Part shown: positions 1 through 64,000 of the stretch, piece by piece
Numbering within the stretch: the first letter of the stretch is position 1
How the letters are laid out: each line of letters starts with the position of its first letter
NCBI RefSeq assembly: GCF_020966775.1
Contig: NZ_JAJKFV010000029.1
Span: 613,001 to 677,000, forward strand
Source of the DNA: Rhodopirellula halodulae
Lineage (GTDB): Bacteria; Planctomycetota; Planctomycetia; Pirellulales; Pirellulaceae
Length of the DNA: 64,000 nt
Direction: 5' to 3'
Position numbers and translations under genes: made by a program
The notes under the pieces: model-generated
The model's input: only the letters and a program-made list of their open reading frames with translations
What the model was told of the DNA's origin: nothing
The model's database searches: none

Positions 1-75
1 CACCTTGCCGGCCCGGTTGGCTGACCGGTGGACCTCCCGCAGGGCTAGCGCAAATTCGGCTTTCTGATTTTTCAT
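1..75 (-). CDS. N-terminus of an unidentified protein, cut by the window edge
   Basis: An open frame starts with ATG at 75-73 on the minus strand and runs off the window after 25 codons (MKNQKAEFAL then ALREVHRSANRAGKV). It is divergent from the acyltransferase gene at 180, with about 100 bp between them, a normal promoter-sized gap. Too little is visible to name a family. It could also be a chance open frame. Confidence 0.3.
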   Translation of the reverse strand, partial: MKNQKAEFALALREVHRSANRAGKV

Positions 76-179
76 ATTGTTTGAGATTTTCAGCCGTTGC
101 TAGGTAACTCGACCGGAAGTCTTGCTCCGTTTGTGGAGCAGGATTCGGCTTTGAGCCCCGGAAAAGTTGGAACTGACGC

Positions 180-806
180 ATGGACGTGTTGCAGTGCTTG
201 GGAACGAGCGACCCATTGTTTGATTGGGTCCAAGAGATCCGGCGAGATGGATCAAATCAGACGCTCTTCGACTTTGATGATTTCAGTCGTCACTATGTTT
301 TGGTTTGGGAGGGACAGCCTCTTGGGGCTTTGACCGTTCAAGAAGCAAGCGAGGCTCGATTGGATTGTGAGGATCACTATCCTTCCGCCGTTTTCGAGCG
401 TCACCGTGATCAATTGTTCGGGACTTGCAAGCTAAGGATTCGACGCGGTCCGGCCACGCCGATGTTGGCACTGAGGACGCTCGTGCGGGGCTTGTGGCAA
501 GATCAACTGCAGCGTGGCAAGCGAATCTGCATCGTGAACGCAGAGCATCGAATGCGAGCGTTCTATCGACGCATTGGATTCAGTCATTTGCCTGGCTTTG
601 ACTTCGTTCATCCCCAGTTGAGCACACAAAGCATTGTGTTGTTGATGGGGGTGGACACGAGTCAGCGTTCTTACTGTCAGGACTTGTTTGAGACCATTCA
701 CAACCCGGTCGATCAGCAGGCTTTGGTGGAAGCGTGTTGCGGTTCGCTCGCAGGAATCGGTTTGACTTCAAAGACTGGGCCTCGCAAGTTGGCGGTGGCG
801 GCATGA
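180..806 (+). CDS. FeeM-like GNAT N-acyltransferase
   Basis: A 208-residue soluble protein that looks like a single GNAT domain. Residues 111-134 hold the typical strand-helix end of a GNAT (GKRICIVN followed by HRMRAFYRRIGF), and residues 144-149 read HPQLST. This arrangement resembles the autoinducer-synthase-like acyltransferases, including FeeM-type N-acyl amino acid synthases, which use acyl carrier proteins as donors. The family placement is from motif shape only. The stop overlaps the next gene's start (ATGA), so the two are translationally coupled. The partner is an adenylate-forming-like protein, which suggests a small acyl-product pathway. The substrate is unknown. Confidence 0.6.
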   Translation: MDVLQCLGTSDPLFDWVQEIRRDGSNQTLFDFDDFSRHYVLVWEGQPLGALTVQEASEARLDCEDHYPSAVFERHRDQLFGTCKLRIRRGPATPMLALRTLVRGLWQDQLQRGKRICIVNAEHRMRAFYRRIGFSHLPGFDFVHPQLSTQSIVLLMGVDTSQRSYCQDLFETIHNPVDQQALVEACCGSLAGIGLTSKTGPRKLAVAA

Positions 807-1798
807 ACGGGAAAGTGCTTTCGTATTCGGCGGGTTCCACTTCCCTGGATCCCTACAAGTTTCGCGTCATCAACGACCAGCAGCCATCCGGAAAGATGCA
901 GCGATTGGCGATGGTGTTTCCAGAGCTTGCATCGTTCTTTGGCGATCCATCGCAGTCACTGGTCATCGATGCGTATCCAGCCGCGTTGGGCGGGATGGAG
1001 TCCATGACTCGAGTCATCACCTACTTGCATCCGCCCACCTGCGTTCGGGCATTGCGGTTGGCAGCAGCAGAAAAACGTCGCGTTGTCTTCATCGGTCAGC
1101 CCTTGGCGGGGGCTGATCTGCTGTTGCACGCCATGGAAACTGAGATGCAATGGCCAACAGAAATCCTCTGGGCAACGGGTGGTTATCCGATGCCAACGTC
1201 ATTGCAGCAATGTGTCAAGGATTGGCTGGCCGACCGTGGGTGCGAGCTTTCCGTGTTGAAGGCGTATGGTGTGGCCGAGTTGGATCACACGTTGCTTGCA
1301 TCGATGGAACAAGACATCGAATTGCAGCCAATCTATCAATTGATCGACGAGAGACTGCAGTTGGATCAATCCATGAACGCAACGACGATGAGGTTCAACG
1401 GCCAGGTCGTGGCCAACCCGGATCGCATCCAAAAGACAGGAATGGGATACCACATTCAAGGCGATCCATCACGCTACAACCATGGCGTGCTTCGATGGCT
1501 GGAACAATGGCAGCCATCGGATTGGAAACGCTGCACGGGCTACTTTGCCGAACGGGATGGAGAAGTCATCTTGCAGCGAAGGCTGGTGCGATCCGTCGCG
1601 GTTCCTGGTGTGGTCAATCGCATGAGCTTCGAAGCGATGGCTTCGCTGCCTCGCGGAACCAAGTGCCAACCGGTCTGCCATTTCGAGTTCATGGCAGATC
1701 ACGGTATGTCGTGGCTAGAAAAGCCAAAGTGGAACCTGCAACTGTTTACGCAGCTCGCTGAGGAACGTAATCGTAGTGCGGTTTCTGCCGCCGCTTGA
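803..1798 (+). CDS. Reduced adenylate-forming (ANL/LuxE-like) protein
   Basis: 331 residues from the ATG that overlaps the upstream stop. An in-frame extension to 734 lies inside the previous gene and is less likely. Residues 120-131 (EILWATGGYPMP), 154-159 (AYGVAE) and 242-260 (WKRCTGYF then DGEVILQRR) line up with the core A4/A5, YGxTE and TGD-DG-R motifs of acyl-adenylating enzymes. The usual N-terminal phosphate-binding loop SGTTG is not obvious, and the protein is much shorter than normal family members. It may activate an acyl group for the coupled GNAT protein, or be a non-catalytic relative. Its last 53 bases overlap the convergent regulator gene. Confidence 0.5.
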   Translation: MNGKVLSYSAGSTSLDPYKFRVINDQQPSGKMQRLAMVFPELASFFGDPSQSLVIDAYPAALGGMESMTRVITYLHPPTCVRALRLAAAEKRRVVFIGQPLAGADLLLHAMETEMQWPTEILWATGGYPMPTSLQQCVKDWLADRGCELSVLKAYGVAELDHTLLASMEQDIELQPIYQLIDERLQLDQSMNATTMRFNGQVVANPDRIQKTGMGYHIQGDPSRYNHGVLRWLEQWQPSDWKRCTGYFAERDGEVILQRRLVRSVAVPGVVNRMSFEAMASLPRGTKCQPVCHFEFMADHGMSWLEKPKWNLQLFTQLAEERNRSAVSAAA

Positions 1799-2789
1799 TC
1801 ACTCCCAGCAGCCCACGAAGCATACGTCGGCTGAACGAGGCTTTGTCGGCAGCTTTGATCAACATGGCGAAGTGTTTGAACGTGGACCAGTTCGAGAACT
1901 CTTCCGTCCCCAAAATACGTGCGTCTTCACCGAACCAAAAGATTGGGTAGTTGAATTCAGGTTCAGCGGAGTCTTCCGCGATGAAGCCAATGGTTTTCAA
2001 CCTGCGCTCGTTCAGTGGGCTGGCGGAGAAAGAGACCATCTCAAAGTCGGTCCCATTCGGGTCGATCGCGAGTCGAGCGACTTGCGAGAGCAACACGAAA
2101 CTCAGTGATTCAGTGACCTGATACCAAGGACGCCGGCAGCGATTGGTGAACTCGGTGACCGAATCCAGCAACAGATATTGCGACTGGTCATCAATGTCGT
2201 CGGGGGAGATGTCGAGCCATGCCAGTTCACCGTTACGAAACGCAGTGAAAGCCTCCTTTGTTAGGGGCAAAGCAATGCTCACGCCGCAGATCGTTCCATC
2301 GTAGCGGTCGACCCGGATGCATCCTGGGTTGCGTTTCCAATAGTCGACGTAGCGTTGCTCATACCGAAAGTAGACTTCGTTGATTGCTTCGTCGCGTTTG
2401 AGCGCTTGTTCTTGGTGCTCCTCGGAACCCCATTTTTGAATGTGGATGCTGAAGTTTTCGCGCATCAATCGAACGATCTCGATCACCTCCGCTTCGTCGC
2501 GGCACATGCTGCCGTCTGTGATCGGTCGTCTGGTTCTAAATGTGTCTGCCAACGACCATGGCAAATCGGCAAAGGCGTCTTGGCCGGTCCCGGGATCGAT
2601 GCGAACCAATTGATCGGGTTCCATTCCCAGCGCACCCGCGATTCGCCGCATGGTCCCGCTGGAAACGTTTTGCCCAGATTCCGCAAATTGCACGGTTCTC
2701 GAAGAAACACCAGCTCGCGCCGCCAATTGAAGTTGCGACAACCCCAAACTTTTGCGGGCCTGTTTGAGATGAGCGTTAGCTTGTGCCAT
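1746..2789 (-). CDS. XRE-family regulator with C-terminal GNAT-like domain
   Basis: 347 residues. Residues 7-60 form a helix-turn-helix of the Cro/C1 type (ARKSLGLSQLQLAARAGVSS then RTVQFAESG). From about residue 95 the protein resembles a GNAT fold, ending with LKTIGFIAED and a FNYPIFWF strand. The gene converges on the acyltransferase/ligase pair with a 53-bp 3' overlap, suggesting it controls or senses their product. A direct repeat lies just upstream of the start (2824-2841) and is a candidate operator. A HTH joined to an acyltransferase-like sensor is unusual; the GNAT assignment is an inference from layout. Confidence 0.6.
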   Translation of the reverse strand: MAQANAHLKQARKSLGLSQLQLAARAGVSSRTVQFAESGQNVSSGTMRRIAGALGMEPDQLVRIDPGTGQDAFADLPWSLADTFRTRRPITDGSMCRDEAEVIEIVRLMRENFSIHIQKWGSEEHQEQALKRDEAINEVYFRYEQRYVDYWKRNPGCIRVDRYDGTICGVSIALPLTKEAFTAFRNGELAWLDISPDDIDDQSQYLLLDSVTEFTNRCRRPWYQVTESLSFVLLSQVARLAIDPNGTDFEMVSFSASPLNERRLKTIGFIAEDSAEPEFNYPIFWFGEDARILGTEEFSNWSTFKHFAMLIKAADKASFSRRMLRGLLGVIKRRQKPHYDYVPQRAA

Positions 2790-2823
2790 TCCAAAACCTG
2801 TTTTTCGTCAAATTCAAACTGGG

Positions 2824-2841
2824 TTGCGCATGACTTGCGCA
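2824..2841. promoter_or_regulatory. Tandem TTGCGCA direct repeat, candidate operator
   Basis: TTGCGCA, then TGAC, then TTGCGCA: two identical 7-mers with an 11-bp period, one helical turn, 35 bp upstream of the XRE regulator start. The spacing suits cooperative binding by a HTH dimer. Autoregulation is inferred. Confidence 0.35.
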
Positions 2842-3269
2842 CGACGGTGTTTGGTGAAAACTATCTTCAAGTGAGTCGGTCGCTCCATCCGAGACGAATC
2901 GTGATTCGCCATGCGGTTTACGGGGCAGCGTCTCGCATGTGAGCGACCGACTTCTTTCGCCCGGCCGGCTCAATTTTAGCGGTTGGGTACGCTGATGGGT
3001 TGAAACAGACGCCGGGGGGCGAGGCTCCCAAAATCGGTTTGCATGCTCCCCCCACTGCAGGGTTCAACTCTCGCGTTGGTCGCAAAACTGCGAGGCATCA
3101 GTTTAACCAGGGCAAACGAGCCGCCAAACCCTGAGTCTTGAACACTGCGGAGATCGTTCCCGCTGAATCGCGTTGCGGTGACGGTTGTGACGGTGCGGGA
3201 AACCGGAAAGTGGGGTTTGGGCGAAGCTGAGCCTGCGAGGACCGTGGGGCTTTCCCGTGACCCACGATT

Positions 3270-3300
3270 TTGTGTTGCGGAAAACCGTTTTTGCTAGGAT
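3270..3300 (+). promoter_or_regulatory. Possible promoter of the SRPBCC gene
   Basis: TAGGAT at 3295-3300 is preceded by TGC, forming an extended -10 type element (TTGCTAGGAT). TTGTGT at 3270-3275 could serve as -35, although the 19-bp spacer is long. It sits 45 bp before the chosen start codon. Confidence 0.25.
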
Positions 3301-3344
3301 GCGGCGGGGCGTCTCGCTTCTCGGCTTCGAAGATTGGGTTCACC

Positions 3345-4304
3345 ATGCCAGCATTTCACATTCAGCGTTCTCAGTGCATCGACGCGGACGTTCAAGACGT
3401 CTACGACGCGGTGGTCGACTATTCGACGTGGACTCGCTGGTCGCCCTGGTTGCAGGTGGACCCCGAAGCGGAAGTGAACGTTAGCGAACCGTCCAACAAA
3501 ATCGGCGCGACCTATCACTGGAATGGCGAGCTGGTCGGCGAAGGCTCGATGACCCATAGCCAATTAGAGCCGCCAAAAAACGCGGCCTCCAAAGCTTCCA
3601 TGAAGGCTGATCTGGCGTTTATCAAACCATTCAAGTCGGAATCGAAAGTCGAGTTTGAGATTGAGCCGATGATGACCGACGGTCGACCAGGTTCGAAGAT
3701 CACTTGGCACATGCGAGGCAAACTGCCTTGGTTCTTGTTCTGGATGAAGTCAATGATGGAAGTGTTCGTGGGCATGGACTACGAACGCGGCTTGTTGATG
3801 TTCAAACAGTTTGTCGAAACGGGGGAGGTGCTATCCAAGCTGGAGATCCAAGGCGTTGTCAACGAACCCGAACGAATGGTCATTGGGCAGCGCGGCGGAT
3901 GCACGATGGATGATCTGGGCGAGCACATGACGGCGACGCTCAACCGGGTGAAGCCTCACTACGATTCGTCCGATGCTCGCGTGCACGATTGGGCCAGCCT
4001 GTATCACACGACTTCTGATTTGCGCAAACGATGGTTCGATTACACGGCGGGTTACTTGGCAGATGCGGGCACGCCAGTTCCAAACGATTGCGTGGCCGAC
4101 ATTGCACCCGCCGGGAAGTTTCTGTTGGTCCGCCACATCGGTGACTACGCACACATGGGCAACGCCTGGTCGGGCGGGATTCAATACATCCGATACAAGA
4201 AACTGAAGATGGCGAAAGCCGTTGGCTATGAGATCTATCGCAATGATCCCGAGACCACGGAAACAAAGGATTTGATCACCGACGTTTACATCGCTTTGAA
4301 GTGA
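3345..4304 (+). CDS. SRPBCC-domain protein fused to GyrI-like effector-binding domain
   Basis: 319 residues from ATG 3345; a longer frame back to 3270 has no better start. Residues 1-150 look like a START/SRPBCC hydrophobic-pocket domain (IDADVQDVYDAVVDYSTWTR at the start, tryptophan-rich). The second half, from about residue 165, ends in a pattern (FLLVRHIGDY then YEIYRNDPETT and DVYIALK) typical of AraC/GyrI-type small-molecule binding domains. No DNA-binding domain is present, so it is probably a stand-alone ligand-binding protein, possibly in stress or detoxification. Its 3' end overlaps the convergent sirtuin gene by 19 bp. Confidence 0.75.
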   Translation: MPAFHIQRSQCIDADVQDVYDAVVDYSTWTRWSPWLQVDPEAEVNVSEPSNKIGATYHWNGELVGEGSMTHSQLEPPKNAASKASMKADLAFIKPFKSESKVEFEIEPMMTDGRPGSKITWHMRGKLPWFLFWMKSMMEVFVGMDYERGLLMFKQFVETGEVLSKLEIQGVVNEPERMVIGQRGGCTMDDLGEHMTATLNRVKPHYDSSDARVHDWASLYHTTSDLRKRWFDYTAGYLADAGTPVPNDCVADIAPAGKFLLVRHIGDYAHMGNAWSGGIQYIRYKKLKMAKAVGYEIYRNDPETTETKDLITDVYIALK

Positions 4305-5005
4305 TCCAAGAGCTGGGGGACTTCATCGCCCGCTTTACCGCGAATGGTTTCGTCGAAGGCGCTCGATGCAGGAGTGTCATCCAGATTGACTTCGATGCGT
4401 CGGCAAGAAGGCGGGGTTTGCGCAACGATTCCCGCAGCGGGATAAACCAACCCTGAAGTCCCGATGGCGATGAAGAGATCGGCCGCCTGAGCCGCTTGTT
4501 CGATACGCGACAGTCCGATTGGCATCTCGCCGAACCAAACCACATTCGGACGCAAACAGCCTCGCATGGAATCGTTTTCAGGTTCCTCGGGATGCGGCGT
4601 GTCCACGCTGAGATCGTCCGTCCAATCGAAGATGGTTTCGGTATATAGGCAGCGAGCTTGCAGCAATTGTCCGTGCATTGCCAGCACATTTTGACTGCCC
4701 GCACGTTGATGCAGATTGTCGATGTTCTGCGTCACCAGCAAGAAACGACCGCGATCTTTCGCGAGATGGTCTCGCTCGAAATCCGCCAATGCAACGTGAG
4801 CCGCGTTGGGTTGAATGTTCGGTTGCTGCAGTGCTCGTCGTCGTTGGTTGTAAAACTCGTGCACCAAATCAGGATTGCGTGCAAAGCCTTGTGGCGTGGC
4901 GACCTCTTCCACCGCATGGCCTTCCCAAAGTCCGTCGGCGTCACGAAAAGTCGGGATGCCGGACTCAGCCGAGATGCCGGCACCGGAGAGGATCAGAACG
5001 TTCAT
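4286..5005 (-). CDS. cobB: NAD-dependent protein deacylase (class III sirtuin)
   Basis: 239 residues, a typical length. It removes acyl groups from lysines using NAD. The sequence shows the NAD-binding GAGISAESGIPTFRD (9-22), TQNIDNLHQRAG (92-103), the catalytic histidine H111 (MHG) and RPNVVWFGE (152-160). Y52 and R55 (FYNQRR) are the class III signature linked to desuccinylase/demalonylase activity in CobB and SIRT5. Only two cysteines (C119, C150) remain where four normally bind zinc. It lies 66 bp downstream of rnr on the same strand and is probably co-transcribed. Confidence 0.9.
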   Translation of the reverse strand: MNVLILSGAGISAESGIPTFRDADGLWEGHAVEEVATPQGFARNPDLVHEFYNQRRRALQQPNIQPNAAHVALADFERDHLAKDRGRFLLVTQNIDNLHQRAGSQNVLAMHGQLLQARCLYTETIFDWTDDLSVDTPHPEEPENDSMRGCLRPNVVWFGEMPIGLSRIEQAAQAADLFIAIGTSGLVYPAAGIVAQTPPSCRRIEVNLDDTPASSAFDETIRGKAGDEVPQLLDHFKAM

Positions 5006-5071
5006 GGATTGCTAACAAGCGTGATCGGGAACCGTCGGGCAAGAAAGTTCGAGGCCGAAACATGGTTTGGG

Positions 5072-7366
5072 TCATCGCCGTCGACGTTTCTTCTTGTCCC
5101 GGCGATCAGCCTTCTTTTTGTTCTTGTAAGGTGACTGCTTCGCTTTGCTCTTCGATGTCGGACGCGGATCGTTGCGTCCGGCGGAATGGTTTTTGACAAC
5201 GTCCAGATAGAGCTGGCGATCCTGCAGATCCACCTTGCCGATCCGCACCGTCAAGTGATCGCCGAGGCGATAGCGGTTGCCTTCTTGGAAACCAACCAGC
5301 ATCTGGCCACGTCGCTCAAATCGATACTGATCGCGAGGCAGTTCCGTCACGGGAATGAAGCCGTCAACAGGAAGCTTCAGACACCGCGCATGGATGCCGT
5401 CGGCGAATACTCGGCTGATGACGGCCTCAAGCGTTTCGCCTTGTTTCTTCTTCAGGAAGTGAAGCAGTTTCAGCTCGATCAATTCGCGTTCCGCCTGTGC
5501 CGCATTGCGTTCAGCGTCGCTGCACTCGTGCCCCAATTTGACCAACTCCGCGAATGATTCGTCCGGAGTGGGTTTCTCATCCAACAATCGTTGGACCAAC
5601 CGGTGAACGCTCAGGTCGGGGTACCGGCGGATGGGGCTGGTGAAGTGGCAGTAGTGCTCTTTGTCGAGTGCGTAGTGTCCTTCCCGGTGCGGTCCGTAAA
5701 CCGCTTTGCTCATGCTTTTTAACACGGCGAAATTGACAGCGTTCTCAAGACGCGTGCCCGCGACTTTGTCCAGGACGGCTTGGATCTCAAAGCGGCTTTC
5801 CACGTTGTCAAACCCGAGTCCCAGGTCTTTGACAAAGCTGCTCAGTTGACGAAGTTTGCGTCGTTCGGGCGGGGCGTGGATGCGATGCAGGAAGTTGAGT
5901 TCCAAATCATCCAGCCACATTGCGACGGCTTCATTGCCGAGCAACATGAACTCTTCGATGATTTGGTGACTCTCGGTGTTCTCGACTTGGTAGGCGCCTT
6001 TGACCTTGCCGGTGCGATCCAATTCCAACTTGATGTCGGGCATGTCCATCGACAGCGAACCGTCTTTGAAGCGACGTTTGCGAATTTTCATCGCCAACGT
6101 GTGCATGTTGGTTAGCAATTCGCAGATTGGTTCTCCCCAATCGCTTTGGAATGTTCCCGGCGATGCCAGGAATTGATCGATCTGTTCGTAGTTGAATCGT
6201 CGATCACTTCGAATCGCAGCGTTGTGCACTTCGCTGTGGGTGATGGTCAGATCGTCCAGCATCTCGATCTCAACGGTCTTCACCAAACGCATGCGTTCGG
6301 GCTGCAGCGACGCCAAGTGGTTGCTGATGATCTCGGGGATCATCGGAATCACACGGTCAGGCAGATAGACGCTGGTGCCGCGGCGTCGCGCCTCCACGTC
6401 CAGCTTTCCATTGACCGGAACAAAGTGGCTGACGTCGGCGATGTGCACCCACAAACGCCAGCGGCCGTCTTCGCGTTGCAATGAGATGGCATCGTCGAAA
6501 TCGCGGGCATCGAAAGGATCGATCGTGATGGTCAACATCTCCGTCAGATCCTTGCGATCCTCCGGAACCTCATCGTCGTTGAACGCATCGGCCTGTTCGC
6601 GAGCCTCGTCCAGCACCTCTTCCGGAAACTCGTCCGGCAAACCGAACTGCCGCATGATCGTCAGCGTGTCGATCGCCGGGTTTTTGCTGCTGCCCAAGCG
6701 TTCGAGAATCACCGCTTCACCGCCACCGCCTTCTTCGTCGGGAAAGTCAACGATCTCGACGAAGATCTTGTCGTTGTCTTGCAGAGGCAATCCGCGAACG
6801 TCGCCGACGCCGATAGGGGCTTCGTAGTGAACGCCGTCGAGATAGACGACCGGTCCATCGATCGTGTCAGAGCCGGGGTGGTTGGATTGCGGGGAGGAGT
6901 AAAACGTGCCCGTGAATTGGCGGCGTGCACGTTGCAGGACTTCCACCACTCGGCCTTCCACGCCGCCGCGTCGTCCCGGTTCGATCATGACCGCGACCAA
7001 GTCGCCTTCCAGTGCACCGCCGGTCATGCCCGGTGGAACGAAGACATCTTCGGGAACATCGGCATCCGCATTGCCGCCTCCGCTGGACGGTCGGACAAAT
7101 CCAAAGCCGCCACCCATGGCGCGTCGGAACGTTCCGCGAATCTGATCAGCAGGACCGCCAAACGCGGCCGCGGCCATCACCAAGTGGTTGCCGCCATACA
7201 CCAGCCGGCCTTCCAGCACCAATTGCTTGATCACTCGCCGAACTTCGCGGTAACCGTCCGCATCCAGTTCCAACAGAGCCGCGATTTTTTTGGGTTTGCT
7301 AGGACGGTATTCCGCCGCATGAACGAGTCGCAGAACGCGATCGGTCAATTCTTGTGAGACTTGCAT
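5072..7366 (-). CDS. rnr: Ribonuclease R
   Basis: 764 residues from ATG 7366; seven more codons are open upstream but MQVSQELTDRVLRL is the natural start. It is a 3'-5' exoribonuclease that degrades structured RNA. The order is an N-terminal winged helix (about 1-65), cold-shock-like OB folds, the RNB catalytic domain with DPFDARDFDDAIS carrying the metal-binding aspartates, an S1 domain near 640-725, and a lysine/arginine-rich tail that ends RRDKKKRRRR and probably grips RNA. It lies between tdk and cobB on the minus strand with gaps of about 110 and 70 bp, so the three may form one operon. Confidence 0.95.
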   Translation of the reverse strand: MQVSQELTDRVLRLVHAAEYRPSKPKKIAALLELDADGYREVRRVIKQLVLEGRLVYGGNHLVMAAAAFGGPADQIRGTFRRAMGGGFGFVRPSSGGGNADADVPEDVFVPPGMTGGALEGDLVAVMIEPGRRGGVEGRVVEVLQRARRQFTGTFYSSPQSNHPGSDTIDGPVVYLDGVHYEAPIGVGDVRGLPLQDNDKIFVEIVDFPDEEGGGGEAVILERLGSSKNPAIDTLTIMRQFGLPDEFPEEVLDEAREQADAFNDDEVPEDRKDLTEMLTITIDPFDARDFDDAISLQREDGRWRLWVHIADVSHFVPVNGKLDVEARRRGTSVYLPDRVIPMIPEIISNHLASLQPERMRLVKTVEIEMLDDLTITHSEVHNAAIRSDRRFNYEQIDQFLASPGTFQSDWGEPICELLTNMHTLAMKIRKRRFKDGSLSMDMPDIKLELDRTGKVKGAYQVENTESHQIIEEFMLLGNEAVAMWLDDLELNFLHRIHAPPERRKLRQLSSFVKDLGLGFDNVESRFEIQAVLDKVAGTRLENAVNFAVLKSMSKAVYGPHREGHYALDKEHYCHFTSPIRRYPDLSVHRLVQRLLDEKPTPDESFAELVKLGHECSDAERNAAQAERELIELKLLHFLKKKQGETLEAVISRVFADGIHARCLKLPVDGFIPVTELPRDQYRFERRGQMLVGFQEGNRYRLGDHLTVRIGKVDLQDRQLYLDVVKNHSAGRNDPRPTSKSKAKQSPYKNKKKADRRDKKKRRRR

Positions 7367-7473
7367 GGCTCCAGAATAGTCCACCAAGGCTCGTGCGGGG
7401 TAGGACGGAAGAATCGCAGCCTATTCGATGAAAAGTGCCAACTTCGAAGCCGCTGAAGAGGTGATTACAAAGC

Positions 7474-8109
7474 CTATCGCTCGGATTGCCGTAGCTCATT
7501 GGAATCCAGCAGAGGCAGGTCGTCTTCGGTGCGTTCGTAAATCGCTTCTTTGAAGTGACGACGGCAAACCGTTTGATAGCGTTCATTGCCACCAATCTGA
7601 ACCTGCTCGCCATCGCGAATCACCTGGCCGGATTCACCCACTCGCAACACCATCGTGGCTTTGCGGCCACAGTGGCAGATCGTTTTGAGTTCCGACAGTG
7701 TGTCCGCCCACGCCAGCAGGTTTTCGCTGCCTTCGAACAAGTTGCCTTGGAAGTCCGTTCGCAAGCCGTAGGCCAAAACCGGAATGTCCAATTCGTCGCA
7801 AACGTCGCTGAGTTGTCGAACCTGTTTTCGCGTCAGGAACTGAGCCTCGTCGACCAAGACGCAGTGCAGCGGATCTCGACGTGCGATTTCCTGGACCATT
7901 TTGAACAGGTTGTCCGCCGTCGTGAACGTTTTCGAATCCGATTCAATGCCAATCCGCGAGGCGACTTTGCCGCTGCCAAACCGCGTGTCGATCTCGGGTG
8001 ACAAAATCAACGTGTTCATGCCACGTTCGCGATAGTTGTAGCTGGATTGCAGCAGAACGGTGGATTTCCCCGCGTTCATCGTGGAATAGTAGAAGTACAG
8101 CTTGGCCAT
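7474..8109 (-). CDS. tdk: Thymidine kinase (type II)
   Basis: 211 residues from ATG 8109. The frame stays open to 8508 but that part overlaps uvrB and lacks family features. It phosphorylates thymidine with ATP for salvage. Visible are the P-loop MNAGKST (10-16), the Mg-binding VDEAQFL and a lasso with CHCGRKATM and a later CRRH, the remains of the structural zinc site. It is divergent from uvrB with a 69-bp shared promoter gap and leads the tdk-rnr-cobB strand. Confidence 0.93.
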
Positions 8110-8178
8110 CTCGATGCATTCGGTTTTGGAACCGCGGGGTCTTTGCCGCAGGAATCGACGGTTTGCTAAAGTGCTGGC

Positions 8179-10305
8179 ATGAGCACCACCAAACTCGCGC
8201 CGGCCGCCTTTGATCTGAATCAACCGTTCCCGCCTTCGGGGGACCAACCGGCCGCGATCGCCAAATTGATCGAAGGTTTCCAAAGCGGCAAGACCGCCCA
8301 GACCCTGCTGGGGGCCACTGGGACCGGAAAGACCTACACGATGGCGAATGTGATCGCATCGGTGCAGCGTCCCGCCCTCATTTTGAGCCACAACAAAACG
8401 CTCGCGGCCCAGCTCTACGGAGAATTCAAAGAGTTCTTCCCCAACAACGCCGTGCACTATTTCGTCAGCTACTACGACTATTACCAACCAGAAGCCTACA
8501 TCCCCCAACGGGACGTCTACATCGAAAAAGACTCCTCGATCAACGAAGAAATCGACCGCCTGCGTTTGGCGACCACCAGTTCATTGGTCAGTCGCCGTGA
8601 CGTGGTGATCGTGGCCTCGGTCAGCAGCATTTACGGTCTGGGATCGCCCGAAGATTACCGGCAATTGGTCGTCGATCTGCACCAGGGCGAGCAAACACGT
8701 CGAGATCACTTGCTGTTGAAGTTTGTGGACCTGCAGTATCAACGCAACGACATCCAGTTCGAACGAGGCAAGTTCCGCGTGCGAGGCGACTCGATCGAGC
8801 TTTGGCCCAGCTACGAAGAGTTTGCCTACCGAATCGAAATGTGGGGCGACGAGATTGAAAAGATTTCGCTGATCCATCCCACTTCGGGCGAAACGATCAA
8901 GACGACCGAGCATCTCTACATTTATCCCTGCAAGCACTTCGTGATGCCCGAGGATCGCATTCAGCGAGCCATCCGAATCATTCGCGAGGAACTGACGCAG
9001 CAGTTGGAAACGTTTCAGTCGCAAGGCAAATTGCTAGAAGCTCAACGACTTTCTGCACGCACTAAGTTCGATCTGGAAATGCTGGCGGAAGTTGGCCACT
9101 GTCCCGGAATCGAAAACTATTCGCGACCATTGGCGGGCAAGCCACCGGGGGCGACACCCGACACGTTGTACGACTTCTTTCCGAAAGACTTCATCACCTT
9201 TGTCGATGAGTCCCACGTGACGGTGCCTCAAGTACGCGCGATGTACGCCGGGGACCGAAGCCGCAAAATCACGTTGGTCGAACACGGGTTTCGATTGCCC
9301 TGCGCTCTCGATAACCGACCGTTGAAGTTCGATGAATGGGAAGAACGCACCGGTCAGATCTGTTTCGTCAGTGCCACGCCCAGCGACTACGAATTGGAAC
9401 GAACCGGCGGCGAGGTCGTTGAGCAGATCATTCGTCCCACCGGATTGCTGGATCCCGAAGTGGAGATCGTGTCGGCTCGCGGACAAGTCACACACTTGCT
9501 GGAAGAAGTGCGACTGCGTGCGGAACGCGACGAACGTGTGTTGGTCACCGCATTGACCAAGCGATTGGCGGAAGATTTGGCGACTTACTTCCAAGAACAA
9601 AGCGTTCGCTGTCGCTGGCTGCATAGCGAACTGAATGCATTCGAACGAGTCGATTTGCTGCAAGAACTTCGCAGCGGCCAGTTTGACTGTTTGGTCGGTG
9701 TGAACTTGCTTCGGGAAGGTTTGGATTTGCCCGAGGTGTCTTTAGTCGCGATTCTTGATGCGGACAAGGAAGGATTTTTGCGCAGCGAAACCAGTTTGAT
9801 CCAAACGATCGGACGAGCGGCGCGAAACGCGAATTCGAAGGTCATTTTGTACGCGGACAAGGTGACGGAATCGATGCAGATGGCCATCGACGAAACCGAA
9901 CGCCGTCGCGCGATCCAGATGGAATACAACGCCAAACATGGCATCGTTCCAAAAACGGTTCGCAAATCGATACGGCAAGGCATCGATACGGAAGCCGCCA
10001 ATCACAAGGAGTCGACTCGCAAGGCGAAGGATTCCGGCGAAGTCACTTACATCACGATCGAGTACGTCGACGCGCTCGAGCAAGAGATGTTGGCGGCTGC
10101 GGAAGATCTGGAGTTCGAGCGTGCTGCACGTCTGCGAGATCGGGTTCTGCAGTTGAAAGAGCACATTGGCAAACCGCTCTCGGAAGTCGAAATCGTGGAC
10201 GAGAAACAGGCGAGTAAATCCGGCGGCCGAGGCCGGGGACGACGCGGCGGTAAAGCAAAAGGTGCCCGGAAGGGTGCCAAGATCCCGCGTCCAAAACGTG
10301 GTTGA
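8179..10305 (+). CDS. uvrB: UvrABC excision nuclease subunit B
   Basis: 708 residues. The damage-verification helicase of nucleotide excision repair; it loads with UvrA and recruits UvrC. The protein has Walker A GATGTGKT (45-52), the damage-probing beta-hairpin [10 protein letters not shown], helicase motifs with [15 protein letters not shown] near the end of the second RecA fold, and a C-terminal UVR motif (about 630-665) that binds UvrC. A glycine/arginine/lysine tail of about 35 residues ([12 protein letters not shown]) extends past the usual end, as in several other genes of this window. The 69-bp gap to tdk must hold its promoter; no clear SOS operator was seen. Confidence 0.97.
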
Positions 10306-10392
10306 GACGGGCGGAGGTTCGGCTCGCCGCGAAGAGTTTTTGAAGCTCCGCCGATTCCGTGACCGAACGTGTCACTGCTTTCCCTATCACTA

Positions 10393-10415
10393 CAGGTGTT
10401 CAACTTTGACACCTG
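10393..10415. promoter_or_regulatory. Inverted repeat CAGGTGT...ACACCTG upstream of helicase
   Basis: A perfect 7-bp inverted repeat with a 9-nt gap ends 15 bp before the helicase start and just before a good ribosome site (AAGGGAAC). It could be an operator or a leader hairpin. There is no T-run, so it is not an obvious uvrB terminator. Confidence 0.35.
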
Positions 10416-10430
10416 CAGAAAGGGAACAAG

Positions 10431-11648
10431 ATGTCCACTGCGATCCTGCCTTCCACGGCATCCGATGACAAGTCGCTCATCAATTTGGACGCTTTCGCTG
10501 TCCAGCCTCGTCCGTATCAACAGCGAATCATTCAACGTGCATTGGATGCGTTTGGATGTTCCGCCGCGTGTGATGCCGCTTTCGAACCCACCGCCTGCAC
10601 CGAAGCGACGGAGAACGGGGCAGGGCAGGGTGGGCAATCAAAATCGCGTCCGAGTAGCGTTCTGATCGAAAGCCCAACCGGCAGTGGAAAGACGGTGATG
10701 GGATTGGCGGTCGCCGCAATCATGCAACGGACATTGGGAATTCAAGTGGGGTGGGTTGCCATGCGACGCAACCTTTTGATTCAGGCCCAGGCGGAGAATG
10801 CTCGTCGGGAATTCGGCGTCGACATGCGGATGATCAGCATGTTTGACAAGAACCCGCCCAGCGTAAATTTGCTGGTGGTTGATGAAGCTCAGCACGACGC
10901 GGCAACCAGCATGGCGAACCTGCACGGCCAGATCCAACCGCAATGGACGCTCGGCCTTTCCGCGACACCGTATCGTTCCGACCGAATCAAGCTTTGTTTT
11001 GAGAACGTCATTCGGGATGCTGGCATCGCACACTTGATCGCCGACGGTTACCTCAGTCCCTATCACCACTACACGATCGAGGAGTATTCGCCTGAGACAG
11101 TCGCCACGTTGTTGATTGAAGAGCCAGAACGTTGGGGCAAGTCGCTGGTCTTCTTTCACAAGCAAACGCAATGCGATGAGTTGAAGTCGCGATTGGATGC
11201 GGCCGGAATTCGTAGCGATATCGTCACTGCAAAAACGGATCGGGAGCGACAACTGGCCAGGTTTGTCGAAGGTCAAACCGATGTGCTGATCAACATGGCG
11301 ATTTTAACGGAAGGGTTTGATTGTCCTTCATTGAAGACCGTTTTCTGTCGTCCTAGCGGTCAAGGCACCACGATTCAGATGGCCGGGCGAGTGTTGCGTC
11401 AATGTGAATCGGAACCCGTCAAGCAAGTCGTCCAGTGTCGACATACCCGGCATCCAATGATGCGAACCGCGATTCCGGCGGAGCAATACCTTTGGACCGA
11501 ATACGGGTGGCGAAGCATTTCCGGCAATCGCCAATTGGATGCCATGGCGATGGCCGCTCGCCAACGAGTCGCAAAAGCCAACGTGAGTCTGCCGAAGCTG
11601 ATCGCCGCTCACCGACCTCGCCGACGAATGCATCGTTTGACGCGTTGA
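10431..11648 (+). CDS. Superfamily II DEAQ-box helicase
   Basis: 405 residues. It shows an N-terminal Q-like segment (RPYQQRIIQRALDAF, 27-41), Walker A SPTGSGKT (81-88), DEAQ (151-154), SATPYR (177-182), a second RecA lobe with TEGFDCPSL (293-301) and motif VI QMAGRVLR (316-323). It resembles the short restriction-subunit/XPB-like helicases of phages and plasmids. No nuclease domain is visible. A 35-residue insertion between the Q segment and Walker A contains ENGAGQGG (61-68), encoded by the dispersed G-rich repeat. It is followed after 50 bp by a DUF932 gene, a common phage/plasmid pairing, so this pair is probably accessory DNA or a defence-type module. Confidence 0.8.
   Translation: MSTAILPSTASDDKSLINLDAFAVQPRPYQQRIIQRALDAFGCSAACDAAFEPTACTEATENGAGQGGQSKSRPSSVLIESPTGSGKTVMGLAVAAIMQRTLGIQVGWVAMRRNLLIQAQAENARREFGVDMRMISMFDKNPPSVNLLVVDEAQHDAATSMANLHGQIQPQWTLGLSATPYRSDRIKLCFENVIRDAGIAHLIADGYLSPYHHYTIEEYSPETVATLLIEEPERWGKSLVFFHKQTQCDELKSRLDAAGIRSDIVTAKTDRERQLARFVEGQTDVLINMAILTEGFDCPSLKTVFCRPSGQGTTIQMAGRVLRQCESEPVKQVVQCRHTRHPMMRTAIPAEQYLWTEYGWRSISGNRQLDAMAMAARQRVAKANVSLPKLIAAHRPRRRMHRLTR
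10617..10634 (+). repeat. KOPS-type G-rich repeat, plus orientation
   Basis: Two overlapping GGGNAGGG octamers (10618, 10623) inside the helicase gene, read as NGAGQGG. First member of the oriented series. Confidence 0.7.
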
Positions 11649-11698
11649 CTCTTTCTGAATCTTGCTATCGATCACCACCTCATTCAAGGAAGCCAATC

Positions 11699-12823
11699 AT
11701 GTTGACCTCAACCAAGCCACAAAACAATTTCGAAAACTCAACTCGTTTTACCTACGCACTGGCCAGCGTACGCGACATTCGCGTGGGCGAGGTGCATCGT
11801 TCACCGGGAGGCCGGATCAGTTTGAAGGAGCTGGAAATTGATGGGCAGCCGGTGGCTGCAACGCGTCGATTTTGGCGTTCTTTTTTCACTCGCTTTGGAA
11901 TCGCTGAGAACGTCTTCCGCTACTTTCGCCCCGACGAAGTGTTCGCTCGTATCCAATCGCAGCGTGAGGATGTTTCGTTTCGTTACTGCATCGCTCGGTC
12001 CAATTTGGCTGACTCAAAAAGAGCGGATCAACTGTTGGCCATCACGAACCCCAATCGTCCCATCATTCGCTACGACGATATTCGTGGGCTGTTGGATCAA
12101 AACGGTGGACAAGACGTTCGCTATCACAACGGCGTCGTGACCAGTACCCACGCGCCGCGAGGCGGAAGTCGACAATTCGCAATCGGAGGCGACCAGTTTC
12201 GAGATCGATTCTGTTTGGAAACGCCGGTCGACGGATATGGGCATCCTCGATTGTTCCTGTCGATGCTTCGATTGGTGTGTAGCAACGGCATGATTGGACA
12301 CGCCAAGGCGTTTCGAAGCGATGTCCCTGTTGGCAAGAACATGGAACACTGCATCGTGCGGGCGTTGGAGTCGTTTGACAACGGCGATGGCTACGCCGCG
12401 TTGCGGCAGAGGTTTGAATCCAGCCAGACATCTTGGGCGTCCGTGCACGAGTGCTTGCGTTTGAACGAGTTGCTGGAGTCGCTTCGTCGGGACGAGCAGC
12501 TCACTCAAACTGGTTTGGTTGGGCGTTTCCGCTCAATTGCGGGAGATCTGAATGAGCTCTATGGCCTTGCGAACCTGGATGCTCTCAGCGACAAGCGGCG
12601 AAGAATTCTGCCCAGCAAGGCTCGCGTTTACGACCTCATCAATTTTGCTAGCGAGGTGGCAACTCATCATGCGAAAGCCGATGGTGCCAATCGCATTCAA
12701 GCATGGCTTGGCTCGCTGATTTCCGAGGAATTTGACCTGGAAGGCACCGCCAACTCCGGAGCCGACTTCGACGCATTCTTTGTTCCGAGCAATGATGGGT
12801 TGCCAGCACAGAGTCGCAATTGA
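11699..12823 (+). CDS. DUF932 family phage/plasmid-like protein
   Basis: 374 residues from ATG 11699, which has a good ribosome site (CAAGGA). The frame is open upstream to 11435 but overlaps the helicase. It resembles the DUF932 proteins found on phages and plasmids (SRQFAIGGDQFRDRF, then a LRLVCSNGMIG core and a helical C-terminus). Function is unknown; several relatives sit beside helicases or recombination genes. Operon position behind the helicase suggests a joint role in DNA processing. Confidence 0.7.
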   Translation: MLTSTKPQNNFENSTRFTYALASVRDIRVGEVHRSPGGRISLKELEIDGQPVAATRRFWRSFFTRFGIAENVFRYFRPDEVFARIQSQREDVSFRYCIARSNLADSKRADQLLAITNPNRPIIRYDDIRGLLDQNGGQDVRYHNGVVTSTHAPRGGSRQFAIGGDQFRDRFCLETPVDGYGHPRLFLSMLRLVCSNGMIGHAKAFRSDVPVGKNMEHCIVRALESFDNGDGYAALRQRFESSQTSWASVHECLRLNELLESLRRDEQLTQTGLVGRFRSIAGDLNELYGLANLDALSDKRRRILPSKARVYDLINFASEVATHHAKADGANRIQAWLGSLISEEFDLEGTANSGADFDAFFVPSNDGLPAQSRN

Positions 12824-12947
12824 GGAACAAATGTGCGATGCCGACTGACGCAGCTTGCTTCTTGAGATTGACGGCGGGTTTTGAGAGAGAGTATCGAACG
12901 TTTATGAAATATTCACGTTCGATTCACTTTGTCGATTTGAGATCCCC

Positions 12948-15710
12948 GTGACGAGATTAGCGAACACCAGTCAGTTCGGCCAAATCTCGGAGTCTGCAGG
13001 TGTGGCTGCGCACCATTGCTTATCGGAGGCTCCTGTCAATGTGCGTGTGATTCGGACGCTTGGGAAGGGCAGAGCTGCCACGGCTGAGCTCGTCGAGGCA
13101 ACTTGGGAAGACGGAAAAAGCCGTCGTTTGGTTGAAAAGGTTTTTGCCCCCGGCCTGCTGACTCGCTGTATCTATCGCTTGGCCTTTGCCGCTCCATTTG
13201 CTTACCAATCGAATCGCCACGCGATATTGGCCTGTTTCTACCGCCGAAGCGTGGTGTCGCGGATGCTTGAAGCATCCGCCCTTTGCGATGAACGCGAAAG
13301 TTTGGTCGATGTTGCGCTTCCGGAATACGTCCGCTACGATCGCAAGCGGGATGCCTACGTTCTCGCCGCGAGTTTTGTCGAAGGTCGTGGTCCAATCCCA
13401 GCCTGCGTCCACTCAAACCCGATGGCTGCGGAAAACGAGATGTCCGGCCTAGTCGCCGAAATGAAACGAGTTGAGCGACAACTGATTGAATTCGGGTTGG
13501 TTGGCTCTGGTTGGCAGGTGGCGCCCGGGGCCATGGTGTCGACCGCAAATCTGCTTCTTTCGGATCGGTCAGGTTTGCGTGTTGTTCATCCAGATGAGCC
13601 GGAAAACGTTTCGGCGAGAAGTCTCCGCTACACGATCATCGACTTGGAATCTGGGATACCGGCTGTTTTGCTCTGGCGGTATGTGTGGCAAAGCTGGCGC
13701 CGAGGGGCTGTCTTTCCGTTCGATGATCTAGATTCGCGGAAACTTCGAGCTTCCTGTGCCGAGTTGTGTGCCCGACTTATTTGCAGAGGTGAGCGAAGTC
13801 TGGCAGAAAAACTGTCGGCGGATGTGGAGTGTTTACTGGCTGCGGATGAGCAATGGAAAGCAGGAGAAATCGCCGCGTTTCGACGACCATGGACTTGGTT
13901 GTCCGCTCAACGACGAACTTGCTATCGTCGAACTTGCATTGATCGATGGCAGCAGCAACGCGTGGTCGATCCAGAAAACGCAGCGGCCTTGCTTACAAGC
14001 CGATGGTTCTTCGTCTTCTTATGGCTGCTGGGTCTGTGCCCACCCAGTGCGATAGGCCGATGGCTTCAGGCCTGCTTTGCAAATCGCTCTCATCAGGAAC
14101 GGGTTCGTCAATTCGCGACGAACAGTCGTGTTCGCGCCGCGTTCTTGGTGAAATACCGTCGCCAGCAGTGGAAAACACTGTGTGAACAGCAGCGATGTTC
14201 CAATCGAAGTGGACCTGCTTCGAGTTGGGGGCTAGTTGGGCATCGTTTGCTTCGTTATTCAACCACTGCGGGTCTGCACCGCTATTTAACCGATCCGAAA
14301 CGACGTGCACGCCGAAATGCTCAAATGCGGGCGTTGGTTTGCCGCGGGAGCTATCAAATCGCATTTGGTCGCAAGGTGTTCCGGGCGACGACCCAACGCT
14401 GGCAATCTCGCAATTGGTTGACGGAACGAGAAGCAACGAACCTGAATAACCAGTTCAGCGGACCTCAACTAGCTGTTTACTCACGTGGTTTGGGGATGCA
14501 TGTTGCGATCAAGTTCCTCTACCCTCTGATCACTCCGTTGAAGCTGGGGGGACTCACGATGGCATTGGCCGGCCGCAGTGTCTGGTTTGCCGTGTTGCCA
14601 ATCATGATCCTGCCTGCAGCGAGAACACTGGTCACACTCTTCAGTTTGCTAGCAAATCGGTCTCATGGTGTTCCGCATCGACATGCAATCTTGGTGGGAG
14701 CGATCCCGATGGTTGGTTCGGCGGCGTTCATCGTTCAAATGTGGACCGCGAACCCTGTAGTCTCAAAATTTCTGTTGCGAGACTTTGCTTCTCGGTTTGC
14801 AAGGAAGATTCCCGTTTACGGTGGCCCCGACTCACGCACCGAACATGCCGTGCTCGCCATTGGTGAACGATTGCTTCAATTGTTCGCCGCATTCCATTCA
14901 GCCTCGAAAGAAGTAGCAGCATCAATGTCACCAAAGAATGACACACGCGATGTTCAAAGGCCCGTCGTCAAAAAGCAGTTGCAATCGATGCGTTGGCCAT
15001 ACCCCAACGTGCTACGAGATTCGTTGTTGTTGACCGGAGTGTGCTGCGGCGCACTGTTGGCGGCAGGAAGCTTGATGACGGATTCGCTTCCCGCTCAATG
15101 GCTAACCGGCGAAAACGGTGCTCTTGAATCCACCCAATTGGTGGTCTTGGTCTGCACGGCGATTGCCGGTTGCTGGTCGTTGCTTCGTGTAAAAACATCG
15201 AGTTGGAAAAGTATCGCCGTCGCCTTGGTTTGCGTTGCGGTTGCGGCGGCGGCCCGGGAAGTTCCATCTGCGGTGAGTCAAGCATCCCTCACCAATGGTG
15301 CCCGTCAAACGGCAGAGCAAACCGGCTTCGCGATTTCTGGAACTTGGAAGCACACGGTCATCGCCGTTGCCGTTTGCATTTGGCTGTCGCGTGTTGCTTA
15401 CGCCTGGGTGAAATTTCCTGAAGATCGCAAATTGTGGTTCTCGCCGGCGTTCGTTTGGCCCGCGATTCCTTTCGCGACCTGTTTCGTTCTTGCAGAGCTA
15501 TTCGAGCGACTGAAGTGGGTGGCAGCGGAGGAAACCGTTGAGGTGTGGGGCTACACCATGATGATGGCTGTCGCAATTTGGATGATCCGAAACGCCAATG
15601 TTCTTCAGGCACGTTCCTTTCAAGAAACGGATCGGGAACCTCTGCCTGCCAACTTGCGAGTTGTGAGCAACATGGATTGTCCCGATCAACATACGGAGCG
15701 AGCTGCATAG
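12948..15710 (+). CDS. Large membrane protein with kinase-like N-terminus
   Basis: 920 residues from a GTG start. The first 330 residues recall lipopolysaccharide-kinase or protein-kinase folds: LGKGRAATAELVEA (glycine-rich strand), VEKVF (possible lysine strand), YTIIDLES (a possible metal-binding D). A clear HRD loop is missing. The rest is very rich in arginine and tryptophan, then has hydrophobic segments near 520-600 and six more from about 690 to 890. The last block (ENGALESTQ, then VAAEETVEVWGY) recalls a membrane family with paired acidic motifs. A glycosyltransferase gene follows, so a role in surface glycan or lipid modification is plausible. Kinase activity is not established. Confidence 0.55.
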   Translation: MTRLANTSQFGQISESAGVAAHHCLSEAPVNVRVIRTLGKGRAATAELVEATWEDGKSRRLVEKVFAPGLLTRCIYRLAFAAPFAYQSNRHAILACFYRRSVVSRMLEASALCDERESLVDVALPEYVRYDRKRDAYVLAASFVEGRGPIPACVHSNPMAAENEMSGLVAEMKRVERQLIEFGLVGSGWQVAPGAMVSTANLLLSDRSGLRVVHPDEPENVSARSLRYTIIDLESGIPAVLLWRYVWQSWRRGAVFPFDDLDSRKLRASCAELCARLICRGERSLAEKLSADVECLLAADEQWKAGEIAAFRRPWTWLSAQRRTCYRRTCIDRWQQQRVVDPENAAALLTSRWFFVFLWLLGLCPPSAIGRWLQACFANRSHQERVRQFATNSRVRAAFLVKYRRQQWKTLCEQQRCSNRSGPASSWGLVGHRLLRYSTTAGLHRYLTDPKRRARRNAQMRALVCRGSYQIAFGRKVFRATTQRWQSRNWLTEREATNLNNQFSGPQLAVYSRGLGMHVAIKFLYPLITPLKLGGLTMALAGRSVWFAVLPIMILPAARTLVTLFSLLANRSHGVPHRHAILVGAIPMVGSAAFIVQMWTANPVVSKFLLRDFASRFARKIPVYGGPDSRTEHAVLAIGERLLQLFAAFHSASKEVAASMSPKNDTRDVQRPVVKKQLQSMRWPYPNVLRDSLLLTGVCCGALLAAGSLMTDSLPAQWLTGENGALESTQLVVLVCTAIAGCWSLLRVKTSSWKSIAVALVCVAVAAAAREVPSAVSQASLTNGARQTAEQTGFAISGTWKHTVIAVAVCIWLSRVAYAWVKFPEDRKLWFSPAFVWPAIPFATCFVLAELFERLKWVAAEETVEVWGYTMMMAVAIWMIRNANVLQARSFQETDREPLPANLRVVSNMDCPDQHTERAA

Positions 15711-15817
15711 AGAGCAGAATTCGGTCTGGAATCTGTTTTGCTGGTTGAGTATGGTCCGGCGGAAACCTGAAAGGGGAACCGGCCCCCAACCCAACCCGAA
15801 CATGGATGCAAAATCAC

Positions 15818-16654
15818 ATGGCGACCGTTGTCTGCACCCGTTGGTTGGACGCGTTCCCGGCATCGTATGTCACCGTATTGAGAAACGCGGTTGCCGCGAA
15901 CTTGGATCGTCCTCATCGTTTCGTCTGTGTGACGGACAACGTGGCTGGATTGACTGACGGTGTCGAAGGAATCCAGATGCCTGATCTTGGAATTCCTCTG
16001 CAGCGTCAACGAAAAGGTTGCTGGCCTAAGCTGTCGATCCTCGCGCCGGGCCTTTTACCAGCGAATGAGCCGACGCTCTATCTAGATCTCGATGTGGTGG
16101 TCAATCAGGATCTGGATGGATTCTTTGATCGCTTGGAGTCGGAACGAGGTTTTCACGCGTTGCGAGAGTGGAATCCGACGCTTTGGAACCTCGCCCCTTT
16201 GAAAATGCGACCCGACCGCGGTGTTCAGGGATCAATTCTGGGTTTTTATCCCGGCGAACAAACTGAGTTGTTCCGTCGATTCAATGAGAACCAATCCGAA
16301 TGCTTCAAACGCTTTCCATTGGATCAAGACTTCCTGACCGCACACGTTGATGATGTTCGCTATTGGCCGTTTGACTGGACCGCCAGCTTCAAATGGCATT
16401 GCCTGAAATATTACCCATTCAATCAGATCTTCCCAAAAATCAAACGCCCAGAAAAGGCGAAGATCGTGGTGTTCCACGGCGATCCTCGGCCAATCGATGT
16501 TGTGCCTCAGGGTGACTATCACTGGGGCACCAAACGAAAATTTGGTCGCGGTCCCGTGGATTGGGTTCGTGACTACTGGTTGGCGCATGACGTGAGTTGG
16601 AAAGAAAAGTCAACGACGTCAAACGCAATGTCTTTTCATCGCATGGCTGCATAA
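15818..16654 (+). CDS. GT8-like glycosyltransferase
   Basis: 278 residues. MATVVCTRW begins the first strand; another ATG four codons upstream (15806) is possible. The DxD-type metal/sugar-nucleotide motif is LYLDLDVVV (around residues 88-96). Later come GVQGSILGF, FPLDQDF and VVFHGDPRP, a pattern seen in capsule- and lipopolysaccharide-type family 8 related transferases. It is cytoplasmic, with no signal or membrane segment. It follows the kinase-like membrane protein by about 100 bp and may modify the same surface glycan. The donor sugar is unknown. Confidence 0.75.
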   Translation: MATVVCTRWLDAFPASYVTVLRNAVAANLDRPHRFVCVTDNVAGLTDGVEGIQMPDLGIPLQRQRKGCWPKLSILAPGLLPANEPTLYLDLDVVVNQDLDGFFDRLESERGFHALREWNPTLWNLAPLKMRPDRGVQGSILGFYPGEQTELFRRFNENQSECFKRFPLDQDFLTAHVDDVRYWPFDWTASFKWHCLKYYPFNQIFPKIKRPEKAKIVVFHGDPRPIDVVPQGDYHWGTKRKFGRGPVDWVRDYWLAHDVSWKEKSTTSNAMSFHRMAA

Positions 16655-16811
16655 ATCACGTGTGTCAGCCTGTGGAGCAACGTTACTAACGGATGCGAAG
16701 GAATGACCGGTGCCAAAGTCATTTCTGCAGCGGGCCGTTTGTCCTGCCTTCTTCTCGTTCCGCTGCCGGGATAAAACTGCGGAAACATTTCGTTTCACGT
16801 AGAGAGACATC

Positions 16812-17327
16812 ATGATCGGACAAATGATTGCTGAGTCCGGGCGGCTTTGTGTGGGATATGCACGTCGCCTCTTAGACGGTGTGACAGAGGACAATTTTGC
16901 GAGGTTTGCCCGTGTGGGAGACACCGTCATTCAGTCCAACCATCCGGCGTTCATTCTTGGACACCTGAATCAATATCCCCAGCAGATCATCACGCAATTG
17001 GGCGGCGATGCATCGGCGATTAGACCTTCCGAGAAGTACGAGGCGTTGTTTTCGAAAACAGCAACGTGCTTAGACGATCCAGACGGCACTTTATATCCGT
17101 CCATGAATGAAGTGGTTGAGAAATTCTTCGCCTCTCACGAAGCGGCGATTGAAACGTTGCTAGGGACTGAGGATGCCGCGTTTCAGGTGGAAACGCCCGT
17201 GCCGCATATGCGGGAGAAGTTCTCGACCCTTGGTTCGTTGCATGCGTTCTACTTCAGCGGCCACATGATGCTGCACGTTGGTCAGTTCAGCGCTTGGCGA
17301 CGTGCGATGGGGATGGGCCCCGCTTAA
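16812..17327 (+). CDS. DinB-like metal-binding protein
   Basis: 171 residues with the four-helix layout of the DinB/YfiT family. Histidines at NHPAFILGHL and at HMMLHVGQFSAWRR provide the usual three metal ligands. Relatives include stress-induced proteins and thiol-dependent transferases. The start has a GAGAGA ribosome site. The gene ends in front of a strong shared terminator. Confidence 0.8.
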   Translation: MIGQMIAESGRLCVGYARRLLDGVTEDNFARFARVGDTVIQSNHPAFILGHLNQYPQQIITQLGGDASAIRPSEKYEALFSKTATCLDDPDGTLYPSMNEVVEKFFASHEAAIETLLGTEDAAFQVETPVPHMREKFSTLGSLHAFYFSGHMMLHVGQFSAWRRAMGMGPA

Positions 17328-17360
17328 CACAATCGATCGCGAAGCAAGTTGACAAAAAAA

Positions 17361-17390
17361 GGCTCGGTGATTTCTCACCGAGCCTTTTGT
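17361..17390. terminator. Bidirectional intrinsic terminator
   Basis: A perfect 10-bp stem GGCTCGGTGA / TCACCGAGCC with a 4-nt loop, an A-run on the left and a T-rich run on the right. It separates the convergent dinB-like and glgP genes and can work in both directions. Confidence 0.9.
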
Positions 17391-17410
17391 CTTTTCGATT
17401 GTGGACCGAA

Positions 17411-19903
17411 TCAGGTCAGCGGACGCACGTCCCAAATGTCGTCCGCGTACTGCTGGATCGTGCGGTCGCTGCTGAACCAACCGCTTCCGGCCGTGTTCAG
17501 GATGCTCATTTCGTTCCAGCGATCCGTGTCTTGGTAGGCTTTGCCCACTTCGGCTTGAGCGTCGATGTAGGACCGCAAATCGGCGATGGTGACCCATGGA
17601 TCCTGTGGGCTTCGCAAGCCGCTGGTCAGCAGGTCGAACAACCCGGGGTTGTCCGGGTTGAAGTGACCGCTTTCGAGCAGGTTCATCACGCGAACGATGT
17701 CCTCATCAGCCGCGATGACGTCGTTGGGGCGGTAGTCCTTCTTCAGTTCCGATACTTCTGCCGCATTCAAGCCGAACAAGAAGAAGTTTTCGGCGCCCGC
17801 GTTTTCGCGAATTTCGATATTGGCTCCGTCGAGCGTTCCGATGGTTAAGGCACCGTTCATCATGAATTTCATGTTGCCGGTACCGGAAGCTTCTTTGCCC
17901 GCCGTCGAGATTTGCTCGGACAATTCGGTCGCGGGGCAAATCACTTCCATCGATGAAACGCGGTAGTTCGGGAAGAACACCACCTTCAACAAGTCTTGCG
18001 CGGAAGGATGATTGTTCACCACTTTGGCGACATCGTTGATCAGTTTTACGATTAATTTCGCGACGTGATAGCCAGGAGCAGCTTTGCCGCCGATCAGCAC
18101 ACAACGAGGCACCATGCCGGCCGTCTCGCCGCGAAGAATACGATCGTAGAGGTGGACGATATGCAGAACGTTCAACAACTGACGTTTGTATTCGTGAATT
18201 CGTTTGACTTGCACGTCAAACATGAATGAAGTGTTGAAACGCACGCCAGTTTCGGCCAGAACCAAGTCTGACAAACGGGCTTTGTTCTCTTGCTTGACGG
18301 CAATCCATTTCTTGCGGAACGCGGCGTCCGTCGCGTAGGGGGCCAAATCTTTGATCTTCGTCAGGTCACGCTGCCAGCCCTCACCGATCGTCTCGTTGAG
18401 TAGATTGCGGAGCCCTGGATTGCAGTGGGACAACCAACGACGCTGAGTCACACCGTTGGTCTTGTTGTTGAACTTACGTGGCCACAACGTGTTGAAGTGT
18501 TTGAACAATCCTGATTCGAGCAGTTGCGTGTGCAAGCCGGCCACACCATTGACGGAGAAACTGCCAACGATTGCCAAGTAAGCCATGCGGATGTGCGGGT
18601 TGTCGCCTTCTTCGATCAGCGACATTTCGCGACGCATCTCGACGTCACCTGGCCATTGCTGGTCGACCAGTTTCAAGAAACGAGCGTTGATCTCGTAGAT
18701 GATTTCCAGCAAGCGAGGCAGCAGACGGCTGAACAATCCGACCGACCATCGCTCCAGTGCTTCGGGCAACAAGGTGTGGTTGGTGTATGCCATGCAGCGC
18801 GTGGTCACGTCCCAGGCGTCGTCCCATTCCAGGCCGTGTTCGTCCATTAGCAAACGCATCAACTCGGGGACAGCACACGCGGGGTGCGTGTCGTTGAGTT
18901 GGAAGCAATTTTTGCGACCGAAGTCCGTGAAGTCTTCGCCGTTCTGTTCGACCCATCGTTCGATGACGTCTTGCAACGATGCGGAGACAAGGAAGTACTG
19001 CTGTTTCAGACGCAATTCCTTTCCGTTTTCGCTGGCATCGTTGGGGTACAGAACCATTGAAATCTGTTCAGCGTCGTTCTTTGCCGCGACGGCTTCAGGG
19101 TACGAACCCGCGTTGAACTCGCTGAGGTTGAAGACGTCCGTCGTGGAAGCTTTCCACAATCGCAATGTGTTGACCGTGTCGTTGCGATATCCGGGAACCG
19201 GCATGTCGTATGGCACCGCCAGCACGTCGTGCGAATCGACCAGACGAGGACGCAGAGTTCCGTGTTCGTCGTAGTAGTTTTCCGTGCGGCCGTAGAAACG
19301 TACCCGGCGGGTGTCTTCGGGACGTTTGATTTCCCAGGGGTTGCCGTCACGGAGCCAACGATCGGGGTCCTCGACTTGTCGACCGTCTTCGATGTGCTGG
19401 TGGAACATGCCGTATTCGTAGCGGATGCCATATCCAACCACGGGAAGTTGTAGGTTGGCACAACTATCCAGGAAGCATGCTGCCAAGCGACCCAAACCGC
19501 CGTTGCCGAGACCCGCGTCGAGTTCCTTGTCAGCGACTTCTTCCATGCTAACGCCATAGGCACGCAGCGCTTTGCGGACGTCTTCGTCCAGTTCCAGGTT
19601 TTCAACAGCGTTGGTTAGCGAGCGGCCAATCAAGAACTCGAGCGAGAGATAGTAAACCTTGCGGTCTTTGCTGAGACAGGTTTTCTTCCAGGTGTCGCGC
19701 CAGATAGGGACCAAGCGATCTCGAACGGCAATGGCGAGGGCTTGATAGAGGTACTCGCTGTTCTGTTTGTCAGTGTCTTCACCGGTGAAATCGTGTCCCA
19801 ACGTGATCGTTAGGTGACGAGCCAATTCCGAAGGAAGCTCAGAAAGTGGAAACGAGTTGTCAGTCGGAGAAGCATTCGGCGGAGCGGAAAGCGTGTTGGA
19901 CAT
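17411..19903 (-). CDS. glgP: Glycogen phosphorylase
   Basis: 830 residues, normal for the maltodextrin/glycogen phosphorylase family. It releases glucose-1-phosphate from glycogen using a pyridoxal phosphate bound to K679 in EASGTGNMKFMMNG. The N-terminus has the typical GNGGLGRLAACFLDS and YGIRYEYGMF stretches. It is a single gene here, without other glycogen genes. A shared terminator lies behind it. Confidence 0.97.
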   Translation of the reverse strand: MSNTLSAPPNASPTDNSFPLSELPSELARHLTITLGHDFTGEDTDKQNSEYLYQALAIAVRDRLVPIWRDTWKKTCLSKDRKVYYLSLEFLIGRSLTNAVENLELDEDVRKALRAYGVSMEEVADKELDAGLGNGGLGRLAACFLDSCANLQLPVVGYGIRYEYGMFHQHIEDGRQVEDPDRWLRDGNPWEIKRPEDTRRVRFYGRTENYYDEHGTLRPRLVDSHDVLAVPYDMPVPGYRNDTVNTLRLWKASTTDVFNLSEFNAGSYPEAVAAKNDAEQISMVLYPNDASENGKELRLKQQYFLVSASLQDVIERWVEQNGEDFTDFGRKNCFQLNDTHPACAVPELMRLLMDEHGLEWDDAWDVTTRCMAYTNHTLLPEALERWSVGLFSRLLPRLLEIIYEINARFLKLVDQQWPGDVEMRREMSLIEEGDNPHIRMAYLAIVGSFSVNGVAGLHTQLLESGLFKHFNTLWPRKFNNKTNGVTQRRWLSHCNPGLRNLLNETIGEGWQRDLTKIKDLAPYATDAAFRKKWIAVKQENKARLSDLVLAETGVRFNTSFMFDVQVKRIHEYKRQLLNVLHIVHLYDRILRGETAGMVPRCVLIGGKAAPGYHVAKLIVKLINDVAKVVNNHPSAQDLLKVVFFPNYRVSSMEVICPATELSEQISTAGKEASGTGNMKFMMNGALTIGTLDGANIEIRENAGAENFFLFGLNAAEVSELKKDYRPNDVIAADEDIVRVMNLLESGHFNPDNPGLFDLLTSGLRSPQDPWVTIADLRSYIDAQAEVGKAYQDTDRWNEMSILNTAGSGWFSSDRTIQQYADDIWDVRPLT

Positions 19904-20315
19904 CGATTTTCAACGTTTCTAAGGATGAGACTAGAAGCCGGGAGTATATCGGTGCGATAAGGCAGAGCCAATCTAGATCGGCTCACCGATTGGTTCACTT
20001 GAGGTGCTCAATGCGATCTTTCCTGGCCGGCAATTTGGGAGGACTGGGCTGAGCAGGGGTTGTTAGAGGAGCCGATCGTCCCCCAAGGTTCCCACAATGT
20101 CATCGGCACGGGCCGCCAAATGCGGCCAGCCCCAGTGCATCATCGGTCAGCCCGACGGCAAAGATTTTTTCAACATTTTGGAATTCCAGCGACTTTCCAA
20201 TCGGGAAGACGAGTCACTTAGAAAAAATGCGTGAAACTAAGACTACGGCGAGACCGTCACCGTTGGGCTCCGCCGCTCATCGACGGCAGGCAGATCGCGT
20301 CTGGTTAGGCAGTTA
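19904..20315. other. Intergenic region downstream of the orphan giant gene
   Basis: 412 bp between two minus-strand genes. It must include the glgP promoter. I see no coding frame, strong hairpin or repeat; only a weak GGCCGC/GCGGCC inverted repeat near 20110. Confidence 0.5.
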
Positions 20316-23300
20316 TCAGGACTTGCGACGTTTCATGTGAGGCAACCGGCGTCCCTGAGTTTGGGCCGTGGTGAGCTGCGTTTGCAAATCGTCCAGCGTC
20401 AGGGGGCTGACCGGAATGGTCATCAATTCCTGCGGGTCGATTTCGCTGATCAAATTTTGCTTGCCAATTTTTTCGACTTCGTCCTCCAGGGCACTGAGCC
20501 ACGGCGGGAGATCCAGTCCGACACCGACGGGAGTCCGAGAAAGCTCACTGGCTTGAGCTTCCAACTGGTCGAATGCGGTGCTCTGTCGGTTGGCCTCGGC
20601 GTCGTTCATGGCGGGTTCAACCAAGGAACGCATTCGGTCGATGGTCATTGGCTGAACAAAGCGTTCTTCGATGCGATCCGCGATGGTTGGCATTCGCATC
20701 GAATGACGACGTTGAAGTTCGCGAAGCTTTTGAACGTACAACTCCGCTTCGGCGGCGATGCGTTCATTCAAACTTTCACGCCAAGCCAGCGAAGCTTTGT
20801 CGAGTCCCAGTCTCACCAGGACCTCATGAGTCCACATGATGGGTTTGAGGTTCCAAGCCACGCGTTCGTAGCGGGTGCGGAGACGTAAAAAGTCCAGGAA
20901 GGTATAGATCAATTCACCACGATCACTTTGGGTCGTGGTGCTGTTGTAATCCTGGTACTCCGCGTGGTGATCCAGCAATGATTCAAACACCAACGTGATC
21001 CAACGCGACGCTTCGGCGATCTTGATCTTGCCGATTTCTAGATCTCGGAAGAGTTGCGTGTCTTCCAACAGGTCGTCGCCATCGGTCATGGCTCGTTCCA
21101 GCCACGAGGAAACGTCTTGGTGCAAGACGGCTCGAACATTGCTCAGTTGCAGGAAACCCTGCGTGAAGATTGGGTCGCCGTACAGCTGGATGAACTCCAC
21201 CAAACGTTCCCACTTGGCCGGATCACTGACGGCTTCCAAGGGCGAAAGACGTAGCGTTTGGCTGTGTGCCAACCAACTGCCCAGCATTGTTTCCGTCAAT
21301 CGTTCCAGTAACGGGATCAAGCGGTCCGCAATGGCGTCTTGATCGGTCACGCTGAGTTCACGCGAAACCGTTGAGGGATCGACCGGGGCAGGGGAGGGCG
21401 GTTCACCGGCAGTCGAGTGCAGGACGGCCTGGGCGATGGAGCTGACCAGTGATCGATATCCCGCTCGGTACAGGCCGTCGAATTCCGTGACGGCTCCAGC
21501 ACCTATGGGGTGCCGTTGTTCCATTTGTCGTGCGGTTTCGATCAGTCGACAGGTTTCGGCGAACAGGCCGCGGCGAGGCAACCAGTGCAACAAGTGACGC
21601 AGCACTCGTTCTCGCAGACGTGTGACATAGATCTTGACCGGGTCGCCACCGCGAGAAAGCGGGATGTAGAGCAGACTGCGGTTTAGGATTGCGTCGATGA
21701 ATGTGGGGAAGCGTTCGCGGGCTCGATCCGAATCGCCAGCGATCAACGACGAGAACAACTCGATGGCCCCCGCGTCATCTTCGGCGAATTCTTCACCGAC
21801 GTCCCCTGGCAGCTTTCCTTGCATTGCACCGAGTGCACTGGCGATCAAGCGCCGAGCGTCGGCCATTTCAACCGCCGTCGTAATCACCCGCTCCATCAAA
21901 CTGTCACGCAGGACCCGGCGGCGATCGTAGATCCGCATGGAATCTTTGTCTGTGCCGGCGGGCTTGATCTTGTAGGAACGCACATCGCTGAGCAGCTCCA
22001 GCAATCCAATGCGGTTGGCGACCGCGCGCCGTGCCCAAGCGGACAGGGCTTCAATTTGTTGCTGACGGTGGCTGGGAGCAAACTCGGGTGACGATGGCGG
22101 TGTTTCCTGGTTGGCATGAATTTCCGTCAACGCGACGTCGGCGCCGACGGCCCACATGCGTGCCAGTGATTGCAGGAAATCCAAACGGCATGCCAGTCGT
22201 TTCACTTCCGCTTCCAATTCATCGACGCTGCTGCTGTTGCTGCTCGTGTCGAAGATGGAGCCTTCATTGCCATCGTCGGTTGTGTCGCGGTAGCTGACGT
22301 TTTCATACGCCGCGTCGAACAAGCCTTCGTCTTCGTCCTCAGGCTGGTCAAAGGGATTTTCGTTGGCGTTCGCCAATTCTTGTTCCCATTCATCGCGAGG
22401 TCGCGACGGTGATTCATCGTCACCACATTCAAAACGTGGGGCGGACCAAAACGATTCAGCGTTGGCTTCTAAGTAGTCAAAGAACTTGTTGACGCGTGGC
22501 CACAGAGCCGCCGCGTCGTCACGCATGTGGGCTCGCAGTTGAAGCAACCACCGTTCGGCCAAACGCGGCAGCGAATTTGCACCGCTACGAAGTCCGACTC
22601 GGTCGGCTTGCCCCAACCAGTGAATCAGCAAGGCCTGCGCTGGGATGAAATCCTTTCGTTCCAGCAATGCCGAGATGACCAGCATGTAGGCTCGCGGTGA
22701 ATCGAACAGATCGGCGTGCGGTGCCCAAAAAGCGATGTCGCCGCGTTGGGCGCCGCCGCGGTGCCAAAGCCGGAGAGCTTGCGCGACCAAACGTGCTGAT
22801 TCGTAGGATTCCCAGGGATCGGTGGCTTCGACCGATTCTACGGTGTGGGCCGCGAAAGTTCGCCACCACTGGGCGATATCGCGGTATTGACGATCCATCC
22901 GCTCGTAGGACGCTTCGTCGTCGCGTGCGGCGGCTTCGCTCCACACGCGAGCGATGTAGCCAAACAAGTTCTCGATGATGTACAGCAGCTCGTCGAGTCG
23001 GCTGTCATGGATCGAGTTTTCGATTCCCGGATACAAGCTGAAGTTGCCCGTGAACCCGAGGATATCCCAAGGGTCCATTAACGCACCGCATTCAATGGCG
23101 CGACGGATCAGGTCGAAGGTTTGCTCGGGCACTTCCACCGAATCCGCGAATCGATCGGTGCGGAGGGCGCGAAGTCCCAACGTCATGCCGCAATCGATGC
23201 GGCACATCAAACGGGCGGAGGCGGCGGGAACCACGTCGGCTTGTTTGGTCGCGGAATCGGGGTAGCCAAGTCTTGCGTAGATCCGTGCAAGTTGAACATG

Positions 23301-24509
23301 TTGAAGCTGGATGGCTCGTCTGCGAGCCAAAGCGGCGTTCAAGTTTTGTCGTGCCGCCCCAAATGGTTGGTGACGCGTTTTGACTTCGTCGAGCAACCTT
23401 TGGCCGTGTGAACCGCCGATTTGAGAGATTCGCCAGTTGTAGAACTCGTCCCTGAAATTCGCGATCGGCACCATCAGCGAACGCAGCGTGACATCACTGC
23501 TGTAGCAGGCGGGACCCCAGCCGGAAATGCCAGACGCCATCAGCATCGTGCCTGCCAACACGGAGGCCGCTTCCTCGAGCAATTCATCGCGAGACAGATC
23601 CGGTGTCTCTTCGACTCGGGCCAGCAACGAATCGAGCGTCACGCTGCGAAGGATGAATCGATCGTAACGACCTTCTGAATCAATCGCGTGCTCATCCCAA
23701 CCGCCGAAGTGATAGTTGGGACGGCGATTGACCGGATGGTCAAAGTCGTAGGCTCGAGGATCTAAACACAATTCACGAAGTTGGTTGGGATCCATCGCGG
23801 CCGCGCGAAGGATGTCCTCCGGGGCCTCTTCGATCGCTCGAACCGCACGTTCGATCAATTCTCGATAGGGACCGGCGGTGATCCCGGCACCCTGAACCAT
23901 CTGCGGGATGGGACGCACAAATTCGTGCGCGTACGGCTGGCACGACCGGTTTTCCAGCACGGCCACCGGACGGTAGCCAACGTAATCGTTCAGCGTTGTG
24001 ATGATCTGATGCAGGCGTTCTGATTCTTCGTCAACGCTGCTGATACTTTCGTCTTCGCCGATCTGCTGCACCATTACTTCGGCGCAGCGCCCCAGGAAGA
24101 AACCGTTGAACAACAACTCGGGCGGTTGGTGGAACAGCAGGTCGCGGTGAAAGTCCAGGTAGGTGGGAAGCAAACCCGACCAGAGCAGGTTGATCAATCC
24201 AAGTGCGCGATCCACGTTGGCGAACGCGGACGATTCTTTTCGCAGAGCGTGAGTGGCTTCTTCCAGCCAGTCTCGCATGATCAGGAAAGGTGGCGGCCCG
24301 TTGAGAACGTCGCCACCGGAGGCTTCGTCATGAACTTTGTTCCAAGCCGTGAACACCGACGTGGGTGCTGGTCCGGAGGAGAAGTTCAGATAGCCGACCA
24401 GGGATTGAAGTGCACCTCGAGCGTCCTGCGAAGGTGGCGGCCAAGCTGCGGCGGCCAATTGATGGTCGGGCAGGTTGCCATCGGGTTCGCGGGACGAGGG
24501 GGCGGGCAT
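20316..24509 (-). CDS. Very large uncharacterised protein
   Basis: 1,397 residues from ATG 24509; an open extension of 40 residues upstream is proline/cysteine-rich and less likely. No family recognised. The sequence is mostly helical and charged, with an acidic low-complexity stretch (ENPFDQPEDEDEGLFD, then DTSSNSSS) near the middle. No signal peptide, membrane segment or catalytic motif is evident. Two tryptophan/leucine-rich helical blocks look like solenoid or scaffold repeats. Its final residues are basic (LPHMKRRKS). It lies between glgP and a histone-like gene, suggesting a phylum-specific cytoplasmic structural protein. The last point is a guess. Confidence 0.75.
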   Translation of the reverse strand: MPAPSSREPDGNLPDHQLAAAAWPPPSQDARGALQSLVGYLNFSSGPAPTSVFTAWNKVHDEASGGDVLNGPPPFLIMRDWLEEATHALRKESSAFANVDRALGLINLLWSGLLPTYLDFHRDLLFHQPPELLFNGFFLGRCAEVMVQQIGEDESISSVDEESERLHQIITTLNDYVGYRPVAVLENRSCQPYAHEFVRPIPQMVQGAGITAGPYRELIERAVRAIEEAPEDILRAAAMDPNQLRELCLDPRAYDFDHPVNRRPNYHFGGWDEHAIDSEGRYDRFILRSVTLDSLLARVEETPDLSRDELLEEAASVLAGTMLMASGISGWGPACYSSDVTLRSLMVPIANFRDEFYNWRISQIGGSHGQRLLDEVKTRHQPFGAARQNLNAALARRRAIQLQHVQLARIYARLGYPDSATKQADVVPAASARLMCRIDCGMTLGLRALRTDRFADSVEVPEQTFDLIRRAIECGALMDPWDILGFTGNFSLYPGIENSIHDSRLDELLYIIENLFGYIARVWSEAAARDDEASYERMDRQYRDIAQWWRTFAAHTVESVEATDPWESYESARLVAQALRLWHRGGAQRGDIAFWAPHADLFDSPRAYMLVISALLERKDFIPAQALLIHWLGQADRVGLRSGANSLPRLAERWLLQLRAHMRDDAAALWPRVNKFFDYLEANAESFWSAPRFECGDDESPSRPRDEWEQELANANENPFDQPEDEDEGLFDAAYENVSYRDTTDDGNEGSIFDTSSNSSSVDELEAEVKRLACRLDFLQSLARMWAVGADVALTEIHANQETPPSSPEFAPSHRQQQIEALSAWARRAVANRIGLLELLSDVRSYKIKPAGTDKDSMRIYDRRRVLRDSLMERVITTAVEMADARRLIASALGAMQGKLPGDVGEEFAEDDAGAIELFSSLIAGDSDRARERFPTFIDAILNRSLLYIPLSRGGDPVKIYVTRLRERVLRHLLHWLPRRGLFAETCRLIETARQMEQRHPIGAGAVTEFDGLYRAGYRSLVSSIAQAVLHSTAGEPPSPAPVDPSTVSRELSVTDQDAIADRLIPLLERLTETMLGSWLAHSQTLRLSPLEAVSDPAKWERLVEFIQLYGDPIFTQGFLQLSNVRAVLHQDVSSWLERAMTDGDDLLEDTQLFRDLEIGKIKIAEASRWITLVFESLLDHHAEYQDYNSTTTQSDRGELIYTFLDFLRLRTRYERVAWNLKPIMWTHEVLVRLGLDKASLAWRESLNERIAAEAELYVQKLRELQRRHSMRMPTIADRIEERFVQPMTIDRMRSLVEPAMNDAEANRQSTAFDQLEAQASELSRTPVGVGLDLPPWLSALEDEVEKIGKQNLISEIDPQELMTIPVSPLTLDDLQTQLTTAQTQGRRLPHMKRRKS
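21385..21404 (+). repeat. KOPS-type G-rich repeat, plus orientation
   Basis: Two GGGNAGGG octamers (21386, 21391) followed by CGGTTC. Lies inside the minus-strand giant gene, read as EPPSPAP. Confidence 0.7.
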
Positions 24510-24635
24510 CGAGGGAACCAGAGATTTTGGAAGGCAGGACGTTTGGTGGGTTGGACGGCATTTTGGGGCACATGCCGAATCTGTCGAGGGGCGCGGGAAA
24601 ACACTTGATTTTCCCGGCCGCTCAAGCAAACGTTT

Positions 24636-24965
24636 TCAGCTCTTCTTCTTTGCTTTTTTGACCGATTTCTTCGCGGTCTTCTTCGTCGATTTCTTCACCG
24701 ACTTTTTGACCGATTTCTTCGCGGCCTTTTTGACGGACTTCTTTGCCGCCTTGGCTTTCACTGCCTTCTTAACGCTCTTCTTCGCCGACTTTTTGACGGA
24801 CTTTTTGACCGATTTCTTTTTGGATCGAGCGGGTTGTGACTTGGTTGTCTTGGTGGATTTCTTGGCCACTTTTTTAGCGGTCTTTTTACGAGCGGGGGCG
24901 CCACCGAAAGCGGCGTCCCAGCCCTCGGCGTACTTTTCGTTGGTGCCTGTGCGCAGAATCGTCAT
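24636..24965 (-). CDS. Lysine-rich histone H1-like protein
   Basis: 109 residues. The first 22 (MTILRTGTNEKYAEGWDAAF) are ordinary. From residue 26 the protein is a near-continuous tract of KKSVKK, KKTAKK and KKSAKK units, like the C-terminal tail of eukaryotic histone H1 and bacterial AlgP/Hc1-type proteins. It should bind DNA or RNA nonspecifically and compact the nucleoid. The repeats make the DNA prone to slippage, so length may vary between strains. It starts 40 bp past the ettA terminator. Confidence 0.85.
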   Translation of the reverse strand: MTILRTGTNEKYAEGWDAAFGGAPARKKTAKKVAKKSTKTTKSQPARSKKKSVKKSVKKSAKKSVKKAVKAKAAKKSVKKAAKKSVKKSVKKSTKKTAKKSVKKAKKKS

Positions 24966-25005
24966 GAATTTGGAAAGGTGAAAGGAAACAGATAGAAAAA
25001 AAGGA

Positions 25006-25031
25006 GCCGTCCGCGGTCATTCGCGGACGGC
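25006..25031 (-). terminator. Intrinsic terminator of ettA
   Basis: On the minus strand, stem GCCGTCCGCG / CGCGGACGGC with a 6-nt loop is followed by TCC and seven Ts (24996-25002). It lies directly behind the ettA stop and isolates the histone-like gene. Confidence 0.9.
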
Positions 25032-25049
25032 AGCGATCGCGAAACTGAA

Positions 25050-26729
25050 TCAGCTCGCGTGAATGCTCTTGTATCGAGTTTTGGGTGAGTCATCGTCGAC
25101 GTCTTCACCCATGCGTTCACGACGATTGCGTTCGTAGGTGTCGAAGTTGCCTTCGCACCAAACCACTTTTCCGTCGCCTTCGAACGCAAGGATATGGGTT
25201 GCGAGTCGATCCAGGAACCAGCGGTCGTGCGATGTCACCACCACGCAACCCGCGAAGTTGGCGATGGCTTCTTCCAAAGCACGCAAGGTATCCACATCGA
25301 GGTCGTTGGTTGGTTCGTCCAACAGCAAGACGTTGCAGCCTTTGCGAAGCAGCGATGCCAGGTGGACTCGGTTGCGTTCACCACCGGACAGCACGCCAAC
25401 TTTCTTTTCTTGGTCGGGGCCTTTGAAATTGAAGCGAGACACATACGAGCGGGCATGCATGACTTTGCCGCCCATTTCAAACGTGTCGTGACCGCCGCTG
25501 ATTTCTTGGTAGATCGTCTTTTCTGGATCGAGTTTGTCGCGGGACTGATCGACGTAACCCAGGTCGACGGTTTCACCGACTTTGATCTCGCCCGCGTCCA
25601 CGGGTTCTTGTCCCGTCAACATCTTGAACAACGTCGTTTTGCCAGCACCGTTGGGACCGATGATGCCAACGATTCCTCCGGGTGGCAGTCGGAAGTTCAT
25701 GTCTTCCATCAAAGTCTTTTCGCCAAACGCTTTGTTGACGTGATGAGCTTCGATGACCAATGAGCCCAGGTGTTTGCCCGATGGAATTTGGATTTCCAAG
25801 TCGTCGGGACGATCTTCGAACTGTTCGGCCGACATTTGTTCGTAAGCCTTGATCCGTGCTTTGGATTTGGCTTGGCGAGCCTTGGGGCTCATGCGAATCC
25901 ATTCCAATTCGCGAGCGAGGTTCTTTTCGCGAGCCTTCTGCTGACGCTCTTCCAGCGCCATTCGCTTGGCACGTGATTCCAGCCACGCGGTGTAGTTGCC
26001 TTCGAATGGGATGCCGCGACCGCGGTCCACTTCGAGGATCCACTGAGCCACGTTGTCCAGGAAGTAACGATCGTGGGTGACGGCCACCACGGTGCCGGGG
26101 TAACTGGCAAGGTGTTGTTCCAACCACGAAACCGATTCGGCGTCCAAGTGGTTGGTTGGTTCGTCGAGCAGCAGCAGGTCAGGTTGGCGGATCAGCAATT
26201 GGCAAAGCGCTACGCGGCGTTTTTCACCACCGGAGAGGTTGGTGATTTCGGCGTCTTTGGGGGGAAGGTTCATGACCGCCATCGACATTTCGACGAAGCG
26301 ATCCAGTTCCCACAGGTTGTTGGCGTCGATGACGTCTTGCAGGGTCGCCATCTCGTCGCAGAGTTTCTGCATTTCGTCGTCGTCGATGACTTCACCGAGC
26401 AGACCGCTGATCTCGTTGTAGCGATCCACGATGGCTTGACGTTCGGCGACGGCTTCTTGAACGTTCTCAAAAACGGTCTTGGTTGGGTCCAGTGGCGGTT
26501 CCTGTTGCAGGTAGCCGACGGTGAACCCTTTGCCCAGTCGCGCTGTGCCTTCAAACTCGGTGTCCATGCCGGCCATGATTTTGAGCAGCGTGGATTTACC
26601 GGCACCATTGGGTCCGAGGACACCGATTTTGGCACCGGGATAGAACGCCAAGTTGACGTTTTCGAGGACCTTGCGTTGACCGTGTTTCTTGGTCAGGTCG
26701 ATGATTTGGTAAATGAATTGTCCGGCCAT
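25050..26729 (-). CDS. ettA: Energy-dependent translational throttle protein EttA
   Basis: 559 residues from ATG 26729; the open frame extends upstream to 27056 but the family begins at [17 protein letters not shown]. It is an ABC-F ATPase that binds the ribosomal E site and gates the first elongation steps according to ATP level. Two ABC domains are visible with Walker [10 protein letters not shown] and GPNGAGKTT, signatures LSGGEKRR and LSGGERNR, and the long linker between them with the P-site tRNA interaction arm. The length matches EttA rather than Uup. It follows guaA by 167 bp. Confidence 0.95.
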
Positions 26730-26896
26730 GTTTTCGCTTGGAAGGCTGAAGTGAGAGGCGGGGAATGAACGGAAATGGAGGCGATTCCTGCACGGGTCAC
26801 GTTGATTGTGATGTCCGCTTGCATGTGAAAAAAGGAATCGCTGAATTCGTCTTGGTGTGTCGGGGTTTGTGATTGGAAGTTCGCCTGCTTGCGTCA

Positions 26897-28489
26897 TCAC
26901 TCCCATTCGATCGTCGCGGGCGGTTTGCTGCTGATGTCGTAGCAGACTCGGTTCACGCCTTTGACTTCGTTGATGATTCGGGTGCTGATCCGAGCCAGCA
27001 GTTCGTAAGGCAGGTGGCTCCAATCCGCCGTCATGAAGTCGTCGGTGTTGACGCATCGAACGGCAATTGCGTTGTCGTAGGTTCGGGCATCGCCCATCAC
27101 ACCAACGCTTTGCACGGGCAACAGCACGGCAAAGGCTTGGCTGGTGTCGCGGTACAAACCGGCGTTTTCGATCTCTTCGACCACGATTGCGTCGGCTTCA
27201 CGAAGCACTTTCAATTTGTCTCGCGTGACTTCGCCTAAGCAACGCACCGCCAAGCCGGGACCGGGGAAGGGGTGTCGCCAAACCAATTGTTCCGGCAGAC
27301 CCAGTTCGATGCCCAACCGACGAACTTCGTCTTTGAATAAGTCTCGCAGAGGTTCGATTAATTCAAACCCCAATTCTTCCGGAAGCCCACCGACATTGTG
27401 GTGCAGTTTAATGGTGGCGGCGGGGCCGTCTTTGTCAGCACCGCTTTCGATCACATCGGGATAAAGCGTGCCTTGGGCAAGGAAGTGTGCGTCCTCGATT
27501 TTGTTGGCTTCATCTTTGAAGCATTCGATGAACGCGTGTCCGATGCGTCGTCGTTTCTCTTGTGGTTCGTCGATCCCGGCCAAGTCCGCCAAGAAGCGAT
27601 CTTCGGCTTGAACGATGTGCAAGTCGGTTTGGAAGTGGTTGCTGAACTCTTCCAAAACGATTTGTTGTTCGTTCTTACGAAGCAACCCGTTGTCGACCAG
27701 GATGCAAGACAACTGAGGCCCGATGGCTTTGTAGAGCAGTGCGGCGACGACAGAAGAATCCACGCCGCCGGACAGGCCGCAGATGACTCGTTTGTTGCCG
27801 ACTTGCTGACGAATGGATTCGATCGCGGCGTTGGCGAAGTCACCCAGTTTCCAACTGCCGTCGCATCCGCAGACGTCGATCACAAAGTTGCGAAGGATCT
27901 GTCCACCGTGCGGCGTGTGTGTGACTTCGGGGTGGAACTGCATGCCAAACACCGGACGTTCGTTGTGACGAATCGCGGCGTAAGGGCAGGTGGACGTCTT
28001 GGCCATTGCGGTGAACTGATCGGCAATCTGCGAGACCTGGTCACCGTGGCTCATCCAAACTTGTTCGGAATCTTGCATCCCGCGAAAGATCGAATCGCGA
28101 TCCGTGAATTCGCACATCGCTCGGCCGTATTCGCGGCTGGGCGTGTTGTCGACTTTGCCGCCGAGGGCTTGGCAGGCGAGCTGCATGCCGTAGCAAATCC
28201 CAAGCACGGGGATGCCGAGATCAAACAGACCCTCGTCGCACTTCGGCGCGCCTTCTTCGTAAACGCTGTTGGGACCGCCGGAAAGGATGATGCCTTTGGG
28301 TGCCAGTTCGGCGATGCGTTCCGCCGTGATGTCGTGGCGAACAATCTGGCAGTAGACGTTCTGTTCGCGGACGCGGCGAGCGATCAGTTGAGCGTACTGC
28401 GATCCAAAATCGAGCACCAAGATGCGTTGATCGGTGAGCCAGGTTTTTTCAGCGATGGCGGACGAGGTGGTGTTCTCGGGAGAGGTCAT
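26897..28489 (-). CDS. guaA: GMP synthase (glutamine-hydrolysing)
   Basis: 530 residues from ATG 28489. It converts XMP to GMP. The N-terminal class I amidotransferase has the nucleophile cysteine in GICYGMQL and histidine/glutamate in QFHPEVTHT. The ATP pyrophosphatase domain starts with [10 protein letters not shown], and the C-terminal dimerisation domain ends [16 protein letters not shown] further 114 open codons upstream belong to the divergent promoter region. The G-rich repeat octamer at 27264 lies within the conserved HPFPGPG codons, so that one may be coding-driven. Confidence 0.97.
27264..27271 (+). repeat. KOPS octamer, plus orientation
   Basis: GGGAAGGG inside the conserved HPFPGPG codons of guaA. 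Coding constraint may explain it, but polarity agrees with the series. Confidence 0.45.
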
Positions 28490-28674
28490 CGTGTTCTTGC
28501 CGGATACTAGCGGGAAAAGCCAATGCGGCAGTGTAAAAGAGCAGGGGGGAAACGGGAAAGGGCTAAGGGGATACGAATCAGCCCAGAGACGGAGTCGGAG
28601 GCGAAGGCCGGCCGGCCGGCGTATCCGTTTGGTGCGGCAGGAGCTTCTGTCTAGATACGGGCGGGCACCACAGA

Positions 28675-28695
28675 GGGGAGGGCAGGGCGGTTCAG
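28675..28695 (+). repeat. KOPS-type G-rich repeat, plus orientation
   Basis: GGGGAGGG (28675) and GGGCAGGG (28680) overlap and continue CGGTTCAG. It lies in the divergent guaA/cytochrome gene promoter region. Confidence 0.7.
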
Positions 28696-28774
28696 CCACG
28701 TCGGTGAGTCTTTTTCGGGATTCTGTGCGTTTGTGGTCTATGATGAAGGTAGCAAGCAGACACTCAAATTCACG

Positions 28775-30838
28775 ATGTTGGTGACGATGATTCAGATCGT
28801 TTCGAAATGGAACGCAGGCCGAGCTTGGCATTCAAAACGGACTGGGAACTCAGGGCGATCTCTCCTTTCGTTCGCTCTTGCGGCGGCGTTGGGCTGCTTG
28901 CTGCCACTCGGTGGTCCAGCCGAGTTCGCGGTGCAATCGGCTCACGGACAAGTGGCCGGTGCGGCAGCGGGCGGACCACCGCTCGATGCTCGTTCGCGGA
29001 CCATCGTGCAGTCGGTCGAGATGCAAGTGAAACGTGCGGGTGCCGCGTACGCCAAGGGCGACTACCCCGCGTCGGGGGCCTCACTGAGAAAGGCAATCGA
29101 TCAGCTCAAAGTTGCCGAAAAGGTTTCGTCGGCCGAGATGCACGATGCGTTGATGCCTTTGATGAAACGCATCGTCAACGCTCGCGCGATGTTGGAGTTG
29201 GAAGGCATCACGTTGCCGCCGTTTCGCATTCCCGAGCGACCCGCGGCGTCGTCTGCGAAGCCCGCCGAAGAGATGCCCCCAGGCGATGACTCAGGCGGGG
29301 ATGGCAACCAGGGAGTGAGTTTTGTTTCCGATGTCTCGCCGATCTTGGTCGACAAGTGCGGCGGTTGCCACATCCGCGGAAGCAAAGGAGGTTTCTCGAC
29401 CGAAAGCTTTGCCAAGTTGATGCAGGGCCCACCGGAAGGCGTGGTGGTTTTTGCCGGAGACGTGGTCGCCAGTCGTTTAATTGAAACCATCGAGACCGGC
29501 GATATGCCTCGTGGCGGCGGCAAGGTCAGCCCCGCTCAGTTGAACACTCTAAAGCAATGGATCTTGGAAGGTGCCAAGTTCGATGGTCCGGATCCCACGG
29601 CGATGCTGACCAGTTTGCGAGGCAACTCCGGGGACGCGCCCGCAACCCCCGAACCGCCCAAGGAGACCATGGTCGGCGCGCCGACCGGCGATGAAACGGT
29701 TTCGTTTGCTCGTGACGTGGCACCGTTGCTGGTGAAAAATTGCACGGGGTGCCATCTGGACGCGATGCAGACTCGCGGCGGACTTCGAATGGACACGCTC
29801 GCTCAGTTGCTGCGTGGTGGCGACAGTGGCCAAGCATTGAGCCCTGGGAATGGTGAGTCCAGCTTGATCGTTCAAAAGCTTCGCGGCACCGCGGGCGACC
29901 GTATGCCAGCCGGAGGTCGTCCGCCACTCGCCGATAACGAGATCCAGCTCATCTCGACTTGGATCAGCGAAGGAGCCAAGGTCGATCAAGCGTTGGTGCA
30001 GACTCCGATGAAAGTCGTGACAGCCCAAGCGTGGTTGGCCGCGGCGGCGTCTTCCGAAGTCAGCGAGCGTCGGGCGGATCTTGCCGAAGAAGACTTCCGC
30101 TTGGCCGGCGCGGACGTTTCGCGATTGCAGAAACACAGCAGCGATCACTTCGCTGTTTGGGGTGAGGTTTCACCGGCGACGTTGGAGTCCGTGGCTCAGT
30201 CGGCAGAGAAAGCTCTGGCGGCGGCTCGCAAGTTTCTTCCCGCCGCGAGCGGGGCACCGGAGGACTACTTCCACGGCAAGGCGTCGATCTACGTGCTGCC
30301 CAAGCGATACAACTACAGCGAGTTCTCCAAAATGGTGGAAGGTCGCAGCGTGCCTTCGGATTGGAGCTCGCACTGGAAATACGATGGGATCCGATCTTAC
30401 GTTGCCGTGGTGGCGTCGGAACGTGACGACGAAGAGCAAATCGCTGAACGCGTCGCCGCACCCGTGGCCAGTTTGGCTGTCGTCAGCCGCGGGGAGGGGG
30501 TTCCGCGATGGTTCGCTGAGGGTTTGGGGACGACGATCTCGGGTGGTGAGTCCAAACGCGACCGCAACGAGAACATGCGTCGGCAGGCCGAGCTGATCAC
30601 CGCGGTGGGCAGTTTGAAATCGGGCAAAGATTTCTTGAATGGGAAGTTGCCGCCCGAGCGATCGGATCGCATGGCAGTCGCCCTGGCCGAATCGTTCCTT
30701 TCGCGTCAAAATCGTCGTGGCTTCGACGCGGTGATGCGAAGCCTGCAATCTGGGCAACCCTTTCCTGCAGCTTTTCAATCCGGAATGAAGACGACGCCGC
30801 TTGCGTACGTCGACGCTTGGCTGCAATGGGTCAAATGA
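28775..30838 (+). CDS. Exported protein with two PSCyt1-type c-type cytochrome domains
   Basis: 687 residues from ATG 28775 (ATG 28787 also possible). A signal peptide covers roughly residues 20-50 ([19 protein letters not shown] then an AHGQ cleavage region). Two repeats carry single haem-binding motifs: [19 protein letters not shown] and, about 130 residues later, [19 protein letters not shown], each ended by an MPRGG- or MPAGG-type methionine ligand. This matches the planctomycete PSCyt1 type. The C-terminal third ends VPRWFAEGL, like a MA-type peptidase fold without an obvious HExxH. Periplasmic electron carrier or surface attachment role; the partner is unknown. trhO follows after 18 bp. 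Confidence 0.8.
30491..30507 (+). repeat. KOPS octamer with repeat-like flank, plus orientation
   Basis: GGGGAGGG followed by GGTTCCGCG, matching the longer repeat's 3' flank, inside the cytochrome gene (SRGEGVPR). Confidence 0.5.
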
Positions 30839-30856
30839 ATTGGTAACTTTTCGGCC

Positions 30857-31798
30857 ATGACCGAATCTCAATCTGACGCCGAACCAAAATCTGGCATGGA
30901 TGCTTCCGTGGCGGTGGCCGCGCTGTACTGCTTCACGCCGCTGCCACAATTTGAGTCCCTAAGAGAACCATTGCGCAGGCGGATGGCTGACGACGGCATC
31001 CGCGGGTCGCTGTTGTTGGCGGGGGAAGGAATCAACGGGACGATCGCTGGCCCAAGTTCCGCGATGCCAGGGTTCATCCAGTGGTTGCGATCGATGGAAT
31101 TGGAGGACGCCGCGACGCCATTTCGTGGAATGGATGTGAAGTGGTCGTACTGCGATGAGATTCCATTTCGAAAAGCCAAAGTTCGACTGAAACGCGAAAT
31201 CGTCACGATGGGCGTTCAGGACATCGATCCGCTGCGATCGGTGGGGACCTACGTCGAGCCTCGTGATTGGAACGCGTTGGTCGATGATCCGAACGTGACC
31301 CTGATCGACACCCGTAACGATTACGAGATCGAGATTGGAACGTTTGAGGGAGCGGTGAACCCGCAAACCGAATCCTTTCGCGAATTTCCGCAGTACGTTG
31401 ACGAACATCTGGATCCGAAGAAGCACACCAAAGTCGCCATGTTCTGCACCGGCGGCATTCGGTGCGAAAAGTCGACCGCGTATCTGAAGCAGCGCGGATT
31501 CGAAGAGGTGTATCACCTGAAGGGCGGCATTCTGAATTATCTGGAGCAGATGCCGGAGGAAGATTCTCGTTGGCGGGGAGAATGTTTTGTGTTCGACAAC
31601 CGGGTGGCGGTCGATCACCAATTGAAGGCCGGGGAATACGAGTTGTGTCACGGTTGTGGTTGGCCGGTCACGCAAGAAATGATGCGGGACGCCGAGTTTG
31701 AACGAGGGGTCGCCTGCCCGCGCTGTGCCAGCGAAGTGACGGAAGACCAGCGGATTCGCCGCCGGATGCGTCAACAGCAACTCGACCAAGGCGTATAA
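30857..31798 (+). CDS. trhO: tRNA uridine(34) hydroxylase
   Basis: 313 residues, the usual length of the YceA/TrhO family. It hydroxylates U34 of tRNA as a step to 5-methoxy-type wobble uridines. An N-terminal domain is followed by a rhodanese domain (about 120-225) with the active-site loop [14 protein letters not shown], and a cysteine-containing C-terminus (CHGCGW and CPRC) likely to bind zinc. It starts 18 bp after the cytochrome-domain gene; the link is probably positional only. Confidence 0.93.
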
Positions 31799-31799
31799 T
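31771..31799 (+). promoter_or_regulatory. Candidate sigma-70 promoter of the small membrane gene
   Basis: TCAACA (31771-31776), a 17-bp spacer, then a perfect TATAAT (31794-31799) overlapping the trhO stop. A transcript would start about 60 bp before the TTG start of the next gene. Confidence 0.45.
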
Positions 31800-31865
31800 C
31801 ATCTCGCCGTGCATGGCCTGCCCGCGTAGGGCGGTTCCCTTCTCTTCACCATCTGTGAGTTCAAT

Positions 31866-32138
31866 TTGTCACGTTCACTTCTAGGCATGTTTGCCGTATT
31901 GATTTGTGCCGCACCCACGTTCGCTCACCCCGGCCATGGGAACTCGGAGGGCGTGGCTCACTACGCCACGGAACCCGTTCACGTGCTGCCGATGATGGCG
32001 TCGATCGCTGTCAGCGGTGCTTTGCTGGTCGCGGGTTACTTCGCGATGGGACGATTGAATTCTTCCTCGCGGCAATCGGCCGTGGAGCCAGTGCGGGTGG
32101 AAAGCGAATCGCAGTCGCGTGATCGTCGTTCGCTGTGA
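31866..32138 (+). CDS. Small exported membrane protein with HPGHG motif
   Basis: 90 residues from a TTG start with GTGAG eight bases upstream. A signal peptide (LLGMFAVLICAAPTFA) is followed by HPGHGNSEGVAHYATEP, then one membrane segment (MMASIAVSGALLVAGYFAM) and a short polar tail. The histidine-rich segment after the cleavage site looks like a metal-binding site, as in HupE/UreJ or copper-related proteins. Its stop overlaps the start of the peptidase gene (GTGA), so the two are co-translated. Confidence 0.6.
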   Translation: MSRSLLGMFAVLICAAPTFAHPGHGNSEGVAHYATEPVHVLPMMASIAVSGALLVAGYFAMGRLNSSSRQSAVEPVRVESESQSRDRRSL

Positions 32139-33370
32139 CCAACGCCAACGTGAATCAAGCTGCTGAGTGGCCTGCGATTGACGAAGAAGCGGCATTGCAG
32201 CGATTTTTGGATCTGACGCGACTGCCGGGGAAGAGCGGCGACGAAGCGGAGGTGTCCAAAGCGATCCAGCAAGCTTTGTTGTCTGCCGGCGTTGATGCGT
32301 CGTCCATCGTTTCGGATGATGCCGGGACCAAGACCAGGTTGTCAGGGAATGCTGGCAACTTGATTGTGACTTTGCCCGGCGATGAGTCGCTGCCTCGGAC
32401 GCTGCTTTCGGCCCACATGGACACTGTGCCGATTTGTGTGGGGTGTGACCCGGTGATCCGTGAGGACGCTGAGCTAGGGCGAATTGTCGTCGCCGATGGC
32501 CCAACGGGTTTGGGAGCGGATGATCGCAGCGGCTGTGCCGCCATTTTGACGGCGGTTTTGGAGCGATTGGTCCGCCAAGCGAATGATCCGACGCTGCGTG
32601 TGCCGCCCGCCGTCGTGACGTTTCTGATCCAAGAAGAAGTGGGGCTGCAGGGTGCACGCCATTTAGACGTGTCGAAGGTGGGACGGGTGGATCGAGCTTT
32701 CAACTTCGACGGAGGCGGCATCAACACCATTCGGCACGGGGCGATTGGCGGCGAACGAATCCAGGTCACGCTTCGTGGGCATGCCGCTCATGCCGGTGTG
32801 GCACCGGAGAAGGGAGTCAGCGCGATCGTGATTGCGGCGGAGGCGATCTCCAGTTTGCATCGTGATGGCTGGCTCGGCTTGGTGGAAAAGGAAGGGCGAC
32901 GGGGAACCGCGAATGTGGGTGTTTTCCAGGGTGGCGACGCGACCAATGTGATCACACCGTTGGTGGAGTTGCGTGCGGAGGCTCGCAGCCACGACCCCGA
33001 TTTCCGTGGGGAGATTGTTTCGCAGATGCAGTCCGCTTTCGAGCGTGCGGTGGCTTCGGTGAAGGATGTGCAAGGTCGCACGGGAAGCATGGAATTCACT
33101 CGTCGCGTGGACTACGAAGCGTTCCGATTGGCGGAGGATCATCCCTCGGTCATCGCCGCGACCGAATTGATCTCGCAGTTAGGACGAACGCCGCGATGCG
33201 AGGTTGCCAACGGTGGTTTGGACGCGAATTGGCTGATGCGGCACGGGATTGAGGCGGTGACGCTGGGGTGTGGTCAATCCGCGATTCATACCGTCGATGA
33301 ACATTTGTTGATTGACGACTATTTCGCGGCGTGCCGGTTGGCCACCCAGTTGATCGCATCGGCCGATTGA
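32135..33370 (+). CDS. M20-family metallopeptidase (peptidase T-like)
   Basis: 411 residues from a GTG start that overlaps the previous stop. Zinc-ligand motifs are in order: SAHMDTVP, then LGADDRSG, IQEEVGLQGARHL (catalytic glutamate), and the terminal HTVDEHLL. A lid/dimerisation domain sits between about 190 and 300. The family cleaves N-terminal residues from small peptides. Coupling to the histidine-rich membrane protein is unusual and hints at a metal-supply partner, which is only an inference. Confidence 0.85.
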   Translation: MTNANVNQAAEWPAIDEEAALQRFLDLTRLPGKSGDEAEVSKAIQQALLSAGVDASSIVSDDAGTKTRLSGNAGNLIVTLPGDESLPRTLLSAHMDTVPICVGCDPVIREDAELGRIVVADGPTGLGADDRSGCAAILTAVLERLVRQANDPTLRVPPAVVTFLIQEEVGLQGARHLDVSKVGRVDRAFNFDGGGINTIRHGAIGGERIQVTLRGHAAHAGVAPEKGVSAIVIAAEAISSLHRDGWLGLVEKEGRRGTANVGVFQGGDATNVITPLVELRAEARSHDPDFRGEIVSQMQSAFERAVASVKDVQGRTGSMEFTRRVDYEAFRLAEDHPSVIAATELISQLGRTPRCEVANGGLDANWLMRHGIEAVTLGCGQSAIHTVDEHLLIDDYFAACRLATQLIASAD

Positions 33371-33581
33371 GACCTGTGTGTCTTGGCGGATCTCGTCGGT
33401 CGGCGACGCATCCATTGCGAAAATCGTGGTCAGTACCTTTTCAATACACTAGGTTCCTGCCACGTGGGCACTTACAATCTGCGTGGTCGCATTGTCCAGA
33501 AGGGCAGTGCGAACCTTTCGCCAGTGTTCACGGTCACAAGTTCTCGGTCCTAATCGTTTGTCAGGTTCATGGCACCCCGGA

Positions 33582-34985
33582 GTGAAGTTCGCTGAGCAGA
33601 CCCATGTTGGGATGCGACGTGCGAACAACCAGGATTCATCGGCGGTCTTGCTCGCTGAGTCCGAGGAGCGTCTGAACCAACGAGGGCACCTGTTTGTGGT
33701 CGCAGACGGCATGGGGGCCCACGCGGCGGGTGAGTTGGCCTCTCAAATTGCCAGCGAACGCATCACGGCGCACTATTACAAGTCTCGAGAAGACGTGCCG
33801 GAGCACGCGATCGCCGAGGCCGTGCACCTCGCCAACGCCGCCATTTATGCTCGCGGGCAAAGCAATCCAGAATTCCTGAACATGGGAACGACCGCCAGTT
33901 CGCTGGTCTTGGTCGGCGGCGCCGCGTTCGTTGCTCACGTGGGGGATTCTCGCGTTTATCGTTTGCGGCAAGGCGTCCTGGAGCAGTTGACCTTCGATCA
34001 CTCTCTGGTGTGGGAGATGCAGGCCAGTGGGAAGGTGCACAGCGACAGCATCTTCAGCAAATCCATTCCCAAGAACGTCATCACTCGTTCCCTGGGGCCA
34101 TCGCCCGAGGTGTTGGTTGATCTGGAGGGGCCGTTTGATATCGAGGTGGGCGACCGTTTCCTCGTGTGCAGCGATGGGCTGACGGGGCAAATCGAGGATG
34201 ACGAGCTGGCCGTGTTGCTGCAGTCGCTCGACGTCGAAAAAGCTTCGCGTGTGATGATTGATTTGGCCAACCTGCGGGGCGGACCGGACAACATCACGCT
34301 GATCATCGTCGAAGTCACCGACGAGTCGATCACCGAAAACCATGGCCCTCCTCGAAAGGCTCGTTCCATCGGTGCCGACGAGGTTTCCTCCCGCGCGCTG
34401 ATTGGGACCACGGCGTTTTGTTGGACCGGTGCGGTCGGGTTTGGCATCGCATCGGCACTCGTCAGCCCGCGATTCGTGGGCTCCGCGATTGTCGCATTCA
34501 TTCTGGGCTCGATCTCGGCGGCGGTTTGGGCCAGCGGCATTTTCAAACCAAACGATCGCCGGCGTCCGCTCAAAACTCGTCGCTCTGTAAATCGTTCTGG
34601 TTTGTCCGGCGATTCTTCTGGGACGACCGGTGCGATGGAGACGGGGCAGGGCGGTTCCGCGTCCGGCGGTGAACCGTTGGACATGGGTAGTGGGGAAACA
34701 GCTATCGGCAACGGACCCTATCGACGCTACAAAGCCGATTCTCATCAGGCGTTTGTCACGCGATTGGATGATGTCATCACGCAGCTCAAACAAACCTCGG
34801 AAGAGCGAAATTGGATGCTGGATTGGCAAGAAGTGGATCGTTTGCTCCAGCGAGCCCGCGAGGCTGCCAAGGAAGCCGTTTGGGGCTCGGCCGTTTCGCT
34901 GTATTGCGACGCGACGCTGGGGGCGATGCAGCAATTGAAAAAGCACCAAGACGACTCGGCTAGCGACACGGTCGTCGATCTCTAG
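33582..34985 (+). CDS. PP2C-type Ser/Thr protein phosphatase with membrane anchor
   Basis: 467 residues from GTG 33582; an upstream GTG at 33483 adds 33 residues without family features. The PP2C domain starts FAEQTHVGMRRANNQDS and has the metal aspartates in VADGMGAHAAGE (the usual GMGGH has alanine in place of glycine), VGDSRVY, SDGLTG and GGPDNIT. It is followed by two membrane segments (about residues 300-350) and a cytoplasmic helical tail. It would reverse Hanks-type kinase phosphorylation. The GQGG segment in the tail is encoded by the G-rich repeat. Confidence 0.88.
   Translation: MKFAEQTHVGMRRANNQDSSAVLLAESEERLNQRGHLFVVADGMGAHAAGELASQIASERITAHYYKSREDVPEHAIAEAVHLANAAIYARGQSNPEFLNMGTTASSLVLVGGAAFVAHVGDSRVYRLRQGVLEQLTFDHSLVWEMQASGKVHSDSIFSKSIPKNVITRSLGPSPEVLVDLEGPFDIEVGDRFLVCSDGLTGQIEDDELAVLLQSLDVEKASRVMIDLANLRGGPDNITLIIVEVTDESITENHGPPRKARSIGADEVSSRALIGTTAFCWTGAVGFGIASALVSPRFVGSAIVAFILGSISAAVWASGIFKPNDRRRPLKTRRSVNRSGLSGDSSGTTGAMETGQGGSASGGEPLDMGSGETAIGNGPYRRYKADSHQAFVTRLDDVITQLKQTSEERNWMLDWQEVDRLLQRAREAAKEAVWGSAVSLYCDATLGAMQQLKKHQDDSASDTVVDL
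34643..34657 (+). repeat. KOPS-type G-rich repeat, plus orientation
   Basis: GGGCAGGG (34644) followed by CGGTTCCG, inside the phosphatase tail, read as TGQGGS. Confidence 0.65.
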
Positions 34986-35001
34986 GAAGTTCAGGGAAAC
35001 A

Positions 35002-36084
35002 ATGGGAAGCCGAAAACATGTTGGCGACTGGTCCGGGAAGGAAGTTCCGGCCGGAAGCCAGCGAGTGGTGCATTTGGCGGTTAGTGAATCGTATTCGGGG
35101 ATATCCCTGCGAATTCCTATCTTCGTGCGCCGCGCGACTGAGCCGGGGCCCGTGGTGTTCGTGACCGCGGCACTGCATGGTGACGAACTGAACGGAACCG
35201 GAGCGGTTCGGCAGTTGATTCAGGACGACCAACTGGAGTTGCGGTCCGGGGCTCTGATTTTGGTCCCGGTTCTGAATCTGTTGGCGTTTGAGCGTCACTC
35301 GCGTTATCTGCCCGACCGGCGGGACCTGAATCGGTGTTTCCCCGGATCGGTTTCTGGGTCGTTGGCCAGTCGCATGGCGCGGACGATCTTCGACGAAATT
35401 GTTGGGCGTGCGGATTACGGGATCGATCTCCACACCGCGTCCGTGCGGCGAACCAACTATCCCAATGTTCGCGGGGATTTGAGTGACCCCAAGGTCGAGA
35501 TGCTGGCCGAATCGTTTGGTACCGATGTGATCATGAATGGTCGCGGGCCCGCGGGGGCCCTACGCCGCGAGGCCTGTTTGGCGGGATGTCCAACAATCAT
35601 CATGGAGGGTGGCGAGGTCTGGAAGGCGGAGCCGCGAATTGTGGAAATCGCGGTGCGAGGCATCCGCAATGTTCTTGCCAAGCTGGAGATGGTCGATGGT
35701 GATGTGGAGTTACCCGAGGCCCGCTTCCACATTGAAACAGCAAAGTGGGTGCGTGCGGAGAAAGGTGGTTTTCTTCAGTTCCACGTTGGGCCAGGTGATT
35801 TTGTTGAGAAAGATCAGCCGCTGGCGACCAACACCACGCTGCTAGGGTTTGAGCGAAGCGTGTTGATTTCACCGTTTGATGGCATCGTCATTGGGATGAC
35901 CACGCTCCCAGCGGTTTCTCCGGGAGAGCCCGTGTTCCACCTGGGTCGGTTGCCGAAGGGGGTGAAGCCCAAGGCGGTCGATCGAATGCGAGTGTCCGAC
36001 GATGGTTTGGAATCTCGCGTGGTCGAAGACTTGGCCAGCAATCTGCTTGTCGTCGAGCCATCGTCGGACGAGCCAGCAGAGTAA
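35002..36084 (+). CDS. Succinylglutamate desuccinylase / aspartoacylase family protein
   Basis: 360 residues with a CAGGGA ribosome site. Zinc-binding motifs are ALHGDELNG (about residues 57-65) and DLHTAS; YLPDRRDLNRCFPG contains the substrate-binding region. The C-terminal part is a beta-rich domain with a barrel-sandwich-like fold. Family members cleave amide bonds of N-acyl amino acids. There are no arginine-catabolism neighbours, so the substrate is unclear. It follows the phosphatase gene by 16 bp. Confidence 0.82.
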   Translation: MGSRKHVGDWSGKEVPAGSQRVVHLAVSESYSGISLRIPIFVRRATEPGPVVFVTAALHGDELNGTGAVRQLIQDDQLELRSGALILVPVLNLLAFERHSRYLPDRRDLNRCFPGSVSGSLASRMARTIFDEIVGRADYGIDLHTASVRRTNYPNVRGDLSDPKVEMLAESFGTDVIMNGRGPAGALRREACLAGCPTIIMEGGEVWKAEPRIVEIAVRGIRNVLAKLEMVDGDVELPEARFHIETAKWVRAEKGGFLQFHVGPGDFVEKDQPLATNTTLLGFERSVLISPFDGIVIGMTTLPAVSPGEPVFHLGRLPKGVKPKAVDRMRVSDDGLESRVVEDLASNLLVVEPSSDEPAE

Positions 36085-36204
36085 CGCATCGCTTGATACA
36101 CAAGCGAAGGCGACCAAGGAGAGGTCGCGAAATGGCATGTTACGCCTTCGACGTCGCCGAATCAGAAGCCTGGGGCCCGAAGGTCTGGGCCATTTCTCAG
36201 CCAG

Positions 36205-36522
36205 CTATTTCTTCGCCGAAGTGTTGCCCAGCACGGGTGGGACCAGAAATGTCCCATCTTGTGCGGCCGGTGCGTTCCGGGTCGCGACATCGGACGTGAG
36301 GCTCTCGCCGGGGACGTCGTCGCGAAAGCGGTTGTCGACGTCCAGCGCGCTGGTCATCGGCTCGACACCAGAAGTGTCCAGTTCGGAGAGTTGTTCAACG
36401 AAACCAAGGATGTCGGCGATTTGCGGTCCAAAATCAGCTTGCTCTTGTTCGGTCAGCTGCAAACGCGCCAACCGAGCAAGCTTTTGGATATCGACTGATC
36501 CGCCGTTTCCAGAGTTGGACAT
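36205..36522 (-). CDS. gatC: Asp/Glu-tRNA(Asn/Gln) amidotransferase subunit C
   Basis: 105 residues. The small scaffolding subunit of GatCAB, which converts Glu-tRNA(Gln) and Asp-tRNA(Asn) to the correct species. The signature is VDIQKLARLARLQLTEQE at the N-terminus and ELDTSGVEPM in the middle. The C-terminus ends FLVPPVLGNTSAKK. It overlaps the rpmB stop by one base (TGATG) and is thus translated from the same message. gatA and gatB are not in the window. Confidence 0.92.
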   Translation of the reverse strand: MSNSGNGGSVDIQKLARLARLQLTEQEQADFGPQIADILGFVEQLSELDTSGVEPMTSALDVDNRFRDDVPGESLTSDVATRNAPAAQDGTFLVPPVLGNTSAKK

Positions 36523-36794
36523 CAGGACTTTTTGCTGCCGCTGACGTCAAACGGTTTTGTCTTCACCGTTTTGCGGACGACGCCGCTGCGGATGCACTGG
36601 GTGCAAACACGCATGGTCTTGTTGCTGCCGTTGGGCAACGTCACGTGAACTTTCTGAAGGTTCGGGACAAATTTGCGGCGGGTGCAACCGGTGATTTTCG
36701 TACCAACACCACCCAGGTATTTGGCTTTACCACGGGTTTCGATTCGGTTGCCCATTTGGACTTTCTTGCCGCACGCTTCGCATTGCCGTGCCAT
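36522..36794 (-). CDS. rpmB: 50S ribosomal protein L28
   Basis: 90 residues from ATG 36794, with a GGAG site eight bases upstream; an in-frame start at 36809 is less likely. The family pattern is MARQCEACGKKVQMGNR, then VHVTLPNG and VCTQCIRSG. The paired CxxC motifs suggest a zinc-binding L28. It leads the rpmB-gatC message. A 6-bp inverted repeat (36807-36820) lies just before the ribosome site. Confidence 0.95.
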   Translation of the reverse strand: MARQCEACGKKVQMGNRIETRGKAKYLGGVGTKITGCTRRKFVPNLQKVHVTLPNGSNKTMRVCTQCIRSGVVRKTVKTKPFDVSGSKKS

Positions 36795-36820
36795 CTGATT
36801 CTCCGCCACCGCTCGCGGTG

Positions 36821-36850
36821 ATTGTCATGTGTGTGTTGTAAGACGGTCAA
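36821..36850 (-). promoter_or_regulatory. Candidate rpmB promoter
   Basis: On the minus strand, TTGACC (36850-36845), an 18-bp spacer and GACAAT (36826-36821). It is followed by the CACCGC/GCGGTG hairpin close to the ribosome site, a possible translational control element. Confidence 0.4.
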
Positions 36851-37431
36851 ATCCCCGCCAATTTCGCTGGTTTCCGGGGGAAGCCCCGCAGCATAGCGAG
36901 AGAAGCGTTTTTTTGAAAGCAGGATTCTCAAATCGGTTCGGGGGTTGATACCCGACCGCCGAATTGGCCTAGGGCATTGGCTTTTTGCGATTGCCGATGA
37001 GGTCGTCGCCGGAAAAGTCCACGCAACCGGAGCGGGCCATCCGACCCGCAGATGAGGAGCAACAGGCGCCTTGCGCACCCCGCATCTTGTTTCTGAGCGG
37101 TTTTGAAGACGGATCGGGGAGCGGAACCGGAAACACACCGATGAATTCCCCCGACGACATGATGGATTGCTTTCAACTCACTCGAAAGTCCTTCCCATCG
37201 CGAAGCTGATCGTTACAAGACGATTGGTCGTGGGTTGGTTTCGATGTGCCATCGGCGGCAGGCAGCGTGTGCGTTGAGAAGCGATGGACTGTGTTTGTTT
37301 CATCGCTACGGGAACGAGAGACCGGCCCCTCCAGATCGACTGGGGTACAGCATCACGTTCCAGCAGCATCCATTTTGAATCTTGGTGACACGAAACGACC
37401 CAATTGGATTGGGATAGAAACGGAGAAAGCA
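36851..37431. other. Divergent intergenic region upstream of the first porin
   Basis: About 580 bp between rpmB and the porin gene. A 74-codon open frame at 36985-37209 has no ribosome site or recognisable motif, so it is not called. The long leader of the porin gene presumably lies here, with a good ribosome site (GGAGAAAGC) directly before the ATG. Confidence 0.5.
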
Positions 37432-38775
37432 ATGAAGCTTAGTAAACTAGCTCTGATCGCAGCGGTTGCATGCGGAATCAACGCAACGAACCTGACCGGC
37501 GCATCAGCAAACGATATTGGATTGGTTTCTTGCACCTCATCGCTTTGCGATTGTGGTGAGCCCGTGTGTGGTTGCGAGCCTGTTGGCGGTTGCGACACCG
37601 GATGTGAAACAGAAGTGACCTGTGGTTGCGAAAGCGTTGGATGCTTGGGCGACTGCGGATGCAGCACCGGTTGCGACAGCGGATGCGATTCAGCATGCGG
37701 ATGTGGCGTCGGAAGCTGCTTGCCCGGATTGGGCGACTGCTGCTTGGATGACCCATACTCGCTGTTCGGCGAAGTTTGTGGCATCGAAGTTGGCGGTTGG
37801 GCATCGATCGGCTACCACAGCAAAGCTCTGCCTTTGTTCAACAGCCGCCCAGACGAAGTTCAGTTGCACCAAGCTTGGTTGTACGCTGAAAAAGCCATCG
37901 ACACGTCGTGCGGTTTCGACATCGGTGGACGCATCGATTACGTCTACGGTACCGACGGACCTGACACTCAGGCATTCGGCATCGACAACGGACACTGGGA
38001 CACCGACTGGGACAACGGTGGCGACTACGGTCACGCCATTCCTCAGTTGTACACCGAAATGGGCTACGGCGACCTGTCGGTCAAAGTGGGTCACTTCTTC
38101 ACCATCATCGGTTGGGAAGTTGTTGCCGCTCCGGACAACTTCTTCTACAGCCACGCTTACACGATGTACAACAGCGAGCCATTCACCCACACCGGTGCTT
38201 TGGCAACTTACAACGTGTCGGATGACTTGACCGTCTACGGCGGATACACCCTGGGCTGGGACAGCGGTTTCGAAGACAACGGCGACAGCTTCCTCGGTGG
38301 TGTTTCCGCAAGCTTGACCGACGACCTGACTCTGACTTACGCCACCACCATCGGCCGCTTCAACGAAGACAACGCTGGTGGAGTGGAGCAGGGTTACATG
38401 CACTCGATCGTTGCTGACTACGCTGTCAGCGACAACTTGCAGTACATCTTCCAGTCGGACTTGTTGGACAGCGAAGACGAAACCGGTGCAACTGTTCGTG
38501 AAACCTTCGGCATCAACCAGTACTTGATCTACAACATCAATGACTGCTTGGCATTGGGCGGCCGATTCGAGTGGTACGACAGCGAAGGCGTCTTCACCGC
38601 CAACGACACCGACGTTTACGCTTTGACGACCGGTATCAACTACCGTCCTCACTCGAACGTCTTGATTCGTCCCGAAATTCGTTGGGATTGGGTTGACGGT
38701 GACACCACCGGCGTCCTGGAAAACGACGACGACGATCAAACCACGTTCGGTATCGATACGATCTTCTTGTTCTAA
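37432..38775 (+). CDS. Cysteine-rich BBP2-type outer-membrane porin
   Basis: 447 residues from ATG 37432. A signal peptide (MKLSKLALIAAVACGINA) precedes a cysteine-rich region: 19 cysteines within about 72 residues (GC, CDC, CGCE units). The rest is a beta-barrel typical of the planctomycete BBP2-like porins (GGRIDYVYG, APDNFFYSHAY, WDSGFEDNGDSFLGG, ending IDTIFLF with a terminal phenylalanine). It forms an outer-membrane channel. The cysteine block could crosslink the protein to itself or to the proteinaceous cell wall. A paralogue follows at 39131. Confidence 0.85.
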   Translation: MKLSKLALIAAVACGINATNLTGASANDIGLVSCTSSLCDCGEPVCGCEPVGGCDTGCETEVTCGCESVGCLGDCGCSTGCDSGCDSACGCGVGSCLPGLGDCCLDDPYSLFGEVCGIEVGGWASIGYHSKALPLFNSRPDEVQLHQAWLYAEKAIDTSCGFDIGGRIDYVYGTDGPDTQAFGIDNGHWDTDWDNGGDYGHAIPQLYTEMGYGDLSVKVGHFFTIIGWEVVAAPDNFFYSHAYTMYNSEPFTHTGALATYNVSDDLTVYGGYTLGWDSGFEDNGDSFLGGVSASLTDDLTLTYATTIGRFNEDNAGGVEQGYMHSIVADYAVSDNLQYIFQSDLLDSEDETGATVRETFGINQYLIYNINDCLALGGRFEWYDSEGVFTANDTDVYALTTGINYRPHSNVLIRPEIRWDWVDGDTTGVLENDDDDQTTFGIDTIFLF

Positions 38776-39130
38776 GCCGCCCCGAACGAAGATTTCGTGA
38801 GACCCAAGAGGCCGGTTCATCGCAGCAATGCGGTGAGCCGGCTTTTTTTCGTTTTGGGCTCAAGATCCGATGCGGTTTCGCCGAGGGCAATTTCCGCCAC
38901 GGAAGGTCCTCGTAACCCGCACAGATTAACGCGGGTCCGGATTTTCCGGTCATTCCGGCTGCGGTTTCTCTATCGTTGGTCTCAATTGCAACGCGCCGCG
39001 ACGTCGATACATCCCTTCAACGAATCGCCTGGATTTGGCGGTCGACGCGGAAGACGGGTTTGCTGCCATGGACGGCGGCAGTCGCCGCGTGCGAGGTGAT
39101 TCGATTGTGAATTGATCAGGGACGAGCAAG
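38776..39130. other. Intergenic region between paralogous porins
   Basis: 355 bp. It holds the terminator of the first porin and presumably the promoter of the second. No gene is supported. The separate terminator suggests the two porins are expressed independently. Confidence 0.5.
38811..38849 (+). terminator. Intrinsic terminator of first porin
   Basis: A 13-bp stem (GCCGGTTCATCGC / GCGGTGAGCCGGC with G-U pairs) and six-base loop, followed by seven Ts, 36 bp past the porin stop. Confidence 0.85.
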
Positions 39131-40468
39131 ATGAAATCGAAACGAGCTGCTTTGTGGTTGGCCCTCGGTGGCTTGGTTGGATTGGGAAGCCTCAATGGCG
39201 TTTCTGCTGCCGACCGGTACGTGGCCGACGCAAGCTACCAGAGTGGAATGCCAACTTCCCAAGCCGAAGTCGTCCCCGTGGGGCACTTTGACGCCGGGTG
39301 TGACCAATCCTGCGACACATTCCCCGAAATGGAATGTGGTTGTGGCGAAATCAGCTGTGATGGCGGCTGCGGCGATATGGGCTGCGGTGACATCGGCTAT
39401 TGCGACGACGGCGGATGTGGGTTGTTTGAGTGCGAACTTGGCGACCCGTTCACCCTGTTTGGCGAAGCCTGTGGCTACACCATCGGCGGATGGGTGCAAA
39501 TGGGCTATCACAGCAATGCCAACGCTTTGTTCAACAATCGTCCCGACGAATACAACCTGCATCAAGCTTGGTTCTACGCCGAGAAAGCCCTCGACACCAG
39601 CAACGGTTTCGACTTCGGCGGACGCATCGACTACGTGTACGGCATCGACGCCCAGGACACCCAAGCCTTTGGAATTGACAACGGCCACTGGGACACGGGT
39701 TGGGACCACGGTGAGTACGGCAGTGCGTTGCCGCAGGTCTACGGAGAAGTCGGCTACGGCGATTTCTCGGTGAAGTTTGGTCACTTCTTCACCATCATTG
39801 GTTACGAAGTCGTTGCCGCTCCGGACAACTTCTTCTACAGCCACGCTTACACGATGTACAACAGCGAGCCATTCACCCACACCGGTGCTTTGGCAACCTA
39901 CAACGCCAGCGATGACCTGACTGTTTACGGTGGATACACGCTGGGTTGGGACAGCGGTTTCGAAGACAACGGCGACTCGTTCCTCGGTGGTGTTTCGTTG
40001 GCCATGAGCGAAGACGTCACGGTGACCTACGCAACGGTCGCGGGACGTTTCGCGGATGAGCCAGCCGGCACGACTTCGCAAGGTTACATGCACTCGATCG
40101 TCACCGACGTGACGTTGACCGATCAATTGCAATACGTCTTGCAGTCGGACTACATCGACGCAGAGGACGGCAACGGTGGCAACTTCAAAGAAACCTACGG
40201 CCTGAACAACTACCTGATCTACACGGTCAGCGATTGCTTGGCACTGGGAAGCCGCTTCGAGTGGTACGACGCCGACGCGGGTGTCTTCAACGGCAACGTC
40301 GACGTCTACGCATTGACCTTGGGTGCCAACGTGAAGCCTCACGCCAACCTTTTGATCCGTCCCGAAATTCGCTGGGACTGGGCCGACGGTGCGGACGTGA
40401 CCGGCATCTTGGAAAACGACGACGACGAACAAACCACGTTCGGTATCGACACGATCTTCTTGTTCTAA
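39131..40468 (+). CDS. Cysteine-rich BBP2-type outer-membrane porin (paralogue)
   Basis: 445 residues. A signal peptide (MKSKRAALWLALGGLVGLGS) is followed by a cysteine-rich region (about 10 cysteines in 45 residues, starting CDQSC and ending CGLFEC), then a barrel very similar to the upstream gene. It shares APDNFFYSHAY, WDSGFEDNGDSFLGG and the IDTIFLF end. An 86-bp block is identical at DNA level (38122-38207 and 39812-39897) although the flanks differ, including at silent positions. A duplicate with recent gene conversion is likely. Its barrel may have different pore selectivity. Confidence 0.85.
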   Translation: MKSKRAALWLALGGLVGLGSLNGVSAADRYVADASYQSGMPTSQAEVVPVGHFDAGCDQSCDTFPEMECGCGEISCDGGCGDMGCGDIGYCDDGGCGLFECELGDPFTLFGEACGYTIGGWVQMGYHSNANALFNNRPDEYNLHQAWFYAEKALDTSNGFDFGGRIDYVYGIDAQDTQAFGIDNGHWDTGWDHGEYGSALPQVYGEVGYGDFSVKFGHFFTIIGYEVVAAPDNFFYSHAYTMYNSEPFTHTGALATYNASDDLTVYGGYTLGWDSGFEDNGDSFLGGVSLAMSEDVTVTYATVAGRFADEPAGTTSQGYMHSIVTDVTLTDQLQYVLQSDYIDAEDGNGGNFKETYGLNNYLIYTVSDCLALGSRFEWYDADAGVFNGNVDVYALTLGANVKPHANLLIRPEIRWDWADGADVTGILENDDDEQTTFGIDTIFLF

Positions 40469-40510
40469 GCAGATCTTCGAAGGCCCGAACGGGTCGCCCT
40501 GAAAACAAAA

Positions 40511-40543
40511 AGATCTTGCTGGTTCAAACGAGCCAGCAAGATC
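40511..40543. terminator. Bidirectional intrinsic terminator
   Basis: Stem AGATCTTGCTGG / CCAGCAAGATCT with a 9- to 10-nt loop, A-run left and T-rich right. It separates the convergent porin and purB genes. Confidence 0.85.
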
Positions 40544-40583
40544 TTTGTCGTTTCGATCGATTCGTTTCTCAGCTTAGAAAACG

Positions 40584-42020
40584 TCAGACTTTGACTTCGA
40601 CGCTGAGGTCGCTCGCACCGGAGTAGCGTTGACGGATGGGCTCGATCACCGCTTCCATGAACTCGTCGACTTGTTGCGGCGCGCGTCCAACATAGGCGGC
40701 TGGGTCCAAGGCCGCGTCCAGGTCGATGCCGGCGAAATTCTCGTCGCCTTTCAAACGTTCCAGCAAATCATTGTCGCGAGCGTTTTGCTTGACTTCCAAC
40801 GCCGCGGCTTGGCTGTGAACTCGGATCTGCTCATGCAAGTCTTGGCGATCGCCGCCGGCGGCCACAGCTTGCATCAGAATATTTTCGGTCGCCATGAATG
40901 GCAGTTCTGCGTTCAGGTTTTTCGCGATGGTTGCGGGGTAGACCACCATGCCGTCGGCAACGTTTTGCATCAGGACTAGCGCCGCATCGATCGCCAGGAA
41001 CGCTTGCGGAATGACCAGGCGGCGGTTGGCACTGTCGTCGAGTGTGCGTTCCATCCACTGCGTGGCGGCGGTCATCGCGGGGCTGCTTTGCAAGCTCATC
41101 ACAAACCGACCAAGAGCGCAGATTCGCTCACTTCGCATCGGGTTGCGTTTGTAGGCCATTGCCGAGCTGCCGATTTGTTTCTTTTCAAACGGTTCTTCGA
41201 CTTCTTTGCGACCGGCGAGCAGCCGAATGTCCGTCGCGATTTTATGCAGACTCTGCCCGATGCCCGACAAAGCATCCAGCAATTGAGCGTCGACTTTGCG
41301 CGGATACGTTTGCCCCGTCACCGCGTAGACCGAATCGAAAGAGAGCTTCTCAGCGACACGTTTCTCCAATTCGCGGACCTTGGCTTGGTCGCCGGAGAAC
41401 AGTTCAAGGAAGCTGGCTTGCGTTCCAGTGGTTCCCTTGGCCGAACGAGCACGAAGCATCTCCAGGCGATGTTCGATTGCTTCGAGATCGAGGACCAGGT
41501 CATAAATCCACAAACAAGCTCGCTTGCCAACCGTCGTTGGTTGGGCGGGTTGGAAGTGAGTGAAGGCGAGGCAGGGCAGGTCACGGTGTTCGGCCGCGAA
41601 TTTGGCCATTTGGTCGATCGTCGCCGCCAGTCGTTTAGCTGTCAGTTCCAATGCTTCGCGAATGAGCAACAGATCGGCATTGTCGGTCACGAAGCAACTG
41701 GTGGCGCCCAGGTGAATGATCCCGCGAGCATCCGGGCACTGGTCCCCGTAGGCGTGCACGTGTGCCATCACGTCATGCCGCAATTCGCGTTCGTATTTCG
41801 CCGCAGCATCGAGGTTTAGCGTGTTTTCAAATTCTTTTAGCTGAGCGATTTGAGCGTCGGTGATTGAGATGCCAAGTTCCTGCTCGGCTTCCGCCAAGGC
41901 AATCCAGACCTTTCGCCAAGATGCAAAACGCCGCTGCGGCCCCCAATGAAACGCCATTTCTCTTGACGCGTAACGCTCAATCAGGGGGTTTTGGTACGGG
42001 GTTTCCTGCGATTCGGTCAT
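40584..42020 (-). CDS. purB: Adenylosuccinate lyase
   Basis: 478 residues from ATG 42020; 7 open codons precede it. It catalyses two beta-eliminations in purine synthesis. The signature [15 protein letters not shown] carries the flexible catalytic loop; [10 protein letters not shown] and [11 protein letters not shown] complete the active site. The length and motif set resemble the longer, eukaryote-like ADSL group. It ends close to the porin terminator. Confidence 0.95.
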
Positions 42021-42170
42021 ATTGGTCTCTTTCGGGGGCACAAATCAGGCGATGGAAGGTGACATCGGCATTTCGGCCCGAAATGGAAGGGTTTACGATA
42101 TCGGCCGGTTGAGCCGATTATGTCGAGACGAGGGCTCAAGTGAAATCCGACGGTTTCAGACGGATCTTGA

Positions 42171-44231
42171 ATGAATTTTCAACGGGTGCAAGTGGCGGAC
42201 AAGCGAGTGATCAATCCCACACCAACATATTTACGCAACATCGTCGATCGACCGAGGACCCGCGATGGAGTGGTGCTCCAATTGATGGCAGCGGCATTCA
42301 CGCTGTGTCTGTTTGGATCACAACTGAACGCTCAAGAAGCAGAAACAGACGCCGCCGTGGAAGCCTCCGAGACCGAGCGTCCTGTTTTGATGACCGCGTT
42401 GAAGTTGCTGCCCGATACCGCGGCCGGCATTGTTCGCATTCCGAATCTCACGGTCCTGTGTGACTCCTGGCAAAAGACAACTCTGTCCGGCATCACGGAC
42501 GATCCCGCGATGAAACCGTTGATCGAAGCCAACTTCGGCAGCCAAGGTGCCGTGTGGGAAAAGCTGGGTGACAAGGTTGGATTGCGTCCCAAAGAAATCT
42601 ATGAAATCGCCACCGGCGAAGTGATCGCCGTTTGGTTGCCGTTTGAAAATGACAATCGACGCCCATCGTCGGTCTGCGTTGTCGCGGACATTCGTGGGAA
42701 ACACGCGGAAGCCGAAAAGGTGCTCGCACGTGTCGATCAAGATTTGAAGGCCGATGGAGCCACCCGCGAAGATGTCACCCGAGGCGGAGAGACGGTCCGT
42801 ATTTATCGACCCAAGACGCGACCGGGCCAATTGAAGATTGAACAAGTCGTCGTGTCGTTGACCGACGATCGTTTGATCGCCTCGGATCGCGATTCGGTCA
42901 TTTTTGAAGTGCTTGATGCGATCGAAAACGACGGACGCGACGATTCGCTCGACAAGGCTCCGTTGTTGCGAACGGTTTGGAAACAAGCTCTGTCTCGCAG
43001 TGACATTGAGCAAGAAGGCTCGCAGGTGGAATGGTTCGTCAAGCCGTTGACCATGGGCCGCATCATTCGCGATGTCGCCAAGGTCGATCGAGGCAACAAG
43101 GTTCGGATTTTGAATCTGCTCGAAAACCAAGGTTTCGACGCGTTGCAAGCCGCCGGTGGGATCGTGGTTGTCGGTCAAGGCAAATTCGACTTGCTGCACC
43201 GTGGCTACGTTCATGCTCCACCAGTGACCGACAAACCCAGTCGCTACCGTTTGGCTGCACGGATGTTGCAGTTCCCCAACACCAAGTTGGATGAAATCCC
43301 TGCCTGGGTCCCAGCCAACACCGCCAGCGTTTCGCGAATCAATTGGAAGATTGAAGAAGCATTCTGGGCCGCGGAAACACTCGTCGATGAAGCCTTTGAC
43401 AATGAAATCTTTCGTCCCAGTATCGAAGGAATTCGTGACGACGAAGAAGGCCCCCAGATCGACATTGAAAACAATGTGCTGCCGAATTTGTCAGAACACT
43501 TGTTGCTGCTAACCGACAACACGCTACCGGCGACGGTCAATTCCGAACGGGTGTTGGTGGCAATCGAAGTTCGTGATGCGAAAGCGATCGGAACCGCGGT
43601 TCGCAAAGCGATGGAAGTCGAACCTGACGTGTTTCAAGTCGACACCGTTCCGGGCGTCGAGATTTGGCAAGTCAAACATGGCAGCGGTGAAGACGAACTG
43701 GATGACGAGTTCTTCGATGACCTTGGTTTTGAAGAAGAAATTGACGAACAACAAGCTCCGATCCTGAACACTTGGGCCATCGCGATGGTGCCGGCCGGAA
43801 AAGGATCAACCAAGCCTCATCTGGTCTTCAGCAGCCATGTGGACCTGTTGGTGGACGTGGCCAAACGCATGCAAAGCGGCCAAGGCGAAAAGTTGGCTGA
43901 CTTGGACGAGGTCAAAGACCTGTTGCAGATGACTCGCGACATGGGTGCCGATGAAGTCGCGTTCCAACGAGTGGTACGACTGCGTCAATCGCTTCGTGCG
44001 AAGTACGAACTGCAACGTCAGGGCGAATTGAAAAACAGCGATTCTGTTTTGGCGTCTTTGGTTCGTCGCATGTTTGAAGACGATGAAGCCGAATCAGACG
44101 AGCCGATCGAACGTCTAAACGTTGGCAAGTGGCCCGCGTTTTCGGAAGTCGAAAAATACTTTCGCAATGCATTCGGCTTTGTCGAGACCACCGACTCGGG
44201 CTGGAACCTGAACGGTTTCCTGTTGAAGTGA
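42171..44231 (+). CDS. Exported uncharacterised protein
   Basis: 686 residues. Residues 38-54 are a signal-like hydrophobic stretch (LMAAAFTLCLFGSQLNAQ). The mature part is acidic with no motif I recognise; it contains an RDAKAIGTAVRKAM helix and an acidic loop (EDELDDEFFDDLGF). The N-terminal portion before the signal (RTRDG) is long for a leader. It may be a planctomycete-specific periplasmic protein. It lies between purB and queC without operon partners. Confidence 0.75.
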   Translation: MNFQRVQVADKRVINPTPTYLRNIVDRPRTRDGVVLQLMAAAFTLCLFGSQLNAQEAETDAAVEASETERPVLMTALKLLPDTAAGIVRIPNLTVLCDSWQKTTLSGITDDPAMKPLIEANFGSQGAVWEKLGDKVGLRPKEIYEIATGEVIAVWLPFENDNRRPSSVCVVADIRGKHAEAEKVLARVDQDLKADGATREDVTRGGETVRIYRPKTRPGQLKIEQVVVSLTDDRLIASDRDSVIFEVLDAIENDGRDDSLDKAPLLRTVWKQALSRSDIEQEGSQVEWFVKPLTMGRIIRDVAKVDRGNKVRILNLLENQGFDALQAAGGIVVVGQGKFDLLHRGYVHAPPVTDKPSRYRLAARMLQFPNTKLDEIPAWVPANTASVSRINWKIEEAFWAAETLVDEAFDNEIFRPSIEGIRDDEEGPQIDIENNVLPNLSEHLLLLTDNTLPATVNSERVLVAIEVRDAKAIGTAVRKAMEVEPDVFQVDTVPGVEIWQVKHGSGEDELDDEFFDDLGFEEEIDEQQAPILNTWAIAMVPAGKGSTKPHLVFSSHVDLLVDVAKRMQSGQGEKLADLDEVKDLLQMTRDMGADEVAFQRVVRLRQSLRAKYELQRQGELKNSDSVLASLVRRMFEDDEAESDEPIERLNVGKWPAFSEVEKYFRNAFGFVETTDSGWNLNGFLLK

Positions 44232-44252
44232 GCGACTCGCCAAAACGCTGAT

Positions 44253-44972
44253 TCAGCTTAACGCTGGATCAGCGATTTCGTTCTCGGCGAATCCTTTGGC
44301 TCGCAACAAGCACGCATCGCATTGGCCGCAGGGCCGTGCGTCTTCACCGGCGCCTTGCGGGTCGTAACACGACAGGGTTTGTGAGTAGTCCACGCCGAGT
44401 TCGATGCCGCGTTGGATGATCTCGGCTTTTGTCCAATGCAACAGCGGTGTGTGGATGGACAGCGATTGCTCGTCTTCCACCCCGGCTTTTGTTGCCAACC
44501 GTGCCATCGTTTGAAAAGCATCGATGAACTCGGGACGGCAATCGGGATAGCCGCTGTAGTCCAACGCATTGACGCCGATGAAGATGTCACGGGACCCCAG
44601 CACTTCCGCGACGGCCAACGCGTACGACAAGAAAATCGTGTTGCGAGCCGGGACATAGGTCACCGGAATATCGCCCGCGATTTTGTCAACGTGATCGGAT
44701 TTCGGAACGGCAATGGATGAGTCCACGAGCGCCGATCCACCAAGCTGCGCGAGATCAATGTCGATGATCCGATGCGACGCCACTTGCATCAATTGAGCCT
44801 GCTTGGCCGCGCGGTCCAGCTCGCCATTGTGACGTTGCCCATATCGAAAGCTGATCGCATGGACCTCGAAACCTTGGTCTCGCGCGATTGCCACGCAGGT
44901 GGCACTGTCCAAGCCACCTGAAAGCAAGATCACGGCTCGCGGTGCGTTGGTTGAATCGACACCGTTGATCAT
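44253..44972 (-). CDS. queC: 7-cyano-7-deazaguanine synthase
   Basis: 239 residues from ATG 44972. QueC converts carboxydeazaguanine to the nitrile preQ0 on the queuosine pathway. The ATP pyrophosphatase loop is [10 protein letters not shown], and the zinc site is [14 protein letters not shown] near the end. Its start overlaps the upstream yhaM stop (ATGA), so it is translated from the same message. Other queuosine genes are absent here. Confidence 0.95.
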
Positions 44973-45934
44973 GATTGACCTTTCCAAAGTTTTCGTCCGA
45001 TAGATGGGTGGTAATTGGTCCAGTTACCGTCCGCCGCCACGTCCGATTCGATGATCGAAGTGTAAGACGCGAGTTTCGCGTCGAGGTTATCAATGTGGTT
45101 CAATGCAATCGCCTCGAGCGTCACTGGGATCTTGGGACTGCCGTATTCTTGCAATCCATGATGGCTGACGACCAAGTGTTCCAGTTGATGACGTAGTTCG
45201 GTTGGGAATGTGTTTCCACTGGCGGATTCCGTTTCGGCAATTTTCTCGTTCAACCGCTGCACGCCGATGACGATGTGACCCACCAATTGGCCTCGATCGG
45301 TGTAGCTGATCTCGCCGCTGGACTTCAGTTCGTCGATCTTGCCTAAGTCGTGCAGGAACGCGCCCACCATCAACAGATCGGTGTCCAAGTTCCCGTAGCG
45401 TGGGGAAATCAGTCGAACCAATTCCATCATGTTGACCGTGTGCTCCAGCAATCCACCTGGATAGGCGTGATGGTTGGTAACCGCCGCCGCGGCTAGCTGG
45501 AACGATTGCAGGAATGCCTCATCTTTCAAATATGTTTGCACCAACGCATCCAGATGCGGATGAGAGATCGTCGCCAACAATTCGCGTAGACGGGTCAGGT
45601 TCGATTCGGCTTGATCCGCGTCAAAGCGATCGAAATCGCTGGAGTCCACCTCGGCCGGATCCATTCGCTGGATTTCGGTGACGATCATCTGCAACGCACC
45701 GTTGTGAATCTGCGTCCGTCCGCTGCAGTGGATAAAGTCGCCACGGTCAAACGTGTCGAATGTGGTCTCGTCGGCATTCCACATCATGCCGACGATCGTG
45801 CCGGATCGATCCGATAATTTCAGCAGAATGTATTTGCCGCCCTGGCGATTGACCCGCAACTGTTTGTCGGCAGCTTGGAACGACTGGGCGAGTGTTTGCC
45901 CATCAGAGAGGTCTTGAATCGCGGATCGTGACAC
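44969..45934 (-). CDS. 3'-5' exoribonuclease YhaM-like (OB-fold plus HD domain)
   Basis: 321 residues. An N-terminal OB fold ([21 protein letters not shown]) precedes a HD domain: [16 protein letters not shown], then [12 protein letters not shown] holding the metal-binding H-D pair, and [11 protein letters not shown]. This is the YhaM/CBF1 layout. It trims RNA and possibly single-stranded DNA from the 3' end. Overlap with queC (ATGA) shows a two-gene operon. Confidence 0.88.
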
Positions 45935-45960
45935 GAGCTTGGCCGGTTGAGAGTTGCGGA

Positions 45961-45975
45961 GCAGGGCAGGGCGGC
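45961..45975 (+). repeat. KOPS-type G-rich repeat, plus orientation
   Basis: GGGCAGGG at 45964, flanked by GCA and CGGCG. Intergenic. Confidence 0.65.
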
Positions 45976-46116
45976 GAAGTTGACAAGGGCCGCGCCTTCA
46001 AAAACGTCCGTCAGGGATGAACGTTTGGCAATCGTATCAGGACACGCTCGGGATTCCATGCCCGATCCATCAAGGCATCCCGTGACTGATTCTCTTCAGC
46101 GGCGTAGCACCGTGGA

Positions 46117-46127
46117 GGGGCAGGGCT
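46117..46127 (+). repeat. KOPS-type G-rich repeat, plus orientation
   Basis: GGGGCAGGGCT with the octamer at 46118. Intergenic. Confidence 0.6.
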
Positions 46128-46264
46128 CAGATGCGATTGGGCCCCGATCAATTGCGACCCGAGGTGGCACCGTTTAATCTGCGGTGTTGGACTCTTTCAC
46201 GCCAGTTTCGGCACCGGCCGATTCGCCGGAGGGTCATCTATGCCACCATAAGCTCCCGCCGAAA

Positions 46265-48493
46265 ATGACCGAACCGTCGTCCGTACCGAATGCCGCGCCC
46301 GAAACGTCGGGTGACTTGCCGGACACGCTGGGCAGCATTGGCCCCTACCGGTTGATGGAGTTGCTGGGCAAAGGCGGGATGGGCGAGGTGTATCGCGCCG
46401 AAGACACGCGACTGCAACGCACGGTCGCGTTGAAGGTCATGAACGAGCGATTTTCGAAATCGCCCAATAGCCGCAAACGTATCCTGGAAGAGGCGCGTTC
46501 GATGGCGGCGGTCTACCACGACAACGTCGCGACTTTATTTGAGGTTGGGCAGCGTGACGGAACGCCGTTTCTCGCCATGGAATTGTTGCAGGGAAGCACG
46601 CTGGAAGAAGCCTTGCAGCAAGGACGACGCTTCACCTCGGAGGAAGTGGTGGCGATCGCCGATCAAGTCGCACAAGGTTTGGAGGCGGCCCATGAGCGCG
46701 GCATCATTCATCGCGACATCAAGCCAGCGAACTTGTGGCTGCAATCGCCAACGGAGCGTGTCAAGATTTTGGACTTCGGTTTGGCGCTGGCTGGGTCGGC
46801 CGTTCAAGGATTGGCCAAAGGCGAGAGCGTTGTGGGGACGCCGGGATATCTTTCACCCGAACAAGCTCGCAACGATCATGTGGATGAACGCACGGATCTC
46901 TACTCGTTGGGCGTGGTGATGTATGAGTTGTGTGCGGGGAAGGTTCCGTTACTCGCTAACAACACGCCGACGCAATTGGTCAACATTCTCTGCAAGCCAC
47001 CGTTGCCATTGTCGGAACAAACTCGCGACGGCGAACCGGTTCAGGTGCCCCTCGCATTAGAACAATTGATCATGCGATTGTTGGCGAAAGATCCAGGTGG
47101 TCGATATGAATCCGCCACGGCATTGCGACAACGGTTGTCAGAAATTCGGTCGGAGATGGACGCTGAGAAGCAATCTGCGTTGGCCATCCAAATCGACCCC
47201 GTGAATTCAGGCGTTGGGGCGGCTGTTCCAAGCGGCGAGGCTGAACAATCCGCGAAGCCAAAACCGTCCCGTTCGCGAATGGCTTGGATCGTTGTGTTGG
47301 CTGCTTGTGTGCTGGGCATCGTGGTTGGCTTGGGTTGGTGGGCTTTGGGTACGTCGCAGCAAGCCACTCAGTCACTTGCGTCGGTTCCTGCTATCGAAGC
47401 CAAACCCGAAGCTCCTGCGGTTTTAGCGTCGGAGTTGACACAGTTGAAGTTGACCGGGAATGTGATCGCGAATCCGGAAGTGGCGGTTGGTGAGATGGCC
47501 CGTTTTCGGCTGCAGCTTTCCAATCAAGCCGAATCGTCGGAAACTGATCCTCGCGTTCAATTTTCTGATGCCAAGCAAATTGCGCGCATCACCACCTACC
47601 TTCAGCAGGAAGGGATGCCAAAACGAAAGGCCCCGGCGTTTCCTCGATCGTTCTCACCGCGGCAGCTTCCTGGTCCCGGCGAGACTCAATCGATTGAGGT
47701 GCAGTTCTTAGCCAGCAACTTGGCACAGGAACGTTTCGATATTTTGTTCGAACTGCAGTCTCCGGCCGGTGCGGTGGTGGATTCGAAACGCACGCAGATG
47801 GACGTTGTCGAGAACCTTCGCACGGGTGATTTGCTCGGGTTCCAAACCGTGCGAACGTTGGCGGGGCAAGGTGCGGATACGTTTGTGCAGCGAGGATCCG
47901 GAGAGAACTTTGGAAAGAAGCCGTATGTGGAAGTTCATCGGTCTGGCAAAGAGCAAGGCTATGCGTTGAAGATCGCCGTGCTTCGTTTCGACTTGACGCA
48001 ATTGGATCCGCCATCCGGGGCCGGCGGAGAATCAGCGAAATCGGTGTTGGCACGAATCGACCGTTCGGCTTTGTTGCTGAGCGTCGCTCCTGATTCCCTC
48101 GCATCACTTTTCAACGTTCAGGTGCACGGGTGGCCGGATGACGTTTTGGGGGCGGATGGCATGGGGCCACGGAAGTGGCAGGAGGCCTCCGAATCGGACT
48201 CGCAACTCAAATACGAGCGGGCACCTTGGAAAGACGGGTTCGAGCAGTTGGTGCCGCTGGGCGAGTTTGAATTTGACAACGCCGCACAAGTGCTGAAGGA
48301 CAAACCCGACGCCGTTCGATTCGTTTCCAAAGCCATGGACGAGTTTCTTCGCACGTCGTCAGGAGTGGTCACGTTGGTGCTGTGGACGAAGTCGTGGACC
48401 AACCACCCCAGTCGGTTTCATTCCCAAGAACGATCGCCCGAATTGGCACCGGCGATGGCGGTGCGTTGGAAGACGGAGCCACCGGCACCCTGA
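46265..48493 (+). CDS. Transmembrane Ser/Thr protein kinase (Hanks type)
   Basis: 742 residues from ATG 46265. Kinase domain at about 28-290: glycine loop LLGKGGMGEVYRA, lysine in VALKVM, catalytic HRDIKPANLW, DFGLAL and SPEQARND. One membrane segment lies at about 340-362 (IVVLAACVLGIVVGLGWWAL). The external domain has DTFVQRGSGENFG then VLRFDLTQLD, the pattern of DNRLRE/CBM96-type modules, so it may sense a glycan or protein ligand. It is followed by an ECF-like sigma factor gene, an arrangement typical of planctomycetes. Confidence 0.9.
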   Translation: MTEPSSVPNAAPETSGDLPDTLGSIGPYRLMELLGKGGMGEVYRAEDTRLQRTVALKVMNERFSKSPNSRKRILEEARSMAAVYHDNVATLFEVGQRDGTPFLAMELLQGSTLEEALQQGRRFTSEEVVAIADQVAQGLEAAHERGIIHRDIKPANLWLQSPTERVKILDFGLALAGSAVQGLAKGESVVGTPGYLSPEQARNDHVDERTDLYSLGVVMYELCAGKVPLLANNTPTQLVNILCKPPLPLSEQTRDGEPVQVPLALEQLIMRLLAKDPGGRYESATALRQRLSEIRSEMDAEKQSALAIQIDPVNSGVGAAVPSGEAEQSAKPKPSRSRMAWIVVLAACVLGIVVGLGWWALGTSQQATQSLASVPAIEAKPEAPAVLASELTQLKLTGNVIANPEVAVGEMARFRLQLSNQAESSETDPRVQFSDAKQIARITTYLQQEGMPKRKAPAFPRSFSPRQLPGPGETQSIEVQFLASNLAQERFDILFELQSPAGAVVDSKRTQMDVVENLRTGDLLGFQTVRTLAGQGADTFVQRGSGENFGKKPYVEVHRSGKEQGYALKIAVLRFDLTQLDPPSGAGGESAKSVLARIDRSALLLSVAPDSLASLFNVQVHGWPDDVLGADGMGPRKWQEASESDSQLKYERAPWKDGFEQLVPLGEFEFDNAAQVLKDKPDAVRFVSKAMDEFLRTSSGVVTLVLWTKSWTNHPSRFHSQERSPELAPAMAVRWKTEPPAP

Positions 48494-48623
48494 GTCGGCA
48501 AACGAGCTGGCTCAATGGGTATTGCCGGAGCGATCCAATTTGACATGAGTTCTTCGCCCGAGGGCATTTGTGGCCCGCGTGCATTTGTGGATCAGACGCT
48601 CGTCGCTGAGTTACAATGCGGGC

Positions 48624-49469
48624 ATGAACCCACCGGCTGTGTCTTCCTCTGAACCCGATTCTGCTGCGAACACGACTTCTTCGGAAGCCGGTTCCACATC
48701 CACGATGACCTCGTCGTCTGTGGTGCGTTTGAGTCGTTCCAAGCAAACCTGGACGGGGGCGGGAAGTGCGGCGGGATTCGTGCTCCGCTACCTGCCGCCG
48801 ATGAAACGGTTGTTGGTCGACGTTCTTGGAAACGAAAAGGACGCGGAACGGGCACTCGCGATTTTGATTTCCCATTTGGTCAAAGCGGGCTATTCCGGAC
48901 ACGACCAAGGCCGACTTCGCGATTTTTTGATTCTTGGTCTGCGTTCCGCCGCGAAGGCAAGGGCCACCGAGGTGGAGACTCAGGCGAAGCAAGAGTCGTC
49001 ATCGAATGCCGAAATTCAGCTGAATCTCGAGATCGCCAAGACTGAGTCCAAGCACTGGTTGAGGTATTGGCGAGACGGTTTGATGGACCGAACTTGGCGG
49101 GCGTTGGAACGGGTTCAGCACGCGGATCGGATTCGGCTTGTTCGTGCTGGTCATGAACCGGTCAGTGATACCTCCGAATCGGTCAACGAACCCAATCAAG
49201 ATCTCGTCCATGATGTTTTGCGAATCGTGACCGATCATTCGGGGGAATCGTCCGAGGTGATCGCTGGTCGCGTCGCGGAGCTTGCGGAACGCCAAGTCAC
49301 CGCCGAGGAAGTGAAACGGCAATTGCCGCTGGCCCGAGCTTTGTTTGCTCAGTTGTTAGCCGACGAAATCATGCTGACGCTGGAGAACGCGGATGCGGCC
49401 GCGATTCAAGAAGAGATCCAGCGACTGGGGCTGAAAAAAGCATTCGCCGGTTTGCGGGTGAAGTCTTAG
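48624..49469 (+). CDS. ECF-like sigma-70-type protein, degenerate
   Basis: 281 residues from ATG 48624. Region 2-like sequence FVLRYLPPMKRLLVDVLGN then AERALAILISHLVKAGYSG and GRLRDFLILGLRSAA fits the planctomycete ECF pattern of a sigma2 domain. The region 4-like C-terminal half (DVLRIVTDHSGESSEVIAGR, then VTAEEVKRQLPLARALFAQL) is the form I remember from ECF factors of this phylum. The serine-rich N-terminal 30 residues are disordered. It lies 130 bp behind the kinase and in front of flhA. DNA recognition is not shown. Confidence 0.55.
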   Translation: MNPPAVSSSEPDSAANTTSSEAGSTSTMTSSSVVRLSRSKQTWTGAGSAAGFVLRYLPPMKRLLVDVLGNEKDAERALAILISHLVKAGYSGHDQGRLRDFLILGLRSAAKARATEVETQAKQESSSNAEIQLNLEIAKTESKHWLRYWRDGLMDRTWRALERVQHADRIRLVRAGHEPVSDTSESVNEPNQDLVHDVLRIVTDHSGESSEVIAGRVAELAERQVTAEEVKRQLPLARALFAQLLADEIMLTLENADAAAIQEEIQRLGLKKAFAGLRVKS

Positions 49470-49650
49470 CGACTGAGCGTCTCAACCATCCACGCCGTGA
49501 ACCTTCGGCCACTCAACGGGGTTTCGCGTTTTCTTGAGTCGAATTCTTCACTTTCGACAAAAAAAGAGATTTGATACCGTCGGCGAAGCGTTGCAGCGAG
49601 GAAGCTGCCGCCCGCACCTTGATTGATTGAGCCCGAAGGAACGACCGTCA

Positions 49651-51714
49651 ATGCAGTCTTTGACGCGCTACCGAGATTTGGTGTTGCCGATTGGCATCAT
49701 CGCTTGTTTGGTGGTGATTCTCGTGCCTTTGCCGCCGTTCTTGATGGACCTGTTGTTGGCCACCAACATCACCGTCGGGGTGATCGTTTTGCTGACCACG
49801 GTCTACGTGGCCACTCCGCTGGAATTCAGCATCTTTCCGTCGTTGTTGTTGGCGACCACGTTGGCTCGATTGGTGCTAAACGTCGCCACGACGCGGCTGA
49901 TTTTGACCAGCACCGAGTCTGGCAATGGTGCTGCCGCGGGCGGTGTGATTCAAGGTTTCGGCGAGTTTGTCGCGGGAGACCGGATTGAGATCGGAATCAT
50001 CATCTTTGTGATCATCGTGTTGATTCAGTTCATCGTGATCACCAAAGGTGCCACACGAATCAGTGAAGTTGCCGCGAGATTCGCGTTGGACGGGATGCCC
50101 GGCCGACAAATGGCGATCGATGCGGACATGAACGCCGGTCTGATCGACGAAAAAGAGGCTCAGCGTCGCCGCGAAGAAATCGCCAACCAAGCGGACTTTT
50201 ATGGGGCCATGGATGGTGCCAGCAAGTTTGTTCGCGGGGATGCGATCGCGGGGATCGTGATCACGTTGGTCAACGTGGCCGGCGGGCTCTATATCGGCGT
50301 GATGCGGTACGAAATGACCGTTTCAGAAGCCGCCCAATTGTTCACCAAACTGACCATCGGTGACGGTTTGGTCAGTCAGGTTCCCGCCCTGTTGATCTCG
50401 CTGGCCGCCGGTTTGTTGGTCACGCGAAGTGCTCGCAAAGCCAGCCTGCCTGAACAGTTTTTGCAGCAGTTGTTCAGCAACCCCAAAGCATTGGCCGTGG
50501 CTGGTGGATTTCTTTCGCTGTTGATTCTGACCAGCTTGCCAGCACTTCCCATGGCAACCTTGGGAGCCAGTTGCATCGGTTTGGCGGTCGTCATGAACCG
50601 TCAAAACAAACAGAGCGAACAAGACGAGCTGGCCGCGGAAGAAGCCGAACAAGCCGCCGCATCGGCACCGCCAGAAAAACGAGTGGAAGACTTTCTGAAC
50701 GTTGACCCCATGGAGTTGGCGATCGGTCTGGGGTTGCTTTCGTTGGCCGACCCAAATCGCGGTGGCGACTTGATGCAGCGAATCACCGGTGTGCGGCACT
50801 CCATCGCCGGTGACATTGGGATTGTGCTGCCAAAGGTCCGCATTCGCGACGACATGAACCTGCATGACTACGAGTATGAGATCCGTATTGCCGGGAACCC
50901 ACTGTCGAAACAACGCGTGCTTCCCGATCGTTTGCTAGCAATCGACAGCGGCCACACCACGGGTGTGATCGAAGGTGAACCAACGAAGGATCCGACTTTC
51001 GGCGAACCAGCGGTTTGGATCGATCCCATTCGTCGTGAGCAAGCGGCCATCTACGGATACACCACCGTGGAACCGGCCGCGGTTTTGGCGACTCACTTGC
51101 AAGAACTGGCACGGCGGCACGCGGATGAACTGCTGACTCGCGACGCCACCAAACACTTGGTGGATGAATTGAAAGAAGCCGCTCCGGCGGTGGTTGATGA
51201 ATTGATCCCGAATGTGTTGAAGGTCAGCGACGTTCAACAAGTCTTGCAAACACTGCTTCGAGAAGACGTGCCCATTCGGCAATTGGCGATCATCCTGGAG
51301 ACACTTGGCGATCACGCTGGACGGACCAAGGATCCCATTTGGCTCAGTGAGTACGTCCGTCATCGTTTGGCTCGCACCATCAGCACTCGTTATCGAGACG
51401 AGCTGGGGCAGTTGCACGTGATCGCGTTGGAGCCAGCCATGGAAGACCGCATCGCGGCCGGTATCGAACATACAGAGCGTGGACTTTTTGTCCGGATGAG
51501 CCCACAAGCCGTGGACTCGACTTGCGACAAAATCTCCAAAGCCGTTAAGAAACTAATCACGCTGGGACATACTCCGGTGATTTTGGTCAGTCCTCGCATT
51601 CGTCCGGGACTACGTCAGATCATCGCTGGAACGATGCCCCGCGTTCGTGTTCTTTCGTACAACGAGATCACGCAAGACACGAAAATCCAGTCACACGGCG
51701 TGGTGAGTGATTGA
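49651..51714 (+). CDS. flhA: Flagellar biosynthesis protein FlhA
   Basis: 687 residues from ATG 49651, with AAGGAA upstream. The export-gate protein of the flagellar type III apparatus. The N-terminal half has about eight membrane segments, including IPLPPFLMDLLLATNI-like and the FHIPEP-type loop region (RLVLNVATTRLIL). The cytoplasmic C-terminal half is soluble and has the substrate-docking region. Overlaps flhF by one base (TGATG), forming an operon with flhF and probably the following genes. Confidence 0.97.
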   Translation: MQSLTRYRDLVLPIGIIACLVVILVPLPPFLMDLLLATNITVGVIVLLTTVYVATPLEFSIFPSLLLATTLARLVLNVATTRLILTSTESGNGAAAGGVIQGFGEFVAGDRIEIGIIIFVIIVLIQFIVITKGATRISEVAARFALDGMPGRQMAIDADMNAGLIDEKEAQRRREEIANQADFYGAMDGASKFVRGDAIAGIVITLVNVAGGLYIGVMRYEMTVSEAAQLFTKLTIGDGLVSQVPALLISLAAGLLVTRSARKASLPEQFLQQLFSNPKALAVAGGFLSLLILTSLPALPMATLGASCIGLAVVMNRQNKQSEQDELAAEEAEQAAASAPPEKRVEDFLNVDPMELAIGLGLLSLADPNRGGDLMQRITGVRHSIAGDIGIVLPKVRIRDDMNLHDYEYEIRIAGNPLSKQRVLPDRLLAIDSGHTTGVIEGEPTKDPTFGEPAVWIDPIRREQAAIYGYTTVEPAAVLATHLQELARRHADELLTRDATKHLVDELKEAAPAVVDELIPNVLKVSDVQQVLQTLLREDVPIRQLAIILETLGDHAGRTKDPIWLSEYVRHRLARTISTRYRDELGQLHVIALEPAMEDRIAAGIEHTERGLFVRMSPQAVDSTCDKISKAVKKLITLGHTPVILVSPRIRPGLRQIIAGTMPRVRVLSYNEITQDTKIQSHGVVSD

Positions 51715-53036
51715 TGCATATCCGAACCTTCCGAGCAGCGAATCTGCAAGCGGCGCTTGCCGACATCCGAGAACAAATGGGCCCGGACGCCTCCGTGCTT
51801 CATACGCGACAGGTGCGTAACGGCTGGATGGGATGGTTGGGACGCACGCATGTGGAAGTCACCGCCGGTCTGCACGGCACGTCCGCCGCTGGTTCGTCCT
51901 CGACGGATGCCGCTGCGTCGCCGGCCAATCACGACATGGAGTCGCACGGTCCGGCCGATGTACGATCCATCGCAACAGGAACCGCCGCCGCAGCGTACGG
52001 TGCGAATTCAGGAACACCCAGTGGTTCGGCCTATCAAACTGTGAACTTGGGCGGGCAACATTCGCCATCACCGATGCATCACGATGGGGCAGGGCAGGGC
52101 GGTCGAATGGGATCGGCCTATGGCAATGCCGAGATGACTCCCGCGGAAGCACTGCAACTGCGATTGCTTCAGTCGGGGGTGGAAGAGAACACCGCACGAC
52201 GTTGGATCGCGTCCGCATCCAGCTTTGCCGCCGGGATCGCACAAACTGATTCCGGGCCTCAAAACGATTTGCGTTGGCTGGAACACCTGCAGCGTGCGGT
52301 GGCTCGTGAATTGAATTTATGTGGACCCATTCGCACGCAACCCGGCGACCGCCATGTGGTCGCGCTCGTTGGGCCGACTGGCGTGGGGAAAACAACCACG
52401 GTCGCGAAACTTGCGGCTGGTTTCCGTATCGAAGCCCGACGTCGAGTGGGGCTGCTGACGATCGATACCTATCGCATTGCCGCGGTGCAACAACTGAAGG
52501 CATATGCCGAAATCATGGATCTGCCCATGCAGGTCGTTGAAAAACCCGAACAGATGGAGTCGGCGCTCACCGCTTTGGGCGACGTCGATTTGGTGTTGAT
52601 CGATACTGCAGGACGAAGTCCCCGCAGCGACGCTCGCATCGAACAACTCACTGAGTTTCTGAGGGCGGCTCATCCGGACGAAACGCACTTGGTTTTGAGT
52701 GCGACCAGTTCGGGCGAGAATATCCGCACAACGCTCGAAGGCTTTGCGCCGGTGCGAGCCAACGCGGTCACGTTGACCAAGCTTGATGAGACGCCATGCA
52801 CCGCGCCCGTGTTGGCGGCGCTGACGAGCAGTTCTTTGTCGGCTGGACAACGCATCGTGGCGCCGCCGCTGAGCTATCTGACCAATGGACAACAGGTCCC
52901 CGATGACATCGCCGTCGCCGATGCGGCTGGCTTGGTGGCACAGTTGTTGCCGCACGTGCCGACCACCGGGATGGAAGCGATGGGTTACGAGACAATGGAA
53001 GGGTACGAATCATTGCACTACGGCGAGGCGGCTTAA
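51714..53036 (+). CDS. flhF: Flagellar SRP-family GTPase FlhF
   Basis: 440 residues. The N-terminal B domain (MHIRTFRAANLQAALADIRE), a low-complexity linker (about 55-130), and the NG GTPase domain with VGPTGVGKTTTVAKLA, DTYRIAAVQQLK, IDTAGRS and TKLDET. FlhF places flagella at a pole. The linker contains DGAGQGGR from the G-rich repeat. Downstream, the usual flhG is not present. Confidence 0.95.
   Translation: MHIRTFRAANLQAALADIREQMGPDASVLHTRQVRNGWMGWLGRTHVEVTAGLHGTSAAGSSSTDAAASPANHDMESHGPADVRSIATGTAAAAYGANSGTPSGSAYQTVNLGGQHSPSPMHHDGAGQGGRMGSAYGNAEMTPAEALQLRLLQSGVEENTARRWIASASSFAAGIAQTDSGPQNDLRWLEHLQRAVARELNLCGPIRTQPGDRHVVALVGPTGVGKTTTVAKLAAGFRIEARRRVGLLTIDTYRIAAVQQLKAYAEIMDLPMQVVEKPEQMESALTALGDVDLVLIDTAGRSPRSDARIEQLTEFLRAAHPDETHLVLSATSSGENIRTTLEGFAPVRANAVTLTKLDETPCTAPVLAALTSSSLSAGQRIVAPPLSYLTNGQQVPDDIAVADAAGLVAQLLPHVPTTGMEAMGYETMEGYESLHYGEAA
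52086..52104 (+). repeat. KOPS-type G-rich repeat, plus orientation
   Basis: Two GGGCAGGG octamers (52087, 52092) then CGGTCGA, inside flhF linker codons (DGAGQGGR). Confidence 0.7.
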
Positions 53037-53214
53037 TTTCAAAGAAATTGACTGAAGTATCAACGGGAAGCTGACCGATACTCAGAACTGCGACGGCACG
53101 CGATCGACGAAAGCCACTTGAGACTTTTTTTGAAGCGTCCGTTTAACGAGTTTGGGATAGAAGAATTCGACCCGTTTTTATTTTCTGGCCAGCCTTCACT
53201 GTCTGGATGATGAC

Positions 53215-53502
53215 GTGACCCGATCATTGGCTCTCTCACTTGGTTCTCTCGCGATGGGACTGGTTGTCCTGCGAGGCCTGTGGAACGGAGAGATGGCGGA
53301 AACCGTCGCTGCCGAAGCGATCGGAACGTTGATTATCTTCATGGGCATCGGAGGATTGGCAGGAGCCATTGCGGATCATTTGATTCGAGACGGCGTGGAA
53401 GATTTGTATCGCAAACGAGTGAAGTGGTTTCAGAATGGAGTCGCCGAATTGGGACTCGATGATGAAACCCAACCAACCGACCAAGGGACGACCCAACGTT
53501 GA
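53215..53502 (+). CDS. Small membrane protein between flhF and fliA
   Basis: 95 residues from GTG 53215. Two hydrophobic segments (LALSLGSLAMGLVVLRGLW and TLIIFMGIGGLAGAIADHLI) and a short polar C-terminus ending GLDDETQPTDQGTTQ. No family recognised. It occupies the place where flhG usually lies in flagellar operons, so it may work with FlhF at the pole or simply be a spacer gene. Confidence 0.55.
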   Translation: MTRSLALSLGSLAMGLVVLRGLWNGEMAETVAAEAIGTLIIFMGIGGLAGAIADHLIRDGVEDLYRKRVKWFQNGVAELGLDDETQPTDQGTTQR

Positions 53503-53633
53503 CGGCACGGAAGCTGGCTGACGGGATCGTTCGCAACACACACCAAGACTTATTTCATTGCTGATGACGGACACGTGTCGCGATTGCGGTGCGAAGAAGA
53601 CTTTGGCAATCAGTGATCATCACGGAGGATTCG

Positions 53634-54431
53634 ATGCCGGCTACCGCAACTGCTGACGACCCGATCTTGAAGGTATGGAGTTCTTTCAAAGCAACAACGA
53701 AGGACGCGCCTGACTACGAGCCGCTGCGGAACCAGTTGGTCGAGCGTTACATGCAATTGGTTCGCTACAACGGCGAACGCATCTGGCAACGTCTTCCCGA
53801 TGGAGTTGAGCTGGATGACTTGATCAGTGCCGGCATGTTTGGGCTGATGGACGCTATCGATGCTTATGACACCGAACGCGGCGTGAAGTTCGAAACTTTC
53901 TGCGTGCCCCGAATTCGCGGAGCCATGCTCGACGAACTTCGCAAGATGGACTGGGTGCCTCGTTTGGTGCGCAGCAAAGCCAGCAAACTGGCCACCGCAA
54001 CCAAGACTTTGGAAACCAAACTTGGTCGCGCTCCAACCGTCCAAGAGCTGTCGGTCCACATGGAGATCGACGTCAAAGAAGTCGAAAAGATGCAAACCGA
54101 GGCCAACGCGGTGGGCGTCGTTTCGCTGAACAAGAAGTGGTACGAAACGGACAGCTACAAGGACGTCCGTGAAATTGACATTTTGGAAGACAAGAAGGGC
54201 GAAGACCCCACCCGTCGCGTCCAAAAGAATGACCTGATGCGTTTGGTCACCAAAGGGTTGAACCGCAACGAACGCCTGATCATCATTCTGTACTACTATG
54301 AAGAGCTGACCATGAAAGAGATCGGGGCCACGTTGGACCTCTCGGAATCTCGCGTCAGCCAAATGCACACCGCGATCGTCAACCGTTTGCAACAGCAACT
54401 CGGCGTGCGTCGCCTAGAATTCGGGGCCTAA
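53634..54431 (+). CDS. fliA: Flagellar sigma factor FliA (sigma-28)
   Basis: 265 residues from ATG 53634; a strong GGAGG site precedes it by seven bases, which decides this start over the frame opening at 53589. Region 2 has DLISAGMFGLMDAIDAYD and FETFCVPRIRGAMLDELRKMD; region 4 has ELTMKEIGATLDLSESRVSQ. It directs late flagellar genes. It follows the small membrane gene and leads directly into a glycosyltransferase gene 7 bp later. Confidence 0.95.
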   Translation: MPATATADDPILKVWSSFKATTKDAPDYEPLRNQLVERYMQLVRYNGERIWQRLPDGVELDDLISAGMFGLMDAIDAYDTERGVKFETFCVPRIRGAMLDELRKMDWVPRLVRSKASKLATATKTLETKLGRAPTVQELSVHMEIDVKEVEKMQTEANAVGVVSLNKKWYETDSYKDVREIDILEDKKGEDPTRRVQKNDLMRLVTKGLNRNERLIIILYYYEELTMKEIGATLDLSESRVSQMHTAIVNRLQQQLGVRRLEFGA

Positions 54432-54438
54432 GACCTCC

Positions 54439-55671
54439 ATGCGTATCGCCCATGTGATCACCCGAATGATCATTGGCGGCGCGCAAGAAAACACGTTGCA
54501 TAATTGCCAAGACCTCGTTCACCTGCATGGGGACGAGGTCTTGCTCATTACCGGGCCAGCCGTTGGACCGGAGGGAGACTTGTTGCGGGATCGCACGCCG
54601 GTTGCCGCTGCGGACACAGGTCCCCGGGGTAGGGCAGGGCGGTTCGATCTGGACGGTCTGCCGATTCAGTTGATTGATTCCCTGAGACGCAACATTCATC
54701 CAGTCCACGACTGGAAAGCAGCTCGCGAATTGCGGCGGGTTTTGCATGAGTTGGATCCGGATGTGGTTCACACCCACAGTGCCAAGGGTGGCTTGCTCGG
54801 TCGGTATGTTGGCTGGGGCCTGAAACGTCGGACGACCGGCAAACGACCGGTGGTTGTGCACACGGTTCATGGCGCTCCTTTCCACGATTATCAATCCAAA
54901 TCGGCTCACGACTTCTTCGTTCGCTGCGAACGCTGGGCCGCCGCTCGCTGCCACAAATTGATCTCCGTTGCCGATGCGATGACAGATCTGATGGTCGACG
55001 CCGGCGTTACACATCGCGATAAGTTTGTGACCATTCACAGCGGGATGAATGTCGATCCGTTTGTCCATGCGACGGACCATCGCGAACGAATTCGCACCCA
55101 GTTTGGTTTGCGAGAGGAACATGTTGTGGTCGGGAAGGTGGCTCGCCTTTTTCATTTAAAAGGTCATGCCGACTTGATCGCTGCCGCGAAGCAGGTCGCG
55201 GACTCGCATCCAAACGTTCGTTTTCTGCTGGTTGGCGATGGTATCCTCCGAGAGGAATTGCAGCAGCAAATCGCGACGCTGGGTTTGCAGGAGCATTTCA
55301 TTTTCGCGGGTCTGGTGCCGCCATCCGAAGTTCCCGCCATGATCGGAGCGATGGACGTGCTCGTTCATGCGTCTTATCGCGAAGGATTGGCACGAGCGCT
55401 TCCGCAAGCCTTGATCGCGGGACGACCAGCAATCAGCTACGACATCGACGGCGCCCGCGAAGTGGTGATCGACGACGAGACGGGTTACTTAGTCGGGGCA
55501 GGGCAGATTGGTCCGCTGGCGGATCGGATCGGTCGATTGGTCGGGGACTCGGAACTTCGGCATCGAATGGGAGCCGAGGGACATCGACGCTTCACCGATT
55601 TGTTCCGGCACCAAACCATGACTCAGCGGATTCGTGATCTGTATCAGGAACTCTGCGACCAGCACGGCTGA
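54439..55671 (+). CDS. Family 4 glycosyltransferase
   Basis: 410 residues of the GT-B fold. N-terminal MRIAHVITRMIIGGAQENTL, PDVVHTHSAKGGLLGRYVG, and the nucleotide-binding KVARLFHLKGHADLI. The usual EX7E motif near the C-terminal substrate site (REGLARALPQALIAG) has glutamine for the second glutamate. It is seven bases downstream of fliA, and could glycosylate flagellin or surface glycan. Two stretches derive from G-rich repeats (54626, 55495). Confidence 0.85.
   Translation: MRIAHVITRMIIGGAQENTLHNCQDLVHLHGDEVLLITGPAVGPEGDLLRDRTPVAAADTGPRGRAGRFDLDGLPIQLIDSLRRNIHPVHDWKAARELRRVLHELDPDVVHTHSAKGGLLGRYVGWGLKRRTTGKRPVVVHTVHGAPFHDYQSKSAHDFFVRCERWAAARCHKLISVADAMTDLMVDAGVTHRDKFVTIHSGMNVDPFVHATDHRERIRTQFGLREEHVVVGKVARLFHLKGHADLIAAAKQVADSHPNVRFLLVGDGILREELQQQIATLGLQEHFIFAGLVPPSEVPAMIGAMDVLVHASYREGLARALPQALIAGRPAISYDIDGAREVVIDDETGYLVGAGQIGPLADRIGRLVGDSELRHRMGAEGHRRFTDLFRHQTMTQRIRDLYQELCDQHG
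54626..54646 (+). repeat. KOPS-type G-rich repeat, plus orientation
   Basis: GGGTAGGG (54627) and GGGCAGGG (54632) then CGGTTCGA. Inside the glycosyltransferase gene, read in another phase as RGRAGRF. Confidence 0.7.
55495..55503 (+). repeat. KOPS octamer, plus orientation
   Basis: GGGGCAGGG inside the glycosyltransferase gene (VGAGQI). The 3' flank of the long repeat is not present. Confidence 0.55.
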
Positions 55672-55730
55672 CTGAACCGAGTAGTTCGCGTTCGCGAAAG
55701 CACCATATCTCAAATGAGCCGTCTCGTCGG

Positions 55731-55749
55731 AGCAGGGCAGGGTGTTCCG
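55731..55749 (+). repeat. KOPS-type G-rich repeat, plus orientation
   Basis: GGGCAGGG at 55735 then GTGTTCCG. Intergenic between the glycosyltransferase and kinase genes. Confidence 0.6.
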
Positions 55750-55880
55750 AAAATCGGGCCGCTAACACCGCTCGTCGGGGTGGGCCGAGACAGCTGACCG
55801 GGGCAAACACACGTCTTTCGGCTGTGGGGGAGGTTGGACTATCATGCGAAGCCACAAAATCGTTTTGATCGTTCAACTCG

Positions 55881-56858
55881 ATGGTTCCGCTTCCGACACG
55901 CCCCAGCCGCTCGATGTCCAAATCACGCGACTTTTTAGGCCCCTACCGACTCGCTCGTCTGATCCGGATCGGATCGACCGCCGAAGTTTGGGAAGCGATC
56001 GACGAGGGCGACCAAAAGCGATACGCGTTGAAAATCCTGCGGCAATCGGTTTCCAACGATAAAGCGGAGTTGGCTTCGCTGAAGCACGAATACAACGTGG
56101 GGAAATCGCTGACCAGCCCGCGGATCATCAAGATGATCGATCACCGGGTCGAAAATGGACGACCGTTTCTCGTCCTGGAATTGTTCAGCGAAATGAACAT
56201 GAAGCAGGCGCTTCGCAAGGGACCGGATTCGCTGGCTTACATGCTCGACAAGATCATCGAGCAAGCCGCCGAAGGCCTGTATTACATGCACACCAAGAAC
56301 TGGATCCACCGCGATATCAAACCGGACAACTACCTGGTGTCCGAAACGGGGGAGACCAAGCTGATTGACTTCACGATCAGCGAGCCGAAGCGGACCGGTT
56401 TGAGCAAGATGTTCTACAAAGCCAAGAACATCCAAGGCACGCGAAGCTACATGGCACCCGAGCAAATTCGCGGCAAGCTCTGCGACGAGCGCAGCGACAT
56501 CTACTCGTTCGGTTGTGTGCTGTTTGAAGCCTGCACCGGCAAGCCACCGTACACCGGACAGACGCCAAACGATTTGCTCTCGAAGCACCTTTCGGCGTCG
56601 ATCCCCAGCCCGATTGTCTACAACGACAACGTGACCAAAGAGTTTGCTGATCTGGTCAAAAGCATGATGGCCAAATCGCCTGATGCGAGACCGCCGTCGG
56701 TGTGGGAATTTCTGAAAGTGTTCCGCAACATGCAAATTTGGCGGAAGCGACCACGGCGTCCGGAAGTCAGTGTCTTCGACAACGACGGCTCGATGAAGTC
56801 ACCCGAAGACATGATCAAACGCCCCGAACAAACTAGCGACGAAGAAGAGGATACCTGA
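55881..56858 (+). CDS. Ser/Thr protein kinase with altered DFG and glycine loop
   Basis: 325 residues from ATG 55881 (ATG 55914 is an alternative). Kinase motifs: LIRIGSTAEVWEA replaces the GxGxxG loop, lysine in YALKIL, catalytic HRDIKPDN, then DFTISEPK where DFG should be, and MAPEQIRG. Glycine to threonine in the DFG could shift the activation loop or lower activity. There is no membrane segment; the acidic tail ends DEEEDT. It ends three bases before accA and may be part of its message. Confidence 0.8.
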   Translation: MVPLPTRPSRSMSKSRDFLGPYRLARLIRIGSTAEVWEAIDEGDQKRYALKILRQSVSNDKAELASLKHEYNVGKSLTSPRIIKMIDHRVENGRPFLVLELFSEMNMKQALRKGPDSLAYMLDKIIEQAAEGLYYMHTKNWIHRDIKPDNYLVSETGETKLIDFTISEPKRTGLSKMFYKAKNIQGTRSYMAPEQIRGKLCDERSDIYSFGCVLFEACTGKPPYTGQTPNDLLSKHLSASIPSPIVYNDNVTKEFADLVKSMMAKSPDARPPSVWEFLKVFRNMQIWRKRPRRPEVSVFDNDGSMKSPEDMIKRPEQTSDEEEDT

Positions 56859-56861
56859 GCG

Positions 56862-57821
56862 ATGGCTGGCCCCGGATTGGAATTTGAAAACGAAATCGCG
56901 GACCTGGAAGAGCAAATTGCGTCGCTCGAACGGAACACCGATCGAAGCGAAGAAATTGACTCAGCGATTCGTTCGTTGCGATTGGCTCGTGTTGCCAAAC
57001 TGAAAGAAACGTACGCATCGTTGGATCCTTGGCAAACGGTCCAAGTGGCTCGTCATAAGAATCGTCCTTACACGCGCGATTACCTCAATTTGGCGTTTGA
57101 CGAATTCGTCGAGTTGCACGGTGACAAGCATTTTGGCGACGACCGAGCGATGCTGACGGGCTTTGCAAAACTGGATCGTTTCAAAGTCATGGTGATCGGT
57201 CACCAAAAAGGAAGGACTTACAAGGAACGTGCGGCTTGTCACTTTGGTTGCGCTCATCCGGAAGGTTACCGCAAGGCCATGGTGAAAATGAAAATGGCCG
57301 AGAAATATCGCTTGCCGGTCATTTGTTTCATTGACACGCCCGGAGCGTATCCTGGGATCGGGGCCGAAGAGCGCGGGCAGGCTCAGGTGATCGCCGAGAG
57401 CATGTTCATGATGAGTGATCTGAAAACGCCGGTCATCTGCGTCGTGATCGGCGAAGGCGGATCCGGCGGCGCCCTCGGAATCGGAGTTGGCGACCGTGTG
57501 GCCGTTTTGCAGCACGCGTACTACAGCGTCATCAGTCCGGAAGGCTGTGCGGGAATTCTTTGGAAGAGCCACGAACACGCACCCAAAGCCGCCGCCGCGT
57601 TGCGGTTCACCAGCGATCATTTGAAGCGACTCGGCGTAGTCGATGACGTGCTCGAAGAACCGCTCGGCGGAGCCCATCGTGACCATCACCAAATGGCTTC
57701 GCGGATGAAGACTTATCTGTCGCGACAGTTGTCAGAGTTGGAAGACATTCCGACCGATCAATTGCTCCAGCAACGCTACGAGAAGTTCCGTCGCATCGGC
57801 GTGTTCTTGGAAGAGAACTGA
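56862..57821 (+). CDS. accA: Acetyl-CoA carboxylase carboxyltransferase subunit alpha
   Basis: 319 residues. It transfers the carboxyl group from biotin to acetyl-CoA in the first step of fatty acid synthesis, with AccD. The pattern is FENEIADLEEQIASLE, then GYRKAMVKMKMAEKYRLPVI, FIDTPGAYPG and GEGGSGGALGIGVGD. accD is not in the window. It begins three bases after the kinase gene. The putative dif site lies 88 bp past its stop. Confidence 0.97.
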   Translation: MAGPGLEFENEIADLEEQIASLERNTDRSEEIDSAIRSLRLARVAKLKETYASLDPWQTVQVARHKNRPYTRDYLNLAFDEFVELHGDKHFGDDRAMLTGFAKLDRFKVMVIGHQKGRTYKERAACHFGCAHPEGYRKAMVKMKMAEKYRLPVICFIDTPGAYPGIGAEERGQAQVIAESMFMMSDLKTPVICVVIGEGGSGGALGIGVGDRVAVLQHAYYSVISPEGCAGILWKSHEHAPKAAAALRFTSDHLKRLGVVDDVLEEPLGGAHRDHHQMASRMKTYLSRQLSELEDIPTDQLLQQRYEKFRRIGVFLEEN

Positions 57822-57908
57822 GGTTGGCCGAGCGTCCGCGCGCGGTGTGCCGTCGCCGTCGCGGGACCGGGAGACCAGCGATTCCTGGGCGATTTCGACC
57901 GCCCCGCA

Positions 57909-57936
57909 ACGTCCGATAATGCCTCTTATGTTGTAT
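57909..57936 (+). other. Putative dif site (XerC/XerD recombination)
   Basis: 28 bp in the accA-cvpA gap. XerC-like arm ACGTCCGATAA (57909-57919), six-base centre TGCCTC (57920-57925), XerD-like arm TTATGTTGTAT (57926-57936). The XerD-like arm matches 9 of 11 positions of the E. coli arm TTATGTTAAAT, and the XerC-like arm matches 8 of 11 of the B. subtilis arm ACTTCCTAGAA, as I recall those. The inner ATAA...TTAT symmetry is kept. It lies about 1.1 kb from where the KOPS polarity reverses, which is the place expected for dif. The gap (57822-58081) holds no gene. Confidence 0.55.
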
Positions 57937-58081
57937 TCGAGGTGCGTAAAACCCTTGTTTCAGGCGTTTTCCGTGCTCAGGCCACATTCGCGTGACGTTA
58001 TCGTGGTCCATGCCCTGGCGGGCGGATTCGCGGCGTGACGGCTCGAAGCTTTGCTGTGCCCCGGCCTGAGCGAGACGCTGG

Positions 58082-58900
58082 CTAACGTCGCGGTGGTGCC
58101 CATTGCGGCGTCGCGGATTGTTGCCAATTCGGCGCCGACTGACGTGAGTTCACGGGCGTGGATGGCGGCTGCGTTGCGGTGCCAAAACGGTTAAATGTTT
58201 GAGGCGATGTTGAGCCGCCAAAGCCGTTCGCCGGCGCACCGTTTTGGATGCCGTTTGGGGTGAAATTGGCTGTCTGATTTTGCATCGCCTCGCTGGCGAA
58301 TTCGGCCGGCGTTTGGGCGGATGGATTCGCCCAGCCTGATTCAGGTTGCTGGTTTGGCGAGTGGCTCGAAAACCACGAGTTCGCTGCGCCGGATTCGTCC
58401 TCGCTGAATTGATCCAAATACGGTCTCACCACGCCGTGAAGCTCAGGCGGCATGATCGAATCGGATTCGTCCAGCACGCGAGCGATCAGCCGTCCGCTTT
58501 CGCTGGCCACGATGGCTTGCTGTGTTCGCTCGCCAAATAGAGTCATCGCGAACAGCGTGATCACGGTGCACAGCAACGCGCCTTTGGCGAGGCCGAACAA
58601 GGCTCCGATCTGGCGGTCGAATTCTTTGAGTCGCATGCGGTCGATCATTCCACTGACCATGCGGAGTGCGACCCAGATCACGAACGACGTGCCGACGAAC
58701 AGGATGAACATCGCCAGAAACTGGTTCCATGGCGGCGCGGCATGAATGTTCTGGCTGAACGGTTCACGGTAGCGATAAGCGACTGTGTAGCTGACAACGA
58801 TGGAAGCGATGGAAGCGAGTTGCCATGCAAATCCACGGATCGCGCCTAGCAGGGTGGCGCCGACCAAAATGATCGTCATCAGGATGTCGTAAGTCTGCAT
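58082..58900 (-). CDS. CvpA family membrane protein
   Basis: 272 residues from ATG 58900. Four membrane segments (MTIILVGATLLGAIRGFAW, ASIVVSYTVAY, FLAMFILFVGTSFVIWVALRM, ALLCTVITLFAMTLFG) match the CvpA fold. The C-terminal 110 residues are asparagine/proline/glutamine-rich and disordered (SSHSPNQQPESGW then NGIQNGAPANGFGG). CvpA proteins are linked to membrane homeostasis and colicin V production in other bacteria. Confidence 0.75.
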   Translation of the reverse strand: MQTYDILMTIILVGATLLGAIRGFAWQLASIASIVVSYTVAYRYREPFSQNIHAAPPWNQFLAMFILFVGTSFVIWVALRMVSGMIDRMRLKEFDRQIGALFGLAKGALLCTVITLFAMTLFGERTQQAIVASESGRLIARVLDESDSIMPPELHGVVRPYLDQFSEDESGAANSWFSSHSPNQQPESGWANPSAQTPAEFASEAMQNQTANFTPNGIQNGAPANGFGGSTSPQTFNRFGTATQPPSTPVNSRQSAPNWQQSATPQWAPPRR

Positions 58901-58960
58901 GGGCGCACTTCTATCGCCGGAACGGGTCAACACCGTTGTGCCGCTTCTAGCAAATTTGGA

Positions 58961-58974
58961 GGGGCAGGGCGAAC
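58961..58974 (+). repeat. KOPS-type repeat, last plus-oriented copy
   Basis: GGGCAGGG at 58962. About 1 kb past the putative dif site and the last copy pointing right. Confidence 0.65.
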
Positions 58975-59104
58975 AGCAATTTTTTGCGACACGGTGTTGC
59001 GGTTTGGCGAGCGGCGCCGTCTCGGTCTCGATTCTTGCTGTCTACTGAATTTTTCCGCTGGTCGGCGCGGACGCGGATTTGGTATCGCCAATGGTTCTCG
59101 GTGC

Positions 59105-59125
59105 GCAACCGCCCTGCTCCGCCCC
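59105..59125 (-). repeat. Near-match G-rich repeat, minus orientation
   Basis: On the minus strand: GGGGCGGAGCAGGG then CGGTTGC. The octamer has one mismatch (GAGCAGGG). First copy with reversed orientation, 130 bp after the last plus copy. Confidence 0.5.
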
Positions 59126-59198
59126 GGCGTCTCATGGGCGGCGGCAGAGAGATGTTGTTGACCTTATCCGTTCGATCCCATTTATCCGTCGCGTTCCT

Positions 59199-60179
59199 TT
59201 GGCTGGCTTCAAGACCCATATCTCGACGAGCACCGTGGTTGGGTGCGCCTACGGATATTGGGGCGTGGTCGATCAAGGCATGTCGATGGAGAGCTCGCTG
59301 CTGGCCGGTGGTTTGTGCAGCGTGTCGGGAATGTTGCCTGATTTGGACAGCGATTCCGGGGTTCCGCTTCGCGAAACGAGCATGTTTCTCTCCGCAATCG
59401 CGCCGATGCTAATGATCGACCGATGGCGTGACATGGGTTTGTCGCACGAAGCGATGGCATTGGCGGCCATGATCGTCTACGTCGCGATTCGGTTTGTCGC
59501 CGTGGAGGGTTTCCGTAAATTCACGGTCCACCGCGGGATGTGGCACAGCATCCCTGCGGCGTTGGTGGCCGCCTTGATTGCATACATGTTGATGCCCTGC
59601 CCCAGCGAAGCGATCCGAGTTTACAAATCGGGCGCCGTTCTGGTCGGCTTCATGACGCACCTGATTCTGGACGAGATTTGGGCGTTGGATTTCAGTCGTG
59701 GGTCATTGCGACTGAAGAAGTCATTCGGGACGGCGCTTAAATTCTTTGGCAGCAGTCCGCTGGCGAACTTCTTTGTCTACGGACAACTCGCGTTGTTCAT
59801 CTATTTGGCTTGGGGAGATCACGAGATCTTGGATCGTTTGCGACAACGCGTGCGAATGGACCGAGACCGCTACGCATCGCCGGGCGACTACGACGGTTCG
59901 TTGGACAACTTCAGTCCAGCGATCTATCCGCCATGGGAATCGCGTGAGCCACCAAAATGGGAGGCACCCCAGCAACCGGCCGCCGTTCCGGCTTGGCCGA
60001 ACCAGCCTGCGCATCAGCAATTCCCAAACGGCCAGCCTGCTAACGGGCAACCGGGAAATCTACAGCCGGGCTATCAGCAACCCAACTATCAGCAGCCGGC
60101 CTATGGCCAACAGTTCAATCCGGCTGGTCATGAACGGGTCGCCGGACCAACCGGCTCCCCTGCCCTGCCCCAACGCTGA
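59199..60179 (+). CDS. Membrane-bound metal-dependent hydrolase (YdjM/DUF457-like)
   Basis: 326 residues from TTG 59199, chosen because family members begin MAGFKTHIS-like; earlier starts at 59079-59091 are open but pass through the G-rich repeat. The pattern is LAGFKTHISTSTVVG at the start, then PDLDSDSG and VHRGMWHSIP, which carry the metal ligands, and several membrane segments. A long proline/glutamine-rich tail ends SPALPQR, encoded by a minus-oriented repeat. Function is unknown; relatives are LexA-regulated membrane hydrolases. Confidence 0.65.
   Translation: MAGFKTHISTSTVVGCAYGYWGVVDQGMSMESSLLAGGLCSVSGMLPDLDSDSGVPLRETSMFLSAIAPMLMIDRWRDMGLSHEAMALAAMIVYVAIRFVAVEGFRKFTVHRGMWHSIPAALVAALIAYMLMPCPSEAIRVYKSGAVLVGFMTHLILDEIWALDFSRGSLRLKKSFGTALKFFGSSPLANFFVYGQLALFIYLAWGDHEILDRLRQRVRMDRDRYASPGDYDGSLDNFSPAIYPPWESREPPKWEAPQQPAAVPAWPNQPAHQQFPNGQPANGQPGNLQPGYQQPNYQQPAYGQQFNPAGHERVAGPTGSPALPQR
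59595..59602 (-). repeat. KOPS octamer, minus orientation
   Basis: GGGCAGGG on the minus strand, inside the hydrolase gene (MPCPSE). Confidence 0.55.
60155..60171 (-). repeat. KOPS-type repeat, minus orientation
   Basis: Two octamers on the minus strand (60158, 60163), encoding the end of the hydrolase (SPALPQ). Confidence 0.7.
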
Positions 60180-60315
60180 ATTAATCACCGTCCATCTCCG
60201 CACATTCGCGCGAATGAAGAAAGCGGTGCGGGCGTTGTGGAAGACCCGTTCGGCTGCTGCTCCACCGGGCCTCATAGTGCTGTCACGCATCATGTTGCTA
60301 TCAGCATCGGCCGAT

Positions 60316-60753
60316 TCAAAGTTCCAAAATGATGGTCACCGGACCATCGTTGACCAGCGAGACAGCCATGTCGGCCGCGAAAATTCCACTGGGTACCGTC
60401 AATCCAGTTTTGCGAAGTTCGCTCATGTAGTGTTCGTAGAGATGCTTGGCTTGGTCGGGCGGCGCGGCATCGGTGAAAGCCGGACGTCTGCCTTTGCGGC
60501 AATCTGCCAACAAGGTGAATTGGCTGATCGCCAGCACGTCGCCGCCGGCATCGAGAACGTTGCGATTCATTTTGCCGTTTTCATCGCTGAAGATGCGTAG
60601 GCCTGCGGTCTTGTCCGCCAAAGCCGCCGCGGTGGCTTCTGTGTCGCTGTGCCCGATCCCGATCAGGGCAACCAATCCTCGATCAATTTCGCCCACGACT
60701 TGTCCATCGACCGAGACGCTGGCGTGTTGAGTTCGTTGCAGGACAATTTTCAT
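60316..60753 (-). CDS. dtd: D-aminoacyl-tRNA deacylase
   Basis: 145 residues from ATG 60753; the frame stays open to 61410 but that part overlaps the zinc-ribbon protein gene. It removes D-amino acids and glycine mischarged on tRNA. Signature [17 protein letters not shown] at the start, then [19 protein letters not shown] and the [11 protein letters not shown] end. It is divergent from the DUF1559 gene with 93 bp between. Confidence 0.95.
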
Positions 60754-60846
60754 GGGTGCCTTTGGGATCCAGGTCGCGACGAGATGGGCTAAAGTGATGT
60801 TCGGGACGCATCCCGGGTGCATCCGTGTTTTGATCGAAAGGATCGT

Positions 60847-61770
60847 ATGACGTTTCTGTTCACTTGCCCACACTGCCAATCCCAAACCGAGGTGGAAGAC
60901 CAGTACAGCGGCCGGACCGGCGATTGTGCCGTGTGTGGTCGCGAGATCACGCTGCCTGATTTTGCGTTTTCGAGGCGAAAGGCCGTGCCAAATGCGGCCA
61001 GAAAGAAATCGGTCGTCCGATACGTCGCGGCGGGGTTGGCTTTGTTGGTGATTGGTGCGGGTTTGGTGGCGGCGATTCAGATCGGCGGTCAGACCGCCAG
61101 CAAAATTCGCGTGGGTCGGCAGCGGCTCAGCAGTATCAAGAACCTCGAAAAGATCGCTTCGGCCCTGAATGCCTACGCGTCCGATCATGGAGCCTACCCT
61201 GCCCCATACACAACCGATCGTTCGGGGCGTCGTCTGCATTCGTGGCGAGTCGCCATCCTTCCGTACTTGGGCGAAGAAGGTCTCTACAACCGAATCGACA
61301 AGGACGTTGCCTGGAACGAAGGTGACAACGAACAGCTGATGTGGAGCGAGATGCCCGCCGTGTTTCGCCACCCCGAACTTCAAGGTTGGGGTGTGGGGAC
61401 GGTTTACCAATTGGTCACCGGGACCGGGACTCTGTTTCCCGCCACCGGGCCTTTGGGTCCAGCTTCAGCGACCGACGGTGCGACCAAAACCATTTTGGTG
61501 GTCGAAGGTGCGATGGACGGCATGACGGATTCTTGGATGGAGCCCTATGACGTGGACATCCAACAGATCGGCGGAGCGATCAATGGACCGTCCGGCAAAG
61601 GATTGGGTGGCGCGACAGAAGGCGGTGTTTGCGTGGCGACGGTGGATGGCAGAGGCTATTTTTTGCCCGACACCACACCGCCGTTGACGGTCCAAGCGTT
61701 GCTCACACCTCGGGGTGGCGAACCTTTGTCCGACGATGTGCTCGATGAATGGGCCTCGAGCGGTCAGTAG
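60847..61770 (+). CDS. DUF1559-like pseudopilin protein with zinc ribbon
   Basis: 307 residues from ATG 60847 with AAAGGA upstream. An N-terminal zinc ribbon (CPHCQ then CAVCGRE) is followed by a membrane segment ([22 protein letters not shown]) and a DUF1559-type region: [41 protein letters not shown]. This family is greatly expanded in planctomycetes. The usual prepilin cleavage site is replaced by the zinc ribbon, so the N-terminus faces the cytoplasm. The substrate or partner is unknown. Confidence 0.8.
61197..61204 (-). repeat. KOPS octamer, minus orientation
   Basis: GGGCAGGG on the minus strand, inside the DUF1559 gene (YPAPY). Confidence 0.5.
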
Positions 61771-61861
61771 TTTGGATGAAGGACGCTTTGCGATGTACCT
61801 CCGACATGTCGTGAACAAGCGAGTCGCTCAAGATCGCCGAAGCAGCCTGTGCTGATGCAAA

Positions 61862-61928
61862 CCTGTAGCACGGCGGTCCCCCGCCGTGACGGATTCAAGC
61901 TCGGTGGGGGACCACCGAGCGACGGGAA
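61862..61928. repeat. Double-hairpin intergenic repeat, copy 1
   Basis: 67 bp made of two hairpins: CACGGCGG/CCGCCGTG (loop TCCC) and CTCGGTGG/CCACCGAG (loop GGGGA). Copy 2 lies 135 bp downstream. Confidence 0.8.
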
Positions 61929-61996
61929 AGGTTGAGTGAATTGCCGGAGCTGCGCCGAAGCGGCTTGTTCCGGCCTACGCCTGCGGCTCGAGTAAC

Positions 61997-62063
61997 CCTG
62001 TAGCACGGCGGTCCCCCGCCGTGATGAGTTCAAACTCGGTGGGGGACCACCGAGCGACGGGAA
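61997..62063. repeat. Double-hairpin intergenic repeat, copy 2
   Basis: Same 67-bp unit as copy 1 with few changes, mainly between the two hairpins (CGTGATGAGTTCAAA). Confidence 0.8.
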
Positions 62064-62128
62064 GAGCTGATTGGATGAGGCGAATGGCCGGAATATCTAC
62101 GCCGTGTTCGTTGAGATCATGTGCGTAC

Positions 62129-62157
62129 AAAAAAACGGCGAGGTGGAACCTCGCCGT
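62129..62157 (-). terminator. Intrinsic terminator of argG
   Basis: On the minus strand, a perfect 10-bp stem ACGGCGAGGT / ACCTCGCCGT with a 3-nt loop, followed by a run of Ts (62129-62135). It lies 30 bp past the argG stop. Confidence 0.92.
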
Positions 62158-62186
62158 GAAATGCTGTCAATCATCGCCAACCGCAA

Positions 62187-63401
62187 TCAGAACTTGCGTG
62201 GGGTGACGCGACCTTGAACGCGCGATGGCAAGCCTTGGATTCGCAAAAAGCCTTCCGCGTCGTCTTGGTTGTACGATCCGCCGCCTTCCATCGTGGCGAT
62301 CTCTTCGTCGTACAAGCTGTTCGGGCTGCTCCGCGACGAAACCATGATGTTGCCTTTGTAAAGTTGCAACGTGACTTCGCCGGTCACGGGGCGTTGTGCC
62401 GTTTCGATGAACGACATCAGAGCATCCATCTTGGGCGTGTACCAGAAACCGTAGTAAACCATCTCGGCGACTTCCGGAGCCATGCGGTCACGCAGGTGCA
62501 TCAGGTCGCGGTCCATCGTCAGTTGTTCGATGTACATCAACGCGTCGTAAAGCACGGTCATGCCGGGTGACTCGTACACACCGCGGCTTTTCATTCCAAC
62601 GAATCGGTTCTCGACCATGTCGATTCGGCCAACGCCATTGCGTCCTGCGATGGTGTTCAGCGATTCCACCATTTCCAATGCATTGACCGCTTTGCCGTTG
62701 AGCGTCTTGGGCACGCCCGACTCAAATCCAATGGTGACTTCTTCGGGTTGGTCGGGAGCTTCTTGGGGCGAGACGCCCATTCCGAATTCAACCAGCTCGA
62801 CTCCGTTGACGTCCAATTCCTCGAGCTTGCCGGCTTCATAGGAAATGTGCAGAACGTTTTCGTCGCTGCTGTAAGGTTTCGCGGTCGAGGCTTTGACCGG
62901 AATTTTCTTGACGTCACAGTACTCGATCAATTCCGTCCGTCCGGGGAAGGCATCGCGGAAGGACTTGATCCGCCATGGCGCGATCATTTCGATGCTGGGG
63001 TCCAAGGCTTCGGCAGCCAGTTGGAAGCGGCATTGGTCGTTGCCTTTGCCGGTTGCACCGTGGGCGTAGGCGGTGGCACCCACTTCGCGAGCCACTTCCA
63101 AACAAACCTTGCTGATCAACGGACGGGCGATCGAGGTACCCAGCAGATAGATTTGCTCGTACTTGGCTTGCCACTTCAGAACCGGAAACGCAAAATCGCG
63201 GCAGAGTTCTTCACGCACGTCGACCAATCGAGACGACTTGGCACCACAGGTGCGAGCTTTCTCCATGATCGCATCGCGGTCTTCGCAGGGTTGTCCCAGA
63301 TCGACATAGACGCAGTGGACTTCGTAGCCTTGGTCCTGGAGCCAGCCCAGAATGACGGACGTATCGAGACCACCGGAATAGGCCAGCACACAACTTTTCA
63401 T
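62187..63401 (-). CDS. argG: Argininosuccinate synthase
   Basis: 404 residues from ATG 63401; the frame is open to 63545 without family features. It joins citrulline and aspartate with ATP in arginine synthesis. The PP-loop is AYSGGLDTSVILGWL (residues 7-21), with GATGKGNDQCRF and the tetramer contact SVMEP-like segment. Its bounded terminator shows it is a single-gene unit. Divergent from larB. Confidence 0.97.
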   Translation of the reverse strand: MKSCVLAYSGGLDTSVILGWLQDQGYEVHCVYVDLGQPCEDRDAIMEKARTCGAKSSRLVDVREELCRDFAFPVLKWQAKYEQIYLLGTSIARPLISKVCLEVAREVGATAYAHGATGKGNDQCRFQLAAEALDPSIEMIAPWRIKSFRDAFPGRTELIEYCDVKKIPVKASTAKPYSSDENVLHISYEAGKLEELDVNGVELVEFGMGVSPQEAPDQPEEVTIGFESGVPKTLNGKAVNALEMVESLNTIAGRNGVGRIDMVENRFVGMKSRGVYESPGMTVLYDALMYIEQLTMDRDLMHLRDRMAPEVAEMVYYGFWYTPKMDALMSFIETAQRPVTGEVTLQLYKGNIMVSSRSSPNSLYDEEIATMEGGGSYNQDDAEGFLRIQGLPSRVQGRVTPRKF

Positions 63402-63524
63402 CTCAGATCTGCATCCAAATGCGGGGGAATCGGCTATGTTTGAAGGTCTCGCATTTAAGTTGTCCGGTGCGAAACACGCAAGGACGGTCAGAAGGATCCT
63501 GGCCGGAAAGTCAAGCAGAACGCT

Positions 63525-64000
63525 ATGAACGAACCCTCCAATCAACCGCCCTCCCCTGCCCTGCTTCAGATTCTTGAGGACCTGGCATCGGGGAAGACAG
63601 ATGTCAGTGCGGCTGCCGAATCCATCCAGTCGGGCTCGCCGGAGTCGTGGGCCGAAATGCAGGTGGTTCCTGGGGCCACCGTTGATCTTGGACGCTCGTC
63701 ACGATGCGGCTTTGGCGAAGTGATCTACGGTGAGGGCAAATCCACTGAGCTGATGATTCAAATTGTCCAGACTCAAATCGCCGCCGGCCAGGGCTGTCTG
63801 ATCACGCGAATCGACTCGACCGCGGCGGCTCAGATTCGTCGAGTCTTCAGCAACACCCGGTACAATTCATCCGCCCGAACGCTCCGGATCGGCTGTGGCG
63901 ATGAGAGTTTGGAACCGATCGGCGCCGAGGGGCACTCCACGCATGTGGCGGTGGTGACCGCCGGAAGCACCGACGCCGCCGTCGCCGACGAGGCGGCGGA
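63525..64000 (+). CDS. larB: Nickel pincer cofactor biosynthesis protein LarB (N-terminal part)
   Basis: 158 codons are visible before the window ends. LarB carboxylates and hydrolyses nicotinic acid adenine dinucleotide to make the pincer cofactor of lactate racemase-type enzymes. Motifs VDLGRSSRCGFGEVIYGEGKS and VAVVTAGSTDAAVADEAA match the family. The N-terminal QPPSPALLQ is encoded by a minus-oriented G-rich repeat and lies before the conserved region. larA, larC and larE would have to be elsewhere or just outside. Confidence 0.9.
   Translation, partial: MNEPSNQPPSPALLQILEDLASGKTDVSAAAESIQSGSPESWAEMQVVPGATVDLGRSSRCGFGEVIYGEGKSTELMIQIVQTQIAAGQGCLITRIDSTAAAQIRRVFSNTRYNSSARTLRIGCGDESLEPIGAEGHSTHVAVVTAGSTDAAVADEAA
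63544..63566 (-). repeat. KOPS-type repeat, minus orientation
   Basis: Two octamers on the minus strand (63549 and 63554) within the larB N-terminus, read as PPSPALL. Confidence 0.7.

Follow-up and report, generated by a model that had tools for sequence, protein, structure and literature searches.

The window analysed here, a stretch of 64,000 nucleotides from the planctomycete Rhodopirellula halodulae, contains a 28-bp dif site (57909..57936, + strand) between two genes. On its left lies accA, encoding acetyl-CoA carboxylase carboxyltransferase alpha (56862..57821, +; PF03255, E 3.9e-136), and on its right a gene for a CvpA-like membrane protein (58082..58933, -; PF02674, E 4.2e-28). A further conserved neighbour encodes a YdjM-like membrane protein (59079..60179, +, start codon uncertain; PF04307, E 9.3e-11) and served as the marker by which the loci of relatives were located. 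The site consists of two 11-bp arms around 6 bp, with an inner palindrome ATAA-TTAT. All on the + strand, these are an XerC-type arm ACGTCCGATAA (57909-57919), the centre TGCCTC (57920-57925) and an XerD-type arm TTATGTTGTAT (57926-57936), the arms being named by their resemblance to known dif sites. The XerD-type arm is the same as in predicted dif sites of other phyla. An Rfam search of the window gave no matches.

When both strands of 1.264 Mb were scanned for dif-like sequences, 57909-57936 was the single best match, agreeing at 14 of the 18 scored positions. The 18-letter core of the site was found in 125 of the 147 genomes of the order and in 13 of 13 in the genus, at a chance expectation of 2e-4 per genome; the core read backwards, used as a control, occurs in none of the 147. 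The exact core is present as one copy in 123 genomes, this one included, and as two copies in two (G120 and G128, two contigs each), and it is absent from the other 22 of the 147. Its position is the same in 12 of the 13 genus loci; in the remaining one (G006) the locus sequence starts inside the core.

The KOPS octamer of E. coli, GGGNAGGG, occurs 25 times in the window, where dinucleotide shuffles lead one to expect 5.5 +/- 2.4 copies and reached 25 in 0 of 100 trials. Nineteen copies on the + strand (10618 to 58962) are followed by six on the - strand (59595 to 63554), with zero exceptions to this order, which bears out the single polarity switch claimed in a preliminary description of this DNA. 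All 24 sites listed there are present where they were placed, but the list was incomplete: a + copy at 13062..13069 (GGGAAGGG), of the expected polarity, had been overlooked. Overlaps are frequent. Ten + sites form five pairs, at 10618..10630 (GGGCAGGGCAGGG, directed towards dif), 21386..21398 (GGGCAGGGGAGGG), 28675..28687 (GGGGAGGGCAGGG), 52087..52099 (GGGCAGGGCAGGG) and 54627..54639 (GGGTAGGGCAGGG), and four - sites form two, at 60158..60170 (GGGCAGGGCAGGG) and 63549..63561 (GGGCAGGGGAGGG), both read on the - strand; the 25 octamers therefore amount to 18 independent places. The single + copies, apart from the overlooked one, are GGGAAGGG at 27264..27271, GGGGAGGG at 30491..30498 and GGGCAGGG at 34644..34651, 45964..45971, 46118..46125, 55496..55503, 55735..55742 and 58962..58969; those on the - strand are GGGCAGGG at 59595..59602 and 61197..61204.

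Convergence had been placed at 59.0-59.6 kb. The true centre is dif, at 57.91-57.94 kb, about 1 kb off, so that the + octamer at 58962 sits on the wrong side. This copy, 1.04 kb to the right of dif and pointing away from it, falls within a conserved stretch that precedes cvpA; it occupies the same place in the compared genomes G002 and G004, and it probably does not act as KOPS. The closest copy to dif on the left is that at 55735 (2.2 kb), and the closest correctly polarised one on the right is that at 59595 (1.7 kb). A dif at the octamer switch itself (58.97-59.11 kb) was considered and rejected: an alignment of 13 genus members has conserved promoter-like blocks there and no dif detectable by eye. 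The scan then located dif 1 kb to the left of the switch.

The assembly is a draft of 33 arbitrarily oriented contigs, of which the dif contig measures 2.5 Mb. In the flanking DNA of this contig, 93 of 99 copies of GGGNAGGG and 71 of 74 copies of GGGCAGGG within 300 kb of dif are directed towards it, and the density of dif-directed GGGCAGGG, 26 per 100 kb in the first 50 kb, drops below 1 per 100 kb at distances over 400 kb. At the variable base of GGGNAGGG, C is preferred: GGGCAGGG makes up 85 of the 129 copies counted in 1.264 Mb. In an unprejudiced scan of 24,326 octamers, GGGCAGGG comes out top for polarity towards this place (z 8.1). Over the whole genome GGGNAGGG has 205 forward and 176 reverse copies, a lower count than that of the reversed pattern (311 and 252), and among the 100 of these 381 places that were listed, all on contigs C1 to C10, its orientation is mixed. 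Enrichment and polarity are thus regional in this genome, and the refuting outcome named in the preliminary description, octamers lacking a genome-wide strand bias, is in part what is seen.

The same polarity is found in other genomes. In G004, 74 of 75 copies of GGGCAGGGC between 3.2 and 6.3 Mb are dif-directed, as are 59 of 61 between 0.17 and 2.25 Mb in the more distant G018 and, over the whole chromosome, 42 of 44 copies of GGGGCAGGGC in G002. An independent test set was gathered by dif alone. Among its 80 listed loci, 61 are titled Planctomycetota, and in these GGGCAGGG again ranks first, of 24,047 octamers, with 124 of 135 copies towards dif; 42 of the loci point mostly towards dif, none mostly away, and 19 are undecided. 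Over all 119 dif-chosen loci, 186 of 206 copies of GGGCAGGG point towards dif.

The proposal that KOPS converge on dif here is further upheld by the protein set, since the FtsK with a gamma domain sought in the genome is encoded, together with XerC and XerD. PF13491 (FtsK_4TM) and PF09397 (gamma) share one 953-amino-acid open frame on contig C11, whose motor region is matched by PF17854 (FtsK_alpha) and PF01580. The gamma domain resembles the solved gamma domains 2j5o, 2ve8 and 2j5p, and its predicted recognition stretch is IGYGRAARLIDYM as compared with IGYNRAARMIEAM in 2j5o. Of three gamma residues that contact KOPS in E. coli, one differs here (N to G) and one is a near-substitution (E to D). 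The XerC protein scores 358 bits against an NCBIfam cut-off of 335.15 and the XerD protein 369 bits against 329.6; the former just clears the XerD cut-off too (331.8). One FtsK is described in the literature as being without PF17854, there termed the gamma domain; the Pfam name of this entry is alpha.

The E. coli FtsK/KOPS/XerCD-dif system is alike in the class of octamer, its convergence on dif and the rise of its density towards dif. Unlike E. coli, this genome prefers C at the variable base, has no KOPS enrichment or polarity that we could find far from dif, shows no GC-skew flip at dif, carries the distinct XerC-type arm and belongs to a budding host that is not known to have FtsZ. The likeness to E. 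coli (described in part in PMC5357621) extends to action within some hundred kb of dif (350 kb in E. coli), to an FtsK with 4TM, motor and gamma regions, to XerC and XerD, and to an 11-6-11 dif with a TTATGTT arm. The SRS of B. subtilis SpoIIIE/SftA are likewise polar octamers read by a gamma domain. Their word is GAGAAGGG, unlike the octamer here. Architecture imparting sequences (AIMS) increase towards the terminus. They too are 8-bp strand-biased words, but the word found here does not follow GC skew; the available text of the AIMS paper is without mention of planctomycetes (PMC5993296). The dif sites predicted by Kono et al. 2011 are also 28 bp long with an inner palindrome and one copy per chromosome; they lie at GC-skew shift points, unlike the dif reported here, and prediction failed in Planctomycetes (PMC3025954).

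Does the dif site also mark the replication terminus? The GC-skew extremum expected near the KOPS switch is not there, an outcome that the preliminary description had listed among those refuting it: the skew keeps one sign through dif, in each of 32 contiguous bins of 40 kb and of 20 samples from the 2.5-Mb contig. Third-position skew, taken for + and - genes apart (GC and AT parts), does not flip at dif either, which rules out a flip masked by gene orientation. Gene-strand preference was set aside as too weak (148 of 270 genes on + to the left of dif, 167 of 341 to the right) and the samples from G002 and G004 disagreeing. A skew change correlates with dif but does not define it.

The position of dnaA tells another part of the story. 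In two complete congeners a dnaA-like gene misses the position exactly opposite dif by 7 kb and 25 kb (0.2-0.7% of the replichore), and two DnaA-box-like sites lie near the start of the dnaA-like gene. In G004 dif is at 4.4376 Mb and dnaA at 0.89 Mb. The KOPS arms of G002 converge at dif, and their divergence falls in the interval 4.98-6.02 Mb, which contains dnaA; in G002 and G004 KOPS polarity agrees with the dnaA-dif axis and disagrees with GC skew. In G018, by contrast, 1.09 Mb separate the dnaA-like gene from the position opposite dif, an observation that weakens the dnaA argument for fork meeting at dif. As an origin marker, parS was set aside: with at most one mismatch it is absent from this genome and G002, G004 has one site with one mismatch at 3.857 Mb, not near dnaA, and it is useful at most for G018, with two perfect sites at 4.572-4.575 Mb, which lie 0.35 Mb away from the position opposite its dif. 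The probable terminus of the preliminary description thus finds support in the dnaA placement of two congeners, while the constant skew and G018 speak against it; dif is a candidate meeting point of the forks.

The polarity of the octamer could be a by-product of leading-strand G-richness, with the switch marking the terminus. KOPS is indeed G-rich, and some short words also flip weakly at dif (GGGG, z 6.1; GTGG, z 5.3). To the right of dif, however, the motif is G-rich on the G-poor strand. For tetramers within 550 kb, the sd (in z) is 10.6 for asymmetry that stays constant across dif and 1.9 for asymmetry that flips there. The corresponding z values of GGGG are 25.9 and 6.1, and the top four flipping octamers are GGGCAGGG and its overlaps. 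This explanation is already refuted in this genome, and we give it next to no credence. A dispersed regulatory or G-quadruplex element clustering here by chance would fit the 29 of 74 copies of GGGCAGGG outside long ORFs (about twice the expected share, ORFs being 79% of the region), the tandem G-runs, which could form quadruplexes, and the copy upstream of cvpA. Yet orientation depends on which side of dif a copy lies, not on the strand of the gene (of 45 copies in ORFs, 27 are on the gene's strand and 18 opposite), and the same polarity recurs in loci chosen by dif alone, so that such an element is already disfavoured and highly improbable. Equally improbable is a replication origin at the convergence point: DnaA-box-like words were noticed by eye near 59.18 kb, but the dnaA-like genes of this genome sit on contigs other than the dif contig, one lies opposite dif in two congeners, no origin-type skew change occurs, and dif is present.

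A more serious alternative accepts dif and KOPS as genuine and lets the forks meet elsewhere, one fork crossing the region in one direction. It would account for the one-signed skew in everything read of the contig, the constancy of strand asymmetry within 550 kb of dif, and the shared sign of the G018 skew samples at 0.3, 0.8 and 1.3 Mb on both sides of dif. A 2026 marker-frequency study describes replicons whose coverage minimum is not at dif (PMC13342612). Against it stand the dnaA-like genes opposite dif in two congeners, with their DnaA-box-like sites, and the divergence of the G002 KOPS arms around dnaA. We consider it quite possible, though we lean the other way.

The conserved dif, the motif with its polarity and decay, and the FtsK, XerC and XerD genes with the right domains are read directly from the DNA and point to an FtsK-KOPS-XerCD-dif system. 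We are confident that the locus is the chromosome dimer-resolution site of a Rhodopirellula-type planctomycete, where FtsK would be loaded by KOPS and pump to dif; the window thus probably contains the single site where chromosome copies separate at the last step. Judging by homology, XerC and XerD would bind the 28-bp dif at 57909-57936, and GGGCAGGG, dense to about 50 kb and polarised over 300-400 kb on each side, would load the membrane-anchored translocase FtsK in one orientation via its gamma domain. FtsK would then pump the last DNA to dif from both sides, pair the two dif copies and activate XerD, presumably at the bud neck.

The machinery at the dif locus is of a known kind; the usual base-composition switch is missing. 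In the open-licence literature searched, neither KOPS nor dif was found described for planctomycetes, and the present sites are concrete examples for a phylum in which a broad dif survey failed (PMC3025954), in hosts that bud. That a well-defined dif lacks the skew flip calls into question the use of GC skew for placing the terminus in this group. More speculatively, and we hold this to be rather unlikely, the segregation axis (dif and KOPS) may be independent of the strand-asymmetry axis, FtsK guidance being tied to dif and not to fork meeting. If so, dif would be passed routinely by one of the forks, or else something other than replication would create the chromosome's strong strand asymmetry, and KOPS polarity would be set by FtsK-driven DNA transfer into the bud rather than by the direction of replication. 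In Gemmata, FtsK labelling is reported in the nuclear body and riboplasm and was not confined to the bud neck (PMC3954628). With dif and KOPS now named, the role of FtsK on DNA in budding becomes directly testable.

In the window, the octamer pattern GGGNAGGG occurs 25 times where 5.5 copies are expected, 19 on the plus strand being followed by 6 on the minus strand with no exception to this order. The preliminary description had scanned for this pattern as KOPS, the polar sequence that guides FtsK to dif, and reported a single polarity switch; a motif scan finds its 24 positions all exact and the switch real, but the list incomplete, a plus-strand copy at 13062 having been overlooked. The window (C29 613001–677000) and its flanks, a gap-free 1.264 Mb of contig C29 from the draft assembly (6,608,739 bases, 33 contigs), contain 129 copies of GGGNAGGG and 85 of GGGCAGGG, the version with C at the variable base. 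In 40-kb bins of C29, orientation is almost entirely plus from 273 to 672 kb and almost entirely minus from 673 to 990 kb; past 990 kb the octamer is scarce and its orientation mixed. Does any other word behave in this way? In an unbiased scan of all octamers with at least 20 occurrences within 300 kb of the convergence point, GGGCAGGG ranks first of 24,326 for convergence (z 8.1), ranks 2–7 are its overlaps, and the best unrelated word has a z of 3.9. The genome-wide count proposed as a check shows neither enrichment (381 copies vs 563 for the pattern read backwards) nor strand bias, the contigs being arbitrarily oriented.

We scored both strands of the 1.264 Mb against a dif consensus, keeping position out of the score. 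The single top match (14 of 18 scored positions) starts at C29:670909, window 57909, while 13 runners-up, at a score of 13, are dispersed along the contig. This predicted 28-bp XerC/XerD site (window 57909–57936) sits in the intergenic gap between accA and cvpA, both of which converge on it. Within the genus, the 28 bp recur at the equivalent place, identical save one varying centre base, in 12 of 13 loci, the dif core of the other (G006) being truncated by the locus start; outside it, dif or a variant lies near the counterpart of the window's YdjM-like gene in five of seven loci (L102, L104, L105, L107, L108). Of 147 genomes of the order, 125 contain the pattern CGTCCGATAATN5TTATGTT, 123 of them in one copy and two (G120, G128) on two contigs each, against a chance expectation of about 2e-4 per genome. 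Its backwards control gives 0 in 147 of 147, and 22 of the 147, including the one-contig G023, have no exact match. Scanning a sequence collection with the dif pattern gave at least 119 stretches, and 92 of 119 are titled Planctomycetota, Phycisphaerae among them. Paired dif cores in inverted orientation, 83 and 73 bp from start to start, occur on two planctomycete contigs (L204 2031–2136 and L235 4966–5061, respectively). In the metagenome bin JAITIZ01, four contigs have a dif core apiece (L207, L212, L240, L249), pointing either to a mixed bin or to mobile DNA that carries copies of dif.

Loci picked by dif alone form an independent set, 61 Planctomycetota-titled loci among the first 80 of at least 119 matches. 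Here 124 of 135 copies of GGGCAGGG point toward dif, the majority per locus is toward dif in 42, away in 0 and undecided in 19, and GGGCAGGG ranks first of 24,047 octamers. For the 119 listed loci together, the figures are 186 of 206 copies, with 67 loci toward, 1 away and 51 undecided. The 19 loci with other titles hold only six copies, three of them toward dif, so these data show the octamer rule only within the phylum.

Three complete chromosomes were compared, two from the same genus (G002, 7,291,416 bp; G004, 7,145,576 bp) and one from a relative at family level (G018, 7,250,512 bp). In G004 (dif at 4.43755 Mb), the first 100 of 117 GGGCAGGGC places were analysed; among these, 29/29 are plus from 3.21 to 4.4354 Mb and 46/46 minus from 4.4365 to 6.32 Mb, 74 of the 75 pointing toward dif, and the 25 below 3.2 Mb are mixed. 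In G002, 42 of 44 copies of GGGGCAGGGC are consistent with dif at 2.00866 Mb and the point opposite it. G018 has 19 plus and 2 minus octamers from 0.17 Mb to dif (0.5978 Mb) and 40/40 minus from dif to 2.25 Mb, the remaining 34 of 95 being mixed.

Where exactly does polarity switch? The convergence described earlier is real and a dif site was found, but dif starts at window 57909 and not at 59.0–59.6 kb; that centre was 1 kb too far right because of a plus-strand copy at 58962, which lies 1.04 kb right of dif and points away from it. Of the 74 copies of GGGCAGGG within 300 kb, 72 point toward a centre at C29 672.5 kb and 71 toward dif; the octamers nearest dif are a plus copy 2.19 kb to its left and a minus copy 1.67 kb to its right. 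The wrong-side copy has counterparts in G004, where it is the lone exception among the 75 (4,436,532), and in G002, where the only other exception is at 3,746,038. The block that holds it, upstream of cvpA, is conserved throughout the genus set (13 of 13), with GGGGCAGGGC in 6 and an altered form in 7, and we take the copy to be a promoter-region element resembling KOPS. At window 58935–59120, both cvpA and the YdjM-like gene are preceded by genus-conserved blocks (TAGCA..., GGGCG.A.AGCAA, plus CGACCGCCCTGCTC in most genus members) that look like divergent promoters. A tRNA-Ile (anticodon TAT as called by ARAGORN) lies at window 53833–53910.

The host group consists of budding bacteria that are not known to have FtsZ. 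The suggested search for FtsK with a gamma domain was successful: contig C11 encodes it in a single 953-aa frame with FtsK_4TM, alpha, motor and gamma, and XerD (C29:1.68 Mb) and XerC (C29:1.82 Mb) each score above their cut-offs. The gamma domain can be aligned to the solved domains 2j5o, 2ve8 and 2j5p, with the stretch IGYGRAARLIDYM here vs IGYNRAARMIEAM. In E. coli, KOPS is contacted by the N, R and E residues of this stretch; the corresponding residues here are G, R and D, which may be linked to the octamer's favouring C at its variable base.

The GC-skew extremum anticipated near the convergence point is absent, skew on C29 being positive in 32/32 contiguous 40-kb bins and 20/20 samples of 20 kb. 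With genes split by strand, the third-position strand part is positive in 32/32 bins and 18/20 samples (the others: one -0.002, one not computable). In the stretches examined of C29 1–2516066, including the window, the asymmetry is strong, gene-independent and of one sign, with the plus strand rich in G and T. For tetramers in the 550 kb on either side of dif, the asymmetry has an sd of 10.6 for the part constant across dif and 1.9 for the part that flips, weakly flipping tetramers including GGGG and GTGG; the octamer values are 1.65 and 1.04, and the four strongest flipping octamers all belong to the KOPS family. Gene-strand-corrected samples about 0.35 Mb apart show no sign change at dif in either G002 or G004. 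In G002, every sample between 1.15 and 4.3 Mb is positive and those between 5.0 and 5.7 Mb are negative, with a fall to near zero after dnaA at 5.66 Mb; in G004, samples are negative between 2.2 and 5.25 Mb and positive between 5.6 and 6.8 Mb. Outside these ranges the signs are mixed. The G018 samples flanking dif (0.3, 0.8 and 1.3 Mb) have one sign, and in the 61 loci, with about 4 kb per side, mean skew does not differ between left (+0.013, 49 loci) and right (-0.001, 42 loci).

Is the convergence point a replication terminus, as had been proposed? The longer dnaA-like gene, under the curated cut-off in every genome, misses the point opposite dif by 7.4 kb in G002 and by 25.2 kb in G004, in keeping with the proposal, but by 1,093 kb in G018, and skew does not flip. 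A second DnaA-like gene (G002:81977, G004:6246574, G018:94, G000:C2:9933, the last being the genome under study) spans profile positions 111–167 to 436–437 of 437 in the four genomes. G018 also has two perfect parS palindromes (4572155–4574924), with the point opposite its dif 0.35 Mb away; no parS with up to one mismatch occurs in G000 or G002. Three readings fit: replication forks may not converge at dif, the asymmetry here may have a cause other than replication, or old rearrangements may have put this asymmetry out of register. A recent move of dif is disfavoured, because its neighbourhood is conserved across families.

We found no published description of dif or KOPS for the phylum in the open-licence literature searched. 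From the motifs and genes together, the presence here of FtsK–KOPS–XerCD–dif, a known system, is a well-supported prediction, and the system here is uncoupled from strand skew.
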